Assembly: GCF_000463015.1 (NCBI RefSeq)
Contig: NC_022247.1
Span: 186,001 to 250,000, forward strand
DNA length: 64,000 nucleotides
DNA from: Variovorax paradoxus B4
GTDB taxonomy: Bacteria; Pseudomonadota; Gammaproteobacteria; Burkholderiales; Burkholderiaceae_C
Direction: 5' to 3'
Part shown: in pieces, positions 1-64,000 of the stretch
How positions within the stretch are numbered: the first letter of the stretch is position 1
Layout of the letters: each line of letters opens with the position of its first letter
Position numbers and translations under genes: made by a program
Notes under the pieces: generated by a model
The model's input: only the letters and a program-made list of their open reading frames with translations
Told to the model about the DNA's origin: nothing
The model's database searches: none

Positions 1-810
1 ACGCGCACGCCGGTGCAGAACGTCAAGAGCATCGACACCGGCAGCGGCCGCGTCGGCTATCTGCTCTTCAACGACCACATCACGACCTCCGAGTCGCAGC
101 TTGTCAACGCCTTCAACCAGTTCAGGCAGGACGGCGTGCAGGACCTGGTGCTCGACATGCGCTACAACGGCGGCGGCCAGCTCAACATCGCCAACCGGCT
201 CGCCTCCATGGTGTCTTCATCGGCCACCACCTCGGGCAAGGTTTTCGAGCGCCTGGCCTTCAACGACAAGAACCCGTTCCACCTGACGCTGGCGCAGACC
301 ATCTATACCTTCCTCGGCACCAGCCGCACGGGCGCGACGCTGCCAAGGCTCGGCCTCCCGCAGGTCACGGTGCTGGTCGGTCCCGACACCTGCTCGGCCA
401 GCGAGGCGGTCGTCAACGGCCTGCGCGGCATCGACGTCAAGGTCAATCTCGTGGGCGGCACCACCTGCGGCAAGCCCTATGGCTTCTCTCCGCAGGACAA
501 CTGCGGCACCAGCTATTTCGCGATCCAGTTCCAGGGCGTCAACAACAAGAACTTCGGCGACTACGGCGACGGATTCGCGCCCGACTGCGCCGTCGCCGAC
601 GATTTCGACCACCCGCTCGGCGACCCGGCCGAGGCGCGGCTGGCGGCCGCGCTTGCCATGCGCAACGGCGGCGCCTGCCCCGTTTCGGCCTCGGCCAAGA
701 CCCAGCCGGGGCTCGAGAAATCCGAGACGGCCGACGAGCAGCCCTACCTGCTCCATCGCTCGCCGCTGCGCGAAATGCGCCTGGTCGAAGCCGCTCCGTC
801 GCCGGGCTGA
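1..810 (+). CDS. S41-family (C-terminal processing type) peptidase, 3' part
   Basis: Partial gene: the reading frame is open from base 1 to the TGA at 808-810, so the N-terminus lies outside the window. The visible part is the S41 protease core. A strand LVLDMRYNGGGQ (bases 148-183) gives the DxRxNxGG motif. TCSASE carries the putative nucleophile Ser (codon 394-396), and GGTTCGKPYG carries the putative general-base Lys (codon 472-474). The Ser-Lys spacing of 26 is close to the 25 seen in tail-specific proteases. The last ~50 residues are a low-complexity tail. Family knowledge predicts periplasmic Ser/Lys proteolysis; the substrate is unknown. It is followed by a 144-bp gap and the nucleoside hydrolase gene on the same strand. 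Confidence 0.8.
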   Translation, partial: TRTPVQNVKSIDTGSGRVGYLLFNDHITTSESQLVNAFNQFRQDGVQDLVLDMRYNGGGQLNIANRLASMVSSSATTSGKVFERLAFNDKNPFHLTLAQTIYTFLGTSRTGATLPRLGLPQVTVLVGPDTCSASEAVVNGLRGIDVKVNLVGGTTCGKPYGFSPQDNCGTSYFAIQFQGVNNKNFGDYGDGFAPDCAVADDFDHPLGDPAEARLAAALAMRNGGACPVSASAKTQPGLEKSETADEQPYLLHRSPLREMRLVEAAPSPG

Positions 811-886
811 ACCACCTCGGCACCGGCCTCGGTTACCCCTTGAAACCTTGCGCTTTGCCACGCCCGTGGCAGGCCCTTTAGAGTGT

Positions 887-914
887 TGCCAAACGTTTGC
901 GCAAACGTTTGGCA
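887..914. promoter_or_regulatory. Perfect 28-bp palindrome, LacI/PurR-type operator
   Basis: Bases 887-914 form a perfect dyad. Each half contains the 10-mer CAAACGTTTG (890-899 and 902-911), itself a palindrome and the core of LacI/PurR-family operators (PurR consensus resembles ACGCAAACGTTTNCNT). The site is 41 bp upstream of the nucleoside hydrolase start, where a repressor could occlude a promoter or the early transcript. The regulator is not in the window. That the ligand is a purine or nucleoside is inference from the adjacent gene. Confidence 0.75.
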
Positions 915-954
915 TTTCGTTCTACATGGCAAAGGCACTCGAAAAGGAGCCGGG

Positions 955-2145
955 ATGACGATTCGGATTCAGCGACGCAGGTGGATGGCGGCGGCTTTGC
1001 TCGCCACGGCGCTCTCGGCCTGTGGAGGCGGCGGTGGCGGCAACAGCGGCATCGGGCTCGCACCGGGTTTCGGCGCTTCGCCGCCTCCGGCGCAGAAGAT
1101 CATCATCGACAGCGACTACAACACCATGAGCGACGACGGCCAGCTCGGCGTCATGGCCGCGCAGCTGCAGGCCGAGGGCAAGGTGCAGGTCATGGGCATC
1201 AGCGTGGTGTCGGGCAACCAGTGGCTCAGGCAGGGCGTGGCCGACGCGCTGATGTCGGTCGAGCGGCTGGGCGTGGGCGACCGCATCGGCATCTATGCCG
1301 GTGCGAATTACGCGTTCAACCACGACCACGCGACCATCGAGGCCGAGATGGCGGCCGGCTCCGGCGGCGACGGCTACCTGGGCGCCTGGAGTTCGCCCGA
1401 GCCCAAGACCGATGCCGACCTGAAGCCCTCGCCCGACGGCTTTGCCACCCACACGGTGCTCCAGCGCAGGAGCGCGGTCGACTTCATTGTCGACACCGTG
1501 AAGGCCAACCCCAACGAGATCACCATCCTGGCCATCGGCCCGCTCACCAACATCGCGCTCGCGGTCAAGCAGAACCCCGAGATCGTGCCGCTGATCAAGA
1601 AGATCATCTACATGGGCGGCGCGGTCGACGTGCCGGGCAACACCACCAGGTACGCCGAGTTCAACTGGTGGTTCGACCCCGACGCCGCGCAGTTCGTGGT
1701 GCGGCTGCCGATTCCGCAGGTGGTGGTGCCGCTGGACGTGACCGACACCGTGTTCCTGACCAAGCCGATCTACGACCGCATCGCGCATCCGGCCACGCCC
1801 ACCGCCGTGACCGAGGTGTTCCGCAAGCTCAACGGCTACGGCTTCAGCGGCACCAACGGCTTCGAGAACAACCCGGCCTACACGCAGAACATCTGGGACA
1901 CGCTCACGCTCGCCTATCTCATCGACCCGGGCTATGCCACCGAAACCGTCGAGCGCTACGTCGACGTGGTCGCCAAGCCCGGCGCCGCCGACAACGGCCG
2001 CTCCGTCGGCTATGCCTCGCGGCCCGCGGGGCCGGTGCTGCAGAAGATGACGGTGGTGAAGAAGTTCGACAACGCGCGCTTCTTCGATCTCTATGTCGAC
2101 CTGCTCACGCGTCCGGTGCCGGTCGCGCTGCGGCCCTCCAACTGA
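955..2145 (+). CDS. Nucleoside hydrolase-like lipoprotein
   Basis: Inosine/uridine-preferring nucleoside hydrolase family, which cleaves the N-glycosidic bond of ribonucleosides. The ATG at 955 is chosen because AAAGGAGC lies 5 bp upstream and the N-terminus then reads as a lipoprotein signal (MTIRIQRRRW, hydrophobic run, LSAC lipobox with Cys at residue 23, Gly-rich spacer). 396 aa. Family landmarks are the N-terminal strand IIIDSDYNTMSDDGQ, ILAIGPLTNIALA, and IIYMGGAVDVPGN. The usual metal-binding DxDxGxDD pattern is changed here to DSDYNTMSDD, so substrate or metal handling may differ from classical IUNH enzymes. It probably sits in the periplasm or outer membrane and could salvage external nucleosides. 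A PurR-like palindrome lies just upstream. Confidence 0.8.
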   Translation: MTIRIQRRRWMAAALLATALSACGGGGGGNSGIGLAPGFGASPPPAQKIIIDSDYNTMSDDGQLGVMAAQLQAEGKVQVMGISVVSGNQWLRQGVADALMSVERLGVGDRIGIYAGANYAFNHDHATIEAEMAAGSGGDGYLGAWSSPEPKTDADLKPSPDGFATHTVLQRRSAVDFIVDTVKANPNEITILAIGPLTNIALAVKQNPEIVPLIKKIIYMGGAVDVPGNTTRYAEFNWWFDPDAAQFVVRLPIPQVVVPLDVTDTVFLTKPIYDRIAHPATPTAVTEVFRKLNGYGFSGTNGFENNPAYTQNIWDTLTLAYLIDPGYATETVERYVDVVAKPGAADNGRSVGYASRPAGPVLQKMTVVKKFDNARFFDLYVDLLTRPVPVALRPSN

Positions 2146-2162
2146 GACTGGGGGGAGCCCAG

Positions 2163-4064
<1,902 letters not shown>

Positions 4065-4140
4065 AGGCAGCGGATGCGAAGGATGGGGATGGCAAGAAGG
4101 GGGAGGCGTCGATTGTCCCCCAGCGGCATCGATATGACTG

Positions 4141-4156
4141 TGGCACGAGGTTTGCA
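4141..4156 (+). promoter_or_regulatory. Sigma-54 (-24/-12) promoter of the hut transport operon
   Basis: TGGCACG-N4-TTGCA, with GG at 4142-4143 and GC at 4154-4155 exactly 12 bp apart. This matches the RpoN consensus. Transcription would start near 4167 and run into the ABC transporter genes. In pseudomonads hut operons are known to be RpoN-dependent (NtrC or CbrB activators). Here the HutC-type operators lie downstream of the predicted start. No clear enhancer dyad was found in 4065-4140. Confidence 0.75.
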
Positions 4157-4183
4157 ATCGTGAAGCCCGTCCCGCCGCCCTCC

Positions 4184-4195
4184 CTGTATAGACAG
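4184..4195. promoter_or_regulatory. HutC-type operator 1
   Basis: CTGTATAGACAG, an imperfect palindrome with core TGTATAGACA. It is identical over 11 bases to the site in front of hutH at 7836-7846. It sits about 18 bp downstream of the start predicted for the sigma-54 promoter, a roadblock position. Known HutC sites in Pseudomonas resemble TTGTATATACAA. Assignment to this HutC is inference from motif sharing and context. Confidence 0.7.
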
Positions 4196-4201
4196 CAATC
4201 T

Positions 4202-4228
4202 GGTGCATTTTTGCTTAAGGAATGCACC
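4202..4228. repeat. 8-bp inverted repeat in the hut leader
   Basis: GGTGCATT (4202-4209) and AATGCACC (4221-4228) are exact inverse complements around an 11-base loop, in the transcribed leader between the two HutC-type operators. The half-site TGGTGCA resembles an NtrC half-site, but the orientation is opposite to the normal NtrC dyad. It may be an RNA hairpin or a protein site; the function is unknown. Confidence 0.45.
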
Positions 4229-4249
4229 GAAACGGTCCTCTCGGGTTAT

Positions 4250-4263
4250 CCTGTATATACAAG
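4250..4263. promoter_or_regulatory. HutC-type operator 2
   Basis: CCTGTATATACAAG, with a perfectly symmetric core TGTATATACA (4252-4261). It lies 67 bp centre-to-centre from operator 1 and about 94 bp before the transporter start codon. It is the closest of the three sites to the HutC consensus known from Pseudomonas. Confidence 0.72.
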
Positions 4264-4356
4264 TTGGGGTGCTTGGCAACAATGCGAGGCGCGCGCAGCC
4301 CGTGGTCGGGAGCGCATCGCCGAGCCTTTTCCTAGAAAACAGACCCAGGAGTACCC

Positions 4357-5325
4357 ATGGTCAAGACGGTAGTTGTGAAAGTCGCTTCGCTGCTGGCAGC
4401 AGGTGCGTGTGCAGCAGGCATGGCCCAAACGGCCGCCGCGCAGGAAACCAAGATCGCGCTCGGCATGTCGGGCTGGACCGGCTTCGCGCCGCTCTCGCTG
4501 GCCGACAAGGCCGGCATCTTCAAGAAGAACGGCCTGGACGTCGAGCTCAAGATGATTCCGCAGAAGGACCGCCACCTGGCGCTGGCCGCGGGCGCCATCC
4601 AGTGCGCGGCCACCACGGTGGAAACGCACGTGGCCTGGAACGCCAACGGCGTGCCCATCGTGCAGATCTTCCAGATGGACAAGTCCTACGGCGCCGACGG
4701 CCTCGCGGTGCGCAACGACGTGAAGAGCTTCGCCGACCTCAAGGGCAAGACCATCGGCGTGAGCGCGCCCGGCACCGCGCCTTACTTCGGCCTGGCCTGG
4801 ATGCTCAACAAGAACGGCATGACGCTGAAGGACGTGAAGGTGGTCTCGCTCGAGCCGCAGCCCGCGGCGCAAGCCTTCGTGGCCGGCCAGAACGATGCCG
4901 CCATGACCTACGAGCCCTACCTGTCGACCGTGCGCGCCAACCCCACCGCCGGCAAGATCCTGGCCACCACGCTCGACTACCCGATGGTGATGGACACCGT
5001 GGGCTGCGCGCCCACCTGGCTCAAGGCCAACGCCAAGGCCGCCGCCGCGCTCACCAAGTCGTACTTCGACGCGCTCGACATGATCAAGGCCGACCCGGCC
5101 AAGGCCAACGAACTCATGGGCTCGGCCGTGAAGCAGACCGGCGAGCAGTTCGCCAAGTCGTCGGCCTACCTGCGCTGGCAGGACAAGGCGGCCAACCAGA
5201 AATTCTTCGCGGGCGAGCTCACCAGCTTCATGAAGGAAGCCACGCCCATCCTGCTGGAGGCCGGCGTGATCCGCAAGGCGCCTGAAGACTACGCAGCCAC
5301 CTTCGATGCAAGCTTCGTCAAGTAA
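4357..5325 (+). CDS. ABC transporter substrate-binding protein, NMT1/SsuA-TauA type, hut-linked
   Basis: Periplasmic solute receptor, 322 aa. The start ATG 4357 has CAGGAG 6 bp upstream. A Sec signal peptide (MVKTVVVKVASLLAAG to AAA/QE, about 29 residues) precedes a two-lobed binding domain: KIALGMSGWTGFAPLSLADKAGIFKKNG, then QCAATTVETHVAWN, then a C-terminal stretch after DYPMVMDTVGCAP. This architecture is that of nitrate/sulfonate/taurine and thiamine-precursor receptors. The gene is the first of three transport genes behind a sigma-54 promoter and two HutC-type sites. The cargo is therefore probably histidine, urocanate or another imidazole compound (inference), which is unlike known HutT permeases or HutXWV systems. 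Confidence 0.85.
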   Translation: MVKTVVVKVASLLAAGACAAGMAQTAAAQETKIALGMSGWTGFAPLSLADKAGIFKKNGLDVELKMIPQKDRHLALAAGAIQCAATTVETHVAWNANGVPIVQIFQMDKSYGADGLAVRNDVKSFADLKGKTIGVSAPGTAPYFGLAWMLNKNGMTLKDVKVVSLEPQPAAQAFVAGQNDAAMTYEPYLSTVRANPTAGKILATTLDYPMVMDTVGCAPTWLKANAKAAAALTKSYFDALDMIKADPAKANELMGSAVKQTGEQFAKSSAYLRWQDKAANQKFFAGELTSFMKEATPILLEAGVIRKAPEDYAATFDASFVK

Positions 5326-6183
5326 GGCACTGCCGCAGGTGCCGCCGCGCGCGGCGCCGCCTGCATCGTCCGTTTCCCCCCAGGCCGCCGCGCCCGTGCG
5401 GCGCCGTTCGCTCGCGCCGCTCGAGCCCATCGGCGGGCGTGCCCGCGTGCTGCTCGGCCTCGGCTTCTTCGTGGCCTTCGTGCTCGTGTGGTCCATTGCC
5501 ACGCTCGGCGGCTTTGTGCCGCCGACCTTCCTGGCCAGCCCGGTGACCATGCTGAAGGAAGGCTGGATGCTGTTCGCCGAGTTCGGCTTCATCGGCGACG
5601 TGGGCATGACCGTGTGGCGCGTGTTCGGCGGCTTCCTGCTGGCCGCCGTGCTGGCGGTGCCGCTGGGCATTGCCATGGGCACCTGGAAGGCCGTGGAGGC
5701 CTTCTTCGAGCCCTTCGTCTCGTTCTGCCGTTACCTGCCGGCCTCCGCCTTCATTCCGCTGCTCATCCTGTGGGCGGGCCTGGGCGAGATGCAGAAGCTG
5801 CTGGTGATCTTCATCGGCTCGTTCTTCCAGATCGTGCTGATGGTGGCAGTCACGGTGGGCGGCGCGCGGCGCGACCTCGTCGAGGCCGCCTACACGCTGG
5901 GCGCGAAGAGCCGCGGCATCGTGGCGCGCGTGCTCATCCCGGGCGCCGCACCCGGCATTGCCGAGACGCTGCGCCTGGTGCTCGGCTGGGCCTGGACCTA
6001 CGTGATCGTGGCGGAACTCATCGGCTCCTCGTCGGGCATCGGCCACATGATCACCGACAGCCAGGCGCTCCTGAACACCGGGCAGATCATCTTCGGGATC
6101 ATCGTGATCGGCGTCATCGGGCTGGTGTCCGACTTCGCTTTCAAGGCGCTCAACCGCCGCATGTTCGCCTGGGCTGCACTCTG

Positions 6184-6184
<1 letters not shown>
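5306..6184 (+). CDS. ABC transporter permease, SsuC/TauC type, hut-linked
   Basis: Inner-membrane subunit of the three-gene importer, 292 aa with about six transmembrane helices. The first is VLLGLGFFVAFVLVWSIATL. The cytoplasmic EAA loop EAAYTLGAKSRGIVARVLIPG, which contacts the ATPase, is clear. The ATG at 5306 overlaps the end of the receptor gene by 20 bp and has no obvious Shine-Dalgarno. GTG at 5339, behind AAGG, is a possible alternative that would only shorten the low-complexity Pro/Ala N-terminus. The stop overlaps the ATPase start (TGATG), indicating translational coupling. Confidence 0.88.
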
Positions 6185-6966
<782 letters not shown>

Positions 6967-7003
6967 CATGAGCCCCCACGCTCATTACTTCGTGTATTCG
7001 CTG

Positions 7004-7045
7004 CCCCCCGAGGGGGTGCAGGCCTGCCTTGGGGCGGCCCGGCGG
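7004..7045 (+). repeat. Dispersed palindromic intergenic repeat, copy A
   Basis: Two conserved blocks: the 13-mer CCCCCCGAGGGGG (7004-7016) and the 19-mer CCTTGGGGCGGCCCGGCGG (7027-7045), separated by 10 bp. Both blocks recur exactly, in inverted orientation, at 31989-32032. The 3' block runs directly into the ribosome binding site of hutC. Elements of this look are common between genes in Comamonadaceae as I recall them; the copy number in this genome is not visible here. Confidence 0.8.
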
Positions 7046-7055
7046 GAGGCCTGAA

Positions 7056-7793
7056 ATGAAACGCGACCTGCCGTCCCTCGCGCTCTATGCGCAAGTCAAG
7101 GATCACATCTCCCGCAGGATCCAGGACGGCACCTGGCCGGCCGGCCATCGCCTGCCTTCCGAGAGCGAGCTGGTCGCGCAGTTCGGCATCTCGCGCATGA
7201 CGGTGAACCGCGCGCTGCGCGAGCTGATGGAGCAGGGCCGCATCGTGCGCGTGGCCGGCGTCGGCAGCTTCGTGGCCGAGAACAAGCCGCAGTCCACGCT
7301 GCTGCAGATCGCCAACATCGCGAGCGAGATCCGCCAGCGCGGGCACGACTACCGCTGCGAGATGCTCGCGGTCGAACGCCTGGCCGCCTCGCCCGACGTG
7401 GCCGCCTGGCTCGACATGCGCGCGGGCACCTCGGTGTTCCACAGCGTCTGCCTGCACCTGGAGAACGACACGCCGGTGCAGCTGGAGGAGCGCTACGTCA
7501 ATCCGCTGGTCGTGCCCGACTACCTCGAGCAGGACTTTGCCGCCGTGCCGCCCAGCGAGTACCTGGTGCGCAACGTGCCCTTCGACCAGATCGAGCACGT
7601 GGTCGATGCCGTGCTGCCCACCGCGGAGCAGGCGGGCCGGCTCGCGATGGAGCCCACCGACCCCTGCCTGCTGCTCACGCGCCGCACCTGGACGCGCAAC
7701 ACGCCGGTCACCTGGGTGCGCTGCCTGCATCCGGCGTCGCGCTACAGCCTGGGCAGCCGCTTCAAGGCCGACGGCAACCCGTCCTTCGGCTGA
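7056..7793 (+). CDS. hutC: Histidine utilization repressor HutC (GntR/HutC family)
   Basis: Transcription factor of 245 aa. ATG 7056 is preceded by GGGAGG with 6 bp spacing. An N-terminal GntR winged helix-turn-helix (SELVAQFGISRMTVNRALREL, about residues 45-65) is followed by a UTRA ligand-binding domain (GHDYRCEMLAVERL through FVEERYVNPLVVPDY-like segments). HutC proteins bind urocanate and release hut operators. Three TGTATAKACA-like sites occur near this gene: two ahead of the transport operon and one between hutC and hutH. Confidence 0.93.
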   Translation: MKRDLPSLALYAQVKDHISRRIQDGTWPAGHRLPSESELVAQFGISRMTVNRALRELMEQGRIVRVAGVGSFVAENKPQSTLLQIANIASEIRQRGHDYRCEMLAVERLAASPDVAAWLDMRAGTSVFHSVCLHLENDTPVQLEERYVNPLVVPDYLEQDFAAVPPSEYLVRNVPFDQIEHVVDAVLPTAEQAGRLAMEPTDPCLLLTRRTWTRNTPVTWVRCLHPASRYSLGSRFKADGNPSFG

Positions 7794-7833
7794 CTTTTTC
7801 GTCACGGAAACCGAAGGTTTTCTCTCGCAACCA

Positions 7834-7846
7834 CTTGTATAGACAG
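7834..7846. promoter_or_regulatory. HutC-type operator 3, in front of hutH
   Basis: CTTGTATAGACAG in the 59-bp gap between hutC and hutH. Its core TGTATAGACA is identical to operator 1. The right half overlaps the only ribosome binding site candidate of hutH (AGG at 7845-7847), so a bound repressor would block both elongation and any local promoter. Confidence 0.75.
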
Positions 7847-7852
7847 GTTCAC

Positions 7853-9406
7853 ATGCCAACAAGCAAACACACCGCCACCACCCTGACCCTCGCGCCCGGC
7901 AAGGTGGATCTCGCCATGCTGCGCCGCATCCAGGCCGGTGGCGTGCGGCTGGCGCTCGATCCTTCGGTGCAGGAGGGCATGGCGCGCGCCGAAGCGGCGG
8001 TGCGCCACATCGTCGACAACGACCAGGTGGTCTACGGCATCAACACCGGCTTCGGCAAGCTCGCGAGCACGCGCATCGGCAACGACCACCTGGCCGAACT
8101 GCAGCGCAACCTCGTGCTGTCGCACAGCGTGGGCACGGGCGAGCCGCTGGCCGCGCCGGTGGTGCGCGTGGTGCTCGCGACCAAGGCCGTGAGCCTGGCG
8201 CGCGGCCATTCGGGCGTGCGGCCCGCGCTGGTCGATGCGCTGCTGGCCCTGTTCAATGCGGGCGTCATGCCGCGCATTCCGTGCAAGGGTTCGGTCGGCG
8301 CCTCGGGCGACCTCGCACCGCTCGCCCACATGGCCTGCGTGCTGATCGGCGAGGGCGAAGCCACCACGGCCGAGGGCGCCGTGGTCAGCGGTGCCGAAGC
8401 CATGCGCCTCGTCGGCCTGGAGCCCTTCGTGCTCGGCCCCAAGGAAGGCCTGGCGCTGCTCAACGGCACGCAGGTGTCGACCGCGCTCGCGCTCGCCGGC
8501 CTGTTCGGCGCGGAAGACGTGTTCGCCTCTTCGCTGATGTCGGGCGCGCTCTCGCTCGAAGCCATCCAGGGTTCGATCAAGCCTTTCGACGCGCGCATCC
8601 ATGCCGCGCGCGGCCAGCCGGGACAGATCGCGGTGGCGGGCGCGGTGCGCACGCTGCTCGAAGGCAGCGAGATCGTGCCGTCGCATGCCGACTGCGGCCG
8701 CGTGCAGGACCCGTATTCGGTGCGCTGCATCCCGCAAGTGATGGGCGCCTGCCTCGACAACCTCGCGCATGCCGCGCGCGTGCTGGTGATCGAAGCCAAT
8801 GCCGCATCGGACAACCCGCTGGTGTTCTGCGACACGGGCGAAGTGATCTCGGGCGGCAACTTCCACGCCGAGCCGGTGGCCTTCGCGGCCGACATCATCG
8901 CGCTGGCCGTGAGCGAAGTGGGCGCCATTGCCGAGCGCCGCATCGCGCTCTTGCTCGACACCGGCCTGTCGGGCCTGCCGCCGTTCCTGGTGCGCGACGG
9001 CGGCCTGAATTCGGGCTTCATGATCGCGCAGGTCACGGCTGCCGCCCTCGCGTCGGAGAACAAGTCGCTCGCCCATCCCGCGAGTGTCGACAGCCTGCCC
9101 ACCTCGGCCAACCAGGAAGACCACGTCTCGATGGCCACCTTCGCGGCGCGCCGGCTCGGCGACATGGTCAACAACACGGCTGTTGTCGTCGGCATCGAGG
9201 CCATGGCCGCTGCGCAAGGCATCGAACTCAAGAGAAAGCTGAAAAGCTCCCCGCTGGTGGAGGCGGAGTTCGCCGCCATCCGCCAGAAGGTCGCCTTCCT
9301 CGAACGCGACCGCTACCTCGCGCCCGACATTGAAGCCATGCGCCAGTGGGCGCTGAAGGCTGAATTGCCGGCCGCGCTCTTGAACATCCTGCCCAGTCAC
9401 GCCTGA
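7853..9406 (+). CDS. hutH: Histidine ammonia-lyase
   Basis: First step of histidine degradation: L-histidine to urocanate plus ammonia, in the cytoplasm. 517 aa from ATG 7853. An upstream TTG at 7835 lies inside the operator and is not favoured. The autocatalytic MIO cofactor tripeptide Ala150-Ser151-Gly152 is present in GSVGASGDLAPLAHM. Other family landmarks are YGINTGFGKLA, NGTQVSTAL and the C-terminal SLPTSANQEDHVSM. It is followed by hutU after 24 bp. Confidence 0.97.
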   Translation: MPTSKHTATTLTLAPGKVDLAMLRRIQAGGVRLALDPSVQEGMARAEAAVRHIVDNDQVVYGINTGFGKLASTRIGNDHLAELQRNLVLSHSVGTGEPLAAPVVRVVLATKAVSLARGHSGVRPALVDALLALFNAGVMPRIPCKGSVGASGDLAPLAHMACVLIGEGEATTAEGAVVSGAEAMRLVGLEPFVLGPKEGLALLNGTQVSTALALAGLFGAEDVFASSLMSGALSLEAIQGSIKPFDARIHAARGQPGQIAVAGAVRTLLEGSEIVPSHADCGRVQDPYSVRCIPQVMGACLDNLAHAARVLVIEANAASDNPLVFCDTGEVISGGNFHAEPVAFAADIIALAVSEVGAIAERRIALLLDTGLSGLPPFLVRDGGLNSGFMIAQVTAAALASENKSLAHPASVDSLPTSANQEDHVSMATFAARRLGDMVNNTAVVVGIEAMAAAQGIELKRKLKSSPLVEAEFAAIRQKVAFLERDRYLAPDIEAMRQWALKAELPAALLNILPSHA

Positions 9407-9430
9407 ACACCGATCAAGGAGAACCTCGCC

Positions 9431-11155
<1,725 letters not shown>

Positions 11156-11159
11156 TGCG

Positions 11160-12179
11160 ATGTCTGCCGAAACGAATTCCGAACCCATCTACCTGCACTA
11201 CCTGAACCACCTCGACGTGCAGGCGCTTGCGATGACCGATGCCGAGATCGTCGCGGCCGTCGAAGAGGGCCTGGTGGCCCAAGGCCGCGGCGAGACCACC
11301 ATCGAGCCGCGCATGCACCTGGTGCCCGAGAAGGACTACCCGGGCCACTTCAACGTGCTGCGCGGCTACATCCGTCCGCTCGGCGTGGCGGGCGTGAAGG
11401 TGGTAGGCGACTTCTATCGCAACTACCAGGTCGGCCTGCCGTCGGAGCTCGCGCTGCTGAACCTGTTCGACCCGAAGACCGGCGTGCCGGTGGCCATCGT
11501 CGATGCCTCCGACATCACCGACATGCGCACCGGCGCGATCACGGCCATCGGCGCCAAGCACCTCGCGCGCAAGAATTCGAAGATCCTGGGCCACATCGGC
11601 GCGCGCGGCACCTCGTACTGGAACGTGCGCCTGCTCGACTCGATCTTCGACTTCGACGAGATCCGCGTGCACTCGCGCCGGCCCGAGAGCCGCAACGCCT
11701 TTGCCGCCACGCTGGAGCGCGACCTCGGCAAGAAGATCGTCGTGACCGAGGACTGGGAATCGTGCGTGCGCGGCGCCGACATCGTGGTCGAGGCCTCGCG
11801 CCTCGAAAAGCCCGAGCCGGTGCTCAAGACCGAGTGGATCAAGAAGGGCGCCTGCATCATTCCGTACGGCACCATGAGCGCGGTCGAGCTGTCGCTGACC
11901 GACATCATGGACAAGATGGTGATGGACGACTGGGGTCAGGCCAAGGCCGGCCCCTTCGGTGCACTGCGCGCACACGTCGACAGCGGTCGCCTGTCGGAAA
12001 AGACGCTGCACGCCGAGCTCGGCCAGATCGTCGCGGGCCTGAAGCCCGGGCGCGAGAGCGACGAGGAGACCAACCTGTTCTGGCATCGCGGCCTCTCGCT
12101 GTCGGACATCGCGCTCGGCGCGGCGATGCTCGCGAAGGCGAAGAAGATGGGGCTCGGCCAGCAACTGCGCTTCCGCTGA
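11160..12179 (+). CDS. Ornithine cyclodeaminase/mu-crystallin family protein
   Basis: NAD(P)-dependent enzyme family containing ornithine cyclodeaminase, alanine dehydrogenase and ketimine reductases, 339 aa. The visible features are the N-terminal substrate domain with IEPRMHLVP and the Rossmann-type segment KILGHIGARGTSYWNVRLL with DEIRVHSRRPESR. The glycine loop is GxxGARG rather than the usual GxGxQA. It is directly downstream of hutU (4-bp gap, AAAGG as ribosome binding site) and therefore likely cotranscribed. It is not part of the textbook hut pathway. It may act on an amino acid or imino acid connected with glutamate or ornithine, but the substrate cannot be assigned from sequence. 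Confidence 0.82.
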   Translation: MSAETNSEPIYLHYLNHLDVQALAMTDAEIVAAVEEGLVAQGRGETTIEPRMHLVPEKDYPGHFNVLRGYIRPLGVAGVKVVGDFYRNYQVGLPSELALLNLFDPKTGVPVAIVDASDITDMRTGAITAIGAKHLARKNSKILGHIGARGTSYWNVRLLDSIFDFDEIRVHSRRPESRNAFAATLERDLGKKIVVTEDWESCVRGADIVVEASRLEKPEPVLKTEWIKKGACIIPYGTMSAVELSLTDIMDKMVMDDWGQAKAGPFGALRAHVDSGRLSEKTLHAELGQIVAGLKPGRESDEETNLFWHRGLSLSDIALGAAMLAKAKKMGLGQQLRFR

Positions 12180-12201
12180 CCGGCGCATCGGAACCATTGC
12201 G

Positions 12202-13008
12202 ATGACGCCCGTCGCCAACGCGCGCATGTACTCGGCCACCGCCTCGGTGCGCGCCGACTGGAAGCAGCTTCTCGCGTGGGCGCTGGCACGCGCCGGCCTC
12301 GCGTGGGACGTGATCGACTACGACGCGCCCGCGCCGCTTTCCGCGCTGTGGGCGCGCGACGACCTCGGGCTCGCGATGATGTGCGGCCTGCCGTTCTCGC
12401 AGCGCGCGCCGCGCCCCACGCTGGTGGCTGCGCCGCTGCCTTCGCCTGCGCGCTATGGCGGCCGCCCGGTGTACTTCACCGACATCGTGGTGCGCACCGG
12501 CTCGGCCTTCGAAACGCTGGAAGACACCTTCGGCGGCATCGTGGGCTACACGCTGGCCGACTCGATGTCGGGCGGCGTGGCGTTGCGCAACCATCTCGCG
12601 CCGTATCGCGCGGCGCGCGGCATGCGTCTTTACCGCGGCGCCGTCGGCGGCCTCATCCATGCACGCGGGGTGATCGAGGCCCTCGTCGAGGGCCGCATCG
12701 ACGTGGGCCCGCTCGACAGCTACTACCACGACCTGCTGCGGCGCAACGAGCCGGCGCTCGCGCAGAAGGTGCGCATCGTCGACAGCACCGAGGCCATGCC
12801 GATCCCGCCGCTCGTCGCAACGACGCCGCTCACGCCCGGCGAGCTCGCGTGCATTCGCAGCGCATTGCAGGAAGCCACCCGCACGCCCGAGCTCGCGGCC
12901 GTGACGGAACGGTTGTTGCTTGCAGGTTTCGTCTCGCCCGATCCTGCGGACTACGACGTTCTTGCGGCGATCTCCCTTCGTGCCATTCCCCCTTTCGAGG
13001 AACTCTGA
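12202..13008 (+). CDS. PhnD/SsuA-like solute-binding protein without signal peptide
   Basis: 268 aa, with the fold signature of phosphate/phosphonate ABC binding proteins: ARMYSATASVRADW at the N-terminus, LAMMCGLPFS, VRTGSAFETLEDTFGG, and GRIDVGPLDSYYHDLL. No signal peptide or lipobox is present, so a periplasmic receptor role is doubtful. It could be a cytosolic ligand sensor or accessory protein. It sits 22 bp after the cyclodeaminase-like gene, and its stop overlaps the next start by one base (TGATG), so the two are translationally linked. Confidence 0.7.
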   Translation: MTPVANARMYSATASVRADWKQLLAWALARAGLAWDVIDYDAPAPLSALWARDDLGLAMMCGLPFSQRAPRPTLVAAPLPSPARYGGRPVYFTDIVVRTGSAFETLEDTFGGIVGYTLADSMSGGVALRNHLAPYRAARGMRLYRGAVGGLIHARGVIEALVEGRIDVGPLDSYYHDLLRRNEPALAQKVRIVDSTEAMPIPPLVATTPLTPGELACIRSALQEATRTPELAAVTERLLLAGFVSPDPADYDVLAAISLRAIPPFEEL

Positions 13009-13979
13009 TGTCGATCAACCGCCGTGCGGCCGTCCTGTTGCCCCTGTTGCTTTGCGCCGCGCCATGGCTCGCGCATGCGCAGGCCTATCCCGAAAAACCC
13101 ATCCACGTCGTCGTGCCGTTCGCGCCCGGCGGTCCGGCCGATGCGGTGGCCCGCATCCTCGGCCAGGAGCTGGTCGACACGCTGGGCCAGCCCTTCATCA
13201 TCGACAACAAGGTCGGCGCCGCGGGCAACATCGGCGTGGCGCAGATCGCCAAGGCCGCGCCCGACGGCTACACGCTCGGCATCGTGCCGGTCGGCAATGT
13301 CGCGGTGAACCCGAGCCTCTTTCCGTCGCTGCCCTACAAGGTGTCGGAGCTGCAGCCGGTCGCAATGCTCGCCGTGGTCGAGAACGTGCTGGTCGTCAAT
13401 GCGTCCGTGCCGGCCAGGTCGGTGAAGGAGCTGCTCGCGCTCGCCAGGCAGAAGCCCGGCACGCTGAGCTTCGCATCGCCCGGCGCCGGCAGCCAGGCGC
13501 ATCTGGCCGGCGAACTGATGGCGCTCGACGGCGACGTGCAGCTGATCCACGTGCCCTACAAGGGCATCGGCCCGGCGCTCAACGACGTGGTGGGCGGACA
13601 GGTCACGATGATGTTTGGCTCGCTCTCGGCCGTGCTGCCTTTCGTCAAGAGCGGCAAGCTGCGGGCGATCGGCCTCGCGAGCCTCAAGCGCTCGGCCGCG
13701 ATGCCGGAGCTGCCCACCGTGGCCGAGCAGGGCCTGCCCGGTTTCGAGGCCATCTCCTGGTATGCGCTGATGGCGCCGGCCGGCACGCCGACGCCCATCG
13801 TCGAGCGCCTCAACGCAGAAACGGCGCGCGTGCTGGCCAGGCCCGAGATGAAGGAGAAGTTCGCGGGCCTGGGCCTCGAGCCCGGCACCGGCAAGCCGCA
13901 GGACATCGCCGCCAACATCCAGAGCGAAAGCGCCCGCTGGTCGGCCGTGATCCGAAAAAGGAACATCAAGCCGGAGTGA
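13008..13979 (+). CDS. Bug family (tripartite tricarboxylate transport) substrate-binding protein
   Basis: 323 aa. It has a Sec signal (MSINRRAAVLLPLLL to AHA/QAYPEKPI) and a mature TctC/Bug fold. Characteristic stretches are VVPFAPGGPADAVARIL, GNIGVAQIAKAAPDGYTL and FASPGAGSQAHLAGELM. Bug proteins are very numerous in Burkholderiales and often lack cognate TctAB membrane genes, as here. The GAGG ribosome binding site lies within the preceding gene. A ligand in the histidine or glutamate series is inference from position only. Confidence 0.9.
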   Translation: MSINRRAAVLLPLLLCAAPWLAHAQAYPEKPIHVVVPFAPGGPADAVARILGQELVDTLGQPFIIDNKVGAAGNIGVAQIAKAAPDGYTLGIVPVGNVAVNPSLFPSLPYKVSELQPVAMLAVVENVLVVNASVPARSVKELLALARQKPGTLSFASPGAGSQAHLAGELMALDGDVQLIHVPYKGIGPALNDVVGGQVTMMFGSLSAVLPFVKSGKLRAIGLASLKRSAAMPELPTVAEQGLPGFEAISWYALMAPAGTPTPIVERLNAETARVLARPEMKEKFAGLGLEPGTGKPQDIAANIQSESARWSAVIRKRNIKPE

Positions 13980-14027
13980 GCCCGCCGCACGCGGGTTCGC
14001 GCGGCACCGGCAGCAAAAAGACGCCGG

Positions 14028-14048
14028 CATTCCCACTGGGTGGGAATG
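14028..14048. promoter_or_regulatory. Perfect inverted repeat upstream of the IclR gene
   Basis: CATTCCCAC (14028-14036), centre TGG, and GTGGGAATG (14040-14048) make a 21-bp dyad in the 143-bp gap before the IclR-type regulator. The position suggests an autoregulatory operator, and the narrow 3-bp centre fits a dimeric helix-turn-helix protein. No intrinsic terminator with a T-run is seen between the Bug gene and this site. Confidence 0.6.
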
Positions 14049-14122
14049 AGGGCTTGGAGCCCGGGACGGCGCGCAAGATACTGCACGCCGTCTCTGCCTC
14101 GGACTCCCGCCACCGCCCTGCC

Positions 14123-14857
14123 ATGACGCTCCCCCTCGATGCTCCGGCCCACAACGAGCGCGCGCTGCGCGTGCTGTCGGTGCTGGCGCAGAGCAAGTCG
14201 GCGATGAGCGCGGCCGAGCTCGTCGAAGCCACGGGCCTCGTCAAGAGCACGCTGTACCGGCAGATCGCGGTGCTGCGTCGCTGGGGCTTCGTGATGGAGA
14301 CCGACGGGCGCTACTCACCGGGCCCCGTGAGCGTGCAGCTCGCGAGCGGCTTCGACGGCAACTCCGACCTCGTCATGGCCGCGCGTGCCGACATGCGCGC
14401 GCTCGCACAGCAGAGCCATGAAAGCGTGGCGCTGGTCACGGCCGTGAACGACCGCGTGGTGTGCCTCGAGATGATCGACAGCGAGCAGTCGCTGCGCTGC
14501 TCGTTCGACCGGGGCCGCAGCGTGCCGGCGCGCGACGGCGCCAGCGCCAAGTGCCTGCTGGCCCATCTGCCGCTCGATCAGCGCGACGCCTTGCTCGACG
14601 CGCTCGGCGACAGCCCCGAGCGGCGCACCGAACGTGCCGCCGAGCTCGACGCGATTCGCGAGGCCGGCCATGCCGTGACCCACGGCGAGGTCGATGCCGG
14701 CGTCTGGGGCGCCAGCGCACCGGTGCTCGGCCCGGGCCGCCGCCTGCGCGGCGCGATCACGCTCATGGCGCCGCTCACGCGCGCCGGGGGCATGGAAGCT
14801 GCATGGGTCCACATGACCGTCGTCACCGCGGCGCGCATCTCGCGCGCCCTGCAATAG
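14123..14857 (+). CDS. IclR-family transcriptional regulator
   Basis: 244 aa. An N-terminal winged helix-turn-helix (ALRVLSVLAQSKSAMSAAEL then TGLVKSTLYRQIAVL) is followed by the IclR effector-binding GAF-like domain (ARADMRALAQQSHESVALVT, VPARDGASAKCLLAH, GVWGASAPV). ATG 14123 is chosen because it is the first start with a family-like length; no good Shine-Dalgarno precedes it. It splits the hut region into an upstream and a downstream block and may control the amino acid transporter and hutD-I-F-G that follow. The effector is unknown. Confidence 0.87.
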   Translation: MTLPLDAPAHNERALRVLSVLAQSKSAMSAAELVEATGLVKSTLYRQIAVLRRWGFVMETDGRYSPGPVSVQLASGFDGNSDLVMAARADMRALAQQSHESVALVTAVNDRVVCLEMIDSEQSLRCSFDRGRSVPARDGASAKCLLAHLPLDQRDALLDALGDSPERRTERAAELDAIREAGHAVTHGEVDAGVWGASAPVLGPGRRLRGAITLMAPLTRAGGMEAAWVHMTVVTAARISRALQ

Positions 14858-14906
14858 CCATCGCCGCCTTTCCTTCTTTCCTTTTCAAACCCACGGAAGC
14901 CTTCAC

Positions 14907-15659
14907 ATGAACACCCGCCGCACCCTCATCGCCGCCGCACTCTCCAGCCTTGCGTTCTTCGGCCTCGCCGCCAGCGCGCAAGCCCAGGGCGAGCCGCTGC
15001 GCGTGGCCACCGACGCCACCTTTCCGCCGATGGAGTACGTGGAGAACGGCAAGCGCACGGGCTTCGACGTGGAGCTGGTAGAGGCCATCGGCAAGACGCT
15101 GGGCCGCAAGATCGAATGGATCGACATCGACTTCAAGGGCCTCGTGCCGGGCCTGATCTCCAAGCGCTTCGACATGGCCGTGTCGGCCATCTACATCACC
15201 GACGAGCGCAAGAAGGTCGTCGACTTCACCGTGCCCTACTACGCGGGCGGCCTCGTGGTGATGGTGAAGGACGGCAACACGGCCATCAAGACGCCGGCCG
15301 ACATCAACGGCAAGAAGGTCAGCGTGCAGGTGGGCACCAAGTCGGTCGCCTACACCAAGGAGAAGTTCCCGCAGGTGCAGCTGATGGAAGTCGAGAAGAA
15401 CCAGGAGATGTTCAACCTCGTGGACATCGGCCGTGCCGATGCCGCCGTGACCGGCAAGCCCGCCGCCTACCAGTACGTGCGCACGCGCGGCGGCCTGAAG
15501 GTGCTGCCGGAGCAGATCACCACCGAGGAATACGGCATGGCCATCCGCAAGGACACGCCCGAGCTCACCAAGGCCGTGAACGGCGCCATCGAGAAGCTCA
15601 AGGCCGACGGCACCTACGCGCAGATCGTCGCCAAGTGGTTCAGCGCCAGCGCCAAATAA
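14907..15659 (+). CDS. Polar amino acid ABC transporter substrate-binding protein (HisJ-like)
   Basis: Periplasmic receptor of the SBP_bac_3 family, 250 aa. The signal peptide is MNTRRTLIAAALSSLAFFG to AQA/QGEPLRV. Family motifs are DATFPPMEYVENGKRTGFDVEL, ISKRFDMAVSAIYITDERKKVVDFT and YGMAIRKDTPEL. The combination with the permease 12 bp downstream and with hutD/hutI/hutF/hutG suggests histidine or glutamate-type import (inference). The 49-bp upstream gap shows no regulatory motif that I recognise. Confidence 0.88.
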   Translation: MNTRRTLIAAALSSLAFFGLAASAQAQGEPLRVATDATFPPMEYVENGKRTGFDVELVEAIGKTLGRKIEWIDIDFKGLVPGLISKRFDMAVSAIYITDERKKVVDFTVPYYAGGLVVMVKDGNTAIKTPADINGKKVSVQVGTKSVAYTKEKFPQVQLMEVEKNQEMFNLVDIGRADAAVTGKPAAYQYVRTRGGLKVLPEQITTEEYGMAIRKDTPELTKAVNGAIEKLKADGTYAQIVAKWFSASAK

Positions 15660-15671
15660 GCAAGGCGGCGC

Positions 15672-16340
15672 ATGGATCTCGACTTCTCGCCGGTCTGGCA
15701 GGGCTGGCCCGACCTGCTGCGCGGCGCGCTGGTCACGGTGGAAATCACCGCCTGCGCGCTTGCGCTCGGCTGCGTGCTGGGCCTCCTGGTCGGCATCGGC
15801 CGGCTCAACCCGAAGCGGCGCTGGCTCTACGGCGTTTGCACGGCGTACGTCGCGGCCATCCGCGGCACGCCGCTCTTGGTGCAGCTGTTCATCCTGTTCT
15901 TCGGGCTGCCGCATTTCGGCATCCTGCTGCCGGCCTTTTTGTGCGGCGTGCTGGGGCTGGGAGTGTATTCGGGCGCGTACGTGTCGGAGATCGTGCGCGG
16001 CGCGATCCAGTCGATCGACAAGGGCCAGACCATGGCGGCGCAGTCGCTGGGCATGACGCCCGGCACGGCGATGCGCGAAATCGTGCTGCCGCAGGCGGTG
16101 GTGCGCATGATCCCGCCGCTGGGCAACGAGTTCATCGCGCTCATCAAGAACTCGGCGCTGGTGTCGCTCTTGACGATCCACGACGTGATGCACGAGGGGC
16201 AGAAGATCATCAGCGTGTCGTATCGCTCGCTGGAGGTCTACCTGGCCATCGCGCTCGTGTACTTCGTGCTCACGGGCACGATGACGCTGGTCCTGCGGCA
16301 TTTCGAGCAGAAGCTGCGGCAGGGCGGGTTGATGCGATGA
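15672..16340 (+). CDS. Polar amino acid ABC transporter permease (HisM-like)
   Basis: 222 aa inner-membrane protein with about five transmembrane helices, starting with the His/Glu/Gln permease signature VTVEITACALALGCVLGLLVG. It contains the AAIRGTPLLVQLF motif and the EAA-like loop QSLGMTPGTAMREIVLPQA. Only one permease gene is present and no ATPase gene follows; the next gene is hutD, overlapping by ATGA. The transporter must use an ATPase encoded elsewhere, or share one. Confidence 0.88.
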   Translation: MDLDFSPVWQGWPDLLRGALVTVEITACALALGCVLGLLVGIGRLNPKRRWLYGVCTAYVAAIRGTPLLVQLFILFFGLPHFGILLPAFLCGVLGLGVYSGAYVSEIVRGAIQSIDKGQTMAAQSLGMTPGTAMREIVLPQAVVRMIPPLGNEFIALIKNSALVSLLTIHDVMHEGQKIISVSYRSLEVYLAIALVYFVLTGTMTLVLRHFEQKLRQGGLMR

Positions 16341-16906
16341 GCGTGGTTCGATTTTCTCGCGCCGCGCTCCGGGTCATGCCCTGGAAGAACGGTGGCGGCA
16401 CCACGCAGGAAATTGTCAGCTGGCCCCAGGGCACGGGCCTCGACAGCTTCGGCTGGCGCGCAAGCATCGCGACCATTGCGGCGGCCGGGCCGTTTTCGAC
16501 ATTCGCAGGCGCAGACCGCAGCATCATGCTGCTGGAAGGCGACGGCGTGCGGCTGGTCACGCAGGATGGGCGGGTGGATCATCGGCTCGACGCGCCGCAT
16601 CGGCCGTTCGCATTCAGCGGCGACGACGCGATCGATTGCACGCTGCTCGGCGGCGCATCGAACGATTTCAACGTGATGACGCGGCGAGGCCAGTGGCGCG
16701 CCGACGTGCGGGTGCTCGCAGAGGCTGCGGCCATCGAGGCGGCGCCGCACGGCGTGCTCCTTGCGCTGCGCGGCGCATGGCGGCTGAGCGGCGAGCCCTG
16801 CCGCGAAGGCGAAGGGCTGTACTGGACCGACAGCGCGCAGGCATGGCAGGCCGTGCCCGAGGGTGAAGGCGCGCGGCTGGCTGTGGTTCGCATCGTGCCG
16901 GCGTAA
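16337..16906 (+). CDS. hutD: HutD family protein
   Basis: 189 aa, cupin-like HutD family. It begins with the family motif [16 protein letters not shown] and continues [28 protein letters not shown] text and a central LLEGDGVRL. In Pseudomonas HutD has been proposed to limit the upper level of hut expression, possibly by binding N-formylglutamate or urocanate. The ATG overlaps the permease stop (ATGA), so it is translated with the transporter. Confidence 0.92.
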
Positions 16907-16929
16907 GCTGTGCAAACACTGGACAAGGC

Positions 16930-18180
16930 ATGACATCCGCAACCCCATTCCCATCGGCCGACGGCCTCTGGACCGGCCTGCGCCTGGCGCCCGGTGCCGC
17001 GCCCGGCGCCGCCCTGGATGCCGACACCGAAGCCGCGATCGCGGTGACCGAGGGCACGATCCGCTGGGCCGGCGCACGCAGCGCCCTGCCGGCCCGATTC
17101 GAGGGCCTGCCGCTGCACGATGGCGGCGGCGCGCTCGTCACGCCCGGCCTGGTCGATTGCCACACCCACCTGGTCTACGGCGGCCAGCGCGCCAACGAGT
17201 TCGCGATGCGGCTCGCGGGCGCCACCTACGAAGAAGTGGCGAAGGCCGGCGGCGGCATCGTCTCGTCGGTGCGCGCCACGCGCGAGGCCGATGAAGACGC
17301 ACTCTTCGCGCAGGCCGCGCCCCGGCTCGAACAGCTGCTGGCCGACGGCGTGTGCGCGATCGAGATCAAGTCGGGCTATGGCCTTGCGCTCGAACACGAG
17401 CGCAAGCAGCTGCGCGTGGCGCGGCGCCTGGGGGAAGCCTACGGCGTCACGGTGCGCACCACCTTCCTCGGCGCGCACGCGCTGCCGCCCGAATACGCGG
17501 GCCGCAGCGGCGACTACATCGATCTCGTCTGCAGCCAGATGCTGCCCGCGCTCGCGGCCGAGGGGCTGGTCGATGCGGTGGACGTGTTCTGCGAACGCAT
17601 CGCCTTCTCGCTCGCGGAAACCGAGCAGGTGTTCAAGGCCGCGAAGGCGCTGGGCCTGCCGGTCAAGCTGCATGCCGAGCAGCTCTCCGACATGGGCGGC
17701 GCCGCGCTCGCCGCACGCTACGGTGCGCTGTCGTGCGACCACATCGAGCACCTGTCGGCCGAAGGCATCGAGGCCATGCGCCAGTCGGGCACCGTGGCCG
17801 TGCTGCTGCCCGGCGCCTACTACACGCTGCGCGACACGCAGCTGCCGCCCATCGAGGCGCTGCGCACCGCGGGCGTGCCGATGGCCGTGTCGACCGACCA
17901 CAACCCCGGCACCTCGCCGGCGCTGAGTCTGCTGTTGATGATGAACATGGCCTGCACGCTGTTCCGACTCACCGTGCCCGAGGCGCTGGCCGGCGTCACC
18001 GTGCATGCGGCGCGCGCGCTGGGCCTGCAAGACTCGCACGGCACGGTTGCCGAAGGCATGCCCGCCAACTTCGTGCTGTGGAACGTGCGCGATGCGGCCG
18101 AGCTCGCCTACTGGTTCGGCCAGCGTCCGGTGCGCACCGTCGTGCGACAAGGCCGCATCGCCGTGGGAGCGACCCGATGA
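16930..18180 (+). CDS. hutI: Imidazolonepropionase
   Basis: Third hut step: 4-imidazolone-5-propionate to N-formimino-L-glutamate. 416 aa, amidohydrolase superfamily. Metal and substrate residues appear in [28 protein letters not shown] and [10 protein letters not shown]. The start ATG 16930 follows GACAAGGC, a weak ribosome binding site. The stop overlaps the hutF start (ATGA). Confidence 0.96.
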
Positions 18181-19565
18181 ACACGCTTTTCGCGGCCGAT
18201 GCACTGCTGCCCGGCGGATGGGCGAAGAACGTCCTGCTGTCGTGGAACGCCGCCGGCCAGCTCACGCAGGTGCAGTCCGCCGCCCAGCCTGCAGCGGGCG
18301 CGCCGGTGGCGAACGGCCCCGTCGTCCCCGGCATGCCCAACCTGCATTCGCACGCCTTCCAGCGTGCCTTCGCGGGGCTCACCGAATACCGCGCTCAGCA
18401 GGACAGCTTCTGGAGCTGGCGCACGCTGATGTACCGCTTTGCCGCGCGCCTCGGCCCGCAGCACATGGAGGCCATCGCCACCTGGCTCTATGCCGAGATG
18501 CTCGAAGCGGGCTACACCAGCGTGTGCGAGTTCCAGTACGTGCACCACGATGCCGACGGCCGCCCCTATGCCGACGATGCGACGCTGAGCCTCGCATTGC
18601 TGCGCGCCGCACGGAAGACCGGCATCGGTTTCACGCTGCTGCCCGTGCTCTACCAGACCAGCGGCTTCGGCGGCCTGCCGCCCAATGAGGGGCAGCGCCG
18701 CTTCATCCGCTCGACCGATTCGATGCTGCGCCTGCTCGACACGCTGAAGCCCGCATGCGACGCGCAGGGCGCGCGGCTCGGCCTCGCGCCGCATTCGCTG
18801 CGCGCCGTGCCGCCCGACGCGCTGCGCGAAGCCGTGGCGGGCCTCGAAGCCATCGACCCGAGTGCGCCGATTCACATCCACATTGCCGAGCAGACCAAGG
18901 AAGTCGACGATTGCGTGGCCTGGAGCGGCCAGCGCCCGGTGGCCTGGCTGCTCGACCATGCACCGGTCGATGCGCGCTGGTGCCTGGTGCATGCCACGCA
19001 CATGGAGGCGGCCGAATACGAGCGCGGCGCCAAGAGCGGGGCGGTCGCCGGCCTGTGCCCGACCACCGAGGCCAACCTCGGCGACGGCATCTTCGATTTC
19101 TCCGCATGGCGCCACCATGGCGGCGCCTGGGGCCTGGGCTCCGACAGCCATGCCACGGTCAACGCCGCGGAAGAGCTGCTGATGCTCGAATACAGCCAGC
19201 GCCTGGCCTGGCGGCAACGCAACGTCGGCGCCAGCGCGGCGCAGCCGCACGTGGCCACCGCGCTCACGCTCGAAGCGGTGCGCGGCGGCGCGCAGGCGTC
19301 GGGCCGGGCCATCGGCGGCCTGGCGGTGGGGCAGCAGGCCGACTTCGTCGTGCTCGATGCCGCACAGCTTGCGCTGCAAGGCCTGCCAGCGCCCGACATG
19401 CTGTCGGCCCACGTCTTTGCGAGCCATCGAACGTCCGCCATCGACACCGTCTGGATCTCCGGCCAGCCGCGCGTCGCGGCCGGCCGCCATGCCTTGCACA
19501 ACGAGGCCGCCGCCGCATTCGTCGCGGCGCGCAGCCAGCTTCTCCAGGAAAATCGAGCTCCATGA
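18177..19565 (+). CDS. hutF: Formimidoylglutamate deiminase
   Basis: Fourth step of the five-step hut route: N-formimino-L-glutamate to N-formyl-L-glutamate plus ammonia. 462 aa, amidohydrolase superfamily. Visible ligands are in [15 protein letters not shown], the [14 protein letters not shown] segment, VHATHM and LGSDSHAT. The ATG 18177 overlaps the hutI stop by ATGA, and its own stop overlaps hutG the same way, so hutI-hutF-hutG is one coupled translational unit. The presence of HutF shows that the organism uses the formylglutamate route, not direct formiminoglutamase. Confidence 0.95.
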
Positions 19566-20377
19566 GTTTCACCACCACCGAACCCGCCTTCCGCTTTCGC
19601 CAGGGCACGCGTCCCCTGCTGATCTCGATGCCGCACGTCGGCACCTACGTGCCGCCCGCGCTCGCCGCCCGCCTCACCGAAGAGGCGCGCCAGGTGCCCG
19701 ACACCGACTGGCACCTCGAACGGCTCTACGACTTCGCCGATGCGCTCGGCGCCTCGGTGCTCGTCGCCACGCATTCGCGCTACGTGGTCGACCTGAACCG
19801 TCCGCCGGATGGCGCGAGCCTCTACCCGGGCCAGAGCGTCACCGGCCTGTGCCCGGTCGACACCTTCGACGACACGCCCGTCTACGCGTCCGGCGACGAC
19901 CTGCCGAACGACGATGAAATCGCCGCGCGCCGCGAGGCGATCTGGCAGCCGTACCACCAGCAGCTGCAGGCCGAGCTCGACCGCCTGAAGGCCGCGCACG
20001 GCACCATCGCCCTGTGGGACGCGCATTCGATCCGCTCGGTGCTGCCGCGCTTCTTCGAGGGCAAGCTGCCCGACCTGAACCTGGGCACCGGCAAGGGCAC
20101 CAGCTGCGACCCGGCGCTGGCCGCCACGCTGCTCGGCATCGCCGAGTCGGCCACGGGCTACACGGGCGTGCTCAACGGCCGCTTCACAGGCGGCTACATC
20201 ACGCGCCAATACGGCAATCCCGCCGCCGGCGTGCACGCGGTGCAGCTGGAGATGACGCAGTCGAGCTACATGCAGGAGAAGCTGCCCTTCGACTACCTGC
20301 CCGAGGTCGCAGCCGGCGTGCAGCCGCATGTGCGGCGCATGATCGAGGCGGTGCTGGAATTCGTCGAACGCCGCTAA
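19562..20377 (+). CDS. hutG: N-formylglutamate deformylase
   Basis: Last hut step: N-formyl-L-glutamate to glutamate plus formate. 271 aa, N-formylglutamate amidohydrolase family. Motifs include LLISMPHVGTYVP near the N-terminus, THSRYVVDLNRPPDG, WDAHSIRSVLPRFFEG and ITRQYGNPAAGVHAVQLEM. The ATG is inside the hutF end (ATGA). It closes the hut region; a 48-bp gap with a TACAAT box (20412-20417) separates it from metH. Confidence 0.95.
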   Translation: MSFTTTEPAFRFRQGTRPLLISMPHVGTYVPPALAARLTEEARQVPDTDWHLERLYDFADALGASVLVATHSRYVVDLNRPPDGASLYPGQSVTGLCPVDTFDDTPVYASGDDLPNDDEIAARREAIWQPYHQQLQAELDRLKAAHGTIALWDAHSIRSVLPRFFEGKLPDLNLGTGKGTSCDPALAATLLGIAESATGYTGVLNGRFTGGYITRQYGNPAAGVHAVQLEMTQSSYMQEKLPFDYLPEVAAGVQPHVRRMIEAVLEFVERR

Positions 20378-20425
20378 AGCACTGACGGCGGCCAGGGGCA
20401 GCCCCGCTTCCTACAATTGGAAGTT

Positions 20426-21469
20426 ATGAAGCCCCTTGTCTATACCCGCGGCCAGGCCCTTGCCGGCATCCTCGAAAAGCGCATCGCCATCCTCGACGGC
20501 GCGATGGGCACGATGATCCAGCGCTTCAAGCTCACCGAGGAACAGTACCGCGGCGAGCGCTTCAAGGACTTCGAGCGCGACGTCAAGGGCAACAACGAAC
20601 TGCTCTCGCTGACACGGCCCGACGTGATTTCCGACATCCACGAGGGCTACCTCGCGGCCGGCGCCGACCTGATCGAGACCAACACCTTCGGCGCGACCAC
20701 CATCGCGCAGGAGGACTACAAGATGGCGCATCTCGCACGCGAAATGAACCTCGCATCGGCGAAGCTCGCGCGCGCGGCCTGCGACAAGTTCAGCACGCCG
20801 GACAAGCCGCGCTTCGTGGCCGGCGCCCTCGGCCCGACGCCCAAGACCGCGAGCATCAGCCCCGACGTGAACGACCCCGGCGCGCGCAACGTCGACTTTG
20901 AGCAATTGCGCGCGGCCTACTACGAGCAGGTCGAGGCACTGGTCGAGGGCGGTTCGGACGTGATCCTGGTCGAGACCATCTTCGACACGCTCAACGCCAA
21001 GGCCGCGCTGTTCGCGGTCGACGAGTATTTCGACAACAGCGGCCAGCGCCTGCCGCTCATCATCAGCGGCACCGTGACCGACGCCTCGGGCCGCATCCTG
21101 AGCGGCCAGACCGTCACCGCGTTCTGGCACAGCGTGCGCCATGCGCAGCCGCTGGCCGTCGGGCTCAACTGCGCGCTGGGCGCAGCGCTGATGCGCCCCT
21201 ACATCCAGGAACTCGCGAAGGTGGCGGGCGACACCTTCATCAGCTGCTACCCGAACGCGGGCCTGCCCAATCCGATGAGCGAGACCGGCTTCGACGAGAC
21301 GCCCGACGTCACCTCGCGGCTGCTGCACGAGTTCGCGGCCGAAGGGCTGGTCAACATCGTCGGCGGCTGCTGCGGCACCACGCCGGACCACATCGCGGCC
21401 ATCGGCCGGGCGGTGGCGCCGGTCGCGGGCCGGCTGCTGAATCACGGCTTCTACCGCGAAGCAGCGTAA
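20426..21469 (+). CDS. metH1: Methionine synthase, homocysteine-binding part (split MetH, first half)
   Basis: 347 aa, equal to the N-terminal homocysteine methyltransferase module of cobalamin-dependent MetH. Features are [13 protein letters not shown], the first zinc Cys in GLNCALG and the Cys pair in [14 protein letters not shown]. It ends there: pterin, cobalamin and activation modules are encoded by the separate gene at 24058. ATG 20426 is preferred over TTG 20417, and GGAA lies 4 bp upstream. A TACAAT -10 box at 20412-20417 would give a nearly leaderless mRNA. The split MetH is known from Burkholderiales. Here about 2.6 kb with three unrelated genes separates the halves. Confidence 0.92.
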
Positions 21470-21557
21470 CCGGGTTCGCCCGCGGCCTGTTGCGCCCGCG
21501 GCTGATTGACGGCTCTCGGGCCGCCGCCTAGGCTGGTGGCGCAAAGGAAGCCTGATC

Positions 21558-22391
21558 ATGAACAACAAACTCCTCTCCATGCGCTGGATCGGCATCGGTG
21601 CCATGGCCCTGGTCCTGCCGCTGGCCGCCGCGGCGCAACAGGCCTTCACGCGCGGCGCAGTCAACCTGCGGGCCGGGCCCTCGGGCGACTATCCGCTGGT
21701 GGCGCGCCTCGGGCCGGGCCAGCCGCTCGACGTGATCGGCTGCACCAGCGGCTACGGCTGGTGCGACGTGGTGCTGCCCGACGGCGGACGCGGCTGGGTC
21801 TGGTCGAGGAGCCTGGACTACGCCTACCAGGAGCAGCGCGTGCCGCTGGCCACCTACGCCGCGGTGATCGGCGTGCCCATCGTGACCTTCGTGATCGGCA
21901 GCTACTGGGCCGACTACTACCGTGACCGGCCCTGGTACGGCGAGCGTCGCTGGTGGGGCAGCCGGCCGCCACCTCCGCCGGTGCCCGGCTGGCGCCCGCC
22001 GCCGCCGGTGCGGCCGGCCTGGCAGCCCAAGCCATGGCCGGGTCCGGGTTTCAAGCCCGCGCCGGTGCCCGGCATCCGCCCGCAACCCGGGCCGGGCTAT
22101 CGCCCGCAACCCGGGCCGGGCTATCGCCCACAGCCGGGGCCGGGCTACCGCCCACCGCAGCCGGGCCCGGGCTTCCGCCCGCCTGCGGACCCCGGCTTCA
22201 AGCCGCCGCGGCCCCAGCCGGCTTTCCGGCCCGGGCCGCCACCCGGCCAGCCGCAGATGCATCCGGGCGGCGGACGGCCCGGCGCCGGTGGTGGGGGCGG
22301 CGGTCGCCCGCACGGCGGCGGTGAAGGCGGCGGCAAGGGTGGCGGCGGCCACGGCGGAGGCAAGGGCGGCGGCCAAGGCCACCGCGACTGA
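21558..22391 (+). CDS. Exported SH3-domain protein with Pro- and Gly-rich tails
   Basis: 277 aa. Order: signal peptide MNNKLLSMRWIGIG to AAA/QQ, a bacterial SH3 domain (about residues 25-85; VNLRAGPSGDYPLVARL, GWCDVVLPDGGRGWVWS), one transmembrane segment VPLATYAAVIGVPIVTFVIG, an aromatic stretch, then a proline-rich region. The latter has three tandem copies of the 8-residue unit RPQPGPGY, encoded by near-identical 24-bp DNA repeats around 22077-22150. A Gly/His-rich C-terminus GGGHGGGKGGGQGHRD follows. SH3_3 domains commonly bind the cell wall. The His/Gly tail could bind metal, but that is speculative. No operon partner; its stop abuts the convergent LysR gene stop. Confidence 0.8.
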   Translation: MNNKLLSMRWIGIGAMALVLPLAAAAQQAFTRGAVNLRAGPSGDYPLVARLGPGQPLDVIGCTSGYGWCDVVLPDGGRGWVWSRSLDYAYQEQRVPLATYAAVIGVPIVTFVIGSYWADYYRDRPWYGERRWWGSRPPPPPVPGWRPPPPVRPAWQPKPWPGPGFKPAPVPGIRPQPGPGYRPQPGPGYRPQPGPGYRPPQPGPGFRPPADPGFKPPRPQPAFRPGPPPGQPQMHPGGGRPGAGGGGGGRPHGGGEGGGKGGGGHGGGKGGGQGHRD

Positions 22392-23318
22392 TCAGCCCCG
22401 CGCATCCGTGGCAGGAATGCCCGCCGCGGCCTGCCGGTCGCGCGCAATCAGCGCCACGAAGCGCTGCGCCCCCAGCCCCAGCGGCCGCTCGCGCGACCAC
22501 ACCACGTCGACCCACAGGTCGAGTCCGTTGCTGAGGTTCTCGAACGGAATCTCGACCAGCGCGCCGGCGGCCACGTGCGGCTTGGCGAAATTGCGCGGCA
22601 GCCAGCCCCAGCCGAGGCCGGCCGTGATCAGGCTCAGCGCGGCCAGCGCGTTGTCGGTGCGCCAGACGTGGCGCGCGAACACGAAGCGCGGATCGCTGGT
22701 GGCCAGGTCGCGCCCCGCCACGACGATCTGCCGGGTGTTCGTGAGGTGCTCCTCGCGCAGCCGCTCGCCGGCGGCCGCAAGCAGCACCGGGTGGCCGGGC
22801 GCCATCACGGCCACCATGGTGTCGCTGCCGACTTCCTGAAACCCCTCGCGCCCGTCGAGGCTCGGGCGCTCGAACACCAGCGCGAGCTGCGCGCGGCCGC
22901 TGTGCAGCAGCGCCAGCGCGTCGGCCTGGGGCGCGGCCAGCACCTCGACCTGCAGCAGCGGATATTCCTCGGCCAACGCGGCCAGCGGCCCGCTCCAGGG
23001 CGCGGCCAGCAGTTCCGGCGCAATGGCCAGCGTGAGGCGGTTTTCGAGGCCCTGCGTGAGCGCCAGGGCCTGCACCTGCAGCTGCTTCAACTGGGCCGCC
23101 AGGAGCCGCGCCTGCGGCTCCAGCGAACGGGCGGCGGCGGTCGGCTGCGGCTCGCGGCCGCTGCGGTCGAACAGGGGCAGGGCCAGTTCGGCCTCGAGGT
23201 TGGCAATGGCCATGCTGACGGCCGAGGGCACCTTGTGCAGCGCGCGCGCCGCAGCCGAGAAGGAGCCGTGGTCGATCACGGCCAGGAAGACCTCGACGTT
23301 GTCGCTGGAGAAAGCCAT
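22392..23318 (-). CDS. LysR-family regulator, divergent to the PACE efflux gene
   Basis: 308 aa. N-terminal winged helix-turn-helix (VEVFLAVIDHGSFSAAARALHK, then VPSAVSMAIANLEAELALPLFDR) and a periplasmic-binding-protein-like effector domain (LTLAIAPELLAAPW, LITAGLGWGWLPRNFA). It faces the PACE gene across a 103-bp AT-rich gap. In Acinetobacter the LysR protein AceR controls the divergent PACE gene aceI, so the same arrangement supports a local activator role. The stop is immediately adjacent to that of the SH3 gene. Confidence 0.9.
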   Translation of the reverse strand: MAFSSDNVEVFLAVIDHGSFSAAARALHKVPSAVSMAIANLEAELALPLFDRSGREPQPTAAARSLEPQARLLAAQLKQLQVQALALTQGLENRLTLAIAPELLAAPWSGPLAALAEEYPLLQVEVLAAPQADALALLHSGRAQLALVFERPSLDGREGFQEVGSDTMVAVMAPGHPVLLAAAGERLREEHLTNTRQIVVAGRDLATSDPRFVFARHVWRTDNALAALSLITAGLGWGWLPRNFAKPHVAAGALVEIPFENLSNGLDLWVDVVWSRERPLGLGAQRFVALIARDRQAAAGIPATDARG

Positions 23319-23421
23319 CTGCGCACCTATCTATCAATAAAACTGAAACAAGTTGACTTTTTATATCAGCGAACAGCAAATAAAGTAGAGCCATCGTCTT
23401 CATCCGCCAGAGGAAACAGTC
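23319..23421. promoter_or_regulatory. Divergent LysR/PACE control region
   Basis: 103 bp, clearly AT-richer than its neighbours. TCAA (23334-23337) and TTGA (23353-23356) are inverted with 15 bp between them, and AACT/AGTT (23341-23354) is nested. This is the sort of site LysR proteins occupy. TTGACT (23353-23358) can serve as a -35 box for the PACE gene; the -10 box is not obvious. GAGGAAA precedes the PACE start. Confidence 0.5.
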
Positions 23422-23877
23422 ATGCAGGGGTTCCAGCGCCGCGTCGTCTACATCACCCTTTACGAAGGGATCGCCATCGTGGCCGCCAGTGCCGGCCTGG
23501 CGCTGATGACCGACGCCGGGCTGGGCCACTCCGGCATGCTGGCGGTGGCCGCCTCGGTCATTGCCGTGATCTGGAACCTGGTCTTCAACGCCCTGTTCGA
23601 GCGCTGGGAGTCGCGCCAGGCGGTGCGCGGGCGCAGCGTGCGCCGGCGCATGGCGCATGCGGTCGGCTTCGAGGGCGGGCTGATCGCGGTGCTGGTGCCG
23701 CTGTTCGCCTGGGGCCTGGGCGTGACGCTCTGGCAGGCGCTGGTGATGGACCTGGGCCTGGTGGTGTTCTTCCTGATCTACACCTTCGTCTTCAACTGGG
23801 GCTTCGACCGGGTGTTCGGGCTGCCGGCGTCGGCCGCGCCCGCCAGGCCCGCCGCGGCGGCCGGGCAGGGGGCCTGA
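23422..23877 (+). CDS. PACE-family multidrug/biocide efflux transporter
   Basis: 151 aa inner-membrane protein with four helices arranged as two tandem bacterial transmembrane pair domains: ITLYEGIAIVAASAGLALM, VIAVIWNLVFNALFERWE, then EGGLIAVLVPLFAWGLGV, DLGLVVFFLIYTFVFNWGFDR-like. The Glu in YITLYEG is residue 15, the same position as the essential Glu15 of AceI, the chlorhexidine/polyamine exporter of Acinetobacter. A good ribosome binding site (GAGGAAA) precedes ATG 23422. The short Ala/Pro C-terminal tail is cytoplasmic. Confidence 0.92.
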   Translation: MQGFQRRVVYITLYEGIAIVAASAGLALMTDAGLGHSGMLAVAASVIAVIWNLVFNALFERWESRQAVRGRSVRRRMAHAVGFEGGLIAVLVPLFAWGLGVTLWQALVMDLGLVVFFLIYTFVFNWGFDRVFGLPASAAPARPAAAAGQGA

Positions 23878-23928
23878 ACGCCCCTGGCGGCCGCGGCCCT
23901 TGCCGCAGCCGGTAAAATTGCGCTCCCT

Positions 23929-24052
23929 TCCAAGGAGCGTTGCAGCGGCGGCCCGCATCAAGAGGCCCGCCGTCAGGCTTGGAGGGCGCCCTGCCGGCCG
24001 GGGCGCAAGCCGCAAACGACGCTCACCTGACGTTTTTTCCTGCCCAGGTGAG
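23929..24052 (+). ncRNA. S-adenosylhomocysteine (SAH) riboswitch with translational switch
   Basis: Leader of metH2. P1 is TCCAAG (23929-23934) with CTTGGA (23978-23983). P2 is CGGCGG (23946-23951) with CCGCCG (23967-23972). P4 is GCGCCC (23986-23991) with GGGCGC (24001-24006). The pseudoknot pairs GAGCGT (23935-23940) with ACGCTC (24019-24024). The AAGGAGCGTTGCA and CAGGCTTGG blocks match the known SAH riboswitch consensus. The expression platform is visible: CTCACCTG (24022-24029) can instead pair with CAGGTGAG (24045-24052), which contains the metH2 Shine-Dalgarno. Pseudoknot and sequestering helix share bases 24022-24024, so SAH binding should free the ribosome site. A TAAAAT -10 box at 23913-23918 puts the start near 23925, just before P1. 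Confidence 0.87.
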
Positions 24053-24057
24053 CCCCC

Positions 24058-26805
<2,748 letters not shown>

Positions 26806-26884
26806 ACCTGCCGGCCGGCGTGGCCGACCGGCATCGGGAGTTGTTATTCAGAAGCTGATATTTGCTGCCGCGCACTACGCGGCA

Positions 26885-28666
26885 TTGGCGGTCTTTGTCC
26901 TTGGCTGCTGGGGTTTCGGGCGCGCGCTGCTGGCGCGCCTCGCGCCGCCGCCGCGCCGGGACGCCTGGCTCGAAGCGGCCATGGCGGCGGCTCTGGGCGT
27001 GGGCCTGTTCATCTGCGCCTTCCAACTGCTGGCGATCTTCGGCGCGTTCAAGCCGGGCGCCACCGTGGCGCTGATCGCCGCCGGCGTGGTGGCGGCCGGG
27101 CTGCAGCTGCGGCCCTGGTGGCGCGAAGTGCGGGCTGTTCGCGTCACGGGTGCGCCGTGGACCCGCGCCGAGAGGATCGCCGCCATCGCGCTGACCCTGG
27201 TGGCGCTGCCGGCGCTGGCCGCGCCGCTCGCGCCGCCCGCCGCCTTCGACGAGCTGATGTACCACCTGCCCTATGCGCGGCAGGTGGCGCAGCAGGGCTC
27301 GCTGGGCATCCACGAGTGGCTGCGCTACCCCTGGTTCCCCTACAACTACAACCTGCTGTATGCGGCCGCGCTGCAGGTGGGCGACGACGTGCTGCCGCAC
27401 TTTCTCAATGCGCTGGCCGGAGCGCTCTCGGCGGTGATGGTCTACCGCCTCGGCATCCAGCACGCCAACCGGCTCACGGCCTGCATCGGCACGGCCATCT
27501 GGGTCGGCATCGGAGACTATTCGAATGCGCTGATCGACATGGGCGTGGCGCTCTTCGTGCTCAGTGCCTGCGTGGCGCTGTGGTGGTGGCGCGAATCGCA
27601 GCCGGTGCAGGGCGGCACGCGCTGGCTCGGGCTGGCGGCGTTCTGCCTTGGGGTGGCCGCGGGTTCGAAGTACCAGGCGCTCACCTTCCTGCCGCTGGTG
27701 GCGCTGTTCGTCGTCTGGCACGAGCGCAGGCCCAGGGCATGGGCGCTGGCGCTGCTCTGCTTCCTGGTCCCGTGCGTGTACTGGTATGCGCGCAACGCGG
27801 TCATGACCGGCGATCCGTTCAACCCCATCGGCGCGCGCGTGTTCGGCTTCACCGACTGGATTCCGGCCGATTACGTGCAGCAGGTGGCCGACGTGCGCGA
27901 CCATGCAGCGCGGCCCAACGCGCTGATCTGGGCCGTGTTCCTGGCGCCGTTCAGCCTGCTGTGGAAGCGCTCGGCGGCCCTGCGCGCCGCGGGCTGGTTC
28001 TGCTTCTACTCCGTGGCCGTGTGGCTTTTGACCTCGCGCTACCCGCGCTATCTCACGGCCTCGTTTCCGCTGCTCGCGCTGATGGCGGCCATCGGCTGGC
28101 AGGTGCTGTTCGGCTGGATGGCTGCGGGCGTGCGCCGCGCGTTCGGGGCCCGGGGCGGGCAGGCGGGGGCCGTGGCCGCCGCGCCTGCCGCCACGATGCC
28201 CGCCGGTCGCCTGGGCCTTGCCGGCGACTGGGTCGTCGTGCTGCTGCTGGCCGCGCTGGCTGCGGTGTCGCTGGGGCAGACCGCCGGCAAGGTGGCGATG
28301 ATCTCGCCCACGCCCGAAACCCGCGAAGCCTTCCTGCGCCAGCACGTGCCGGGCTATGCCGCCATGGACTACCTGCGCCAGCATGCCAACGGGCGCGTCT
28401 ACCAGATCGCGCTGAACGAGGCGATCTACTACGGGCCCAATCCGATCTGGGGCGATACGCTCGGCCCCTGGCGCTACCGCGATTTCCTGCTGCTGCTTCC
28501 CGGCGACATGGCGCGCAAGCTGTCCGCACTGGGATTCACGGCCATCGTCATGCCGACGTCGATGGTGCCCACGCTGGCCACCCGGCCCGGCTTCGACGAG
28601 CATTTCGCCCTGCTGTACGAAAAAGACGGCGGCCGGGTCTATCGCATTCTCTCGACCGCACCATGA
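26885..28666 (+). CDS. Multi-pass membrane protein, GT-C (ArnT/PMT-like) glycosyltransferase
   Basis: About 593 aa with roughly eleven hydrophobic segments and a C-terminal soluble domain (YLRQHANGRVYQIALNEAI). An early extracytoplasmic loop after APPAAFDELMYHLPYARQVA has the Asp-Glu motif of polyprenyl-phosphate-sugar-using GT-C enzymes. Position 26885 is a TTG, the first standard start, but it cuts into a hydrophobic helix. The frame continues upstream to ATT at 26846, 5 bp after GGGAG, giving the more natural N-terminus IQKLIFAAAHYAALAVF, so the true start may be the rare ATT. The end overlaps the GT2 gene by ATGA, making a three-gene operon. Function within lipid or O-antigen glycosylation is inference. 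Confidence 0.72.
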   Translation: MAVFVLGCWGFGRALLARLAPPPRRDAWLEAAMAAALGVGLFICAFQLLAIFGAFKPGATVALIAAGVVAAGLQLRPWWREVRAVRVTGAPWTRAERIAAIALTLVALPALAAPLAPPAAFDELMYHLPYARQVAQQGSLGIHEWLRYPWFPYNYNLLYAAALQVGDDVLPHFLNALAGALSAVMVYRLGIQHANRLTACIGTAIWVGIGDYSNALIDMGVALFVLSACVALWWWRESQPVQGGTRWLGLAAFCLGVAAGSKYQALTFLPLVALFVVWHERRPRAWALALLCFLVPCVYWYARNAVMTGDPFNPIGARVFGFTDWIPADYVQQVADVRDHAARPNALIWAVFLAPFSLLWKRSAALRAAGWFCFYSVAVWLLTSRYPRYLTASFPLLALMAAIGWQVLFGWMAAGVRRAFGARGGQAGAVAAAPAATMPAGRLGLAGDWVVVLLLAALAAVSLGQTAGKVAMISPTPETREAFLRQHVPGYAAMDYLRQHANGRVYQIALNEAIYYGPNPIWGDTLGPWRYRDFLLLLPGDMARKLSALGFTAIVMPTSMVPTLATRPGFDEHFALLYEKDGGRVYRILSTAP

Positions 28667-29637
28667 CCGACGACAACCCATCCGCCGCAGCACGCGCCCC
28701 GATCCGCATCGCGGCGGTGATCCCCTGCTACAACGAGGCGCTGTCGATCGCACAGGTGGTCGCGCAATTCCGCGCGGCGCTGCCGGAGGCCGAGATCCAC
28801 GTCTTCGACAACAACTCGACCGACGACACGGCCGCCATCGCACGCGCGAGCGGCGCCACGGTCACGCACGTGGCGGCACCCGGCAAGGGCAACGTCGTGC
28901 GACGCATGTTCGCCGACGTCGAGGCCGACGTGTACGTGACGGTCGACGGAGACGCCACCTACGACGTGGCCAGCGCGCCCCGGCTGGTGGATGCGCTGGT
29001 GGAAGGCAACCTCGACATGGTGGTGGGCTGCCGTGTCGACGATGGGCGCAACGCGCTCACCTACCGCGCCGGCCACCGCTTCGGCAACCGGCTGCTCACC
29101 GGTGCCGTGGCGCAGCTGTTCGGCGGCGGCCTGACCGACATGCTCTCGGGTTACCGCGTGTTCTCGCGGCGCTATGCGAAGTCGTTCCCGGCGCTTTCGC
29201 ACGGCTTCGAGATCGAGACCGAGCTCACGGTGCACGCGCTCGAACTGCGCATGCCCCACGCCGAGGTCGACACCGCCTACAGCACGCGGCCCGAAGGCTC
29301 GCACAGCAAGCTCTCGACCTACCGCGACGGCTGGCGCATCCTGAAGACGATCTGCAAGCTGTTCATCAGCGAGCGGCCGCTGCAGTTCTTCTCGATCCTT
29401 GCGGCGTTGCTTGCGGCAGGCGCGATCGTGCTGGCCATTCCGCTGCTGATCACCTACCTGCACACCGGCCTGGTGCCCCGGCTGCCCACGGCGGTGCTCG
29501 CGACCGGCGCGATGCTGGCCGCCATGCTGTCGATGGTGTGCGGCGTCGTGATGCACGCCATCAGGCTCGGCCGCCGCGAGGCCAAGCGCCTGCGTTACCT
29601 GGCGATCCCGGGCGTGCGCCACCGCGCCGCGAAATGA
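28663..29637 (+). CDS. GT2-family glycosyltransferase, dolichol-phosphate mannose synthase type
   Basis: 324 aa. N-terminal GT-A domain with AAVIPCYNEALSI, the nucleotide-sugar/metal motif TVDGDATYD and the acceptor region GCRVDDGRN, then LTDMLSGYRVFSRRY. Two C-terminal transmembrane helices (ILAALLAAGAIVLAIPLLI, VLATGAMLAAMLSMVCGVV) are present. The family charges undecaprenyl phosphate with a sugar at the inner membrane. Both ends overlap neighbours by ATGA: the GT-C gene upstream and gtrA-like gene downstream. The trio corresponds to Gtr-type modules, where GtrB (GT2) loads, GtrA flips and a GT-C protein transfers the sugar. Confidence 0.9.
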   Translation: MTDDNPSAAARAPIRIAAVIPCYNEALSIAQVVAQFRAALPEAEIHVFDNNSTDDTAAIARASGATVTHVAAPGKGNVVRRMFADVEADVYVTVDGDATYDVASAPRLVDALVEGNLDMVVGCRVDDGRNALTYRAGHRFGNRLLTGAVAQLFGGGLTDMLSGYRVFSRRYAKSFPALSHGFEIETELTVHALELRMPHAEVDTAYSTRPEGSHSKLSTYRDGWRILKTICKLFISERPLQFFSILAALLAAGAIVLAIPLLITYLHTGLVPRLPTAVLATGAMLAAMLSMVCGVVMHAIRLGRREAKRLRYLAIPGVRHRAAK

Positions 29638-30026
29638 AGCTCGGCCGGCAGTTCCTGTCGTTCGCCGTGGTGGGGGTCGTCGGCCTGGTGGTCGACGTGG
29701 CCGTGCTGTACCTGATGGCGCCGCTGCTGGGCTGGTATGGCGCGCGGGTCGTTTCGTTTCTGACGGCAGCGACCACGACCTGGGCCTTCAACCGCCGCTA
29801 CACCTTCGCGGCCCGCGCGTCGGCCGAGGGGGCGATCTGGCGAGAGTACCTCGGCTACCTCGTCACCATGCTGGCTGGCGCGGTGCTGAACTACGGTGCA
29901 TACGTGCTCACGCTGCATTGGGTCGAGGGCCGCTGGGCCGCCGCGCTCGGCGTGGCGATCGGGAGCATTGCGGGCATGGGGGCCAACTTTCTGTCGGCGC
30001 GATACCTGGTCTTCCGCTCGCGCTGA
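29634..30026 (+). CDS. GtrA-family membrane protein (polyprenyl-phosphate sugar flippase)
   Basis: 130 aa, four helices, PF04138-like: FLSFAVVGVVGLVVDVAVLYL at the N-terminus and a conserved TTTWAFNRRYTF motif followed by YLGYLVTMLAGAVLNYGAYV and GMGANFLSARYLVFRSR. The start ATG overlaps the GT2 stop (ATGA). The proposed family role is flipping of undecaprenyl-phosphate sugars to the periplasmic side. Convergent with the enamidase-like gene; a GAGCGC/GCGCTC hairpin (30025-30040) lies between, without a T-run. Confidence 0.9.
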   Translation: MKLGRQFLSFAVVGVVGLVVDVAVLYLMAPLLGWYGARVVSFLTAATTTWAFNRRYTFAARASAEGAIWREYLGYLVTMLAGAVLNYGAYVLTLHWVEGRWAAALGVAIGSIAGMGANFLSARYLVFRSR

Positions 30027-30066
30027 GCGCGGATGCGCTCGGCGCTGCAGCGGGGCCGGCGCTCAG

Positions 30067-31266
30067 TCAGTGCGCGCCCGACATCACCACGGGGATCTCC
30101 GTGGCCGGCGGCGTGTTGCGGCTGCGGCCGCAGCGCACGATGCCGTCGATCATCACCATGCCCACGCCCGGGATGTCGCCGAGCTGCACGCTCTCGAGCA
30201 GGCCCGGCGCGGGCGAGTGCTGCGCGCGGTCCATGAAGACGAAGTCGGCGTCGCGGCCCACTTCGATCAGTCCGCAGTTGAGCTTGCGGATCTTCGCCGT
30301 GTTGCCCGTGGCAAAGCAGAACACCAGCTCGGCCGGGATGCTCGCGATGGACGAGAGCATGGCCACCATGCGCAGGATGCCCAGCGGCTGCACGCCCGAG
30401 CCGGCGGGCCCGTCAGTGCCGAGGATCACGCGGTGCGGGCACTTGAGTTCGAGTGCCGCCTTGGCCGCGGCAATGGCCACCTTCTCGTTGCCGTTGTGCA
30501 CGATCTCGATCGCGCGCGAGCTCTTCTCGCACAGCTCGCACACATGCGCCTCGGGCAGCGAGGTGTGGCCGCCGTTGATGTGGCCGATGATGTCGGCATC
30601 GGCTTCGAGCACCACGTCCTTGTCGATCAGGCCCGAGCCCGGGATCGACGGGCCGCCCGTGTGGATCGTGCTCTGGATGCCGTACTTGCGCGCCCAGGCC
30701 ACCATCTCCTTGGCCTCGTAGCCGGCCTTCACCGAGCCCAGGCCCACTTCGCCGAGCAGGCCCACGCCGGCGTCGGCGAGTTCCTTGAAGTCGCTCTCGA
30801 CCATGCCCTTCTCGATCACCGGCGCGCCGGCCAGTACCTTCACGCCGCCGGGGCGGAAGTTGTCGAACGCGCGCTGCGCGGTGATGGCCAGCGCCTTCAG
30901 GCCCACGATGTCCTTGGGCCGGCCGGGCAGGTGCACCTCGCCGGCCGAGATCATGGTGGTGACGCCGCCATGCATGGTGGAATCGATCCAGCCGATCTGG
31001 CCCTGGCGCGGCGTCCAGTCGCCGAACACCGGGTGCACGTGGCTGTCGATCAGGCCGGGCGCCACGCAGGTCTGCCTGGCGTCGATGACGGTCTGTGCGC
31101 CTTCGAGGTCGCAGTCCTTTTCCTTGCCGACCGCCACGATCAGGCCGTCGTTCACCACGATGGTGTCGGCGTCGAGAATGGGCTTGTCGATGTCGCCCGA
31201 GAGCAGCAGCCCTATGTTCTTGATGACGACCTTGCCCGACTTGCCGCCGGCTGCGATTTCTGCCAT
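30067..31266 (-). CDS. Enamidase-like amidohydrolase (cyclic enamide hydrolase)
   Basis: 399 aa. The sequence follows closely what I recall of Eubacterium barkeri enamidase: an early IIKNIGxxxSGDI-like strand (here VVIKNIGLLLSGDI), GLIDSHVHPVFGDWTPRQ with the HxH metal ligands, HGGVTTMISAGEVHLPGRPKD, GEVGLGSVKAGYEAKEMV, HTGGPSIPGSGL, SHINGG-type IGHINGGHTS, LGTDGPAGSGVQPLGILR and a C-terminal SRNTPPA. Enamidase opens 1,4,5,6-tetrahydro-6-oxonicotinate to 2-formylglutarate plus ammonia. GAGG lies before the ATG. Its start lies 55 bp inside the TetR gene end, so the two are translationally linked. Another cyclic amide as substrate is possible. Confidence 0.72.
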   Translation of the reverse strand: MAEIAAGGKSGKVVIKNIGLLLSGDIDKPILDADTIVVNDGLIVAVGKEKDCDLEGAQTVIDARQTCVAPGLIDSHVHPVFGDWTPRQGQIGWIDSTMHGGVTTMISAGEVHLPGRPKDIVGLKALAITAQRAFDNFRPGGVKVLAGAPVIEKGMVESDFKELADAGVGLLGEVGLGSVKAGYEAKEMVAWARKYGIQSTIHTGGPSIPGSGLIDKDVVLEADADIIGHINGGHTSLPEAHVCELCEKSSRAIEIVHNGNEKVAIAAAKAALELKCPHRVILGTDGPAGSGVQPLGILRMVAMLSSIASIPAELVFCFATGNTAKIRKLNCGLIEVGRDADFVFMDRAQHSPAPGLLESVQLGDIPGVGMVMIDGIVRCGRSRNTPPATEIPVVMSGAH

Positions 31267-31976
31267 TTCGTGTTGTCCTCGTCGTGGGGTGGGATGTTGT
31301 TGTCCTGCGCCTCGTCCGCGCGCACGGTGCGCAGCACGGTCTCGATCACGAAGTCTTCCCAGTGCGTGATCGCCTCGGGCGACTCCAGCGGCTCGCCGAG
31401 GAAGGCCGTGAGCGTGTGCCGGTTCGAGGTGTAGAAGTAGCCGGTGGAGGCGATCAGCAGGTAGATGTCGCGTGCGATCAGGTTCTTGCGGAACAGGCCC
31501 TGGGCCGCGCCGCTGGCGAGGATCTCGGCAATGATCGCCACCGCGCGCGACGAGTATTCGCGCGCCCGCAGCGACTTCGAGATGTGCCGGCCCTTGTGCA
31601 GGTTCTCGGTGTTCAGGAGCGTCACGAACTCGGGGTTCTTGCGGTAGTAGCCCAGCACGAAGCGGATGACCTCGGTGAGCGCCTCCACGGGCCGCGAGGC
31701 GTCGAGCGCGATGGCGGCCTCGGCGTCGTCCATGCGCTTGTAGATGCCTTCGAGCACCGCGATGAAGAGGCCTTCCTTGCTGCCGAAGTAGTAGTAGATC
31801 ATGCGGTCGTACGACTTGGCTGCCTTGGAGATCTTCTCCACGCTGCCGCCGTCGTAGCCGTACTTGGCGAACACCTTGGTCGCCGCCTTCAGGATGCTGT
31901 CGCGCGTGGCCTGCGCCGCGGCCTCGCGCACGCCGGTGCGGCGCTGGGGCTTGGTGGCAGCGGGCTTGCGTTCCAT
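31212..31976 (-). CDS. TetR-family transcriptional regulator of the enamidase gene
   Basis: 254 aa from ATG 31976 (a GTG one codon earlier is also possible). N-terminal helix-turn-helix TRDSILKAATKVFAKYGYDGG followed by SKAAKSYDRMIYYYFGSKEGLF is typical TetR. The C-terminal ligand domain includes RFVLGYYRKNPEFVTLLNTENLHKG-like text resembling regulators of aromatic catabolism. The C-terminus runs 55 bp into the enamidase gene. Candidate operators with TGTAG/CTACA arms lie between the FNR and reductase genes at 33015-33068. Confidence 0.87.
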   Translation of the reverse strand: MERKPAATKPQRRTGVREAAAQATRDSILKAATKVFAKYGYDGGSVEKISKAAKSYDRMIYYYFGSKEGLFIAVLEGIYKRMDDAEAAIALDASRPVEALTEVIRFVLGYYRKNPEFVTLLNTENLHKGRHISKSLRAREYSSRAVAIIAEILASGAAQGLFRKNLIARDIYLLIASTGYFYTSNRHTLTAFLGEPLESPEAITHWEDFVIETVLRTVRADEAQDNNIPPHDEDNTKWQKSQPAASRARSSSRT

Positions 31977-31988
31977 CACGGGCGGCCG

Positions 31989-32032
31989 CCGCCGGGCCGC
32001 CCCAAGGCGGACCGCGCCTCCCCCTCGGGGGG
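31989..32032 (-). repeat. Dispersed palindromic intergenic repeat, copy B
   Basis: Reverse-complement copy of the element at 7004-7045. The 19-bp block (31989-32007) and the 13-bp block (32020-32032) are both identical to copy A, with a 12-bp instead of 10-bp spacer. It lies in the 100-bp gap between the TetR gene start and the FNR gene end, both on the minus strand. Confidence 0.8.
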
Positions 32033-32076
32033 TGGAGTTACGCGAGCGAGGCGAGTGAAAAGCCGGGGGGCCAACA

Positions 32077-32850
32077 TTACTTTTCCGCGAACGCGCGTTC
32101 GACGACGAAGTCGCCCGGCGTCGAAGTGTTGCCTTCCTTGAACCCGCGCTTCTCCAGGATGTGCTTCAGGTCCACCAGCAGGCCGGGGCTGCCGCACAGC
32201 ATCACGCGGTCTTCCAGCGGATTGAGCGGGGGCAGGCCGAGGTCGTCGGTGAGCTTGTTGGTCTCGATCAGGTCGGTGATGCGGCCCTGGTTGCGGAACT
32301 CCTCGCGCGTGACCGTCGGGTAGTAGAGCAGCTGCTTGGCAACCATCTCGCCCAGGAACTCGTGCTTGGGCAGGTGGTCGGTCACGAGGTCGTGGTAGGC
32401 CAGCTCGTCGACCTGGCGCACGCCGTGCACCAGGATGACCTTCTCGAACTTCTCGTAGGTGTCCGGGTCGCGGATGATGCTCATGAACGGTGCGAGGCCC
32501 GTGCCCGTGCCGAACAGGTAGAGGCGCTTGCCGGGCAGCGTGTAGTCGATCAGCAGCGTGCCGGTGGGCTTGCGGCCGACGATGATGGTGTCGCCCACCT
32601 GGATGTGCTGCAGCTTCGAGGTGAGCGGGCCTTCTTCCACCTTGATGCTCAGGAACTCGAGATGCTCCTCGTAGTTCGGGCTCACGATGCTGTAGGCGCG
32701 CAGCAGGGGCTTGTTGTTGACCTTCAGGCCGATCATCGTGAAATGACCGTTCGAGAAGCGCAGCGCCGGGTCGCGCGTGGTGGTGAAGGTGAACAGGCGG
32801 TCGGTCCAGTGGTGGACGCTCAGGACGCGTTCTTCGCTGAAAGCACTCAT
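32077..32850 (-). CDS. fpr: Ferredoxin-NADP+ reductase
   Basis: 257 aa bacterial FNR: FAD-binding segment LLRAYSIVSPNYEEHLEF, NADP domain with LYLFGTGTGLAPFMSIIRD and VILVHGVRQVDELAY, MLCGSPGLLVD, and the C-terminal FVVERAFAEK typical of subclass I bacterial FNRs. The start is ATG 32850, giving the normal family length. A longer frame to 32946 adds 32 unlikely residues. It exchanges electrons between NADPH and ferredoxin or flavodoxin. It is divergent from the 6-hydroxynicotinate reductase-like gene, an enzyme class that in E. barkeri is ferredoxin-dependent (EC 1.3.7.1). FNR may thus supply its electrons (inference); a general redox role is equally possible. Confidence 0.93.
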   Translation of the reverse strand: MSAFSEERVLSVHHWTDRLFTFTTTRDPALRFSNGHFTMIGLKVNNKPLLRAYSIVSPNYEEHLEFLSIKVEEGPLTSKLQHIQVGDTIIVGRKPTGTLLIDYTLPGKRLYLFGTGTGLAPFMSIIRDPDTYEKFEKVILVHGVRQVDELAYHDLVTDHLPKHEFLGEMVAKQLLYYPTVTREEFRNQGRITDLIETNKLTDDLGLPPLNPLEDRVMLCGSPGLLVDLKHILEKRGFKEGNTSTPGDFVVERAFAEK

Positions 32851-33174
32851 ACGGAACTCAAGAGTTGGTTGAAACAGTGGAAGGTGGCTGAGCCGAAGTG
32901 CACGCTTGTGGGGCGTGCAGCCGTCGGCCGGCTGCGAACCCTCCATTGTCGTTGGTCGGAAAAACCCCGATGAACACCGCGAGAAAACACCATTGCAAGC
33001 ATCGGGCCTGTTTGCTACATTGACCTCTAATGTAGTGAACGCAACATGAAATTGTAGGGAATGCTACACAAACGGAAGGCGGCGCACAAGCGGGCAGGCG
33101 GCACGTTTGTTGCAGTCCTCCGCTGACCGAGTTTCGCCACGCCCGACCCGCACCACGCCCACGAGATCGCCCCG
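32851..33174. promoter_or_regulatory. Divergent control region of fpr and the reductase cluster
   Basis: 324 bp without a credible gene. It holds CTACATT-N7-AATGTAG (33015-33035, perfect) and TGTAG-N6-CTACA (33053-33068), i.e. four copies of the same pentamer in alternating orientation within 54 bp. They flank or overlap TTGACC (33020-33025), a possible -35 box for the rightward genes. The sites could be bound by the TetR protein encoded at 31212. The remaining 160 bp toward fpr show no motif that I can name. Confidence 0.6.
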
Positions 33175-34791
33175 ATGACAGAACACACCAAGACAGACGG
33201 ACTGCCCGGCATGGACATGCCGGTGGCCTTCGAAGCCGGCGCCGGCGCCTTCGGCAAGGCGCCCCCGCGCAACGAGCGCATGAGCACGGCCAAGGTCGAA
33301 TGCAACGCCTGCCCGGTGCTGTGCCAGATCTCCGACGGCCGCACCGGTGCCTGTGACCGCTATGCCAACAAAGAGGGCGTGCTGGTGCGCGTCGACCCGG
33401 TGGTGCTGCTGCGCCGCGCGGTCGCGAGCGAGGCCCCCGTGCTGGTGCCCTTCGACCGCCCCGCCGCCGAGAAGGTGGAGGGAAGCGCGCCCGACTGGAG
33501 CGGCGACCTGCTGCACGCCGACGAAGTCTTCGTGACCGGCGTGGGCTCGTCCACCACCTATCCCGACTACAAGCCCGCCCCTTTCATCGTGGCCTCCAAG
33601 GCCCGGGGCGTCGACATGGTCACCGTCGTCACCGAAGGCATCTTCAGCTACTGCAGCTTCAAGGTGAAGATCGACACCGACCGCTTCCTCGGCTCCGAGC
33701 AGGCCAACGTGCGCTACAAGGGCGAGGTGGTCGGCCATGTCACCACGGCCGAATACGGCTCGCAGATGCTCTCGCTGGGCGGCGTGCACCACCTCACCGG
33801 CGGCAGCAAGAAGGAAGGCCGCATGACGGCCGAGCTGATGCAGCTGCTGGGCAACAAGAAGGCCGTCGAATGCACCATCGACGGCGGCTCCACCCTCGTC
33901 ATCCAGGCCGGCAGGGCGCCCATCGTCAACGGCGTCGAAGAGCAGCGCATGCGCGTGGGCTGCGGCTCGGCGGCCGTGGGCATCTTCGCGCGCCAGTTCG
34001 CGGGCGTGGCCGACGAGGTGGTGGTGGTCGACGACCACATCACCGGCGTGCTCACAGAGCACCAGGCCGGGCGCTGCCTCGACATGGCGCCTTCGGGCAT
34101 CCAGATGCTGGGGCGCAAGTCCACGCCGGGGCGCTACTTCCAGGTGGCGAACCCGGGCAACGGCTGGGGCGGCACCGACATCGCCGATCCGCTCTCGATC
34201 ATCGAGGGCTGGGAAGAGGGCGTGGCGCGCCCCGGCCTGCGCCTCCTGATGACATCGACCACCGGCGAGCATGCGCAGTGGTACGTGCTCGACGAAGCGC
34301 TGAAGCCGGTCGAACAGCAAATGCCGCCCGAGGTGCGCCGCATCGTCGAGCGCATCGGCGAGAACTGCGAACCATCGCTGTGCACCGTGCTGTTCCTCGG
34401 TGGTGCGGGCGGGTCCTTGCGCGCCGGCGTCACCGAAAACCCCGTGCTGCTCACGCGCGCCATCAAGCGCGCGCTGGTCAACGTCACCTGCGGCGGCGCG
34501 CCGGCCTATGTGTGGCCCGGCGGCGGCATCACCGTGATGGCGGACGTCATGCGCATGCCCGACAACAGCTTTGGCACCGTGCCCACGCCGGCCATCGTGG
34601 CGCCCATCGAGTTCAGCATGCGGCGGGACGACTACGAAGCGCTCGGCGGCCACATGGAACACATCTTCTCGCTCGAGCAGGCGCTTTCGCGCGGCGCATG
34701 GCAGGAAGACGGCGCACCGCTGGCGCGGCAGTGGGTCGCCATGGACGACGCCAATCCGTGGCCGCTCGGCCACACCCCGATGCTGGGCTGA
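33175..34791 (+). CDS. 6-hydroxynicotinate reductase-like iron-sulfur protein
   Basis: 538 aa. An N-terminal cysteine cluster CNACPVLCQISDGRTGAC (CX2CX3CX9C, about residues 43-60) should hold a [4Fe-4S] centre. Downstream are GVGSSTTYPDYKPAPF, TEGIFSYCSFKVKID, CTIDGGSTLVIQAG, MRVGCGSAA and VTCGGAPAYVWPGGG. The sequence and cysteine pattern correspond to proteins named 6-hydroxynicotinate reductase after the E. barkeri enzyme (EC 1.3.7.1), which reduces 6-hydroxynicotinate to 1,4,5,6-tetrahydro-6-oxonicotinate with ferredoxin. I assign it from memory of that family. The 4-bp gap to the UPF0280 gene and nearby enamidase support the pathway. A generic ferredoxin-linked ring reductase is the alternative. 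Confidence 0.65.
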   Translation: MTEHTKTDGLPGMDMPVAFEAGAGAFGKAPPRNERMSTAKVECNACPVLCQISDGRTGACDRYANKEGVLVRVDPVVLLRRAVASEAPVLVPFDRPAAEKVEGSAPDWSGDLLHADEVFVTGVGSSTTYPDYKPAPFIVASKARGVDMVTVVTEGIFSYCSFKVKIDTDRFLGSEQANVRYKGEVVGHVTTAEYGSQMLSLGGVHHLTGGSKKEGRMTAELMQLLGNKKAVECTIDGGSTLVIQAGRAPIVNGVEEQRMRVGCGSAAVGIFARQFAGVADEVVVVDDHITGVLTEHQAGRCLDMAPSGIQMLGRKSTPGRYFQVANPGNGWGGTDIADPLSIIEGWEEGVARPGLRLLMTSTTGEHAQWYVLDEALKPVEQQMPPEVRRIVERIGENCEPSLCTVLFLGGAGGSLRAGVTENPVLLTRAIKRALVNVTCGGAPAYVWPGGGITVMADVMRMPDNSFGTVPTPAIVAPIEFSMRRDDYEALGGHMEHIFSLEQALSRGAWQEDGAPLARQWVAMDDANPWPLGHTPMLG

Positions 34792-34794
34792 GCC

Positions 34795-35697
34795 ATGACC
34801 GCCCAACGCAGCGCGCTCGACAAGAACCGCTGGCACTTCAACCACGGCCCGATCGACGTCGTGGCCGAGGCGCACGGCGATCCGTACGCCGTTGCCGCCG
34901 CGCACGACGCGGCCTGGGCGCGCTTCGGCCATGTGCTGGACGAGCTGGTGCGCGAGCTGCCGCTGCTGCGCCTGCCCGTGACCGACAACATGCGTCCACG
35001 CGGCGTGGTCGCCAGGCGCATGTGGGATGCCTGTGCCGCGTTCGCGCCGATGTTCATCACGCCGATGGCAGCCGTGGCCGGTTCGGTGGCGCAGGAACTG
35101 ATCGCGTTCTACGAACGCCCTGGCATCGAGCGGGCCTGGATCAACAACGGCGGCGACATCGCGCTGCACCTCGCACCAGGCCATTCGGCGCGCGTGGGTG
35201 TCTACGCCGACCTTGCGCGCTTCGACTGGCGTGACGGCGGCATCCTCACCACCGACGGCCAGTTCGAGATCGGGGCCGAGCAGCCGGTGCGCGGCGTGGC
35301 CACCAGCGGCTGGCGCGGGCGCAGCTTTTCATTGGGCATTGCCGACAGCGTGACGGTCCTGGCCGCCACGGCGGCACAGGCCGATGCCGCCGCCACCGTG
35401 ATTGCCAATGCGGTCGACGTGGACGATGCCGCCATCCGGCGGCGCCCCGCCAGCGAATGCAAGGACGATAGCGACCTGGGCGACACCCTGGTCACGGTCG
35501 ACGTGCCGCCGCTGGCGCCTTCGCAGGTGAAAAACGCGCTCGACGCCGGCGCCGTGTGCGCCAAGGCGCTGCAAAAAGGGGGGCTCGTCTGGGCCGCTCT
35601 GCTCGTTTGCCAGGGGCAGTGGCGACTTGTCGAACCCTTATGCTCGAAGGTGCTGCCCAGGGCGCCGTCCGATGCAGTTGGTTCAGTATTTGCTTAA
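34795..35697 (+). CDS. UPF0280 (ApbE-superfamily-like) protein
   Basis: 300 aa. Family text: HFNHGPIDVVAEAHGD, RGVVARRMWDACAAF, ITPMAAVAGSVAQELI, WINNGGDIALHLAPG and TVLAATAAQADAAATVIANAV. UPF0280 proteins are related to ApbE flavin transferases. Known ApbE proteins attach FMN or insert flavin in Fe-S-linked enzymes, so this one might mature the preceding Fe-S reductase (inference). It starts 4 bp after that gene's stop. Confidence 0.83.
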   Translation: MTAQRSALDKNRWHFNHGPIDVVAEAHGDPYAVAAAHDAAWARFGHVLDELVRELPLLRLPVTDNMRPRGVVARRMWDACAAFAPMFITPMAAVAGSVAQELIAFYERPGIERAWINNGGDIALHLAPGHSARVGVYADLARFDWRDGGILTTDGQFEIGAEQPVRGVATSGWRGRSFSLGIADSVTVLAATAAQADAAATVIANAVDVDDAAIRRRPASECKDDSDLGDTLVTVDVPPLAPSQVKNALDAGAVCAKALQKGGLVWAALLVCQGQWRLVEPLCSKVLPRAPSDAVGSVFA

Positions 35698-35718
35698 CGA
35701 AAAGCAAGGTTCCTTTTC

Positions 35719-36360
35719 ATGATCGATATACGCCGCGTCTTCACCCATGTCGAGCACATCCACCACGAGTTCGGGCCGCGCGCCGACACCCCGTTGGTGC
35801 GCGGTGCCATCGGCGCGGTGCTGACCAATCCGTTTGCGGGCCGCTACGAGCCCGACATCCTGCCGATGATGGCGCTGCTCGACCCGGTGGGCGTCGACAT
35901 GGCGCACAAGCTGCATGCCGCCATGGACGTGCCGCTCGAGCAGATCGCCACCTACGGCAAGGGCGCCATCGTCGGCGCCGCCGGCGAGCTCGAGCACGGC
36001 GCGCTCTGGCACGTGCCCGGCGGCTATGCCATGCGCGAACTGCTCGGCTGGAAGGGCGACCGCGCGGCCTACACCGCGGGCAAGGCCGAGGAAAAAACCG
36101 GCCAGCCCGGCAATGCGCTTTCCATCGTGCCCTCGACCAAGAAGGTCGGCCCGCCCGGCGCCGCGCTCGACGTGCCGCTCACCAACATCAACGCCAGCTA
36201 CGTGCGCGGCCAGTTCGACGCCATCGAGGTGCGCGTGCCCGGCGCGCCGGCGGCCGACGAGATCGTCTTCATCCTCGCGATGAGCACCGGCTACCGCGTG
36301 CATGCACGCGTCGGCGGCCTGCTCGCGAAAGACATCAGCAAATGGGACGGCCTGCGCTGA
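35719..36360 (+). CDS. Amino acid synthesis family protein (PF06684/DUF1185), paralog 1
   Basis: 213 aa. Family landmarks shared with the next gene: NPFAGRYEPD, ATYGKGAIVGAAGELEHG, SIVPSTKKVGPPGAALDVPL, FDAIEVRVPGAPAADEIVF and a C-terminal KWDGLR. PF06684 proteins have a chorismate-mutase-like trimeric fold and no established reaction despite the name. The start ATG 35719 has a weak AAGG 10 bp upstream. It contains a longer middle loop (LLGWKGDRAAYTAGKAEEKTG) than paralog 2. Confidence 0.85.
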   Translation: MIDIRRVFTHVEHIHHEFGPRADTPLVRGAIGAVLTNPFAGRYEPDILPMMALLDPVGVDMAHKLHAAMDVPLEQIATYGKGAIVGAAGELEHGALWHVPGGYAMRELLGWKGDRAAYTAGKAEEKTGQPGNALSIVPSTKKVGPPGAALDVPLTNINASYVRGQFDAIEVRVPGAPAADEIVFILAMSTGYRVHARVGGLLAKDISKWDGLR

Positions 36361-36394
36361 CCTGATAAACAAGAGACACGAAGGAACACAAGAC

Positions 36395-36979
36395 ATGACC
36401 GCCAACATCCGCAAGCTCGTCATCCAGGTCGACGAAACCCGCAAGGAAATGGGCCAGGACATTGCGCCGCCCACGCGCCGCGCCGTGGCCATCGCAGTGA
36501 TCGAGAACCCCTACGCGGGCCGCTTCAGCGAGAACCTCGACGAGCTGATCGCCATCGGCGAAGAGCTCGGCGCGCTCCTGGGCCAGAAGGCCGTGAAGGC
36601 GCTGGGCATCGAGCCGGGCCAGGCGCAGAGCTATGGCAAGGCCGCCATCGTCGGCGAGAACGGCGAGCTCGAGCATGCCGCCGCCATCCTGCATCCCAAG
36701 CTCGGCGCGCCGCTGCGCGTGGCCGTCGAAAAGGGCGCGGCGCTCGTGCCCTCGGCCAAGAAGCGCGGCACGCTGGGCACGGCCATCGACGTACCGCTCG
36801 GCCACAAGGATGCGGCCTTCGTGCGCAGCCACTTCGACGCCATCGAGGCCCGCGTGTCCGACGCGCCGCGCGCCAACGAGATCGTGGTGGCCGTTGCCGT
36901 CACCGACAGCGGCCGTCCGCTGCCGCGCATCGGCGGGCTGCAGGCCAGCGAAATCAAGGGTGAAGACGGGCTGCGCTGA
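36395..36979 (+). CDS. Amino acid synthesis family protein (PF06684/DUF1185), paralog 2
   Basis: 194 aa from ATG 36395, behind GAAGGA. Motifs parallel to the neighbour are NPYAGRFSEN, SYGKAAIVGENGELEHAA, ALVPSAKKRGTLGTAIDVPL, FDAIEARVSDAPRANEIV and a C-terminal GEDGLR. Two adjacent divergent members suggest a hetero-oligomer or two related substrates. The conserved pairing with the Fe-S reductase and enamidase hints at a step on the ring or on the ring-opened product; the actual reaction is unknown. Confidence 0.85.
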   Translation: MTANIRKLVIQVDETRKEMGQDIAPPTRRAVAIAVIENPYAGRFSENLDELIAIGEELGALLGQKAVKALGIEPGQAQSYGKAAIVGENGELEHAAAILHPKLGAPLRVAVEKGAALVPSAKKRGTLGTAIDVPLGHKDAAFVRSHFDAIEARVSDAPRANEIVVAVAVTDSGRPLPRIGGLQASEIKGEDGLR

Positions 36980-37047
36980 ATCCACGCGCCTCCATTTCCA
37001 CGTCGTTTCTTTTTTCTCTCTCTCTTTCGATCCCAAGGAGTTTCCCC

Positions 37048-38253
37048 ATGAACCCATTGCGTCACGTCTTCAGCGCCGCGGCCGTTGCCACGCTGGCCAC
37101 CGCCCTCGTTCCTGCCCATGCCCAGGGCGTGATCAAGATCGGCGAGGTCAACAGCTACAAGGCCCAGCCCGCCTTCCTCGAGCCCTACAAGAAGGGCATG
37201 GAGCTGGCCGTGGAAGAGATCAACGCCAAGGGCGGGGTCAACGGCCGCAAGGTCGAGCTCATCACGCGCGACGACAACGCCAACCCCGGCGACGCGGTGC
37301 GCGTGGCCGAGGAGCTGGTGGCGCGCGAGAAGATCGACGTGCTCACCGGCACCTTCCTGTCGAACACCGGCCTGGCCGTGGCCGACTTCGCCAAGCAGAA
37401 GAAGATCTTCTTCCTGGCCGGCGAACCGCTGACCGACAAGATGACCTGGCAGGGCGGCAACGAATACACCTTCCGCCTGCGCCCCGGCACCTACATGCAG
37501 GCCGCGATGCTGGTGCCCGAAGCGGCCAAGCTCAAGAAGAAGCGCTGGGCCGTCGTCTACCCCAACTACGAATACGGCCAGTCGGCCGTGGCCGCGTTCA
37601 AGACGCTCCTGAAGGCCGCACAGCCCGACGTCGAGTTCGTCGCCGAGCAGGCGCCGCCGCTCGGCAAGGTCGATGCGGGGGCGGTGGTGCAGGCGCTGGC
37701 CGATGCCAAGCCCGATGCGGTCTTCAACGTGCTGTTCGGCGCCGACCTTTCCAAGTTCGTGCGCGAAGGCAACACCCGCGGCCTCTTCAAGGACCGCACG
37801 GTGGTGAGCGTCCTGACCGGCGAGCCCGAGTACCTCGACCCGCTCAAGGACGAGACGCCCAACGGCTGGATCGTGACCGGCTACCCCTGGTACGGCATCC
37901 AGACGCCTGAGCACAAGGCCTTCTTCCTCGCATACCACGGCAAGTACAAGGACTACCCGCGCCTCGGTTCGGTGGTTGGCTACAGCATGATCAAGTCGGT
38001 GGCGGCCGGCATCGAGAAGGCCAAGGGCACCGAGACGCCGAAGCTCGTCGCCGCCTTCAAGGGCCTGCAGGTCGACACCCCGTTCGGCAAGATCAGCTAC
38101 CGCGCCGAAGACCACCAGTCGACCATGGGCGCCTTCGTCGGCAAGACGAAGAACGAGAACGGCAAGGGCGTGATGGTCGACTACACCTACTTCGACGGCG
38201 CCAAGTTCCAGCCGAGCGCCGCCGACGTGAAGAAATCGCGCGCTGCAGACTGA
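37048..38253 (+). CDS. Branched-chain-type ABC transporter substrate-binding protein 1
   Basis: 401 aa periplasmic receptor of the Peripla_BP_6/LivJ class. The signal peptide is MNPLRHVFSAAAVATLATALV to AHA/QGVIKIG. Mature features are AFLEPYKKGMELAVEEINAKGG-type helix, NGRKVELITRDDNANPG and VLTGTFLSNTGLAVADF. AAGGAG lies 7 bp before the ATG. The 68-bp gap upstream is a long pyrimidine tract. It heads the import genes; the likely cargo is the N-heterocyclic acid of the cluster (inference), since LivJ-type receptors often carry aromatic acids in Burkholderiales. Confidence 0.88.
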   Translation: MNPLRHVFSAAAVATLATALVPAHAQGVIKIGEVNSYKAQPAFLEPYKKGMELAVEEINAKGGVNGRKVELITRDDNANPGDAVRVAEELVAREKIDVLTGTFLSNTGLAVADFAKQKKIFFLAGEPLTDKMTWQGGNEYTFRLRPGTYMQAAMLVPEAAKLKKKRWAVVYPNYEYGQSAVAAFKTLLKAAQPDVEFVAEQAPPLGKVDAGAVVQALADAKPDAVFNVLFGADLSKFVREGNTRGLFKDRTVVSVLTGEPEYLDPLKDETPNGWIVTGYPWYGIQTPEHKAFFLAYHGKYKDYPRLGSVVGYSMIKSVAAGIEKAKGTETPKLVAAFKGLQVDTPFGKISYRAEDHQSTMGAFVGKTKNENGKGVMVDYTYFDGAKFQPSAADVKKSRAAD

Positions 38254-38283
38254 TCTTTTTTCTTCCCCGGAACGCTTGCACCC

Positions 38284-40209
38284 ATGAGCCTCTCGTCCCT
38301 GCTGCTTCAGTTCCTCACCGGGCTGTCGTCGGCTTCGTCGCTGTTCCTCGTGGGGGCCGGCCTTTCGTTGATCTTCGGCGTCACGCGCATCGTCAACTTT
38401 GCGCATGGCTCCTTCTTCATGGTGGGCATCTACCTCGCCTACACATTGGTCGAGAAGCTCGGCACGCTGGGCTTCTGGCCGGCCGTGCTGATCGCCGCGC
38501 TCGCGGTGGGCGTGATCGGCGCGCTGATCGAGATGGTGCTGCTGCGCCGCATCTACAAGTCGCCCGAGCTGTTCCAGCTGCTGGCCACTTTTGCACTGGT
38601 GCTCGTCATCAAGGATGCGGTGCTCTATGTCTGGGGGCCGGACGAACTGCTCGGCCCGCGCGCGCCGGGCCTGTCGGGCTCGGTCGACATCCTGGGCCGT
38701 CAGTTTCCGACCTACGACCTGTTCCTGATCGTCGTCGGTCCGGTGGTGCTCGGCCTCATGTGGCTGCTGCTCACACGCACCCGCTGGGGCACGCTGGTGC
38801 GCGCTGCCACGCAGGACCGCGAGATGGTCAGCGCACTGGGCGTGAACCAGGCCTGGCTGTTCACCGCCGTGTTCGCGCTGGGCGCCACGCTCGCGGCGCT
38901 GGGCGGTGCGCTGCAGCTGCCGCGCGAACCGGCCACGCTCGCGATGGACCTCAACACCATCGGTGCGGCCTTCGTGGTGGTGGTGGTGGGCGGCATGGGC
39001 TCGATTCCCGGTGCGTACGTGGCGGCGCTGCTGCTCTCCGAAATCAAGGCGGTCTGCATCTGGCTTGGCGTGGTCGAGATCTTCGGCTACAGCGTATCGT
39101 TCTCCAAGCTCACGCTGGTGGTCGATTTCATCGTGATGGCCATCGTGCTGGTGTGGCGCCCCTGGGGCCTGCTCGGCCGTCCGCAGGCGCCCAGCCGCTA
39201 CGTGGGCATGCAGGAAGAGCCGCTGCGGCGCGCGAGCAAGGGCTACCTGTGGCTCGTCGCCGCGCTCGGGCTCGCGCTCATGGCGATGCCGCTGCTCACG
39301 GCCGATTCGCCCTACACCACGGTGCTGATGATCGACCTGCTGATCGCGGCGCTGTTCGCGGCCAGCCTGCACTTCATCATGGGCCCGGCCGGCATGCACT
39401 CGTTCGGCCATGCGGCCTACTTCGGGCTGGGTGCCTACGGTGCCGCGTTGCTGGTGCGTGCGAGCGGCATGCCGATGGAACTCGCGCTCATCGTCGCGCC
39501 GCTGGTCGCCGCCATCGGCGCTTTCGTCTACGGCTGGTTCGCGGTGCGGCTTTCGGGCGTGTACCTTGCGATGCTCACGCTGGCCTTCGCGCAGATCACC
39601 TGGGCCGTGGTCTACCAGTGGGATTCGTTCACCGGCGGCAGCAACGGGCTCACCGGCGTCTGGCCTTCGGAGTGGCTGTCGGACAAGCGCACCTATTACT
39701 GGCTCACGCTGGTGCTGGTGGCAGCGGGCATCCTGATGCTGCGCCGCGTGCTGTTCTCGCCGTTCGGCTATGCGCTGCGCGCGGGGCGCGATTCGGTGCT
39801 GCGGGCCGATGCCATCGGCATCGACGTCAAGCGCATGCAATGGACCGCTTTTGTCATCGCGGGGGCCGCGGCCGGACTGGCCGGGTCGCTCTACGCTTTT
39901 TCCAAGGGCAGCATCTCGCCTGAAAGCCTGAGTGTGGACAAGTCGGTCGATGGGCTGGTGATGGTGCTGCTGGGCGGTATCCAGACGCTGGCGGGGCCGG
40001 TGGTGGGCGCTGTCACGTTCAGCTGGCTGCATGACACGGTGGCGCGCAATACCGATTACTGGCGGGCCACTCTGGGGGCGATCATCTTGCTGTTGGTGCT
40101 GCTGTTTCCGCAGGGGATTGCCGGGTTTGCCAAGCAGTTGAGCGAGCGCTGGCTGCGCGGGCGTCGCCGTCCGGAGGTGGATGTTGGTTTGAAGGAGAAG
40201 CGGACGTGA
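38284..40209 (+). CDS. Fused LivH-LivM ABC transporter permease
   Basis: 641 aa, two permease halves in one chain. The LivH half (about residues 1-300) starts SLFLVGAGLSLIFGVTRIVN, with FAHGSFFMVGIYLAY. The LivM half (about residues 340-620) has IDLLIAALFAASLHFIMG, GMHSFGHAAYFGLGAYGAAL and SGVYLAMLTLAFAQITWAVV. EAA-like ATPase contact segments are in each half (ALGVNQAWLF; DAIGIDVKRMQW). Most Liv systems have two separate genes; fused forms occur. It ends with basic residues RRPEVDVGLKEKRT. Confidence 0.93.
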   Translation: MSLSSLLLQFLTGLSSASSLFLVGAGLSLIFGVTRIVNFAHGSFFMVGIYLAYTLVEKLGTLGFWPAVLIAALAVGVIGALIEMVLLRRIYKSPELFQLLATFALVLVIKDAVLYVWGPDELLGPRAPGLSGSVDILGRQFPTYDLFLIVVGPVVLGLMWLLLTRTRWGTLVRAATQDREMVSALGVNQAWLFTAVFALGATLAALGGALQLPREPATLAMDLNTIGAAFVVVVVGGMGSIPGAYVAALLLSEIKAVCIWLGVVEIFGYSVSFSKLTLVVDFIVMAIVLVWRPWGLLGRPQAPSRYVGMQEEPLRRASKGYLWLVAALGLALMAMPLLTADSPYTTVLMIDLLIAALFAASLHFIMGPAGMHSFGHAAYFGLGAYGAALLVRASGMPMELALIVAPLVAAIGAFVYGWFAVRLSGVYLAMLTLAFAQITWAVVYQWDSFTGGSNGLTGVWPSEWLSDKRTYYWLTLVLVAAGILMLRRVLFSPFGYALRAGRDSVLRADAIGIDVKRMQWTAFVIAGAAAGLAGSLYAFSKGSISPESLSVDKSVDGLVMVLLGGIQTLAGPVVGAVTFSWLHDTVARNTDYWRATLGAIILLLVLLFPQGIAGFAKQLSERWLRGRRRPEVDVGLKEKRT

Positions 40210-40246
40210 AGGGCGGTTGTCTTCCATCGTTCGGGGGGCTTCTTTT

Positions 40247-40281
40247 TTCCCGAGGCCGGGATATCCGCCCGGCCTCGGGAA
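40247..40281. repeat. Perfect 14-bp hairpin between livHM and the ATPase genes
   Basis: Bases 40247-40260 (TTCCCGAGGCCGGG) and 40268-40281 are exact inverse complements around the 7-base loop ATATCCG. Six T residues (40243-40248) precede rather than follow the stem, so it is not a normal rho-independent terminator for the rightward operon. It may slow transcription or protect the 3' end of the permease message. Confidence 0.7.
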
Positions 40282-40331
40282 GCAATCACTCGGCACTGAT
40301 CGAAAAATCTGCAGAGTTCGAAAGCCGCGAG

Positions 40332-40365
40332 CCCTCACCCCAACCCTCCCCCGGAGGGAGAGGGA
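40332..40365 (+). repeat. REP-like GC-rich element 1, at the ribosome binding site of the LivG-like gene
   Basis: Sequence of type CCCTCACCCCAACCC-TCCCCCGGAGGGAGAGGGAG. It shares the CCCCAACCCTCCCCC and GGAGGGAGAGGGAG blocks with elements at 44397, 46757 and 46824. Its last GGGAG is the only Shine-Dalgarno for the start at 40376. Confidence 0.75.
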
Positions 40366-40375
40366 GTAAAGCCAA

Positions 40376-41179
40376 ATGACCCTTCTCAAAGTAGACAACC
40401 TGGGCAAATCCTTCGGCGGCGTCAAAGCCGTCGACGGCATCAGCTTCGAGCTGAAGGCCGGCGAGCTGCTGGCCCTCATCGGCCCGAACGGCGCCGGCAA
40501 GTCCACCACCTTCAACATGGTCAATGGCCAGCTCAAGGCCGACCAGGGTTCGATCGTGTTCGACGGCCACGAGCTCGTGGGCCAGAAGCCCCGCGAGATC
40601 TGGCGCAAGGGCGTGGGCCGCACCTTCCAGATCGCCGAAACCTTTGCGTCGCTCACCGTTGCCGAGAACGTGCAGATGGCGATGCTCTCCCACGACGGCA
40701 AGCTGTTCTCGATGTGGCGCCGCGCGGCGGACCACAAGCGCGACGAGGCGCTGGCGCTGCTCGACCAGGTCGGCATGAAGGCGCAGGCCGACCGGCCCTG
40801 CAGCGAGCTCGCCTACGGTGACGTCAAGCGCGTGGAGCTCGCGATCGCGATGGCCAATGCGCCCAAGCTGCTGCTGATGGACGAGCCCACTGCCGGCATG
40901 GCGCCGAAGGAACGCAATTCGCTGATGGCGCTGACCAAGGAACTCGTGGTCCAGCGCGGCCTGGCCGTGCTGTTCACCGAGCACAGCATGGACGTGGTGT
41001 TCGCCTACGCCGACCGCATGATCGTGCTGGCCCGCGGCCGCCTGATCGCGCAGGGCAAGCCGCTCGAGATCCGCGACCACCCGAAGGTGCAGGAGGTGTA
41101 CTTCGGCAGCGGCAAGACCTTCGAGAAGATTGCAGAGAAAGCCGCCGAAGTGAACGCGGCAGTAGGAGCAGCGGCATGA
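40376..41179 (+). CDS. Branched-chain-type ABC transporter ATPase (LivG-like)
   Basis: 267 aa. Walker A GPNGAGKST, Q-loop region GVGRTFQIAETF, signature region ELAYGDVKRVELAIAMAN and Walker B LLLMDEPTAGMAP. The canonical LSGG signature reads LAYGD here, which is normal for LivG-type ATPases (variant of LSYGxQ). It works with LivHM. The start lies 10 bp after a REP-like element that supplies its ribosome site. The stop overlaps the LivF-like gene by ATGA. Confidence 0.92.
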   Translation: MTLLKVDNLGKSFGGVKAVDGISFELKAGELLALIGPNGAGKSTTFNMVNGQLKADQGSIVFDGHELVGQKPREIWRKGVGRTFQIAETFASLTVAENVQMAMLSHDGKLFSMWRRAADHKRDEALALLDQVGMKAQADRPCSELAYGDVKRVELAIAMANAPKLLLMDEPTAGMAPKERNSLMALTKELVVQRGLAVLFTEHSMDVVFAYADRMIVLARGRLIAQGKPLEIRDHPKVQEVYFGSGKTFEKIAEKAAEVNAAVGAAA

Positions 41180-41910
41180 GCACGCACGAAACACTGTTGA
41201 AGGCGAACTCGCTGTGCGCCTGGTATGGCGCCGCGCAGATCCTGTACGACGTCGATCTTGAAGTGCGGCGCGGCGAGGTCGTCGCGCTCATGGGGCGCAA
41301 TGGCGCCGGCAAGTCGACCACGCTCAAGACGCTGATCGGCATGCTCGCCAAGCGCAAGGGCAACGTCAGCTTCCTCGGCCACGACATCTCGAAGAGCGAA
41401 CCTCATCACGCGGCGAAGCTCGGCCTCGGTTTCGTGCCCGAAGACCGCCGCGTGTTCACCGATCTCACGGTGATGGAGAACCTCGAAGTCGGCAAGCAGC
41501 CGTCGCGCCGCTGGGCCGACGGCAGCGAGGCGCCGCTGTGGACGCCCGAGCGCCTGTTCAAGCTCTTTCCCAACCTGGGCGAAATGCCCGACCGCCCGGG
41601 CGGCCGCATGAGCGGCGGCGAGCAGCAGATGCTCACCGTGGCGCGCACGCTCATGGGCAACCCCTACCTGGTGCTGCTCGACGAGCCCTCCGAAGGCGTG
41701 GCACCGGTCATCGTCGAGCAGATGGCCAACATGATCCTGGAGCTCAAGGCGCAGGGCGTGAGCATCCTGCTGTCGGAGCAGAACATGCACTTCGCCGAAC
41801 TGGTGTCCGATCGCGCCTACGTGCTCGAGAAGGGCCAGATCCGCTACCACGCCACCATGGCAGAGCTCGCGGCCAACGAAGAGGTGCGCCGTGCCTACCT
41901 GAGCGTCTAG
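41176..41910 (+). CDS. Branched-chain-type ABC transporter ATPase (LivF-like)
   Basis: 244 aa. Walker A GRNGAGKST, signature MSGGEQQM, Walker B LVLLDEPSEGVAP and H-loop region ILLSEQNMHF. Second ATPase of the Liv-type importer. ATG 41176 overlaps the LivG-like stop (ATGA), so both are translated together. A 53-bp gap leads to the exported nicotinamidase-like gene. Confidence 0.93.
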   Translation: MSTHETLLKANSLCAWYGAAQILYDVDLEVRRGEVVALMGRNGAGKSTTLKTLIGMLAKRKGNVSFLGHDISKSEPHHAAKLGLGFVPEDRRVFTDLTVMENLEVGKQPSRRWADGSEAPLWTPERLFKLFPNLGEMPDRPGGRMSGGEQQMLTVARTLMGNPYLVLLDEPSEGVAPVIVEQMANMILELKAQGVSILLSEQNMHFAELVSDRAYVLEKGQIRYHATMAELAANEEVRRAYLSV

Positions 41911-41963
41911 CCGCACCGCGCGGCCCTCTTCTTCATTTCTCGTCAACCACCGGAGCACACGCC

Positions 41964-42686
41964 ATGCACGACACGCACCGCAGATCCCTTCTGAAGTCCA
42001 CGGCCGCACTGGGCCTGCTGGGCGCGGCCGGAACGCTGTTCGCGGCCCCGAAGCTCAAGCCGAACGACAAGTCCGCGCTGCTCGTCATCGACGTGCAGAA
42101 CTGCTTCGTCGACGGCGGCACGCTGCCCGTCAAGGGCGGTGCCGAGGTGGTGCCTGTCATCAACCAGCTGGCCGATTCCTTCGAGAACATCGTGGTCACG
42201 CAAGACTGGCACACGCAAGGCCATGCGTCGTTCGCGAGCGCGCATGCCGGCCAGAAGCCGTTCAGCAGCATCAAGCTCTCCTACGGCAGCCAGGTGCTCT
42301 GGCCCGACCACTGCGTGCAGGGCACCGACGACGCGGCCCTGCACAAGGACCTGAAGCTGCCCACCGCGCAGGTCATCATCCGCAAGGGCTTCCACAAGGG
42401 CGTCGACAGCTATTCCGCCTTCGAGGAGGCCGACCGCAAGACCGCCACCGGCCTGGGCGGCTACCTCAAGCAGCGCGGCATCAAGACGGTCTACGTGGCC
42501 GGGCTGGCCACCGACTTCTGCGTGGCCTGGACTGCGCTCGACGCGCGCAAGGCCGGCTTCGAGGTCTACGTGATCGAGGACGCCACGCGCGCCATCGACC
42601 TCAACGGCTCGCTCGCCGCGGCATGGAAGCAGATGACGGCCAAGGGCGTCAAGCGCATCCAGTCCGCCGATATCCAGACGGCCTGA
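41964..42686 (+). CDS. Tat-exported nicotinamidase/isochorismatase-family hydrolase
   Basis: 240 aa. The N-terminus MHDTHRRSLLKSTAALGLLG carries a twin-arginine RRSLLK motif, a hydrophobic core and an AxA-like end (FAAP), so export by Tat is likely. The mature part is the PncA-type cysteine hydrolase. The catalytic triad is Asp in LLVIDVQNCFVDGG, Lys in IIRKGFHKG and Cys in GLATDFCVAWTALDARKAG; the metal ligands are in TQDWHTQGHASF. Known PncA enzymes hydrolyse nicotinamide to nicotinate and are normally cytoplasmic. A periplasmic form next to an importer suggests deamidation before uptake (inference). Confidence 0.83.
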   Translation: MHDTHRRSLLKSTAALGLLGAAGTLFAAPKLKPNDKSALLVIDVQNCFVDGGTLPVKGGAEVVPVINQLADSFENIVVTQDWHTQGHASFASAHAGQKPFSSIKLSYGSQVLWPDHCVQGTDDAALHKDLKLPTAQVIIRKGFHKGVDSYSAFEEADRKTATGLGGYLKQRGIKTVYVAGLATDFCVAWTALDARKAGFEVYVIEDATRAIDLNGSLAAAWKQMTAKGVKRIQSADIQTA

Positions 42687-42747
42687 GCAAACCCGCACCG
42701 CATTCACTCCCGCCCGGCAACAACGACAACAGCGAGCTAGACAACGC

Positions 42748-43908
42748 ATGACGATTCCGATTTCGAGGCGCGCACTGGTGGCGGGCGGCGCAGCCCTGGC
42801 GCTGGGCCCCGGCCTTCTTCGTTCCGCACGCGCGGACAACGGCGTGACCGACAGCCTCATCCGCATCGGCCAGTCGGCCGTGTTCAGCGGCCCGGCCAAG
42901 GACTTCGGCATCGACTACCGCGCGGGCATCAAGCTGTACTTCGATCGCGTCAACAAGTCGGGCGGCGTCAATGGCCGCAAGCTCGAACTCGTCAGCTACG
43001 ACGATGCCTACGACCCCGCCAAGACGGCCGCCAACACGGCGAAGCTGATCGACGAGGACAAGGTCTTCGCGCTCGCGGGCTTCGTCGCCACCGGCAACCT
43101 CGCGGCCGCGATGCCGCTGGCCGAGAAAGCCGGTGTGCCGATGTTCGCGCCGCTGGTGGGCACCACCTCGTTCCGCACCAGGGTCAACCGCCTGCTGTTC
43201 CATGTGCGCGCGGGCTACGACCTCGAGCTGCGCAAGATCATCAGCCATCTCTCGACCATCGGCATCTCGTCGATCGCGGTGGTCTACCAGGACAGCGCCT
43301 TCGGCAAGTCGAATCTCGCCACCTGCGAGCAGCTGGCCGCCGACTACAAGGTGCAGGTCGTGAAGACGCTGCCGCTCGCCATTGCCGCCGAAGACGCCAG
43401 GCAGGTCGTCACCGGTCTGGCCGATGCCAAGCCCGGCGCGGTCTTGATGATCATGGCCGGGCGCATGGTGGAGGTCTTCATGCGCGACTACCGCGCCAAC
43501 GGCGTGGGAGCGCCGCTCTACACGCTGTCGGTCGGCATCACCGACGCGGCCGGTTCGGCCAAGCGCCTCGAAGGCAAGCTCGCGGGGCTGGTCACGGCCA
43601 GCATCGTGCCGCCGCCGCAGGCCGTGCGCGTGCCCATCGTGGCCGACTACCAGCGCGACCGCGCCGAGTTCGGCGAGAAGATCGACAGCTACACCACCCT
43701 CGAGGGCTACATCGCATCGCGCGTGATGGTCGAAGGCCTGCGCCGCGCGGGCAAGACGCTCACGCGCGACGGCTTCATTGCCGGGCTCGAAGGCATCGGC
43801 AGCACGCGCTTCGGCGATTTTCCGGTCGACTACAGCGCGAAGAACCACAACGGCTCGACCTTCGTGGACCTGGAGATGTACACCCGTGACGGCCAGTTGC
43901 GGCGCTGA
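42748..43908 (+). CDS. Branched-chain-type ABC transporter substrate-binding protein 2
   Basis: 386 aa, Peripla_BP_6 class. The signal MTIPISRRALVAGGAALALG with the SRRAL motif is Tat-compatible; cleavage is near ARA/DNG. Core text is IRIGQSAVFSGPAKDFGIDYR, INPxx-like LELVSYDDAYDPAKTAANT and PMFAPLVGTTSFR. It is the second receptor in the cluster for a single LivHM-GF membrane complex. It belongs to the subgroup that resembles aromatic or heteroaromatic acid receptors. The NicA-like gene begins inside its last 23 bp. Confidence 0.88.
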   Translation: MTIPISRRALVAGGAALALGPGLLRSARADNGVTDSLIRIGQSAVFSGPAKDFGIDYRAGIKLYFDRVNKSGGVNGRKLELVSYDDAYDPAKTAANTAKLIDEDKVFALAGFVATGNLAAAMPLAEKAGVPMFAPLVGTTSFRTRVNRLLFHVRAGYDLELRKIISHLSTIGISSIAVVYQDSAFGKSNLATCEQLAADYKVQVVKTLPLAIAAEDARQVVTGLADAKPGAVLMIMAGRMVEVFMRDYRANGVGAPLYTLSVGITDAAGSAKRLEGKLAGLVTASIVPPPQAVRVPIVADYQRDRAEFGEKIDSYTTLEGYIASRVMVEGLRRAGKTLTRDGFIAGLEGIGSTRFGDFPVDYSAKNHNGSTFVDLEMYTRDGQLRR

Positions 43909-44386
43909 GCCGCTGCACCTGCAGGTCAACGGCAGGGCCTGCTCGATTCCGGGCGTGCCGCGCGAGGCCACGCTGCTGCACCTGCTGCGCAACGACCTCG
44001 GCCTGAACGGGCCCAAATATGGATGCGGCCTGGGGCAGTGCGGCGCCTGCACGGTGCATGTCGACGGCGTGGCGGCGCGGTCCTGCGTGATTCCCGCGCA
44101 CGGCGTGGCGGGCCGCACCGTCACCACGCTCGAAGGCCTTGGCACGCGTGGGCGCTGGCATCCGGTGCAGGCCGCCTTCGAAGACGCGCAGGCCGCGCAG
44201 TGCGGCTACTGCCTCAACGGCATGGTCATGCAGGCCGCGGCGCTGCTTGCGCGCGATCCGCAGGCAAGCGAGGCGCGCATCCGCAGCGAACTCTCGGGCA
44301 ACCTGTGCCGGTGTGGCACGCACATTGAAATTCTGGACGCGGTACAGCGCGCGGCGGTGCGTATGCGCGCGGAGACAAACCGATGA
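43886..44386 (+). CDS. NicA-like 2Fe-2S subunit of a molybdenum hydroxylase
   Basis: 166 aa. The plant-type [2Fe-2S] motif YGCGLGQCGACTVHVDG and the second, helical cluster motif QCGYCLNGMVMQ plus NLCRCGTHIEI are intact, as in isoquinoline 1-oxidoreductase alpha and nicotinate dehydrogenase NicA (157 aa in Pseudomonas putida). The start is taken as GTG 43886 because it is the only standard start near the ferredoxin domain (LHLQVNGRACSIPG); it overlaps the receptor gene by 23 bp. It passes electrons from the molybdopterin site of the following subunit. Substrate by context: nicotinate. Confidence 0.87.
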   Translation: MTASCGAEPLHLQVNGRACSIPGVPREATLLHLLRNDLGLNGPKYGCGLGQCGACTVHVDGVAARSCVIPAHGVAGRTVTTLEGLGTRGRWHPVQAAFEDAQAAQCGYCLNGMVMQAAALLARDPQASEARIRSELSGNLCRCGTHIEILDAVQRAAVRMRAETNR

Positions 44387-44396
44387 GCCGCCCGTC

Positions 44397-44427
44397 TTGC
44401 TCCCTCTCCCGGAGGGAGAGGGAGCAA
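44397..44427 (+). repeat. REP-like element 2: 14-bp hairpin over the NicB ribosome binding site
   Basis: TTGCTCCCTCTCCC (44397-44410), loop GGA, and GGGAGAGGGAGCAA (44414-44427) form a perfect 14-bp stem. GGAG at 44421-44424 is the Shine-Dalgarno of the next gene, 8 bp before ATG 44433. If folded, it is fully paired. Related to the elements at 40332, 46757 and 46824. Confidence 0.8.
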
Positions 44428-44432
44428 AAACC

Positions 44433-47400
44433 ATGACGCGCCGCGCCGATCTGCCGCGGACCCGCGCGGATTTCCTTGCCGCCGACGGCGTGCTGCTGGT
44501 CGTGCGCGAGACGCCGCTCGCGCCTGCGCCCGCCAATGGGCAGCCCGCTGCCGTGCCGGGCAACCCGCTCGAAGGCGACGAGATCCTGCTTGCCGTGTGG
44601 GACGACGGCAGCGCCTCGGCTCTCAACGGCCACGTCGACCTCGGCACCGGCATCCAGACCGCGCTGGCGCAGATCGTGGCCGAGGAACTCGAGCTCGGCA
44701 TGCCGTGCGTGTGCATGATGCTCGGCGACACCGCGCGCGCGCCCAACCAGGGCGCGACGATCGCGAGCGCCTCGATCCAGATCCATGCGCAGCCGCTGCG
44801 CATGGCCGCCGCGCAGGCGCGCGCATGGCTGCTTGCGCGTGCGTCCGAGCGGCTCGGCGTTGCGGTGGAGGCGCTGCAGGTGCGCAACGGGGTGGTGCGC
44901 GTGGCCGAGGCGCCGGACCGCCGCATCAACTACGCGGACCTGGTGGCGGGGCAGCGCACCGTGCTGCGGCTCGACCCGCGTGCCCAACCCAAGGACCCCG
45001 CCGATTACCGCATCGTCGGCACGCGCCAGGCCCGCGTGGACATTCCGGCCAAGCTCGCGGGCGACCTCGTGTTTGTGCACGACATGCGCGTGCCCGGCAT
45101 GCTGCACGGCCGCGTGGTGCGCCCGCCGTACGCGGGCGCAGACCATGGCGAGTTCATCGGCAACACGCTCGAATCGGTGGACGAATCGTCGATTGCGCAC
45201 ATCCCCGGCATCCGAGCGGTGGTCGTGATCCGCGACTTCGTCGGCATCGTGGCCGAGCGCGAAGAACATGCCGAGCAGGCGCTGCGCGAATTGCGCGTGG
45301 CATGGAAGGCCTGGCCCGGCATGCCGGATCTTTCCGACCTGGCGCAGGCCTTGCGCGACAACCCGTCGACGCAGCGCCTGCTGGTCAACGAAGGCGATGT
45401 CGATGGCGCGATCGCCGCGGCCGCGCAGCCGATGCATCGCACCTACGTGTGGCCCTACCAGATGCACGCGTCCATCGGCCCCTCGTGCGCGCTGGCCGAC
45501 TGGCGCCCCGACGGCGGCATCGCCCTTCGCGTTTGGGCCGGCTCGCAGAACCCGCATGTGCTGCGTGCCGATCTCGCAAAGCTCATGGGCGTGGACGACG
45601 TGCAGGTCGACGTCGTCCGCATGGAAGCAGCGGGATGCTACGGCCGCAACGGCGCCGACGACGTGGCGGCCGATGCGGCGCTGCTCGCGCGCGCCGTGGG
45701 CGCGCCGGTGCGCGTGCAGCTCACGCGCGAGCAGGAGCATGCCTGGGAGCCCAAGGGCGCCGCGCAGCTCATGGAAGTGGATGGCGGCCTCATGGCCGAT
45801 GGCCGCATCGCCGCCTACGACTTCGAAACTTCATACCCATCGAACGGCGCGCCCACGCTCGCGCTGCTGCTCACGCGCACCATCGAGCCGGTGGCGCAGG
45901 CCTTCGAGATGGGCGACCGCACGGCGCGCCCGCCCTACAGCGTCGACAACCTGCGCGTGAAGGTCAACGACATGGCGCCGATCGTGCGTGCCTCGTGGCT
46001 GCGCGGCGTGTCGGCGCTGCCGAGTTCCTTTGCGCACGAGTCGTACATCGACGAGCTGGCCACCGCGGCGGGCGTCGATCCGGTGCAGTTCCGCCTGCGC
46101 CACCTGAACGATCCGCGCGCCGTCGAACTGGTGCAAGCCACCGCGCAGAAGGCCGGCTGGCGCATGCGCACCGGTCCGCAGGAGAACGCCGACGGCGGGC
46201 TCGGTGAAGGAGGCGACATTCTCTTCGGCCAGGGCTTTGCTTACGCGCGCTACATCCACAGCAAATGGCCTGGCTTCGGCGCCGCGTGGGCCGCATGGGT
46301 GGCCGACGTCGAGGTCAACCGCAAGACCGGCGAAGTGCATGTGCGCCGCGTGGTGGTGGGGCACGACGCGGGGCTGCTGGTCAACCCGGCGGGCGTCGAG
46401 CACCAGGTGCACGGCAACGTGATCCAGACCACGAGCCGCGCGCTCAAGGAAGAGGTGCAGTTCGCGCCGCAGCAGGGCGCGGCAACGGCTGGTGCGCAGT
46501 TGCTGCCCGGCGTGCTGCCCTCGGGCGTGGTCGCGAGCCGCGAATGGGGCAGCTACCCGATCATCAACTTCCGCGACGTGCCGGTGATCGAGGTCATGCA
46601 CATGCCGCGGCCCGGCGAACCGTCGCTCGGCGCGGGCGAGTCGTCGTCGGTGCCGGGAACGGCGGCGATCGCGAATGCGATCTTCGATGCGACGGGGGTG
46701 CGGTTCCGCGAGCCGCCGTTCACGCCGGAGAAGGTGCTGGCGGAGCTGAACCGGGGTTTGCTCCCTCCCCTTCCGGGGGAGGGCGGGGGTGGGGGCGAGC
46801 GGCGCTCGAATGGTGACGCTGCCGTGCCCCCATCCCAACCTTCCCCCGAAAGGGGAAGGAGCAAGACCGATGCGCCGTGGCCCGCGCGAAAAGGCCCCTG
46901 GGTCACCGGCGCCGCCCTGTTCATCGGCGGCATCGGCCTCATCGCCGGCCTGCTCGGCTGGCGCTCCGCCATCGCCCCGGTCTCGCTCAGCGCCCCGGTC
47001 TACAGCGAAGCCACCATCGAACGCGGCCGCGTGCTCGCCGCGCTCGGCGACTGCGCCGTGTGCCACACCGCACCGGGCGGCGCACCCAATGCCGGCGGCC
47101 GCGCGATGCAGACGCCCTTCGGCACGCTCTACACCACCAACCTCACGCCCGATGCCGACACGGGCCTGGGCCGCTGGTCGTTCAGCGCTTTCCAGCGTGC
47201 GATGCGCGAAGGCGTCTCGCGCGACGGCCACCATCTGTACCCGGCGTTCCCGTACACCGCCTTCGCCAAGACCGGCGACGACGACCTGCAGGCGCTCTAC
47301 GCCTACTTCATGTCCATGCCCGCGGTGCGCGCCGAAACGCCGAAGGCCGAACTGAAGTTTCCGTTCAACATGCGGCCGCTGATGGCCGGATGGAACGCGC

Positions 47401-48191
47401 TCTTCCATGACCCAGCGCCCCTGCAGCCGGTGGCCGCGCAAAGCGCGGAATGGAACCGCGGCGCCTACCTCGTCAACGGCCTGGGCCATTGCGGCGCCTG
47501 CCACACGCCGCGCAACGCGCTCGGTGCGGAGCAGGGCGGCAGCGCCTTCCTGTCGGGCGCGATGGTCGATGGCTGGGAAGCGCCGGCGCTCACCGGCCTG
47601 TCGTCGAAATCGGCCGTGCCATGGGATGCCGACGAGCTCTATCGCTACCTGCGCCAGGGCCACACGCAGCGCCATGGCATGGCGGGCGGCCCGATGGCCG
47701 AGGTGGTGCGCGAACTCGCGCAGGTGCCCGATGCCGACGTGCGCGCGATGGCCACCTACCTCGCCTCATTCAATCCGGCGCCCGCGGCCGAGCCGCAGGC
47801 CGCGGCGCAACAAGCGGTCGACAACGCGGCACGCGCGCAGGGCCGGCTGCTCGGTCCCGCGCAGCGCATGTTCGACAGCGCCTGTGCGTCATGCCATCAC
47901 GACGGCGACGGCCCCACGCTGCTCGGCGTGAACACGCCGCTCGCGCTCAACAGCAATCTCACGAGCGCGCGGCCCGACAACCTGCTGCGCACCATCCTCG
48001 ATGGCGTGCGAGAACCCGCAAGCCGCGACATCGGCTTCATGCCGGCCTTTCGCGACACGCTCGACGACCGGCAGATTGCCGAACTCGCGGGCTACATGCG
48101 CGCGCGCTTCGCACCGCAGGAGCCGGCGTGGAAGAACCTGCCGGCCGAAGTGGCGCGCGTGCGCGCCGCGCGCGGCCACGGCGCCGAGTAG
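44433..48191 (+). CDS. NicB-like molybdopterin dehydrogenase fused to a tri-heme cytochrome c
   Basis: 1252 aa in one uninterrupted frame. Residues ~1-770 are a molybdopterin-binding subunit of the IorB/xanthine dehydrogenase type: ALNGHVDLGTGIQTALAQI, NQGATIASASIQIHAQPL, RASWLRGVSALPSSFAHES, GAGESSSVPGTAAIANAIFD. A ~45-residue linker, encoded by an inverted pair of REP-like elements, follows. Then comes a transmembrane helix (WVTGAALFIGGIGLIAGLLG) and three c-heme motifs: CAVCH (~872), CGACH (~1019) and CASCH (~1150). Length and order match nicotinate dehydrogenase NicB of P. putida (1187 aa), which hydroxylates nicotinate to 6-hydroxynicotinate and passes electrons to the respiratory chain. 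No signal peptide precedes the molybdopterin part, so it is probably cytoplasmic with hemes in the periplasm. Another N-heterocycle as substrate remains possible. Confidence 0.82.
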   Translation: MTRRADLPRTRADFLAADGVLLVVRETPLAPAPANGQPAAVPGNPLEGDEILLAVWDDGSASALNGHVDLGTGIQTALAQIVAEELELGMPCVCMMLGDTARAPNQGATIASASIQIHAQPLRMAAAQARAWLLARASERLGVAVEALQVRNGVVRVAEAPDRRINYADLVAGQRTVLRLDPRAQPKDPADYRIVGTRQARVDIPAKLAGDLVFVHDMRVPGMLHGRVVRPPYAGADHGEFIGNTLESVDESSIAHIPGIRAVVVIRDFVGIVAEREEHAEQALRELRVAWKAWPGMPDLSDLAQALRDNPSTQRLLVNEGDVDGAIAAAAQPMHRTYVWPYQMHASIGPSCALADWRPDGGIALRVWAGSQNPHVLRADLAKLMGVDDVQVDVVRMEAAGCYGRNGADDVAADAALLARAVGAPVRVQLTREQEHAWEPKGAAQLMEVDGGLMADGRIAAYDFETSYPSNGAPTLALLLTRTIEPVAQAFEMGDRTARPPYSVDNLRVKVNDMAPIVRASWLRGVSALPSSFAHESYIDELATAAGVDPVQFRLRHLNDPRAVELVQATAQKAGWRMRTGPQENADGGLGEGGDILFGQGFAYARYIHSKWPGFGAAWAAWVADVEVNRKTGEVHVRRVVVGHDAGLLVNPAGVEHQVHGNVIQTTSRALKEEVQFAPQQGAATAGAQLLPGVLPSGVVASREWGSYPIINFRDVPVIEVMHMPRPGEPSLGAGESSSVPGTAAIANAIFDATGVRFREPPFTPEKVLAELNRGLLPPLPGEGGGGGERRSNGDAAVPPSQPSPERGRSKTDAPWPARKGPWVTGAALFIGGIGLIAGLLGWRSAIAPVSLSAPVYSEATIERGRVLAALGDCAVCHTAPGGAPNAGGRAMQTPFGTLYTTNLTPDADTGLGRWSFSAFQRAMREGVSRDGHHLYPAFPYTAFAKTGDDDLQALYAYFMSMPAVRAETPKAELKFPFNMRPLMAGWNALFHDPAPLQPVAAQSAEWNRGAYLVNGLGHCGACHTPRNALGAEQGGSAFLSGAMVDGWEAPALTGLSSKSAVPWDADELYRYLRQGHTQRHGMAGGPMAEVVRELAQVPDADVRAMATYLASFNPAPAAEPQAAAQQAVDNAARAQGRLLGPAQRMFDSACASCHHDGDGPTLLGVNTPLALNSNLTSARPDNLLRTILDGVREPASRDIGFMPAFRDTLDDRQIAELAGYMRARFAPQEPAWKNLPAEVARVRAARGHGAE
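46757..46801 (+). repeat. REP-like element 3, translated in the NicB linker
   Basis: TTTGCTCCCTCCCCTTCC-type left part followed by GGGGGAGGGCGGGGGTGGGGGCGAG. It is the inverted partner of the element at 46824-46866 and related to elements 1 and 2. It encodes the linker peptide LLPPLPGEGGGGGE without a stop codon. Confidence 0.75.
46824..46866 (-). repeat. REP-like element 4, translated in the NicB linker
   Basis: GTGCCCCCATCCCAACC then TTCCCCCGAAAGGGGAAGGAGC. As reverse complement it aligns with element 3 (shared TTGCTCC-TTCCCC, GGGGGA-GG and TGGGGGC blocks), giving a tail-to-tail pair 22 bp apart. It encodes PPSQPSPERGRSK in the linker. Confidence 0.75.
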
Positions 48192-48304
48192 CGCCTTCCG
48201 GGTCTTTCGCGCCCGCTCGCGCAGCGGCAAGGGGCACATTCATTCAGAATGTCCGCTCCAAGAACCCAACCCAAGTGCCGAACCCAAGTGCCTCCGGAGA
48301 CAAC

Positions 48305-49492
48305 ATGCCCCTGAATCTTTCCACCGCCACCAGCCTTCCGCGCGACGCCGAGCGCGCCACACTCGTCGGCCGCATCTGGCAGCCCGGCGTGGGCCCCGTA
48401 CTCGTGGCGGTGCATGAGGGCGGGCTGCACGATCTCTCGCGGCTCGCGCCCACGATGAGCGACCTGCTCGAGGCGAAGGAGCCGCCCTCCGATGCGGTGC
48501 AGCGCGCACTGCGCGGCGGCCAGGCTCCGCGCGTCGCCTCGCTGGCCGAGGCCATCGCCAACAGCGACGCCACCGCGCGCGACGAAGCGAAGCCGTGGCT
48601 GCTCGCACCCTGCGACCTGCAGGCCATCAAGGCCAGCGGCGTGACATTTGTCGAAAGCCTGCTCGAGCGCGTGATCGAAGAGCAGGCGCGCGGCGACGCA
48701 TCGCGCGCCGAGGCCACACGCGCGGCACTCAGCGGCGTGCTCGGCGACAACCTTGCGGGCATCGTGCCGGGCTCGGCCGAGGCCGCGAAGGTCAAGGAGG
48801 TGCTGATCTCGCAGGGCGCGTGGTCGCAGTACCTCGAGGTCGGCATCGGGCCCGACGCGGAGATCTTCACCAAGGCGCCGGTTCTCTCGGCCGTGGGCAC
48901 GGGCGCCGATGTGGGCATCCATGCCGCATCCGTGTGGAACAACCCCGAGCCCGAGGTCGTGCTTGCGATCAACAGCCGCGGCGAAACGCTGGGCGCGGCG
49001 CTCGGCAACGACGTCAACCTGCGCGACTTCGAAGGCCGCAGCGCGCTGCTGCTCGGCAAGGCGAAGGACAACAACGCCTCCTGCGCGATCGGTCCGTTCA
49101 TCCGCTTGTTCGATGCGCACTTCGGCATCGACGACGTGCGCCGCATCACGGTGGCGCTCGAAGTCACGGGCCCCGAAGGCTTCGTGCTCGAAGGCTCGAG
49201 TTCGCTTGCGAAGATCAGCCGCGATCCGCTCGACCTCGTCTCGCAGGCCGTCGGCGCGCACCACGACTATCCCGACGGCTTCATGTTGTTCCTGGGCACC
49301 ATGTTCGCACCGACACAAGACCGTCATGGTCCTGGGCAAGGATTCACCCACGTCGTCGGCGATCGCGTGAGCATCGCCGCGCCGGAACTCGGCACCCTCG
49401 TGAACCGCGTGGTCCATTCGGACCAAGCGCCACGGTGGACTTTCGGGTTAAGTGCGCTGATGCGGAATCTGGCTGCGCGCGGACTGCTGTAA
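48305..49492 (+). CDS. Fumarylacetoacetate hydrolase (FAH) family protein
   Basis: 395 aa, ATG 48305 behind CGGAGA. N-terminal domain ATLVGRIWQPGVGPVLVAVHEGG, then the FAH catalytic barrel: VTFVESLLERVIEEQA, YLEVGIGPDAEIFTKAPVLS, and GAxVGIH-type GADVGIHAASVWNNPEPEVVLAIN with acidic residues expected to bind Mg. C-terminal GLSALMRNLAARGLL. The family cleaves C-C bonds of diketo or oxo acids, or decarboxylates them. It follows the NicB-like gene by 113 bp and may process a ring-derived acid. The exact substrate is unknown, and membership in the same operon is not proven. Confidence 0.85.
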   Translation: MPLNLSTATSLPRDAERATLVGRIWQPGVGPVLVAVHEGGLHDLSRLAPTMSDLLEAKEPPSDAVQRALRGGQAPRVASLAEAIANSDATARDEAKPWLLAPCDLQAIKASGVTFVESLLERVIEEQARGDASRAEATRAALSGVLGDNLAGIVPGSAEAAKVKEVLISQGAWSQYLEVGIGPDAEIFTKAPVLSAVGTGADVGIHAASVWNNPEPEVVLAINSRGETLGAALGNDVNLRDFEGRSALLLGKAKDNNASCAIGPFIRLFDAHFGIDDVRRITVALEVTGPEGFVLEGSSSLAKISRDPLDLVSQAVGAHHDYPDGFMLFLGTMFAPTQDRHGPGQGFTHVVGDRVSIAAPELGTLVNRVVHSDQAPRWTFGLSALMRNLAARGLL

Positions 49493-49511
49493 GCGTTCTT
49501 TCTACGGTTTA

Positions 49512-49530
49512 AAAGGAGTTGTACTCCTTT
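49512..49530. terminator. Symmetric hairpin after the catabolic cluster
   Basis: AAAGGAGT (49512-49519), loop TGT, ACTCCTTT (49523-49530): a perfect 8-bp stem with A-rich upstream and T-rich downstream arms, 20 bp after the FAH gene stop. It may terminate the cluster. The T-run is short, so an operator for the T6SS genes is the alternative. Confidence 0.5.
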
Positions 49531-49586
49531 GTGATTCATAGACTGCACGTAGCAATCTGTTGCTGTTGACCGCGCCTCGCGTTCCC

Positions 49587-49607
49587 CTCAAGATAACCGG
49601 TCTTGAG
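49587..49607. promoter_or_regulatory. Inverted repeat upstream of tssA
   Basis: CTCAAGA (49587-49593), spacer TAACCGG, TCTTGAG (49601-49607): a perfect 7-7-7 dyad 17 bp before the tssA start. The position, between the possible terminator and the first T6SS gene, suggests a regulator site for the secretion operon. No cognate regulator is in the window. Confidence 0.5.
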
Positions 49608-49624
49608 AATGGTTTACACGGGAG

Positions 49625-50719
49625 ATGGGGTTGCCGCCGAGCGAGATCGAACTACTGCAGTCGCCTGTTGAAGGCCCGCTTCCTTGCGGTGAAGACCTCG
49701 AATACGACCCTGATTTCATGGCGTTGCAGCAAGCTGCAACCGGAAAGCGGGAGCAGCAGTTCGGCTCGACCATCATTCCGGCCGAGCCGCCCGACTGGGC
49801 CCGTGTCGAGCGCATTGCCAAGCAGCTGTGCCAACGCACGCTCGACGTGCGCGTGCTGGTTCTGCTGACGCTGGCGTGGACCGAGAGCCGAGGATTGCCG
49901 GGCTACGTCGATGGCTTGCGCGTGGTGGACGGCATCCTGCAAAAGTTCTGGAACGACGTCCATCCGCGCGTTGTCGATGGCGATTTCGAAGACCCGCTGC
50001 CGCGCATGAATGCGCTGGCTGCATTGGCCGAAGCCGAGGGACTCGGACGCAGCGTGCGCGATGCGCGCCTGCTCGAGGATGCCGGCGTGTCGATGAGCCT
50101 GCGGCAGGTCGAGGCCTTGCTTGACTCGAGCAAGGCCGACCAGATCGATTACCCGGGTGGCATCGGCCGGCTGCGGGAGGTGGCGCGCCGCGCGCAGGAG
50201 AAGGCGGCGCCCCCGGTGATGGCATTGCATGCGGCAATCGAACTGCTGCGGCGCATTCGAGAGACTTCGGAGCGGGCCTTGGGACAAAGCTGGGCGCCCG
50301 ATTTTTCCCGGCTCGAACGCTCGCTTCGCACCGTGGTCCAGTTGCTGCCGGAGCAGGCCCAGCCGGAGCCGGCCGAAGCACTGCAGCCGGCCGCGCAAGG
50401 GAATGGATCGGCGCAGGCCGCCCCTTCCGCGCGGGGCGCCGAGGGTGGTGTGGCAAACGGCGCCCCCGGACCGCGGGCGGCAAGCATTAAAGATATTGAA
50501 ATATCGACTCGTGATGATGTGCAGGTCTTGTTGGAAAAGGCGTGCCAGTACATGGAACGCACGGAGCCCAGCCATCCGGCACCCATGCTCATCCGCAGAG
50601 CGCAAAGGCTGCTGGACCTCAACTTTTTCCAGATCATCGAAGAACTCGTTCCCGAGGGCCTGCAGAAGATAGAAAGCCTGGCCGGCCGTTCCCTGAGCGG
50701 TGGCTCCGCAGCGGAATGA
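49625..50719 (+). CDS. tssA: Type VI secretion protein TssA (ImpA)
   Basis: 364 aa. The N-terminal ImpA_N domain (LLQSPVEGPLPCGEDLEYDPDF, about residues 8-130) has the conserved GEDLxYDPxF motif. A middle Pro/Ala/Gly linker (about 260-290) follows, then a C-terminal helical domain YMERTEPSHPAPMLIRRAQRL that forms the ring seen in TssA. It primes and caps sheath assembly at the baseplate. GGGAG abuts ATG 49625. TTG at 49631, six bases after that Shine-Dalgarno, is a realistic alternative start. First gene of the T6SS run. Confidence 0.9.
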   Translation: MGLPPSEIELLQSPVEGPLPCGEDLEYDPDFMALQQAATGKREQQFGSTIIPAEPPDWARVERIAKQLCQRTLDVRVLVLLTLAWTESRGLPGYVDGLRVVDGILQKFWNDVHPRVVDGDFEDPLPRMNALAALAEAEGLGRSVRDARLLEDAGVSMSLRQVEALLDSSKADQIDYPGGIGRLREVARRAQEKAAPPVMALHAAIELLRRIRETSERALGQSWAPDFSRLERSLRTVVQLLPEQAQPEPAEALQPAAQGNGSAQAAPSARGAEGGVANGAPGPRAASIKDIEISTRDDVQVLLEKACQYMERTEPSHPAPMLIRRAQRLLDLNFFQIIEELVPEGLQKIESLAGRSLSGGSAAE

Positions 50720-50792
50720 GCGGCCGGCGCGAGAACGCGGGAACAGGCCGTCGGGGCTCGACCAATACGCATTGAGATTCAAGAGGAAGCTT

Positions 50793-51362
50793 ATGGCAGA
50801 CAACCGTGTCAGAAACAGTGGTCAGAAGTTCATCGCGCGAAATCGGGCACCCCGCGTGCAGATCGAGTACGACGTCGAGATCTACGGCAGCGAACGCAAG
50901 ATCCAGCTGCCCTTCGTGATGGGCGTGATCGCCGATCTCGCGGGCAAGCAGGTCGACCCGATGCCCGACCTCGCGGATCGCGACTTCATGGCGGTGGACA
51001 TCGACAACTTCGACGACCGCATGAAGTCGATCAAGCCGCGCGTGGCCTTCCAGGTGCCCAACACCCTCACGGGCGAAGGACAGATGAATGTCGACATCAC
51101 CTTCGACAGCATGGACGACTTCTCGCCCGCGCGCATTGCCCGCCAGGTGGGCGCGCTGCAGCATCTGCTGGAAGCACGCACCGAGCTTTCCAACCTGCTG
51201 TCCTACATGGACGGCAAGAACGGCGCCGAGCAGCTGATTGCGCAGGCGCTGCAGAACCCGGAGCTGCTCAAGTCGCTGGCGTCCGCGCCCAATCCCGCCG
51301 TTGCCAAGGCGGTCGAGGCCGCGAACGAAAAGTCGGGCGCTCCCGGCACCCCTTCCGAGTAA
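50793..51362 (+). CDS. tssB: Type VI secretion contractile sheath small subunit TssB
   Basis: 189 aa, start ATG 50793 with AGAGGAAG 5 bp upstream. VipA/ImpB family: VQIEYDVEIYGSERKIQLPFVMG at the N-terminus-type strand and DRDFMAVDIDNFDDRMKSIKPR. The C-terminus has helices QVGALQHLLEARTELSNLLSYMD, the part that interlocks with TssC. It polymerises with TssC to form the contractile sheath in the cytoplasm. 27 bp separate it from tssC. Confidence 0.96.
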   Translation: MADNRVRNSGQKFIARNRAPRVQIEYDVEIYGSERKIQLPFVMGVIADLAGKQVDPMPDLADRDFMAVDIDNFDDRMKSIKPRVAFQVPNTLTGEGQMNVDITFDSMDDFSPARIARQVGALQHLLEARTELSNLLSYMDGKNGAEQLIAQALQNPELLKSLASAPNPAVAKAVEAANEKSGAPGTPSE

Positions 51363-51389
51363 GCCGAGCAAGCCGACAGGATCTCCATC

Positions 51390-52898
51390 ATGAGCACCGC
51401 ATCCAAACAGACAGCGCGCGGGCAGACCGCCACCATCGAAGCACTCGAGCCGAACGAGTTCTCCGACCTTCTGCAGCGCGAGTTCAAGCCCAAGACCGAC
51501 CAGGCGCGCGAGGCGGTGCAGAGCGCCGTCAAAACCCTTGCGGTGCAGGCGCTTGAAAGCACCGTCACCATCTCGAACGACGCCTACCGCACCGTGCAGG
51601 CGATCATCACCGAGATCGACCGCAAGCTCTCCGAGCAGATCAACCAGATCCTCCATCACGAAGACTTCCAGCAGCTCGAAGGCGCATGGCGCGGCCTGCA
51701 CTATCTGGTCAACAACACCGAGACCGACGAGCAGCTCAAGATCCGTGTGATGTGCGCCTCCAAGCGCGAAGTGGCGCGCTCGCTGAAGCGCCACAAGGGC
51801 ATCGGCTGGGATCAGAGCCCGCTGTTCAAGAAGATCTACGAGCACGAGTACGGCCAGTTCGGCGGCGAGCCCTTCGGCGCGCTGATCGGCGACTTCCATT
51901 TCGATCACAGCCCGCCGGATGTGGAGATGCTCGGCGAAATGGCCAAGATCGCCGCGGCCGCGCACTGCCCCTTCATTGCCGGTGCATCGCCCACGGTGAT
52001 GCAGATGGACTCGTGGCAGGAACTGTCGAACCCGCGCGACCTGACCAAGATCTTCCAGAACACCGAGCACACCGCATGGCGTTCGCTGCGCGAGTCGGAA
52101 GACGCGCGCTACATCGGCCTGGCCATGCCGCGTTTCCTGGCGCGCCTGCCCTATGGCGCGCGCACCAATCCGGTCGACGAGTTCGAGTTCGAGGAAGAAA
52201 CCGACTCGGCCCTGCACAACCGCTACACCTGGGCCAACTCGGCCTATGCGATGGGCGTGAACATCAACCGCTCGTTCAAGCAGTACGGCTGGTGCACGTC
52301 CATTCGCGGCGTGGAGTCGGGCGGTGCGGTCGAGAACCTGCCCACCCACACCTTCCCGACGGACGATGGCGGCGTGGACATGAAGTGCCCCACCGAGATC
52401 GCCATCAGCGACCGGCGCGAGGCCGAACTCGCCAAGAACGGCTTCATGCCGCTGGTGCACCGCAAGAACTCCGATTTCGCGGCCTTCATCGGTGCGCAGT
52501 CGCTGCAGCAGCCGGCCGAGTACTACGACGCCGATGCCACGGCCAATGCCAACCTGGCGGCGCGCCTGCCGTACCTGTTCGCATGCTGCCGCTTCGCGCA
52601 CTACCTGAAGTGCATCGTGCGCGACAAGATCGGTTCGTTCCGCGAGCGCGAGGACATGGAGCGCTGGCTCAACGACTGGATCATGAACTACGTGGACGGC
52701 AGCCCAGGCACGTCGTCCCAGGACACGAAGGCAATGAAGCCGCTGGCGGCGGCGGAAGTCCAGGTGGAAGCCATCGAGGACAACCCCGGCTACTACGCCG
52801 CCAAGTTTTTTCTCCGGCCGCACTATCAGCTCGAAGGGCTGACGGTGTCACTGCGGCTGGTTTCGAAGCTGCCATCCAACAAGAAGGACAGCAGCTAG
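51390..52898 (+). CDS. tssC: Type VI secretion contractile sheath large subunit TssC
   Basis: 502 aa, VipB/ImpC family: IITEIDRKLSEQINQILHH, EGAWRGLHYLVNNTETDEQ, FGGEPFGALIGDFHFDHSPPD and IAAAAHCPFIAGASPTVM. Later come FLARLPYGARTNPVDEFEFE and the C-terminal YYAAKFFLRPHYQLEGLTVS. It forms the sheath outer layer with TssB. A 49-bp AT-rich gap with TATATATAA (52924-52932) follows, which may hold a promoter for hcp. Confidence 0.97.
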   Translation: MSTASKQTARGQTATIEALEPNEFSDLLQREFKPKTDQAREAVQSAVKTLAVQALESTVTISNDAYRTVQAIITEIDRKLSEQINQILHHEDFQQLEGAWRGLHYLVNNTETDEQLKIRVMCASKREVARSLKRHKGIGWDQSPLFKKIYEHEYGQFGGEPFGALIGDFHFDHSPPDVEMLGEMAKIAAAAHCPFIAGASPTVMQMDSWQELSNPRDLTKIFQNTEHTAWRSLRESEDARYIGLAMPRFLARLPYGARTNPVDEFEFEEETDSALHNRYTWANSAYAMGVNINRSFKQYGWCTSIRGVESGGAVENLPTHTFPTDDGGVDMKCPTEIAISDRREAELAKNGFMPLVHRKNSDFAAFIGAQSLQQPAEYYDADATANANLAARLPYLFACCRFAHYLKCIVRDKIGSFREREDMERWLNDWIMNYVDGSPGTSSQDTKAMKPLAAAEVQVEAIEDNPGYYAAKFFLRPHYQLEGLTVSLRLVSKLPSNKKDSS

Positions 52899-52947
52899 TT
52901 CAACGGTGTCCCGCAATCGGGCATATATATAACTTTGGGGGTTAATC

Positions 52948-53430
52948 ATGGCAGTAGACATGTTCATGCGCGTCGAGGGCGCGAACGGCGAATCCAAGGA
53001 CTCGAACCACAAGGACTGGACGGATATCAAGTCGTTCGCATGGGGAGCCACGCAGCCTGGCAACATGGTCAGCGGCGGTGGGGGCGGTGTGGGCAAGGCG
53101 AGCTTCAACGACCTGCAGGTGCTCGCGCGCATCGACAAGGCGGCGCCGTCGGTGATGAAGAACTGCGCCAGCGGCAAGCACCTGAGCAAGGTGGAAGTGT
53201 CGTTGTGCAAGGCGGGTGGCTCGCAGATCGAATACACGCGCGTGACGCTGGAAGAAGTGCTGGTGACGTCGGTGCAGTACACGGCCGAGCAGAGCGGCGA
53301 TGCGGTGCTGGTGCAGTTCGCGTTCCAGGCGGCGAAGGTGAAGCAGCAGTACTGGGAGCAGACCGACAAGGGCGGCAAGGGCGCCGAGACCGTGCTGGCC
53401 TGGAACATCAAGGAAAACCGGGAAGCCTGA
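52948..53430 (+). CDS. hcp: Hcp, type VI secretion tube protein
   Basis: 160 aa, Hcp1 family: VDMFMRVEGANGESKDSNHK, IKSFAWGATQPGN, GGVGKASFNDLQVLARIDKA, VMKNCASGKHLSKVEVSLCK and YTAEQSGDAVLVQFAFQAAKV. Hexameric rings form the inner tube pushed out by the sheath and carry small effectors. The upstream TATATATAA and a strong hairpin just downstream (53450-53480) suggest that it is expressed at a higher level than its neighbours. Confidence 0.97.
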   Translation: MAVDMFMRVEGANGESKDSNHKDWTDIKSFAWGATQPGNMVSGGGGGVGKASFNDLQVLARIDKAAPSVMKNCASGKHLSKVEVSLCKAGGSQIEYTRVTLEEVLVTSVQYTAEQSGDAVLVQFAFQAAKVKQQYWEQTDKGGKGAETVLAWNIKENREA

Positions 53431-53449
53431 TTTCCCTTTTGCTTGTTTC

Positions 53450-53480
53450 CGACCGGCCCGCGCACGCCGCGGGCCGGTCG
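53450..53480. terminator. 13-bp GC hairpin downstream of hcp
   Basis: CGACCGGCCCGCG (53450-53462), loop CACGC, CGCGGGCCGGTCG (53468-53480), a perfect 13-bp stem 20 bp after the hcp stop. No T-run follows, so it is more likely an attenuating or mRNA-stabilising hairpin than a full terminator; the downstream T6SS genes continue on the same strand. Confidence 0.6.
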
Positions 53481-53536
53481 CCTGCAGATAGTTGTCGACG
53501 GCCCCCGGGCCGTGCGCGAGTCAATGAGGACGTTTC

Positions 53537-54403
53537 ATGGGCGATGGGTTTGCAGTGCTGGGCGAGCGCTCGGTGGCCGAACACACCGAATGGGTGCAGC
53601 GGCAGATTCGCGCGAGTCCACAGAATGCCAGCCTGCGGCTTGCCCTGTGCCACTTTCTTGCGCTGCGGGGCGACTGGCAGCGGGCTGAAGACCAGCTCAA
53701 GCTGGCCGCGAAGATCGATCCTTCCTTCGCTCCTGCCAGTGCCACCTGCGCGATGGCGCTGGCCGCCGAGCGGCATCGAACCGAATTCTGGAACGGCGGC
53801 CGTGCGCCGGCCGTCATTGCCGGCCAGGCCGACTGGGTTGCGGGGCTGATCGCCGCCGCGGCGCTGCCGTTCGAGCAGGCCGCGGAAGCGGCCGACCTGC
53901 GCGAAGCCGCGCGGCAGGAGGCCCCCGCATTGCAGGGCACGCTGAGCTGCGTCGACCGGACGGATTCGCGGGCCGTGCAGGCCATCGACGGCGAGCCGGT
54001 GGAAACCGGCGAGTTCGCCTGGCTCTGCGATGGCGACGTGCGCATGGGCGCCGTGCTCGAACTCCTCACGCCTTCGGGCTATGCGTGGCTGCCGCTGCCG
54101 GCGGTGCGCCGTCTCAAGTTTTCCCGTCCGCAGCATCTGGTCGACCTGCTCTGGGCGCCGGCCGAGATCGAGCTGCATGACGGCCGCGGACTCAACGGCC
54201 TGGTGCCGGTGCGCTATCCCGGCGCGCTCGATGCGCTGGACGACGAAACAACCCTGGGCCGCCGCACCGACTGGCTGCCGCTGGCCGGCGAAGACCAGTA
54301 TGCCGGCGTGGGCCAGCGCACGCTGATCAGCGAAGCCGGCGACCATTCGCTGCTCGATATCCGCCTCGTCGAGTTCGCGCCTGCCGAGAGTGCTGCGCAG
54401 TGA
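53537..54403 (+). CDS. tagJ: Type VI secretion accessory protein TagJ (ImpE)
   Basis: 288 aa. An N-terminal tetratricopeptide-like helical part (VQRQIRASPQNASLRLALCHFLALRGDW, then AEDQLKLAAKIDP) is followed by the ImpE domain with GEFAWLCDGDVRMGAVLELL and TDWLPLAGEDQYAGVGQR. TagJ proteins bind TssB and influence recruitment of ClpV to the contracted sheath in some T6SS subtypes. Its end overlaps the tssE start (GTGA). Confidence 0.9.
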   Translation: MGDGFAVLGERSVAEHTEWVQRQIRASPQNASLRLALCHFLALRGDWQRAEDQLKLAAKIDPSFAPASATCAMALAAERHRTEFWNGGRAPAVIAGQADWVAGLIAAAALPFEQAAEAADLREAARQEAPALQGTLSCVDRTDSRAVQAIDGEPVETGEFAWLCDGDVRMGAVLELLTPSGYAWLPLPAVRRLKFSRPQHLVDLLWAPAEIELHDGRGLNGLVPVRYPGALDALDDETTLGRRTDWLPLAGEDQYAGVGQRTLISEAGDHSLLDIRLVEFAPAESAAQ

Positions 54404-54960
54404 GTTCCGTCCTGCCAGCCAGCCGTCCGGCCATGGAGGCCGATGGCGACCAGCAAGAAAGCGTTGCACGCGACCGCCTGCAGCCGGTGCTGCTCGACCG
54501 CCTGACCGACAAGCAGCCGCAAAGCCGCCAGGAGCGCGCGGGTGCATTCCTGATGAGCGGAAAGCTGCTGCGCGACTCGGTGCTGCGCGATCTGCAATGG
54601 CTGCTCAACACCACCAATTTCGGTGCGGACCACACCATCAACGCCATGCCGCGCGCGCGGCGCTCGGTCGTGAACTACGGCGTGCGCGGCTGGGCCGGCG
54701 GACGCATGTCGGAGGTCAACTTCGCGGACGTCGAGGCCGCCATCCGCGCCGCGATCATCGACTTCGAGCCGCGCATCATGAAAGACAGTATCGACGTGCG
54801 CTGCGTCACCGACGCCTCCGACCTCGAGCACCACAACCTGCTCGCGCTCGAGATCCGCGGCACGCTGTGGTCGGTGCCCTACCCGATCGAATTCATCCTG
54901 CGCTCCGAGCTCGACCTCGAGAGCGGCCACATGGTCCTGCGCCCGACGGGAGGACTCTGA
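54400..54960 (+). CDS. tssE: Type VI secretion baseplate protein TssE (gp25-like)
   Basis: 186 aa from GTG 54400, which overlaps the tagJ stop. ATG 54433 is an alternative. Family features are LQPVLLDRLTD, SVLRDLQWLLNTTN, SVVNYGVRGWAGGRMSE and a C-terminal VPYPIEFILRSELDLESG. The gp25-like domain links baseplate wedges to the first sheath ring. Its TGA is immediately followed by the tssF ATG. Confidence 0.93.
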   Translation: MSSVLPASRPAMEADGDQQESVARDRLQPVLLDRLTDKQPQSRQERAGAFLMSGKLLRDSVLRDLQWLLNTTNFGADHTINAMPRARRSVVNYGVRGWAGGRMSEVNFADVEAAIRAAIIDFEPRIMKDSIDVRCVTDASDLEHHNLLALEIRGTLWSVPYPIEFILRSELDLESGHMVLRPTGGL

Positions 54961-56832
54961 ATGGACGCAAGGCTGCTCGACTACTACAACCGCGAGCTCA
55001 CCTACATGCACGAGCTCGGTGCCGAGTTCGCGCAGCGCTACCCGAAGATCGCCGGGCGGCTGGGCATGCGCGGCATCGAGGTCAGCGACCCGTACGTGGA
55101 GCGCCTGCTCGAGGGCTTCAGCTTTCTCACGGCGCGCATCCAGCTCAAGATGGACGCGGAGTTTCCGCGCTTTTCGCAGCGGCTGCTCGAGGTGGTGTAC
55201 CCCAACTTCCTCGCGCCGCTGCCCGCCATGGCCGTGGTGCAGATCGACGGCAACCTCAATGAAGGCTCGCTGAAGGCCGGCTACGAACTGCCGCGCCACA
55301 CGATCATGCGCGGGCGCATGATCAAGGGCGAGCAGACGGCCTGCGAATTCCGCACCGGCCACGAGGTCACGCTGTGGCCCATCAGGATCGCGGATGCGGG
55401 CATCGGACCCGTGCCTGCAGAGATCGCGCATGCGATGCCCGCGGTGGCCCAGCGGGCCAAGAGCGCGATCACCATCAAGCTCGAAGCCGTGGGCGGCACC
55501 ACCTTCGCCGAGCTGCCGATCGACCGGCTCGAGTTCTTTCTTTCGGGCGCGGAGCTGCACGCGCTGCGCGTGCTCGAACTCGCGGTGCACCACAGCATCG
55601 GCACCGTATGCCGCAGCGGCCCGGGCAGCAAGGCGCGGATCGTTCCGCTCGGCGACGAAGCCATTCGCCACGAGGGCTTCGATCCCGAGCAGGCGCTGCT
55701 GCCTTATGACGCGCGCTCGTTCCAGGGCTACCGGCTGCTGCACGAGTACTTCGCCTTCCCCGACCGCTACCTGTTCTTCAGCGTGAAGAACCTGCGCGCG
55801 GCGGCCTCCGCCATGGGCGGCACCACGATGGAAATCGTGATCCTGCTCGACCGCGCCGACGGCGACCTGGAGCGGCTGGTCGACGCCAAGCACTTCTCGC
55901 TGTTCTGCACGCCCATCATCAACCTGGTGCCGCGCCGCAGCGACCGCATTCCGGTGGGCCCCGGGCAGCACGAGCACCATGCGGTGATCGACCGCACGCG
56001 TCCGCGCGACTTCGAGATCTTCACCGTCGAGCGCGTCACGGGCCACATGGCGAGCGGCTCGGAAGAGCGCGAGTTCAGGCCCTTCCTGGGTTCGTTCGCC
56101 GCCGACGACGGCGACTTCGGCGCGTACTTCTCGCTGCGCCGCGAGCCGCGCCTGGTGTCCGACCGTGCACGCGCGCAAGGCACCCGCACCAGCTACACCG
56201 GCAGCGAGGTGTACGTGTCGCTCGTCGACCAGCACGACGCGCCCTTTCCGCACAGCCTGCGCCACATCACGATCGACGCGCTGTGCACCAACCGCGACCT
56301 GCCGCTGCTGCTGCCGACCGGGCTGGAGTCGGACTTCTCGCTGCGCGTGTCGGCGCCGGTGCGCGGCATCCGCATCCTGCGCGGGCCGTCGCGGCCCTAT
56401 CCCGCGCTGGCCGAAGGCGCGCTGACCTGGCGCCTGATCAGCCACCTGGGCCTCAACTACCTGAGCCTGACCGACATCGACGCCACGCAGGGCGCGGCCG
56501 CATTGCGCGAGATGCTCGATCTCTACGGCAACCTGGCCGACCCCGCGGTGCGCCGCCAGATCCAGGGCGTGCGCTCGATGGCGCTGGCGCCGGTGTTCCG
56601 CCGCCTGCCCGAGCCGGGACCGATCGTCTTCGGGCGCGGGGTGGAAATCGCGCTGAAGATCGACGAAGTGGCCTTCTCGGGAGCGAGCCCTTATCTTTTC
56701 GGCGCCGTGCTGGAGCAGTTCTTCAGCCGGCACGTGTCGCTCAACGCGTTCACCGAGTTCGCGCTCTCCAGTCTGCAGCGCGGCGAGATCGCGCGCTGGA
56801 CGCCGCGCATCGGACGCCGCCCAGCCGTATGA
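54961..56832 (+). CDS. tssF: Type VI secretion baseplate protein TssF
   Basis: 623 aa, ImpG/VasA family. N-terminus LLDYYNRELTYMHELGAEFAQRYPKIA-type, with YPKIAGRLGM, DPYVERLLEGFSFLTARI and FPRFSQRLLEVVYPNFLAPLP. The C-terminal part contains RISHLGLNYLSL-like LISHLGLNYLSLTD and GRGVEIALKIDE. It is the major wedge protein of the baseplate with TssG. ATG follows the tssE stop without gap; the stop overlaps tssG by ATGA. Confidence 0.96.
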   Translation: MDARLLDYYNRELTYMHELGAEFAQRYPKIAGRLGMRGIEVSDPYVERLLEGFSFLTARIQLKMDAEFPRFSQRLLEVVYPNFLAPLPAMAVVQIDGNLNEGSLKAGYELPRHTIMRGRMIKGEQTACEFRTGHEVTLWPIRIADAGIGPVPAEIAHAMPAVAQRAKSAITIKLEAVGGTTFAELPIDRLEFFLSGAELHALRVLELAVHHSIGTVCRSGPGSKARIVPLGDEAIRHEGFDPEQALLPYDARSFQGYRLLHEYFAFPDRYLFFSVKNLRAAASAMGGTTMEIVILLDRADGDLERLVDAKHFSLFCTPIINLVPRRSDRIPVGPGQHEHHAVIDRTRPRDFEIFTVERVTGHMASGSEEREFRPFLGSFAADDGDFGAYFSLRREPRLVSDRARAQGTRTSYTGSEVYVSLVDQHDAPFPHSLRHITIDALCTNRDLPLLLPTGLESDFSLRVSAPVRGIRILRGPSRPYPALAEGALTWRLISHLGLNYLSLTDIDATQGAAALREMLDLYGNLADPAVRRQIQGVRSMALAPVFRRLPEPGPIVFGRGVEIALKIDEVAFSGASPYLFGAVLEQFFSRHVSLNAFTEFALSSLQRGEIARWTPRIGRRPAV

Positions 56833-57976
56833 GCATGAGCACAGCCGACCTCGCCGACGATTCGCAGCAGGCGCCGCCGATCGCGCCCGAGGATGCTGCG
56901 GCACGCGCGCCGCGGCGCGGCGCTCCCGAGGCCGATCCGGTCCTGTGGGCCGGCCTGGTCGACCAGCCTTTCGAGCACGACCTGTTCATGCTGCTGCGCC
57001 GCCTCGACGCACACGGCGGCCACCCCCTGCTGGGCCGCGCACCGCGCCCGCTCGACGAGCCGTTGCGCCTGGGGCAGGAGCCTTCGATGGCCTTTGCGCC
57101 GTCGAACGTCTCGGGTGTCGATGTCGACGGCGATGGCCCGCCGCGCATCTCGATCTACGGCTTCGGCCTGTTCGGCCCCAACGGGCCGCTGCCACTGCAC
57201 CTGACCGAGTACGCGCGCGAACGCAAGCGCCACCACAGCGACAACACGCTCAGCGCCTTCGCCGACCTGTTCCACCACCGGCTCATCCTGCTGTTCTACC
57301 GGGCCTGGGCCGATGCGCAGTCGGTCAACAGCCTGGACCGCCCCGACGGCCACCGCTTCGTCGACTATGTGGCGAGCCTCATGAACATGGGGCAGCCGGG
57401 GCTCAAGGAACGCGACCGCATTGCCGACCATGCGCGCACCTTCATGGCCGGGCACCTCGTGCGCCAGACGCGCAACCCCGAGGGCCTGATCCAGATCCTC
57501 CGGCTGTACTTCGACGTGCCCGTGCGCGTCGAGGAGTTCGTGAGCGACTGGGTGATGCTCGACGAGCGGCAGGTCAGCCGCATCGGCACTTCCGGGCGCA
57601 ACCAGAAGCTGGGCGCCGGCGCCACCATCGGCCTGGCGGTGCGCGATGCGCAGGGCAAGTTCCGCCTGGAGCTGGGACCGCTCTCGCAGAACGAGTTTCG
57701 CGACTTCCTGCCGGGCAGCAAGCGCCTGCAGCAGGTGGTCGACTGGGTGCGCCAGTACGTGGGCATCGAGTTTGCCTGGGAGCTGCGCCTCGTGCTCAAG
57801 AAGCAGGAAGCCCTCGGCATGCAGCTGGGCAGCGACCAGCGCCTGGGCTGGGGAAGCTGGCTCGGCACGCGCCTCTCGCCCACCGACGCCGGCGACATGC
57901 TGTTCCAGCCCGAAGCCCTGTATTCCCGTTCCGCTTCGGCTGCTTCCGTGGCGGCCGAAGCCTCTTCCATGGCCTT

Positions 57977-57980
<4 letters not shown>
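56829..57980 (+). CDS. tssG: Type VI secretion baseplate protein TssG
   Basis: 383 aa, ImpH/VasB family, ATG 56829 within the tssF stop (ATG 56835 also possible). Features: FEHDLFMLLRRLDAHGG, GFGLFGPNGPLPLHLTEYAR (the conserved LxGxxGPLPxHxTE motif), FADLFHHRLILLFYRAWAD and LGAGATIGLAVRDAQGKF. The N-terminal ~35 residues are low complexity. It overlaps the clpV start (ATGA). Confidence 0.95.
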
Positions 57981-60733
<2,753 letters not shown>

Positions 60734-60753
60734 GCGAAGAAGGGGAGCAAGCC

Positions 60754-63138
60754 ATGCCCAACAGAGTCGTCAAAGCCCACACGCCGCTGGGAGAAGACCA
60801 GCTTCTGTTCCGCTCGATGCACGGCACCGAGGGGTTGTCGCAGCTGTTCGAGTTCGAGGTCGACCTGTTGAGCCCGAGCGTGTCGCTCGACATGAAGTCG
60901 GTGCTGGGCAAGCCGCTCTCGCTCGAGATACAGACGGCGGGCGAACCTCGTTTCCTGAATGGGCAGATCGTTCGCTTCACGATGGTCGGCAAGGAAGGGG
61001 GCTCGTCGCGCTACGTGCTGTACCGCGCCACTGTGCGGCCCTGGCTCTGGTATCTGACGCGCACCAGCGACTGCAAGATCTTCCAGAACAAGTCGGTCGT
61101 CGACATCCTCCAGGAAGTGTTCGCCGACTACAACTTCGCGTTCGAGAAGAAGCTCAGCGGAACCTACCGCCAGTGGGAGTACTGCGTGCAGTACCAGGAG
61201 ACCGACTTCGCCTTCGTGAGCCGGTTGATGGAGCATGAAGGCATCTACTACTACTTCAAGCACGAGAAGGGCGAGCACACGCTGGTGCTTGCCGACGACA
61301 TCGGCGCCCACGAAACCCTGCCGGGCTATCCGAAGATCAGCTATCTTGCGGCCGACCGCAACCCGGACCCGTTCCAGGAGGTAATCGACCAGTGGCAGGT
61401 GACCGAGGAAATCCGCCCCGGCACCTATGTGGTGGACGACTACGATTTCAAGAAGTCGAAGGCCGACCTCATGGGCATGCGCAGCCAGCCGCGCGGGAAT
61501 CCTCACGACACCTACGAGATCTACGAATGGCTGGGCGGCTTCAGCGAGGCCGAGCAGGGCGAGCACTACTCGCGCATCCGGCTCGAAGAGGCGCAATCGC
61601 AGGCCGAGCGCGACGTCGGCCACTCCAGCGTGCGTGGCATGGCGCCGGGCTACCGCTTCACGATGCAGAACTGCCCGCGGCAGGACGACAACCGCGAATA
61701 CCTGATCGTGTCGGTGTCCTATGCGCTGCGCGAAGGCGGGTATGAGAGCGGTGCGGCCGAAAGCCACTACAGCTTCAGCTTCGCGGTGCAGCCGACCTCG
61801 TACGCATTCCGTCCGCCGCGCGTCACGCCGATGACCCGGACCAACGGGCCGCAGACCGCGACGGTGGTGGGCAGGGCAGGCCAGGAGTACTGGGTCGACC
61901 AATACGGCCGCGTGAAGGTGCAGTTCCGCTGGGACCGCTACGGCAAGAGCGACGAGAACAGCTCATGCTGGGTGCGCGTTTCCAGCGCCTGGGCCGGCTC
62001 GAACTACGGCGCCGTCAATCATCCGCGCAAGGGCCAGGAAGTGATCGTCGATTTCATCGGCGGCCATCCCGACCGGCCCATCATCATCGGCCGCGTCTAC
62101 AACTCCGACCAGATGCCGCCGCTGGAACTGCCCGCGAAGGTTACCGTGAGCGGCTTCGTGAGCCGCAGCCAGGACGGCACGCCGGCGAATGCCAACGAGT
62201 TCATTCTGGACGATGCGCCGGGCTGCGAACTGGTCCGGATTCATGCCGAGAAGGATTTCGAGCTCGATGTGGAAGCGGACGAGCGCGACACCATCGCCGG
62301 CGATCGCACCACGGTGATCGAGGGCGCCGACGACTACACCACCAACACCTCGCTCACCGAGACGATCAACGGCCCGCATACCGTGACGGTCAACGAGGGG
62401 GGACCGCAGAACATCACCGTCAATGGCGGTCCGCAGAACGTCAAGATCAAAGGTGGCAACCAAGATGTCTACGTCGATGGCGACCAGATCATTCACGTGA
62501 CCGGCAGTCGCACAGACACGGTGGACAGCGGCGAGACCCGGACGATAACTGGTGGTTTGACCGAAGATATAACGGGACGTCAGAAAACGACGATTTCCGC
62601 AGCATATGAAGAAACCTCAGGAACCAAGAATGTTTCGGTCAGCAAGGGAAACGAAAACTATTGGGTGAGTGGAGACAGCGTTCGGATTGTTGGAGGCGCG
62701 TCAAATCTGTATTCGGTCGGGACGGTTCAGGTCGACACCGTCGGCGGCATAAATCTCTTTGCGAACTCAGGCGACGTCAACATAACGACGCCGGATCAGT
62801 TCAACGTGCACGCGAACGTCATCAGCCTGACTTCGGACCACAAGGACATCAGTTACACGAATTCGCTGAAGACCCATGCCGGCAGCACGATCACCACCAT
62901 CGCGGACCTGTCCATCACGTCGATGACGCCGTTTGCAAATTCGCTGGCTTGGGCGAATTCATTTACCTTCGCACCGCTGTCGGAGACCGTCAACGCGGCG
63001 AGCACCAACATCGGCGGCGCCAGTGCCGACATCAAAGCCTTCCGCTGGTCGAACCGAGCTTTCAACCAAAAACAGGAATCCCAGGTCTCGATCGGTCCAA
63101 TCTACGTGGACATCAAGATTCTGGTGCTCTTTCCGTGA
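60754..63138 (+). CDS. vgrG: VgrG (TssI) spike protein with extended C-terminus
   Basis: 794 aa, start ATG 60754. gp27-like base (about residues 1-360; LLFRSMHGTEGLSQLFEFEV, VSRLMEHEGIYYYFKHEKG), gp5 OB-fold (TATVVGRAGQEYWVDQYG, VSSAWAGSNYGAVNHPRKG, GHPDRPIIIGRVYNSD). The repetitive beta-needle follows (TVTVNEGGPQNITVNGG, VDGDQIIHVTGSRTDTV). From about residue 600 (base ~62550) to the end the DNA is visibly less GC-rich, and the protein has a tail (NIGGASADIKAFRW to IGPIYVDIKILVLFP) not seen in minimal VgrGs. No DUF2345 domain or enzyme motif was recognised there; it may bind an effector or adaptor. Confidence 0.94.
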   Translation: MPNRVVKAHTPLGEDQLLFRSMHGTEGLSQLFEFEVDLLSPSVSLDMKSVLGKPLSLEIQTAGEPRFLNGQIVRFTMVGKEGGSSRYVLYRATVRPWLWYLTRTSDCKIFQNKSVVDILQEVFADYNFAFEKKLSGTYRQWEYCVQYQETDFAFVSRLMEHEGIYYYFKHEKGEHTLVLADDIGAHETLPGYPKISYLAADRNPDPFQEVIDQWQVTEEIRPGTYVVDDYDFKKSKADLMGMRSQPRGNPHDTYEIYEWLGGFSEAEQGEHYSRIRLEEAQSQAERDVGHSSVRGMAPGYRFTMQNCPRQDDNREYLIVSVSYALREGGYESGAAESHYSFSFAVQPTSYAFRPPRVTPMTRTNGPQTATVVGRAGQEYWVDQYGRVKVQFRWDRYGKSDENSSCWVRVSSAWAGSNYGAVNHPRKGQEVIVDFIGGHPDRPIIIGRVYNSDQMPPLELPAKVTVSGFVSRSQDGTPANANEFILDDAPGCELVRIHAEKDFELDVEADERDTIAGDRTTVIEGADDYTTNTSLTETINGPHTVTVNEGGPQNITVNGGPQNVKIKGGNQDVYVDGDQIIHVTGSRTDTVDSGETRTITGGLTEDITGRQKTTISAAYEETSGTKNVSVSKGNENYWVSGDSVRIVGGASNLYSVGTVQVDTVGGINLFANSGDVNITTPDQFNVHANVISLTSDHKDISYTNSLKTHAGSTITTIADLSITSMTPFANSLAWANSFTFAPLSETVNAASTNIGGASADIKAFRWSNRAFNQKQESQVSIGPIYVDIKILVLFP

Positions 63139-63611
63139 TGGCCGCGACCGCCCCGAACGGCCGCTGGCCGCGTGCACTCGGACTCGTGGCGGTGGCTGCA
63201 GGCCTGCTGCCGATGCTGCTGCTCGCGGGAGCGATGCCGGTCTGGGCAATGCTGGCGTGCGTGGTATTGCTGTTCGCGGGCTCGGCGTTGCTGTGCGGCG
63301 CATGGGAGTTCCTGAGGATCCGGCGGCGCGAAGCGCGCAGCCGCGGCTTCGACGCGCAGTCGCACGGCGTCATCGTCGCCAGCGAGATCGGCAATGCCTA
63401 CAGCGACACCAGTCCGCTCATGAATCTGACGGTGCTCTTCAAGGACCAGCGTGGCGTCGAGCAGCGGGCGTTGGTGCAGAAGGTCGTGATGCTGAACGAA
63501 CTGGCGTTGTATGCGGTGGGGCAGCCGGTGCTCGTGCGCTTCGCCTCCACGTCGCCCACCGCCGACCTTGTGATCGCGCCGCTGGTCGCGTCGGCCCGTT
63601 TCTCTCTCTGA
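63138..63611 (+). CDS. Small membrane protein downstream of vgrG
   Basis: 157 aa; ATG 63138 overlaps the vgrG stop (TGATG). Two transmembrane helices lie near the N-terminus (LGLVAVAAGLLPMLLLAGAM and WAMLACVVLLFAGSALLCGA), then a soluble beta-rich part (SHGVIVASEIGNAYSDTSPL, VTLxF-like NLTVLFKDQRGVEQRAL, VGQPVLVRFASTSPTADLVI). It resembles DUF3592-type proteins, but this is not certain. The tight coupling to vgrG and the following DUF2169 gene suggest a T6SS-associated accessory or effector-immunity role (inference). Confidence 0.65.
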   Translation: MAATAPNGRWPRALGLVAVAAGLLPMLLLAGAMPVWAMLACVVLLFAGSALLCGAWEFLRIRRREARSRGFDAQSHGVIVASEIGNAYSDTSPLMNLTVLFKDQRGVEQRALVQKVVMLNELALYAVGQPVLVRFASTSPTADLVIAPLVASARFSL

Positions 63612-63654
63612 ATCCGCGTCGGCCTCCGCGCACCACACGTTCCCGAAATCGACC

Positions 63655-64000
63655 TTGAAGATCGTCAAGCCCTTTCGACTCAGCCTGCTCACGCGGCCTT
63701 ACCGCTGGCGCTCGCGCAATCACCTGGGCATCGCCGCACTGGCGTGCGTGAGCCTTGACGCCGAGCCGCGGCTGCAACCCGAACAGGAGCTCTGGCAGAT
63801 GGTCAGCGAGGTCCTGGACCCCGGCAGCGTGCTCGACATGGGCATGCCGAAGGCCGAGGCCGAGGTGCTGGCGAGCGGCTTCGCCTACACGGCGCACCAG
63901 GAGGACAAGACCCAGTGCGCGGCGCGATTGCGAGTCGCCGGCGTGGACCGGTCGCTGGCCGTCTTCGGCGACCGCTTCTGGCTGGGCGGGCGCATCACCG
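63655..64000 (+). CDS. DUF2169 domain protein, 5' part (T6SS effector adaptor-like)
   Basis: Partial: open from 63655 to the window end (115 codons visible). TTG 63655 is the likely start because the product then begins MKIVKPFRLSLLTRPYRWR, the usual DUF2169 N-terminus; no in-frame ATG or GTG lies upstream. Other family text: HLGIAALACVSLD, EQELWQMVSEVLDPGSVLDMGMPKAEAEV and LAVFGDRFWLGG. DUF2169 proteins occur beside vgrG and toxin genes and are proposed adaptors that load effectors on the spike. A weak ribosome site is the main uncertainty. Confidence 0.75.
   Translation, partial: MKIVKPFRLSLLTRPYRWRSRNHLGIAALACVSLDAEPRLQPEQELWQMVSEVLDPGSVLDMGMPKAEAEVLASGFAYTAHQEDKTQCAARLRVAGVDRSLAVFGDRFWLGGRIT

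Follow-up and report, generated by a model that had tools for sequence, protein, structure and literature searches.

The window, a stretch of 64,000 nucleotides from Variovorax paradoxus B4 (NC_022247.1, positions 186,001 to 250,000), raises the question whether a betaproteobacterium can take up nicotinamide or nicotinate and degrade it by reducing the ring before opening it, as was proposed in an earlier note on this DNA. The genes concerned, which are those for an enamidase-like hydrolase, a 6-hydroxynicotinate reductase homologue (Hnr), NicA and NicB, a Tat-type nicotinamidase, a Liv-type importer, UPF0280, and two PF06684 proteins, were located between positions 30067 and 48191. Each was found where the note had placed it, with a third-position G+C of 0.84-0.94 across the named genes, as in real genes. 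As far as can be judged from sequence, the region is very probably an Azorhizobium-type cluster for the catabolism of nicotinamide and nicotinate, with a proposed route leading from uptake to 2-formylglutarate. Calling it complete was too strong, since steps beyond 2-formylglutarate have no assigned gene here.

Genes and proposed route

30067..31266, minus strand: ena, predicted enamidase orthologue (2VUN match, 48% identity, five metal-site motifs)
31212..31979, minus strand: TetR-family regulator with TetR_C_29 domain (domain matches)
32077..32850, minus strand: fpr, ferredoxin-NADP+ reductase (NF008178, E 3e-40, under the model's cut-off)
33175..34791, plus strand: hnr, 6-hydroxynicotinate reductase homologue (named relatives, invariant cysteines)
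34795..35697, plus strand: UPF0280, ApbE-like (NCBIfam NF003322; one relative annotated UPF0280)
35719..36360, plus strand: aas1, PF06684 (former DUF1185) protein (Pfam)
36395..36979, plus strand: aas2, PF06684 protein (Pfam; close to the solved 2QTP)
37048..38253, plus strand: Liv-type substrate-binding protein 1 (domain match)
38284..40209, plus strand: fused LivH-LivM type permease (domain matches)
40376..41179, plus strand: LivG-type ATPase (domain matches)
41176..41910, plus strand: LivF-type ATPase (domain matches)
41964..42686, plus strand: nicotinamidase with twin-arginine signal (2WT9, E 4.5e-87; RR motif)
42748..43908, plus strand: Liv-type substrate-binding protein 2 with twin-arginine-like N-terminus (domain match)
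43778..44386, plus strand: nicA, [2Fe-2S] subunit of nicotinate hydroxylase (Fer2, Fer2_2; true start uncertain, within the open reading frame)
44433..48191, plus strand: nicB, molybdopterin subunit with fused cytochrome c region (domains; three CXXCH)
48305..49492, plus strand: FAH-superfamily protein (Pfam match just under cut-off)

In the proposed route the exported nicotinamidase would convert nicotinamide to nicotinate, the Liv-type importer would take up the nicotinate, and NicAB would hydroxylate it to 6-hydroxynicotinate, delivering the electrons to its own cytochrome c domains. Hnr would then form 1,4,5,6-tetrahydro-6-oxonicotinate, perhaps with electrons passed from NADPH via Fpr and a ferredoxin, and the enamidase would open the ring to yield 2-formylglutarate and ammonia. 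UPF0280 probably inserts the flavin into Hnr or keeps it in place there, and the PF06684 pair may act on the open-chain enamine or formyl product. Later carbon flow would probably run via glutarate as in Azorhizobium, encoded by genes outside the cluster.

The gene set was compared in 80 loci kept out of 308, mostly from Variovorax and other Comamonadaceae. Genes for hnr, UPF0280, aas1, and fpr were present in all 80 and ena in 77, the three misses lying on short contigs, and the arrangement is therefore not due to chance. A twin-arginine motif was found by a simple RR-motif search near the start of the nicotinamidase in 67 of the 69 related loci holding this gene. The importer consists of two receptors, a fused permease, and two ATPases according to domain searches, and its substrate, nicotinate, is guessed from its position. 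The hydroxylase has the make-up expected of NicAB, with Fer2 and Fer2_2 [2Fe-2S] domains in NicA. In NicB, molybdopterin domains are fused to a cytochrome c region, which contains three CXXCH haem motifs. NicAB of the same type adjoins NicX and NicC/D/E/F-type genes in Pseudomonas BYT-5 and Azospirillum. The hydroxylase is therefore shared between routes, and the downstream half decides which route is taken.

For the ring-opening enzyme a comparison with characterised enamidase had been called for. Residues 11-390 of the ena product aligned with residues 2-381 of the Eubacterium barkeri enamidase 2VUN (380 residues, E 6e-109). HxH, GEVGLG, HTGG, HINGG, and an aspartate, which we take to be the metal-site motifs of enamidase, have identical residues at the 2VUN positions, while all ten paralogues examined deviate in at least one motif. 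In the best tree the ena product and 2VUN formed one clade against the paralogues, with weak support (78/75). Identity and metal-site motifs speak for the earlier assignment, and ena would encode an enamidase orthologue converting tetrahydro-6-oxonicotinate to 2-formylglutarate and ammonia.

The product of hnr yielded no match in Pfam or NCBIfam and is named a 6-hydroxynicotinate reductase homologue by similarity only. Among the 120 relatives listed, many bear this name in NCBI or UniRef and others are called hypothetical protein. Proteobacterial Hnr sequences from beyond its own family are 58-71% identical to it, and C43, C46, C50, C60, C160, C263, and C398 proved to be invariant in 30 sequences, making them candidate ligands of Fe-S clusters. 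In a 2006 study the E. barkeri Hnr reportedly carried a covalently bound flavin. The fpr gene, adjacent to hnr in 6 of the 20 loci read, is a possible electron supply to Hnr. As a dedicated Hnr reductase it was rejected: its four other matches in the genome show at most 32% identity each, and as a gene without a close second copy it is probably the housekeeping ferredoxin-NADP+ reductase.

The earlier note had also stated that the usual aerobic route via NicC is absent from the region, and searches of the genome for NicX and NicC bear this out. No NicX match was obtained at E 1e-5, the control being a pairwise comparison of two NicX sequences (81% identical to each other) in place of a positive-control genome, and the best NicC candidate reached 36-37% identity compared to 72% between two NicCs. 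The earlier reading of the region as a cluster for uptake and reductive degradation of nicotinamide or nicotinate is supported. The maleate isomerase family PF17645 has four matches in the genome; the neighbourhood was read for the strongest alone, which was rejected as NicE, its neighbours being LysR, TctC, and MmgE/PrpD, unlike a nic cluster.

UPF0280 and the PF06684 proteins

UPF0280, the PF06684 proteins, and the FAH-family enzyme had been considered as possible extra steps of the pathway. A catalytic role is indeed favoured for PF06684, while UPF0280 resembles a maturation factor and FAH falls outside the conserved set. The FAH gene adjoins nicB in a second Variovorax (locus L163). It is absent from the 20 hnr loci read, of which L113, L114, and L115 end inside nicB, leaving 17 informative, and it is also absent from an annotated plasmid copy. 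Most loci of the 80-locus set stop short of the FAH position and give no evidence on it. Not being seen with hnr outside Variovorax where loci reach far enough, FAH was rejected as a pathway enzyme.

UPF0280 is probably a flavin-maturation factor for Hnr, because it adjoins hnr in all 20 loci read, is nearly absent from genomes without hnr (two matches among 80, both weak), and is ApbE-like. The flavin transferase family ApbE (PF02424) was matched by 28 of 34 UPF0280 members at E values up to 10, the best being 7.2e-6, whereas the window protein scored 19 bits, under the cut-off of 25.6. It apparently has no room for what we assume to be the usual metal-binding motif of ApbE, and classical flavin transfer is therefore not assured. 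Its rarity without hnr argues against the earlier idea of an extra pathway step. We found no paper on UPF0280 in the open-licence literature. A role in the maturation of Hnr would give this unassigned family a testable function.

PF06684 accompanies hnr in 19 of the 20 loci read and is missing from five genomes of the HyuAB type described below. The pair probably acts on the open-chain enamine or formyl product, an assignment we regard as weak. Both UPF0280 and the PF06684 pair might instead be catalysts acting after ring opening, as their position directly behind hnr could suggest, and TgnF, a PF06684 protein of the Acinetobacter trigonelline pathway, is said in a passage of PMC7913881 to stimulate the oxidation of succinic semialdehyde. 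That both are such catalysts is rather unlikely, as UPF0280 is ApbE-like and adjoins Hnr with either ring opener; for the PF06684 pair we favour catalysis as well.

Probable exchange of the ring-opening enzyme

Hnr was found in 68 of 385 alphaproteobacterial genomes, 29 of which have the enamidase, 37 a lactamase of the HyuA-type clade, none both, and two neither, these two genomes being 70% and 86% complete. The limits of the two clades were set after the identity gaps had been seen (63% to 42% for the enamidase and 52% to 46% for HyuA). As the two also never occur together among 80 Hnr genomes and are swapped at least five times on the Hnr tree, HyuAB is, from these sequence patterns, probably an alternative, ATP-dependent ring opener replacing the enamidase in related clusters. 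The pattern suggests that the ring-opening enzyme was swapped repeatedly among relatives.

A mere lineage effect, with HyuA serving another pathway, was weighed as an alternative. HyuA relatives are abundant, just 24 of the 42 best HyuA matches have hnr within 20 kb, and 9 of the 46 alphaproteobacterial genomes with the HyuA clade have no hnr. These figures are set against the strict exclusion, the repeated swaps, and the hyuAB genes lying directly after hnr-UPF0280-PF06684 in Neorhizobium, and a lineage effect appears improbable. On balance we lean towards a proteobacterial module in which Hnr is combined with its own ApbE-like maturation factor UPF0280, the unrelated openers enamidase and ATP-dependent HyuAB are interchanged, and PF06684 would then act on the open-chain enamine or formyl acid, as TgnF may. 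The HyuAB clade would gain a testable function as the enzyme replacing the enamidase; no paper joining hydroxynicotinate-type terms with hydantoinase was found in the open-licence literature.

Substrate and relation to known systems

That another N-heterocycle, such as a substituted nicotinate or other hydroxypyridine carboxylate, is the main substrate is very unlikely: hnr clusters do carry two hydroxylase types, NicAB-cytochrome and an FAD-containing xanthine dehydrogenase type, so that inputs may vary, and Hnr owes its name to similarity, but a nicotinamidase lies within the cluster, NicAB is common to nic clusters, and a nicotinate phosphoribosyltransferase adjoins NicB in one related locus.

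Nicotinate degradation is thus the preferred reading, and the locus shares with the Pseudomonas putida-type nic cluster (NicAB, C, D, E, F, X) the NicA/NicB hydroxylase and differs in the lack of a NicX match or close NicC in the genome and in reduction of the ring before opening. With the nicotinate fermentation of E. barkeri it has in common the enamidase and an Hnr homologue, whereas its hydroxylase is of the NicAB-cytochrome type. The later steps differ from E. barkeri in Azorhizobium, where according to PMC3511419 those past 2-formylglutarate run via glutarate, and probably differ in the window too. The same source gives 42% identity to E. barkeri Hnr, a figure for the SG-6C protein and not for that of the window.

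The earlier note had pointed out that a hydroxylase of the aerobic kind stands here beside a reductase and an enamidase known from an anaerobe. This pairing is not new: the legend of Fig. 4 in PMC3511419 (2012) already lists nicotinate clusters of this kind for Azorhizobium caulinodans ORS571, Bradyrhizobiaceae SG-6C, USDA110, and R. palustris HaA2. As these reductive clusters are likewise found in aerobic hosts, neither the route nor the gene set is new among aerobes, and the locus adds a betaproteobacterial case to a known kind of cluster. Its exported nicotinamidase, second receptor, TetR regulator, and adjacent fpr are differences from the published cluster, which, compared by its legend, may share some of them. 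The reductive nicotinate route appears to be common, as suggested by the alphaproteobacterial counts and by a sample of 398 genomes from the phylum, 32 of which have hnr.

Gene layout, enzyme assignments and earlier knowledge

The gene-level observation of the earlier note was borne out. A strong coding bias runs across the genes of the cluster, and their families could be identified by family searches. The host genome measures 7.1 Mb in two contigs and is, judged by its nearest relatives, that of a Variovorax; the cluster is arranged as follows.

Before 30000: left border, glycosyltransferase-like gene
Minus strand: enamidase gene ena (30067-31266), TetR regulator, ferredoxin-NADP+ reductase gene fpr
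Plus strand: 6-hydroxynicotinate reductase (Hnr) gene hnr (33175-34791), UPF0280, two PF06684 genes (aas1, aas2)
Plus strand: Liv-type importer (one receptor, fused permease, two ATPases)
Plus strand: nicotinamidase, second receptor, nicA, nicB
After nicB: FAH-superfamily gene
49625-50719: right border, type VI secretion gene tssA, directly behind the cluster

The elements CCCTCTCCC/GGGAGAGGG lie at window positions 44402-44422 and 40333-40364, immediately ahead of the nicB and livG starts.

Comparison with solved structures matched the amidohydrolase to the Eubacterium barkeri enamidase 2VUN (E 6e-109 over 380 residues, 48% identity). All five metal-site motifs are kept, while each of ten alphaproteobacterial paralogues examined departs from enamidase in at least one of them, and the best tree places 2VUN together with the proteobacterial enamidases with weak support (78/75). 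Six alphaproteobacterial paralogues (loci L173-L178, about 40-42% identical to the window's enamidase) carry Lys for the motif Glu, and five of these also have Gln in the HxH motif. The nicotinamidase matched 2WT9 (E 4.5e-87); in related loci it has a twin-arginine motif close to the start in 67 of 69 cases. NicB contains three CXXCH motifs. Hnr had no match in Pfam or NCBIfam and no useful one among solved structures (one at E 0.82); its putative name follows database naming and the SG-6C homologue, which PMC3511419 reports as 42% identical to E. barkeri Hnr. The Hnr clusters L116 and L127-L131 have, in place of NicAB-cytochrome, a subunit that binds FAD together with a protein in which the [2Fe-2S] and molybdopterin parts are fused. 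A nicotinate phosphoribosyltransferase gene (L117:14933-16234) adjoins nicB in a cluster occurring in loci L117, L118 and L122, which suggests joint control of salvage and breakdown.

Whole-genome searches with NicX and NicC of Pseudomonas BYT-5 yielded no match for NicX (a negative of little weight, its sole control being the 81% identity between two NicX) and at best 37% for NicC, compared with 72% between two NicCs. NicAB adjoins NicX and NicC/D/E/F-type genes in Pseudomonas BYT-5 and in Azospirillum, and the hydroxylase is therefore common to both routes.

The biological reading as a nicotinamide and nicotinate cluster was right in outline. A 2006 study of E. barkeri is said to have already named nine proteobacteria and to have described a covalent flavin in Hnr. 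The novelty claimed for the reductive route in an aerobe did not hold: PMC3511419 and PMC9304392 name aerobic Azorhizobium besides E. barkeri, where according to the former the route was first found, and PMC3511419 also gives a later path via glutarate and, in a figure legend, the cluster of four alphaproteobacteria. The part worth pursuing lies in the comparative results.

Distribution of the cluster and its proposed ring openers

Among the best 80 of 308 related loci, mostly from Variovorax and other Comamonadaceae, hnr, UPF0280, aas1 and fpr were each present in all 80 and ena in 77, the three misses falling on short contigs. In a phylum sample 32 of 398 genomes, the window's own included, carried hnr, as did 26 of 72,556 plasmid records; the cluster on a leaf Comamonadaceae plasmid is without nicotinamidase, second receptor or FAH. 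Twenty further hnr loci from the phylum sample were read for gene content, and UPF0280 was found in all, PF06684 and a nicA-like gene in 19 each, ena inside the locus in eight and fpr in six.

Five of these twenty (L124, L125, L126, L128, L132) contain a hydantoinase/oxoprolinase gene (HyuA), the proposed alternative ring opener, and ena is absent from all five. Among 80 hand-chosen genomes of the 94 other Hnr genomes, an enamidase was present in 36, at 63-97% identity, and a HyuA at least 56% identical to the reference in 42; none had both and two neither. An unselected check of 385 alphaproteobacterial genomes, with two weak hnr matches (G408, G724) dropped, gave hnr in 68, enamidase in 30 (29 with hnr), the HyuA clade in 46 (37 with hnr) and both openers together in none; the two Hnr genomes without either were 70% and 86% complete. 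On an Hnr tree of 79 members (36 ena, 41 HyuA, two unlabelled; G016 was left out for its split hnr) a quick method counted seven changes of the ring-opener label, at least five of them forced by starred branches, compared with 25.9 in shuffles. In Neorhizobium hnr, UPF0280 and two PF06684 genes are followed directly by hyuAB, and a plasmid with both enamidase (66%) and HyuA has only the distant kind of the latter (42%). Against a swap stand the abundance of HyuA relatives, the lack of hnr in nine of the 46 alphaproteobacterial HyuA-clade genomes, and the fact that 18 of the 42 best HyuA matches do not lie within 20 kb of hnr, though one of these 18 genomes has a second copy within 20 kb. Oxoprolinase-type HyuA/HyuB genes occupy the enamidase's place in the hnr clusters L126:10845-14803, L152:15650-19443 and L153:7762-11561.

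PF06684 and UPF0280

Trigonelline breakdown also has a formyl dicarboxylate as an intermediate, and a role of PF06684 on the open-chain product may on this ground be considered plausible but weak. Published PF06684 structures suggested amino-acid metabolism (PMC2954203), and TgnF, a relative, reportedly enhances the oxidation of succinic semialdehyde, an effect which the same authors could not see with their HcdD (PMC7913881). Five HyuAB-type genomes are without PF06684 (L125 and L170 in one genome, L164, L165, L167, L169).

ApbE (PF02424) matches at E up to 10 were obtained for 28 of 34 UPF0280 members (best 7.2e-6), the window's protein scoring 19 bits, below the cut-off of 25.6; the solved relative is 2O34. 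Of the 317 alphaproteobacterial genomes without hnr, 80 were sampled, largely according to handle number and with many small ones among them; UPF0280 gave two weak matches there (25% and 30%, E 1.8e-4 and 9.3e-4). The stretch between the ATSG and SVTV motifs of UPF0280 appears too short for the metal motif of ApbE, which argues against a flavin-maturation role. Flavin maturation for Hnr would nevertheless be the simplest idea, because of the likeness to ApbE, the rarity without hnr and the covalent flavin reportedly present in Hnr.
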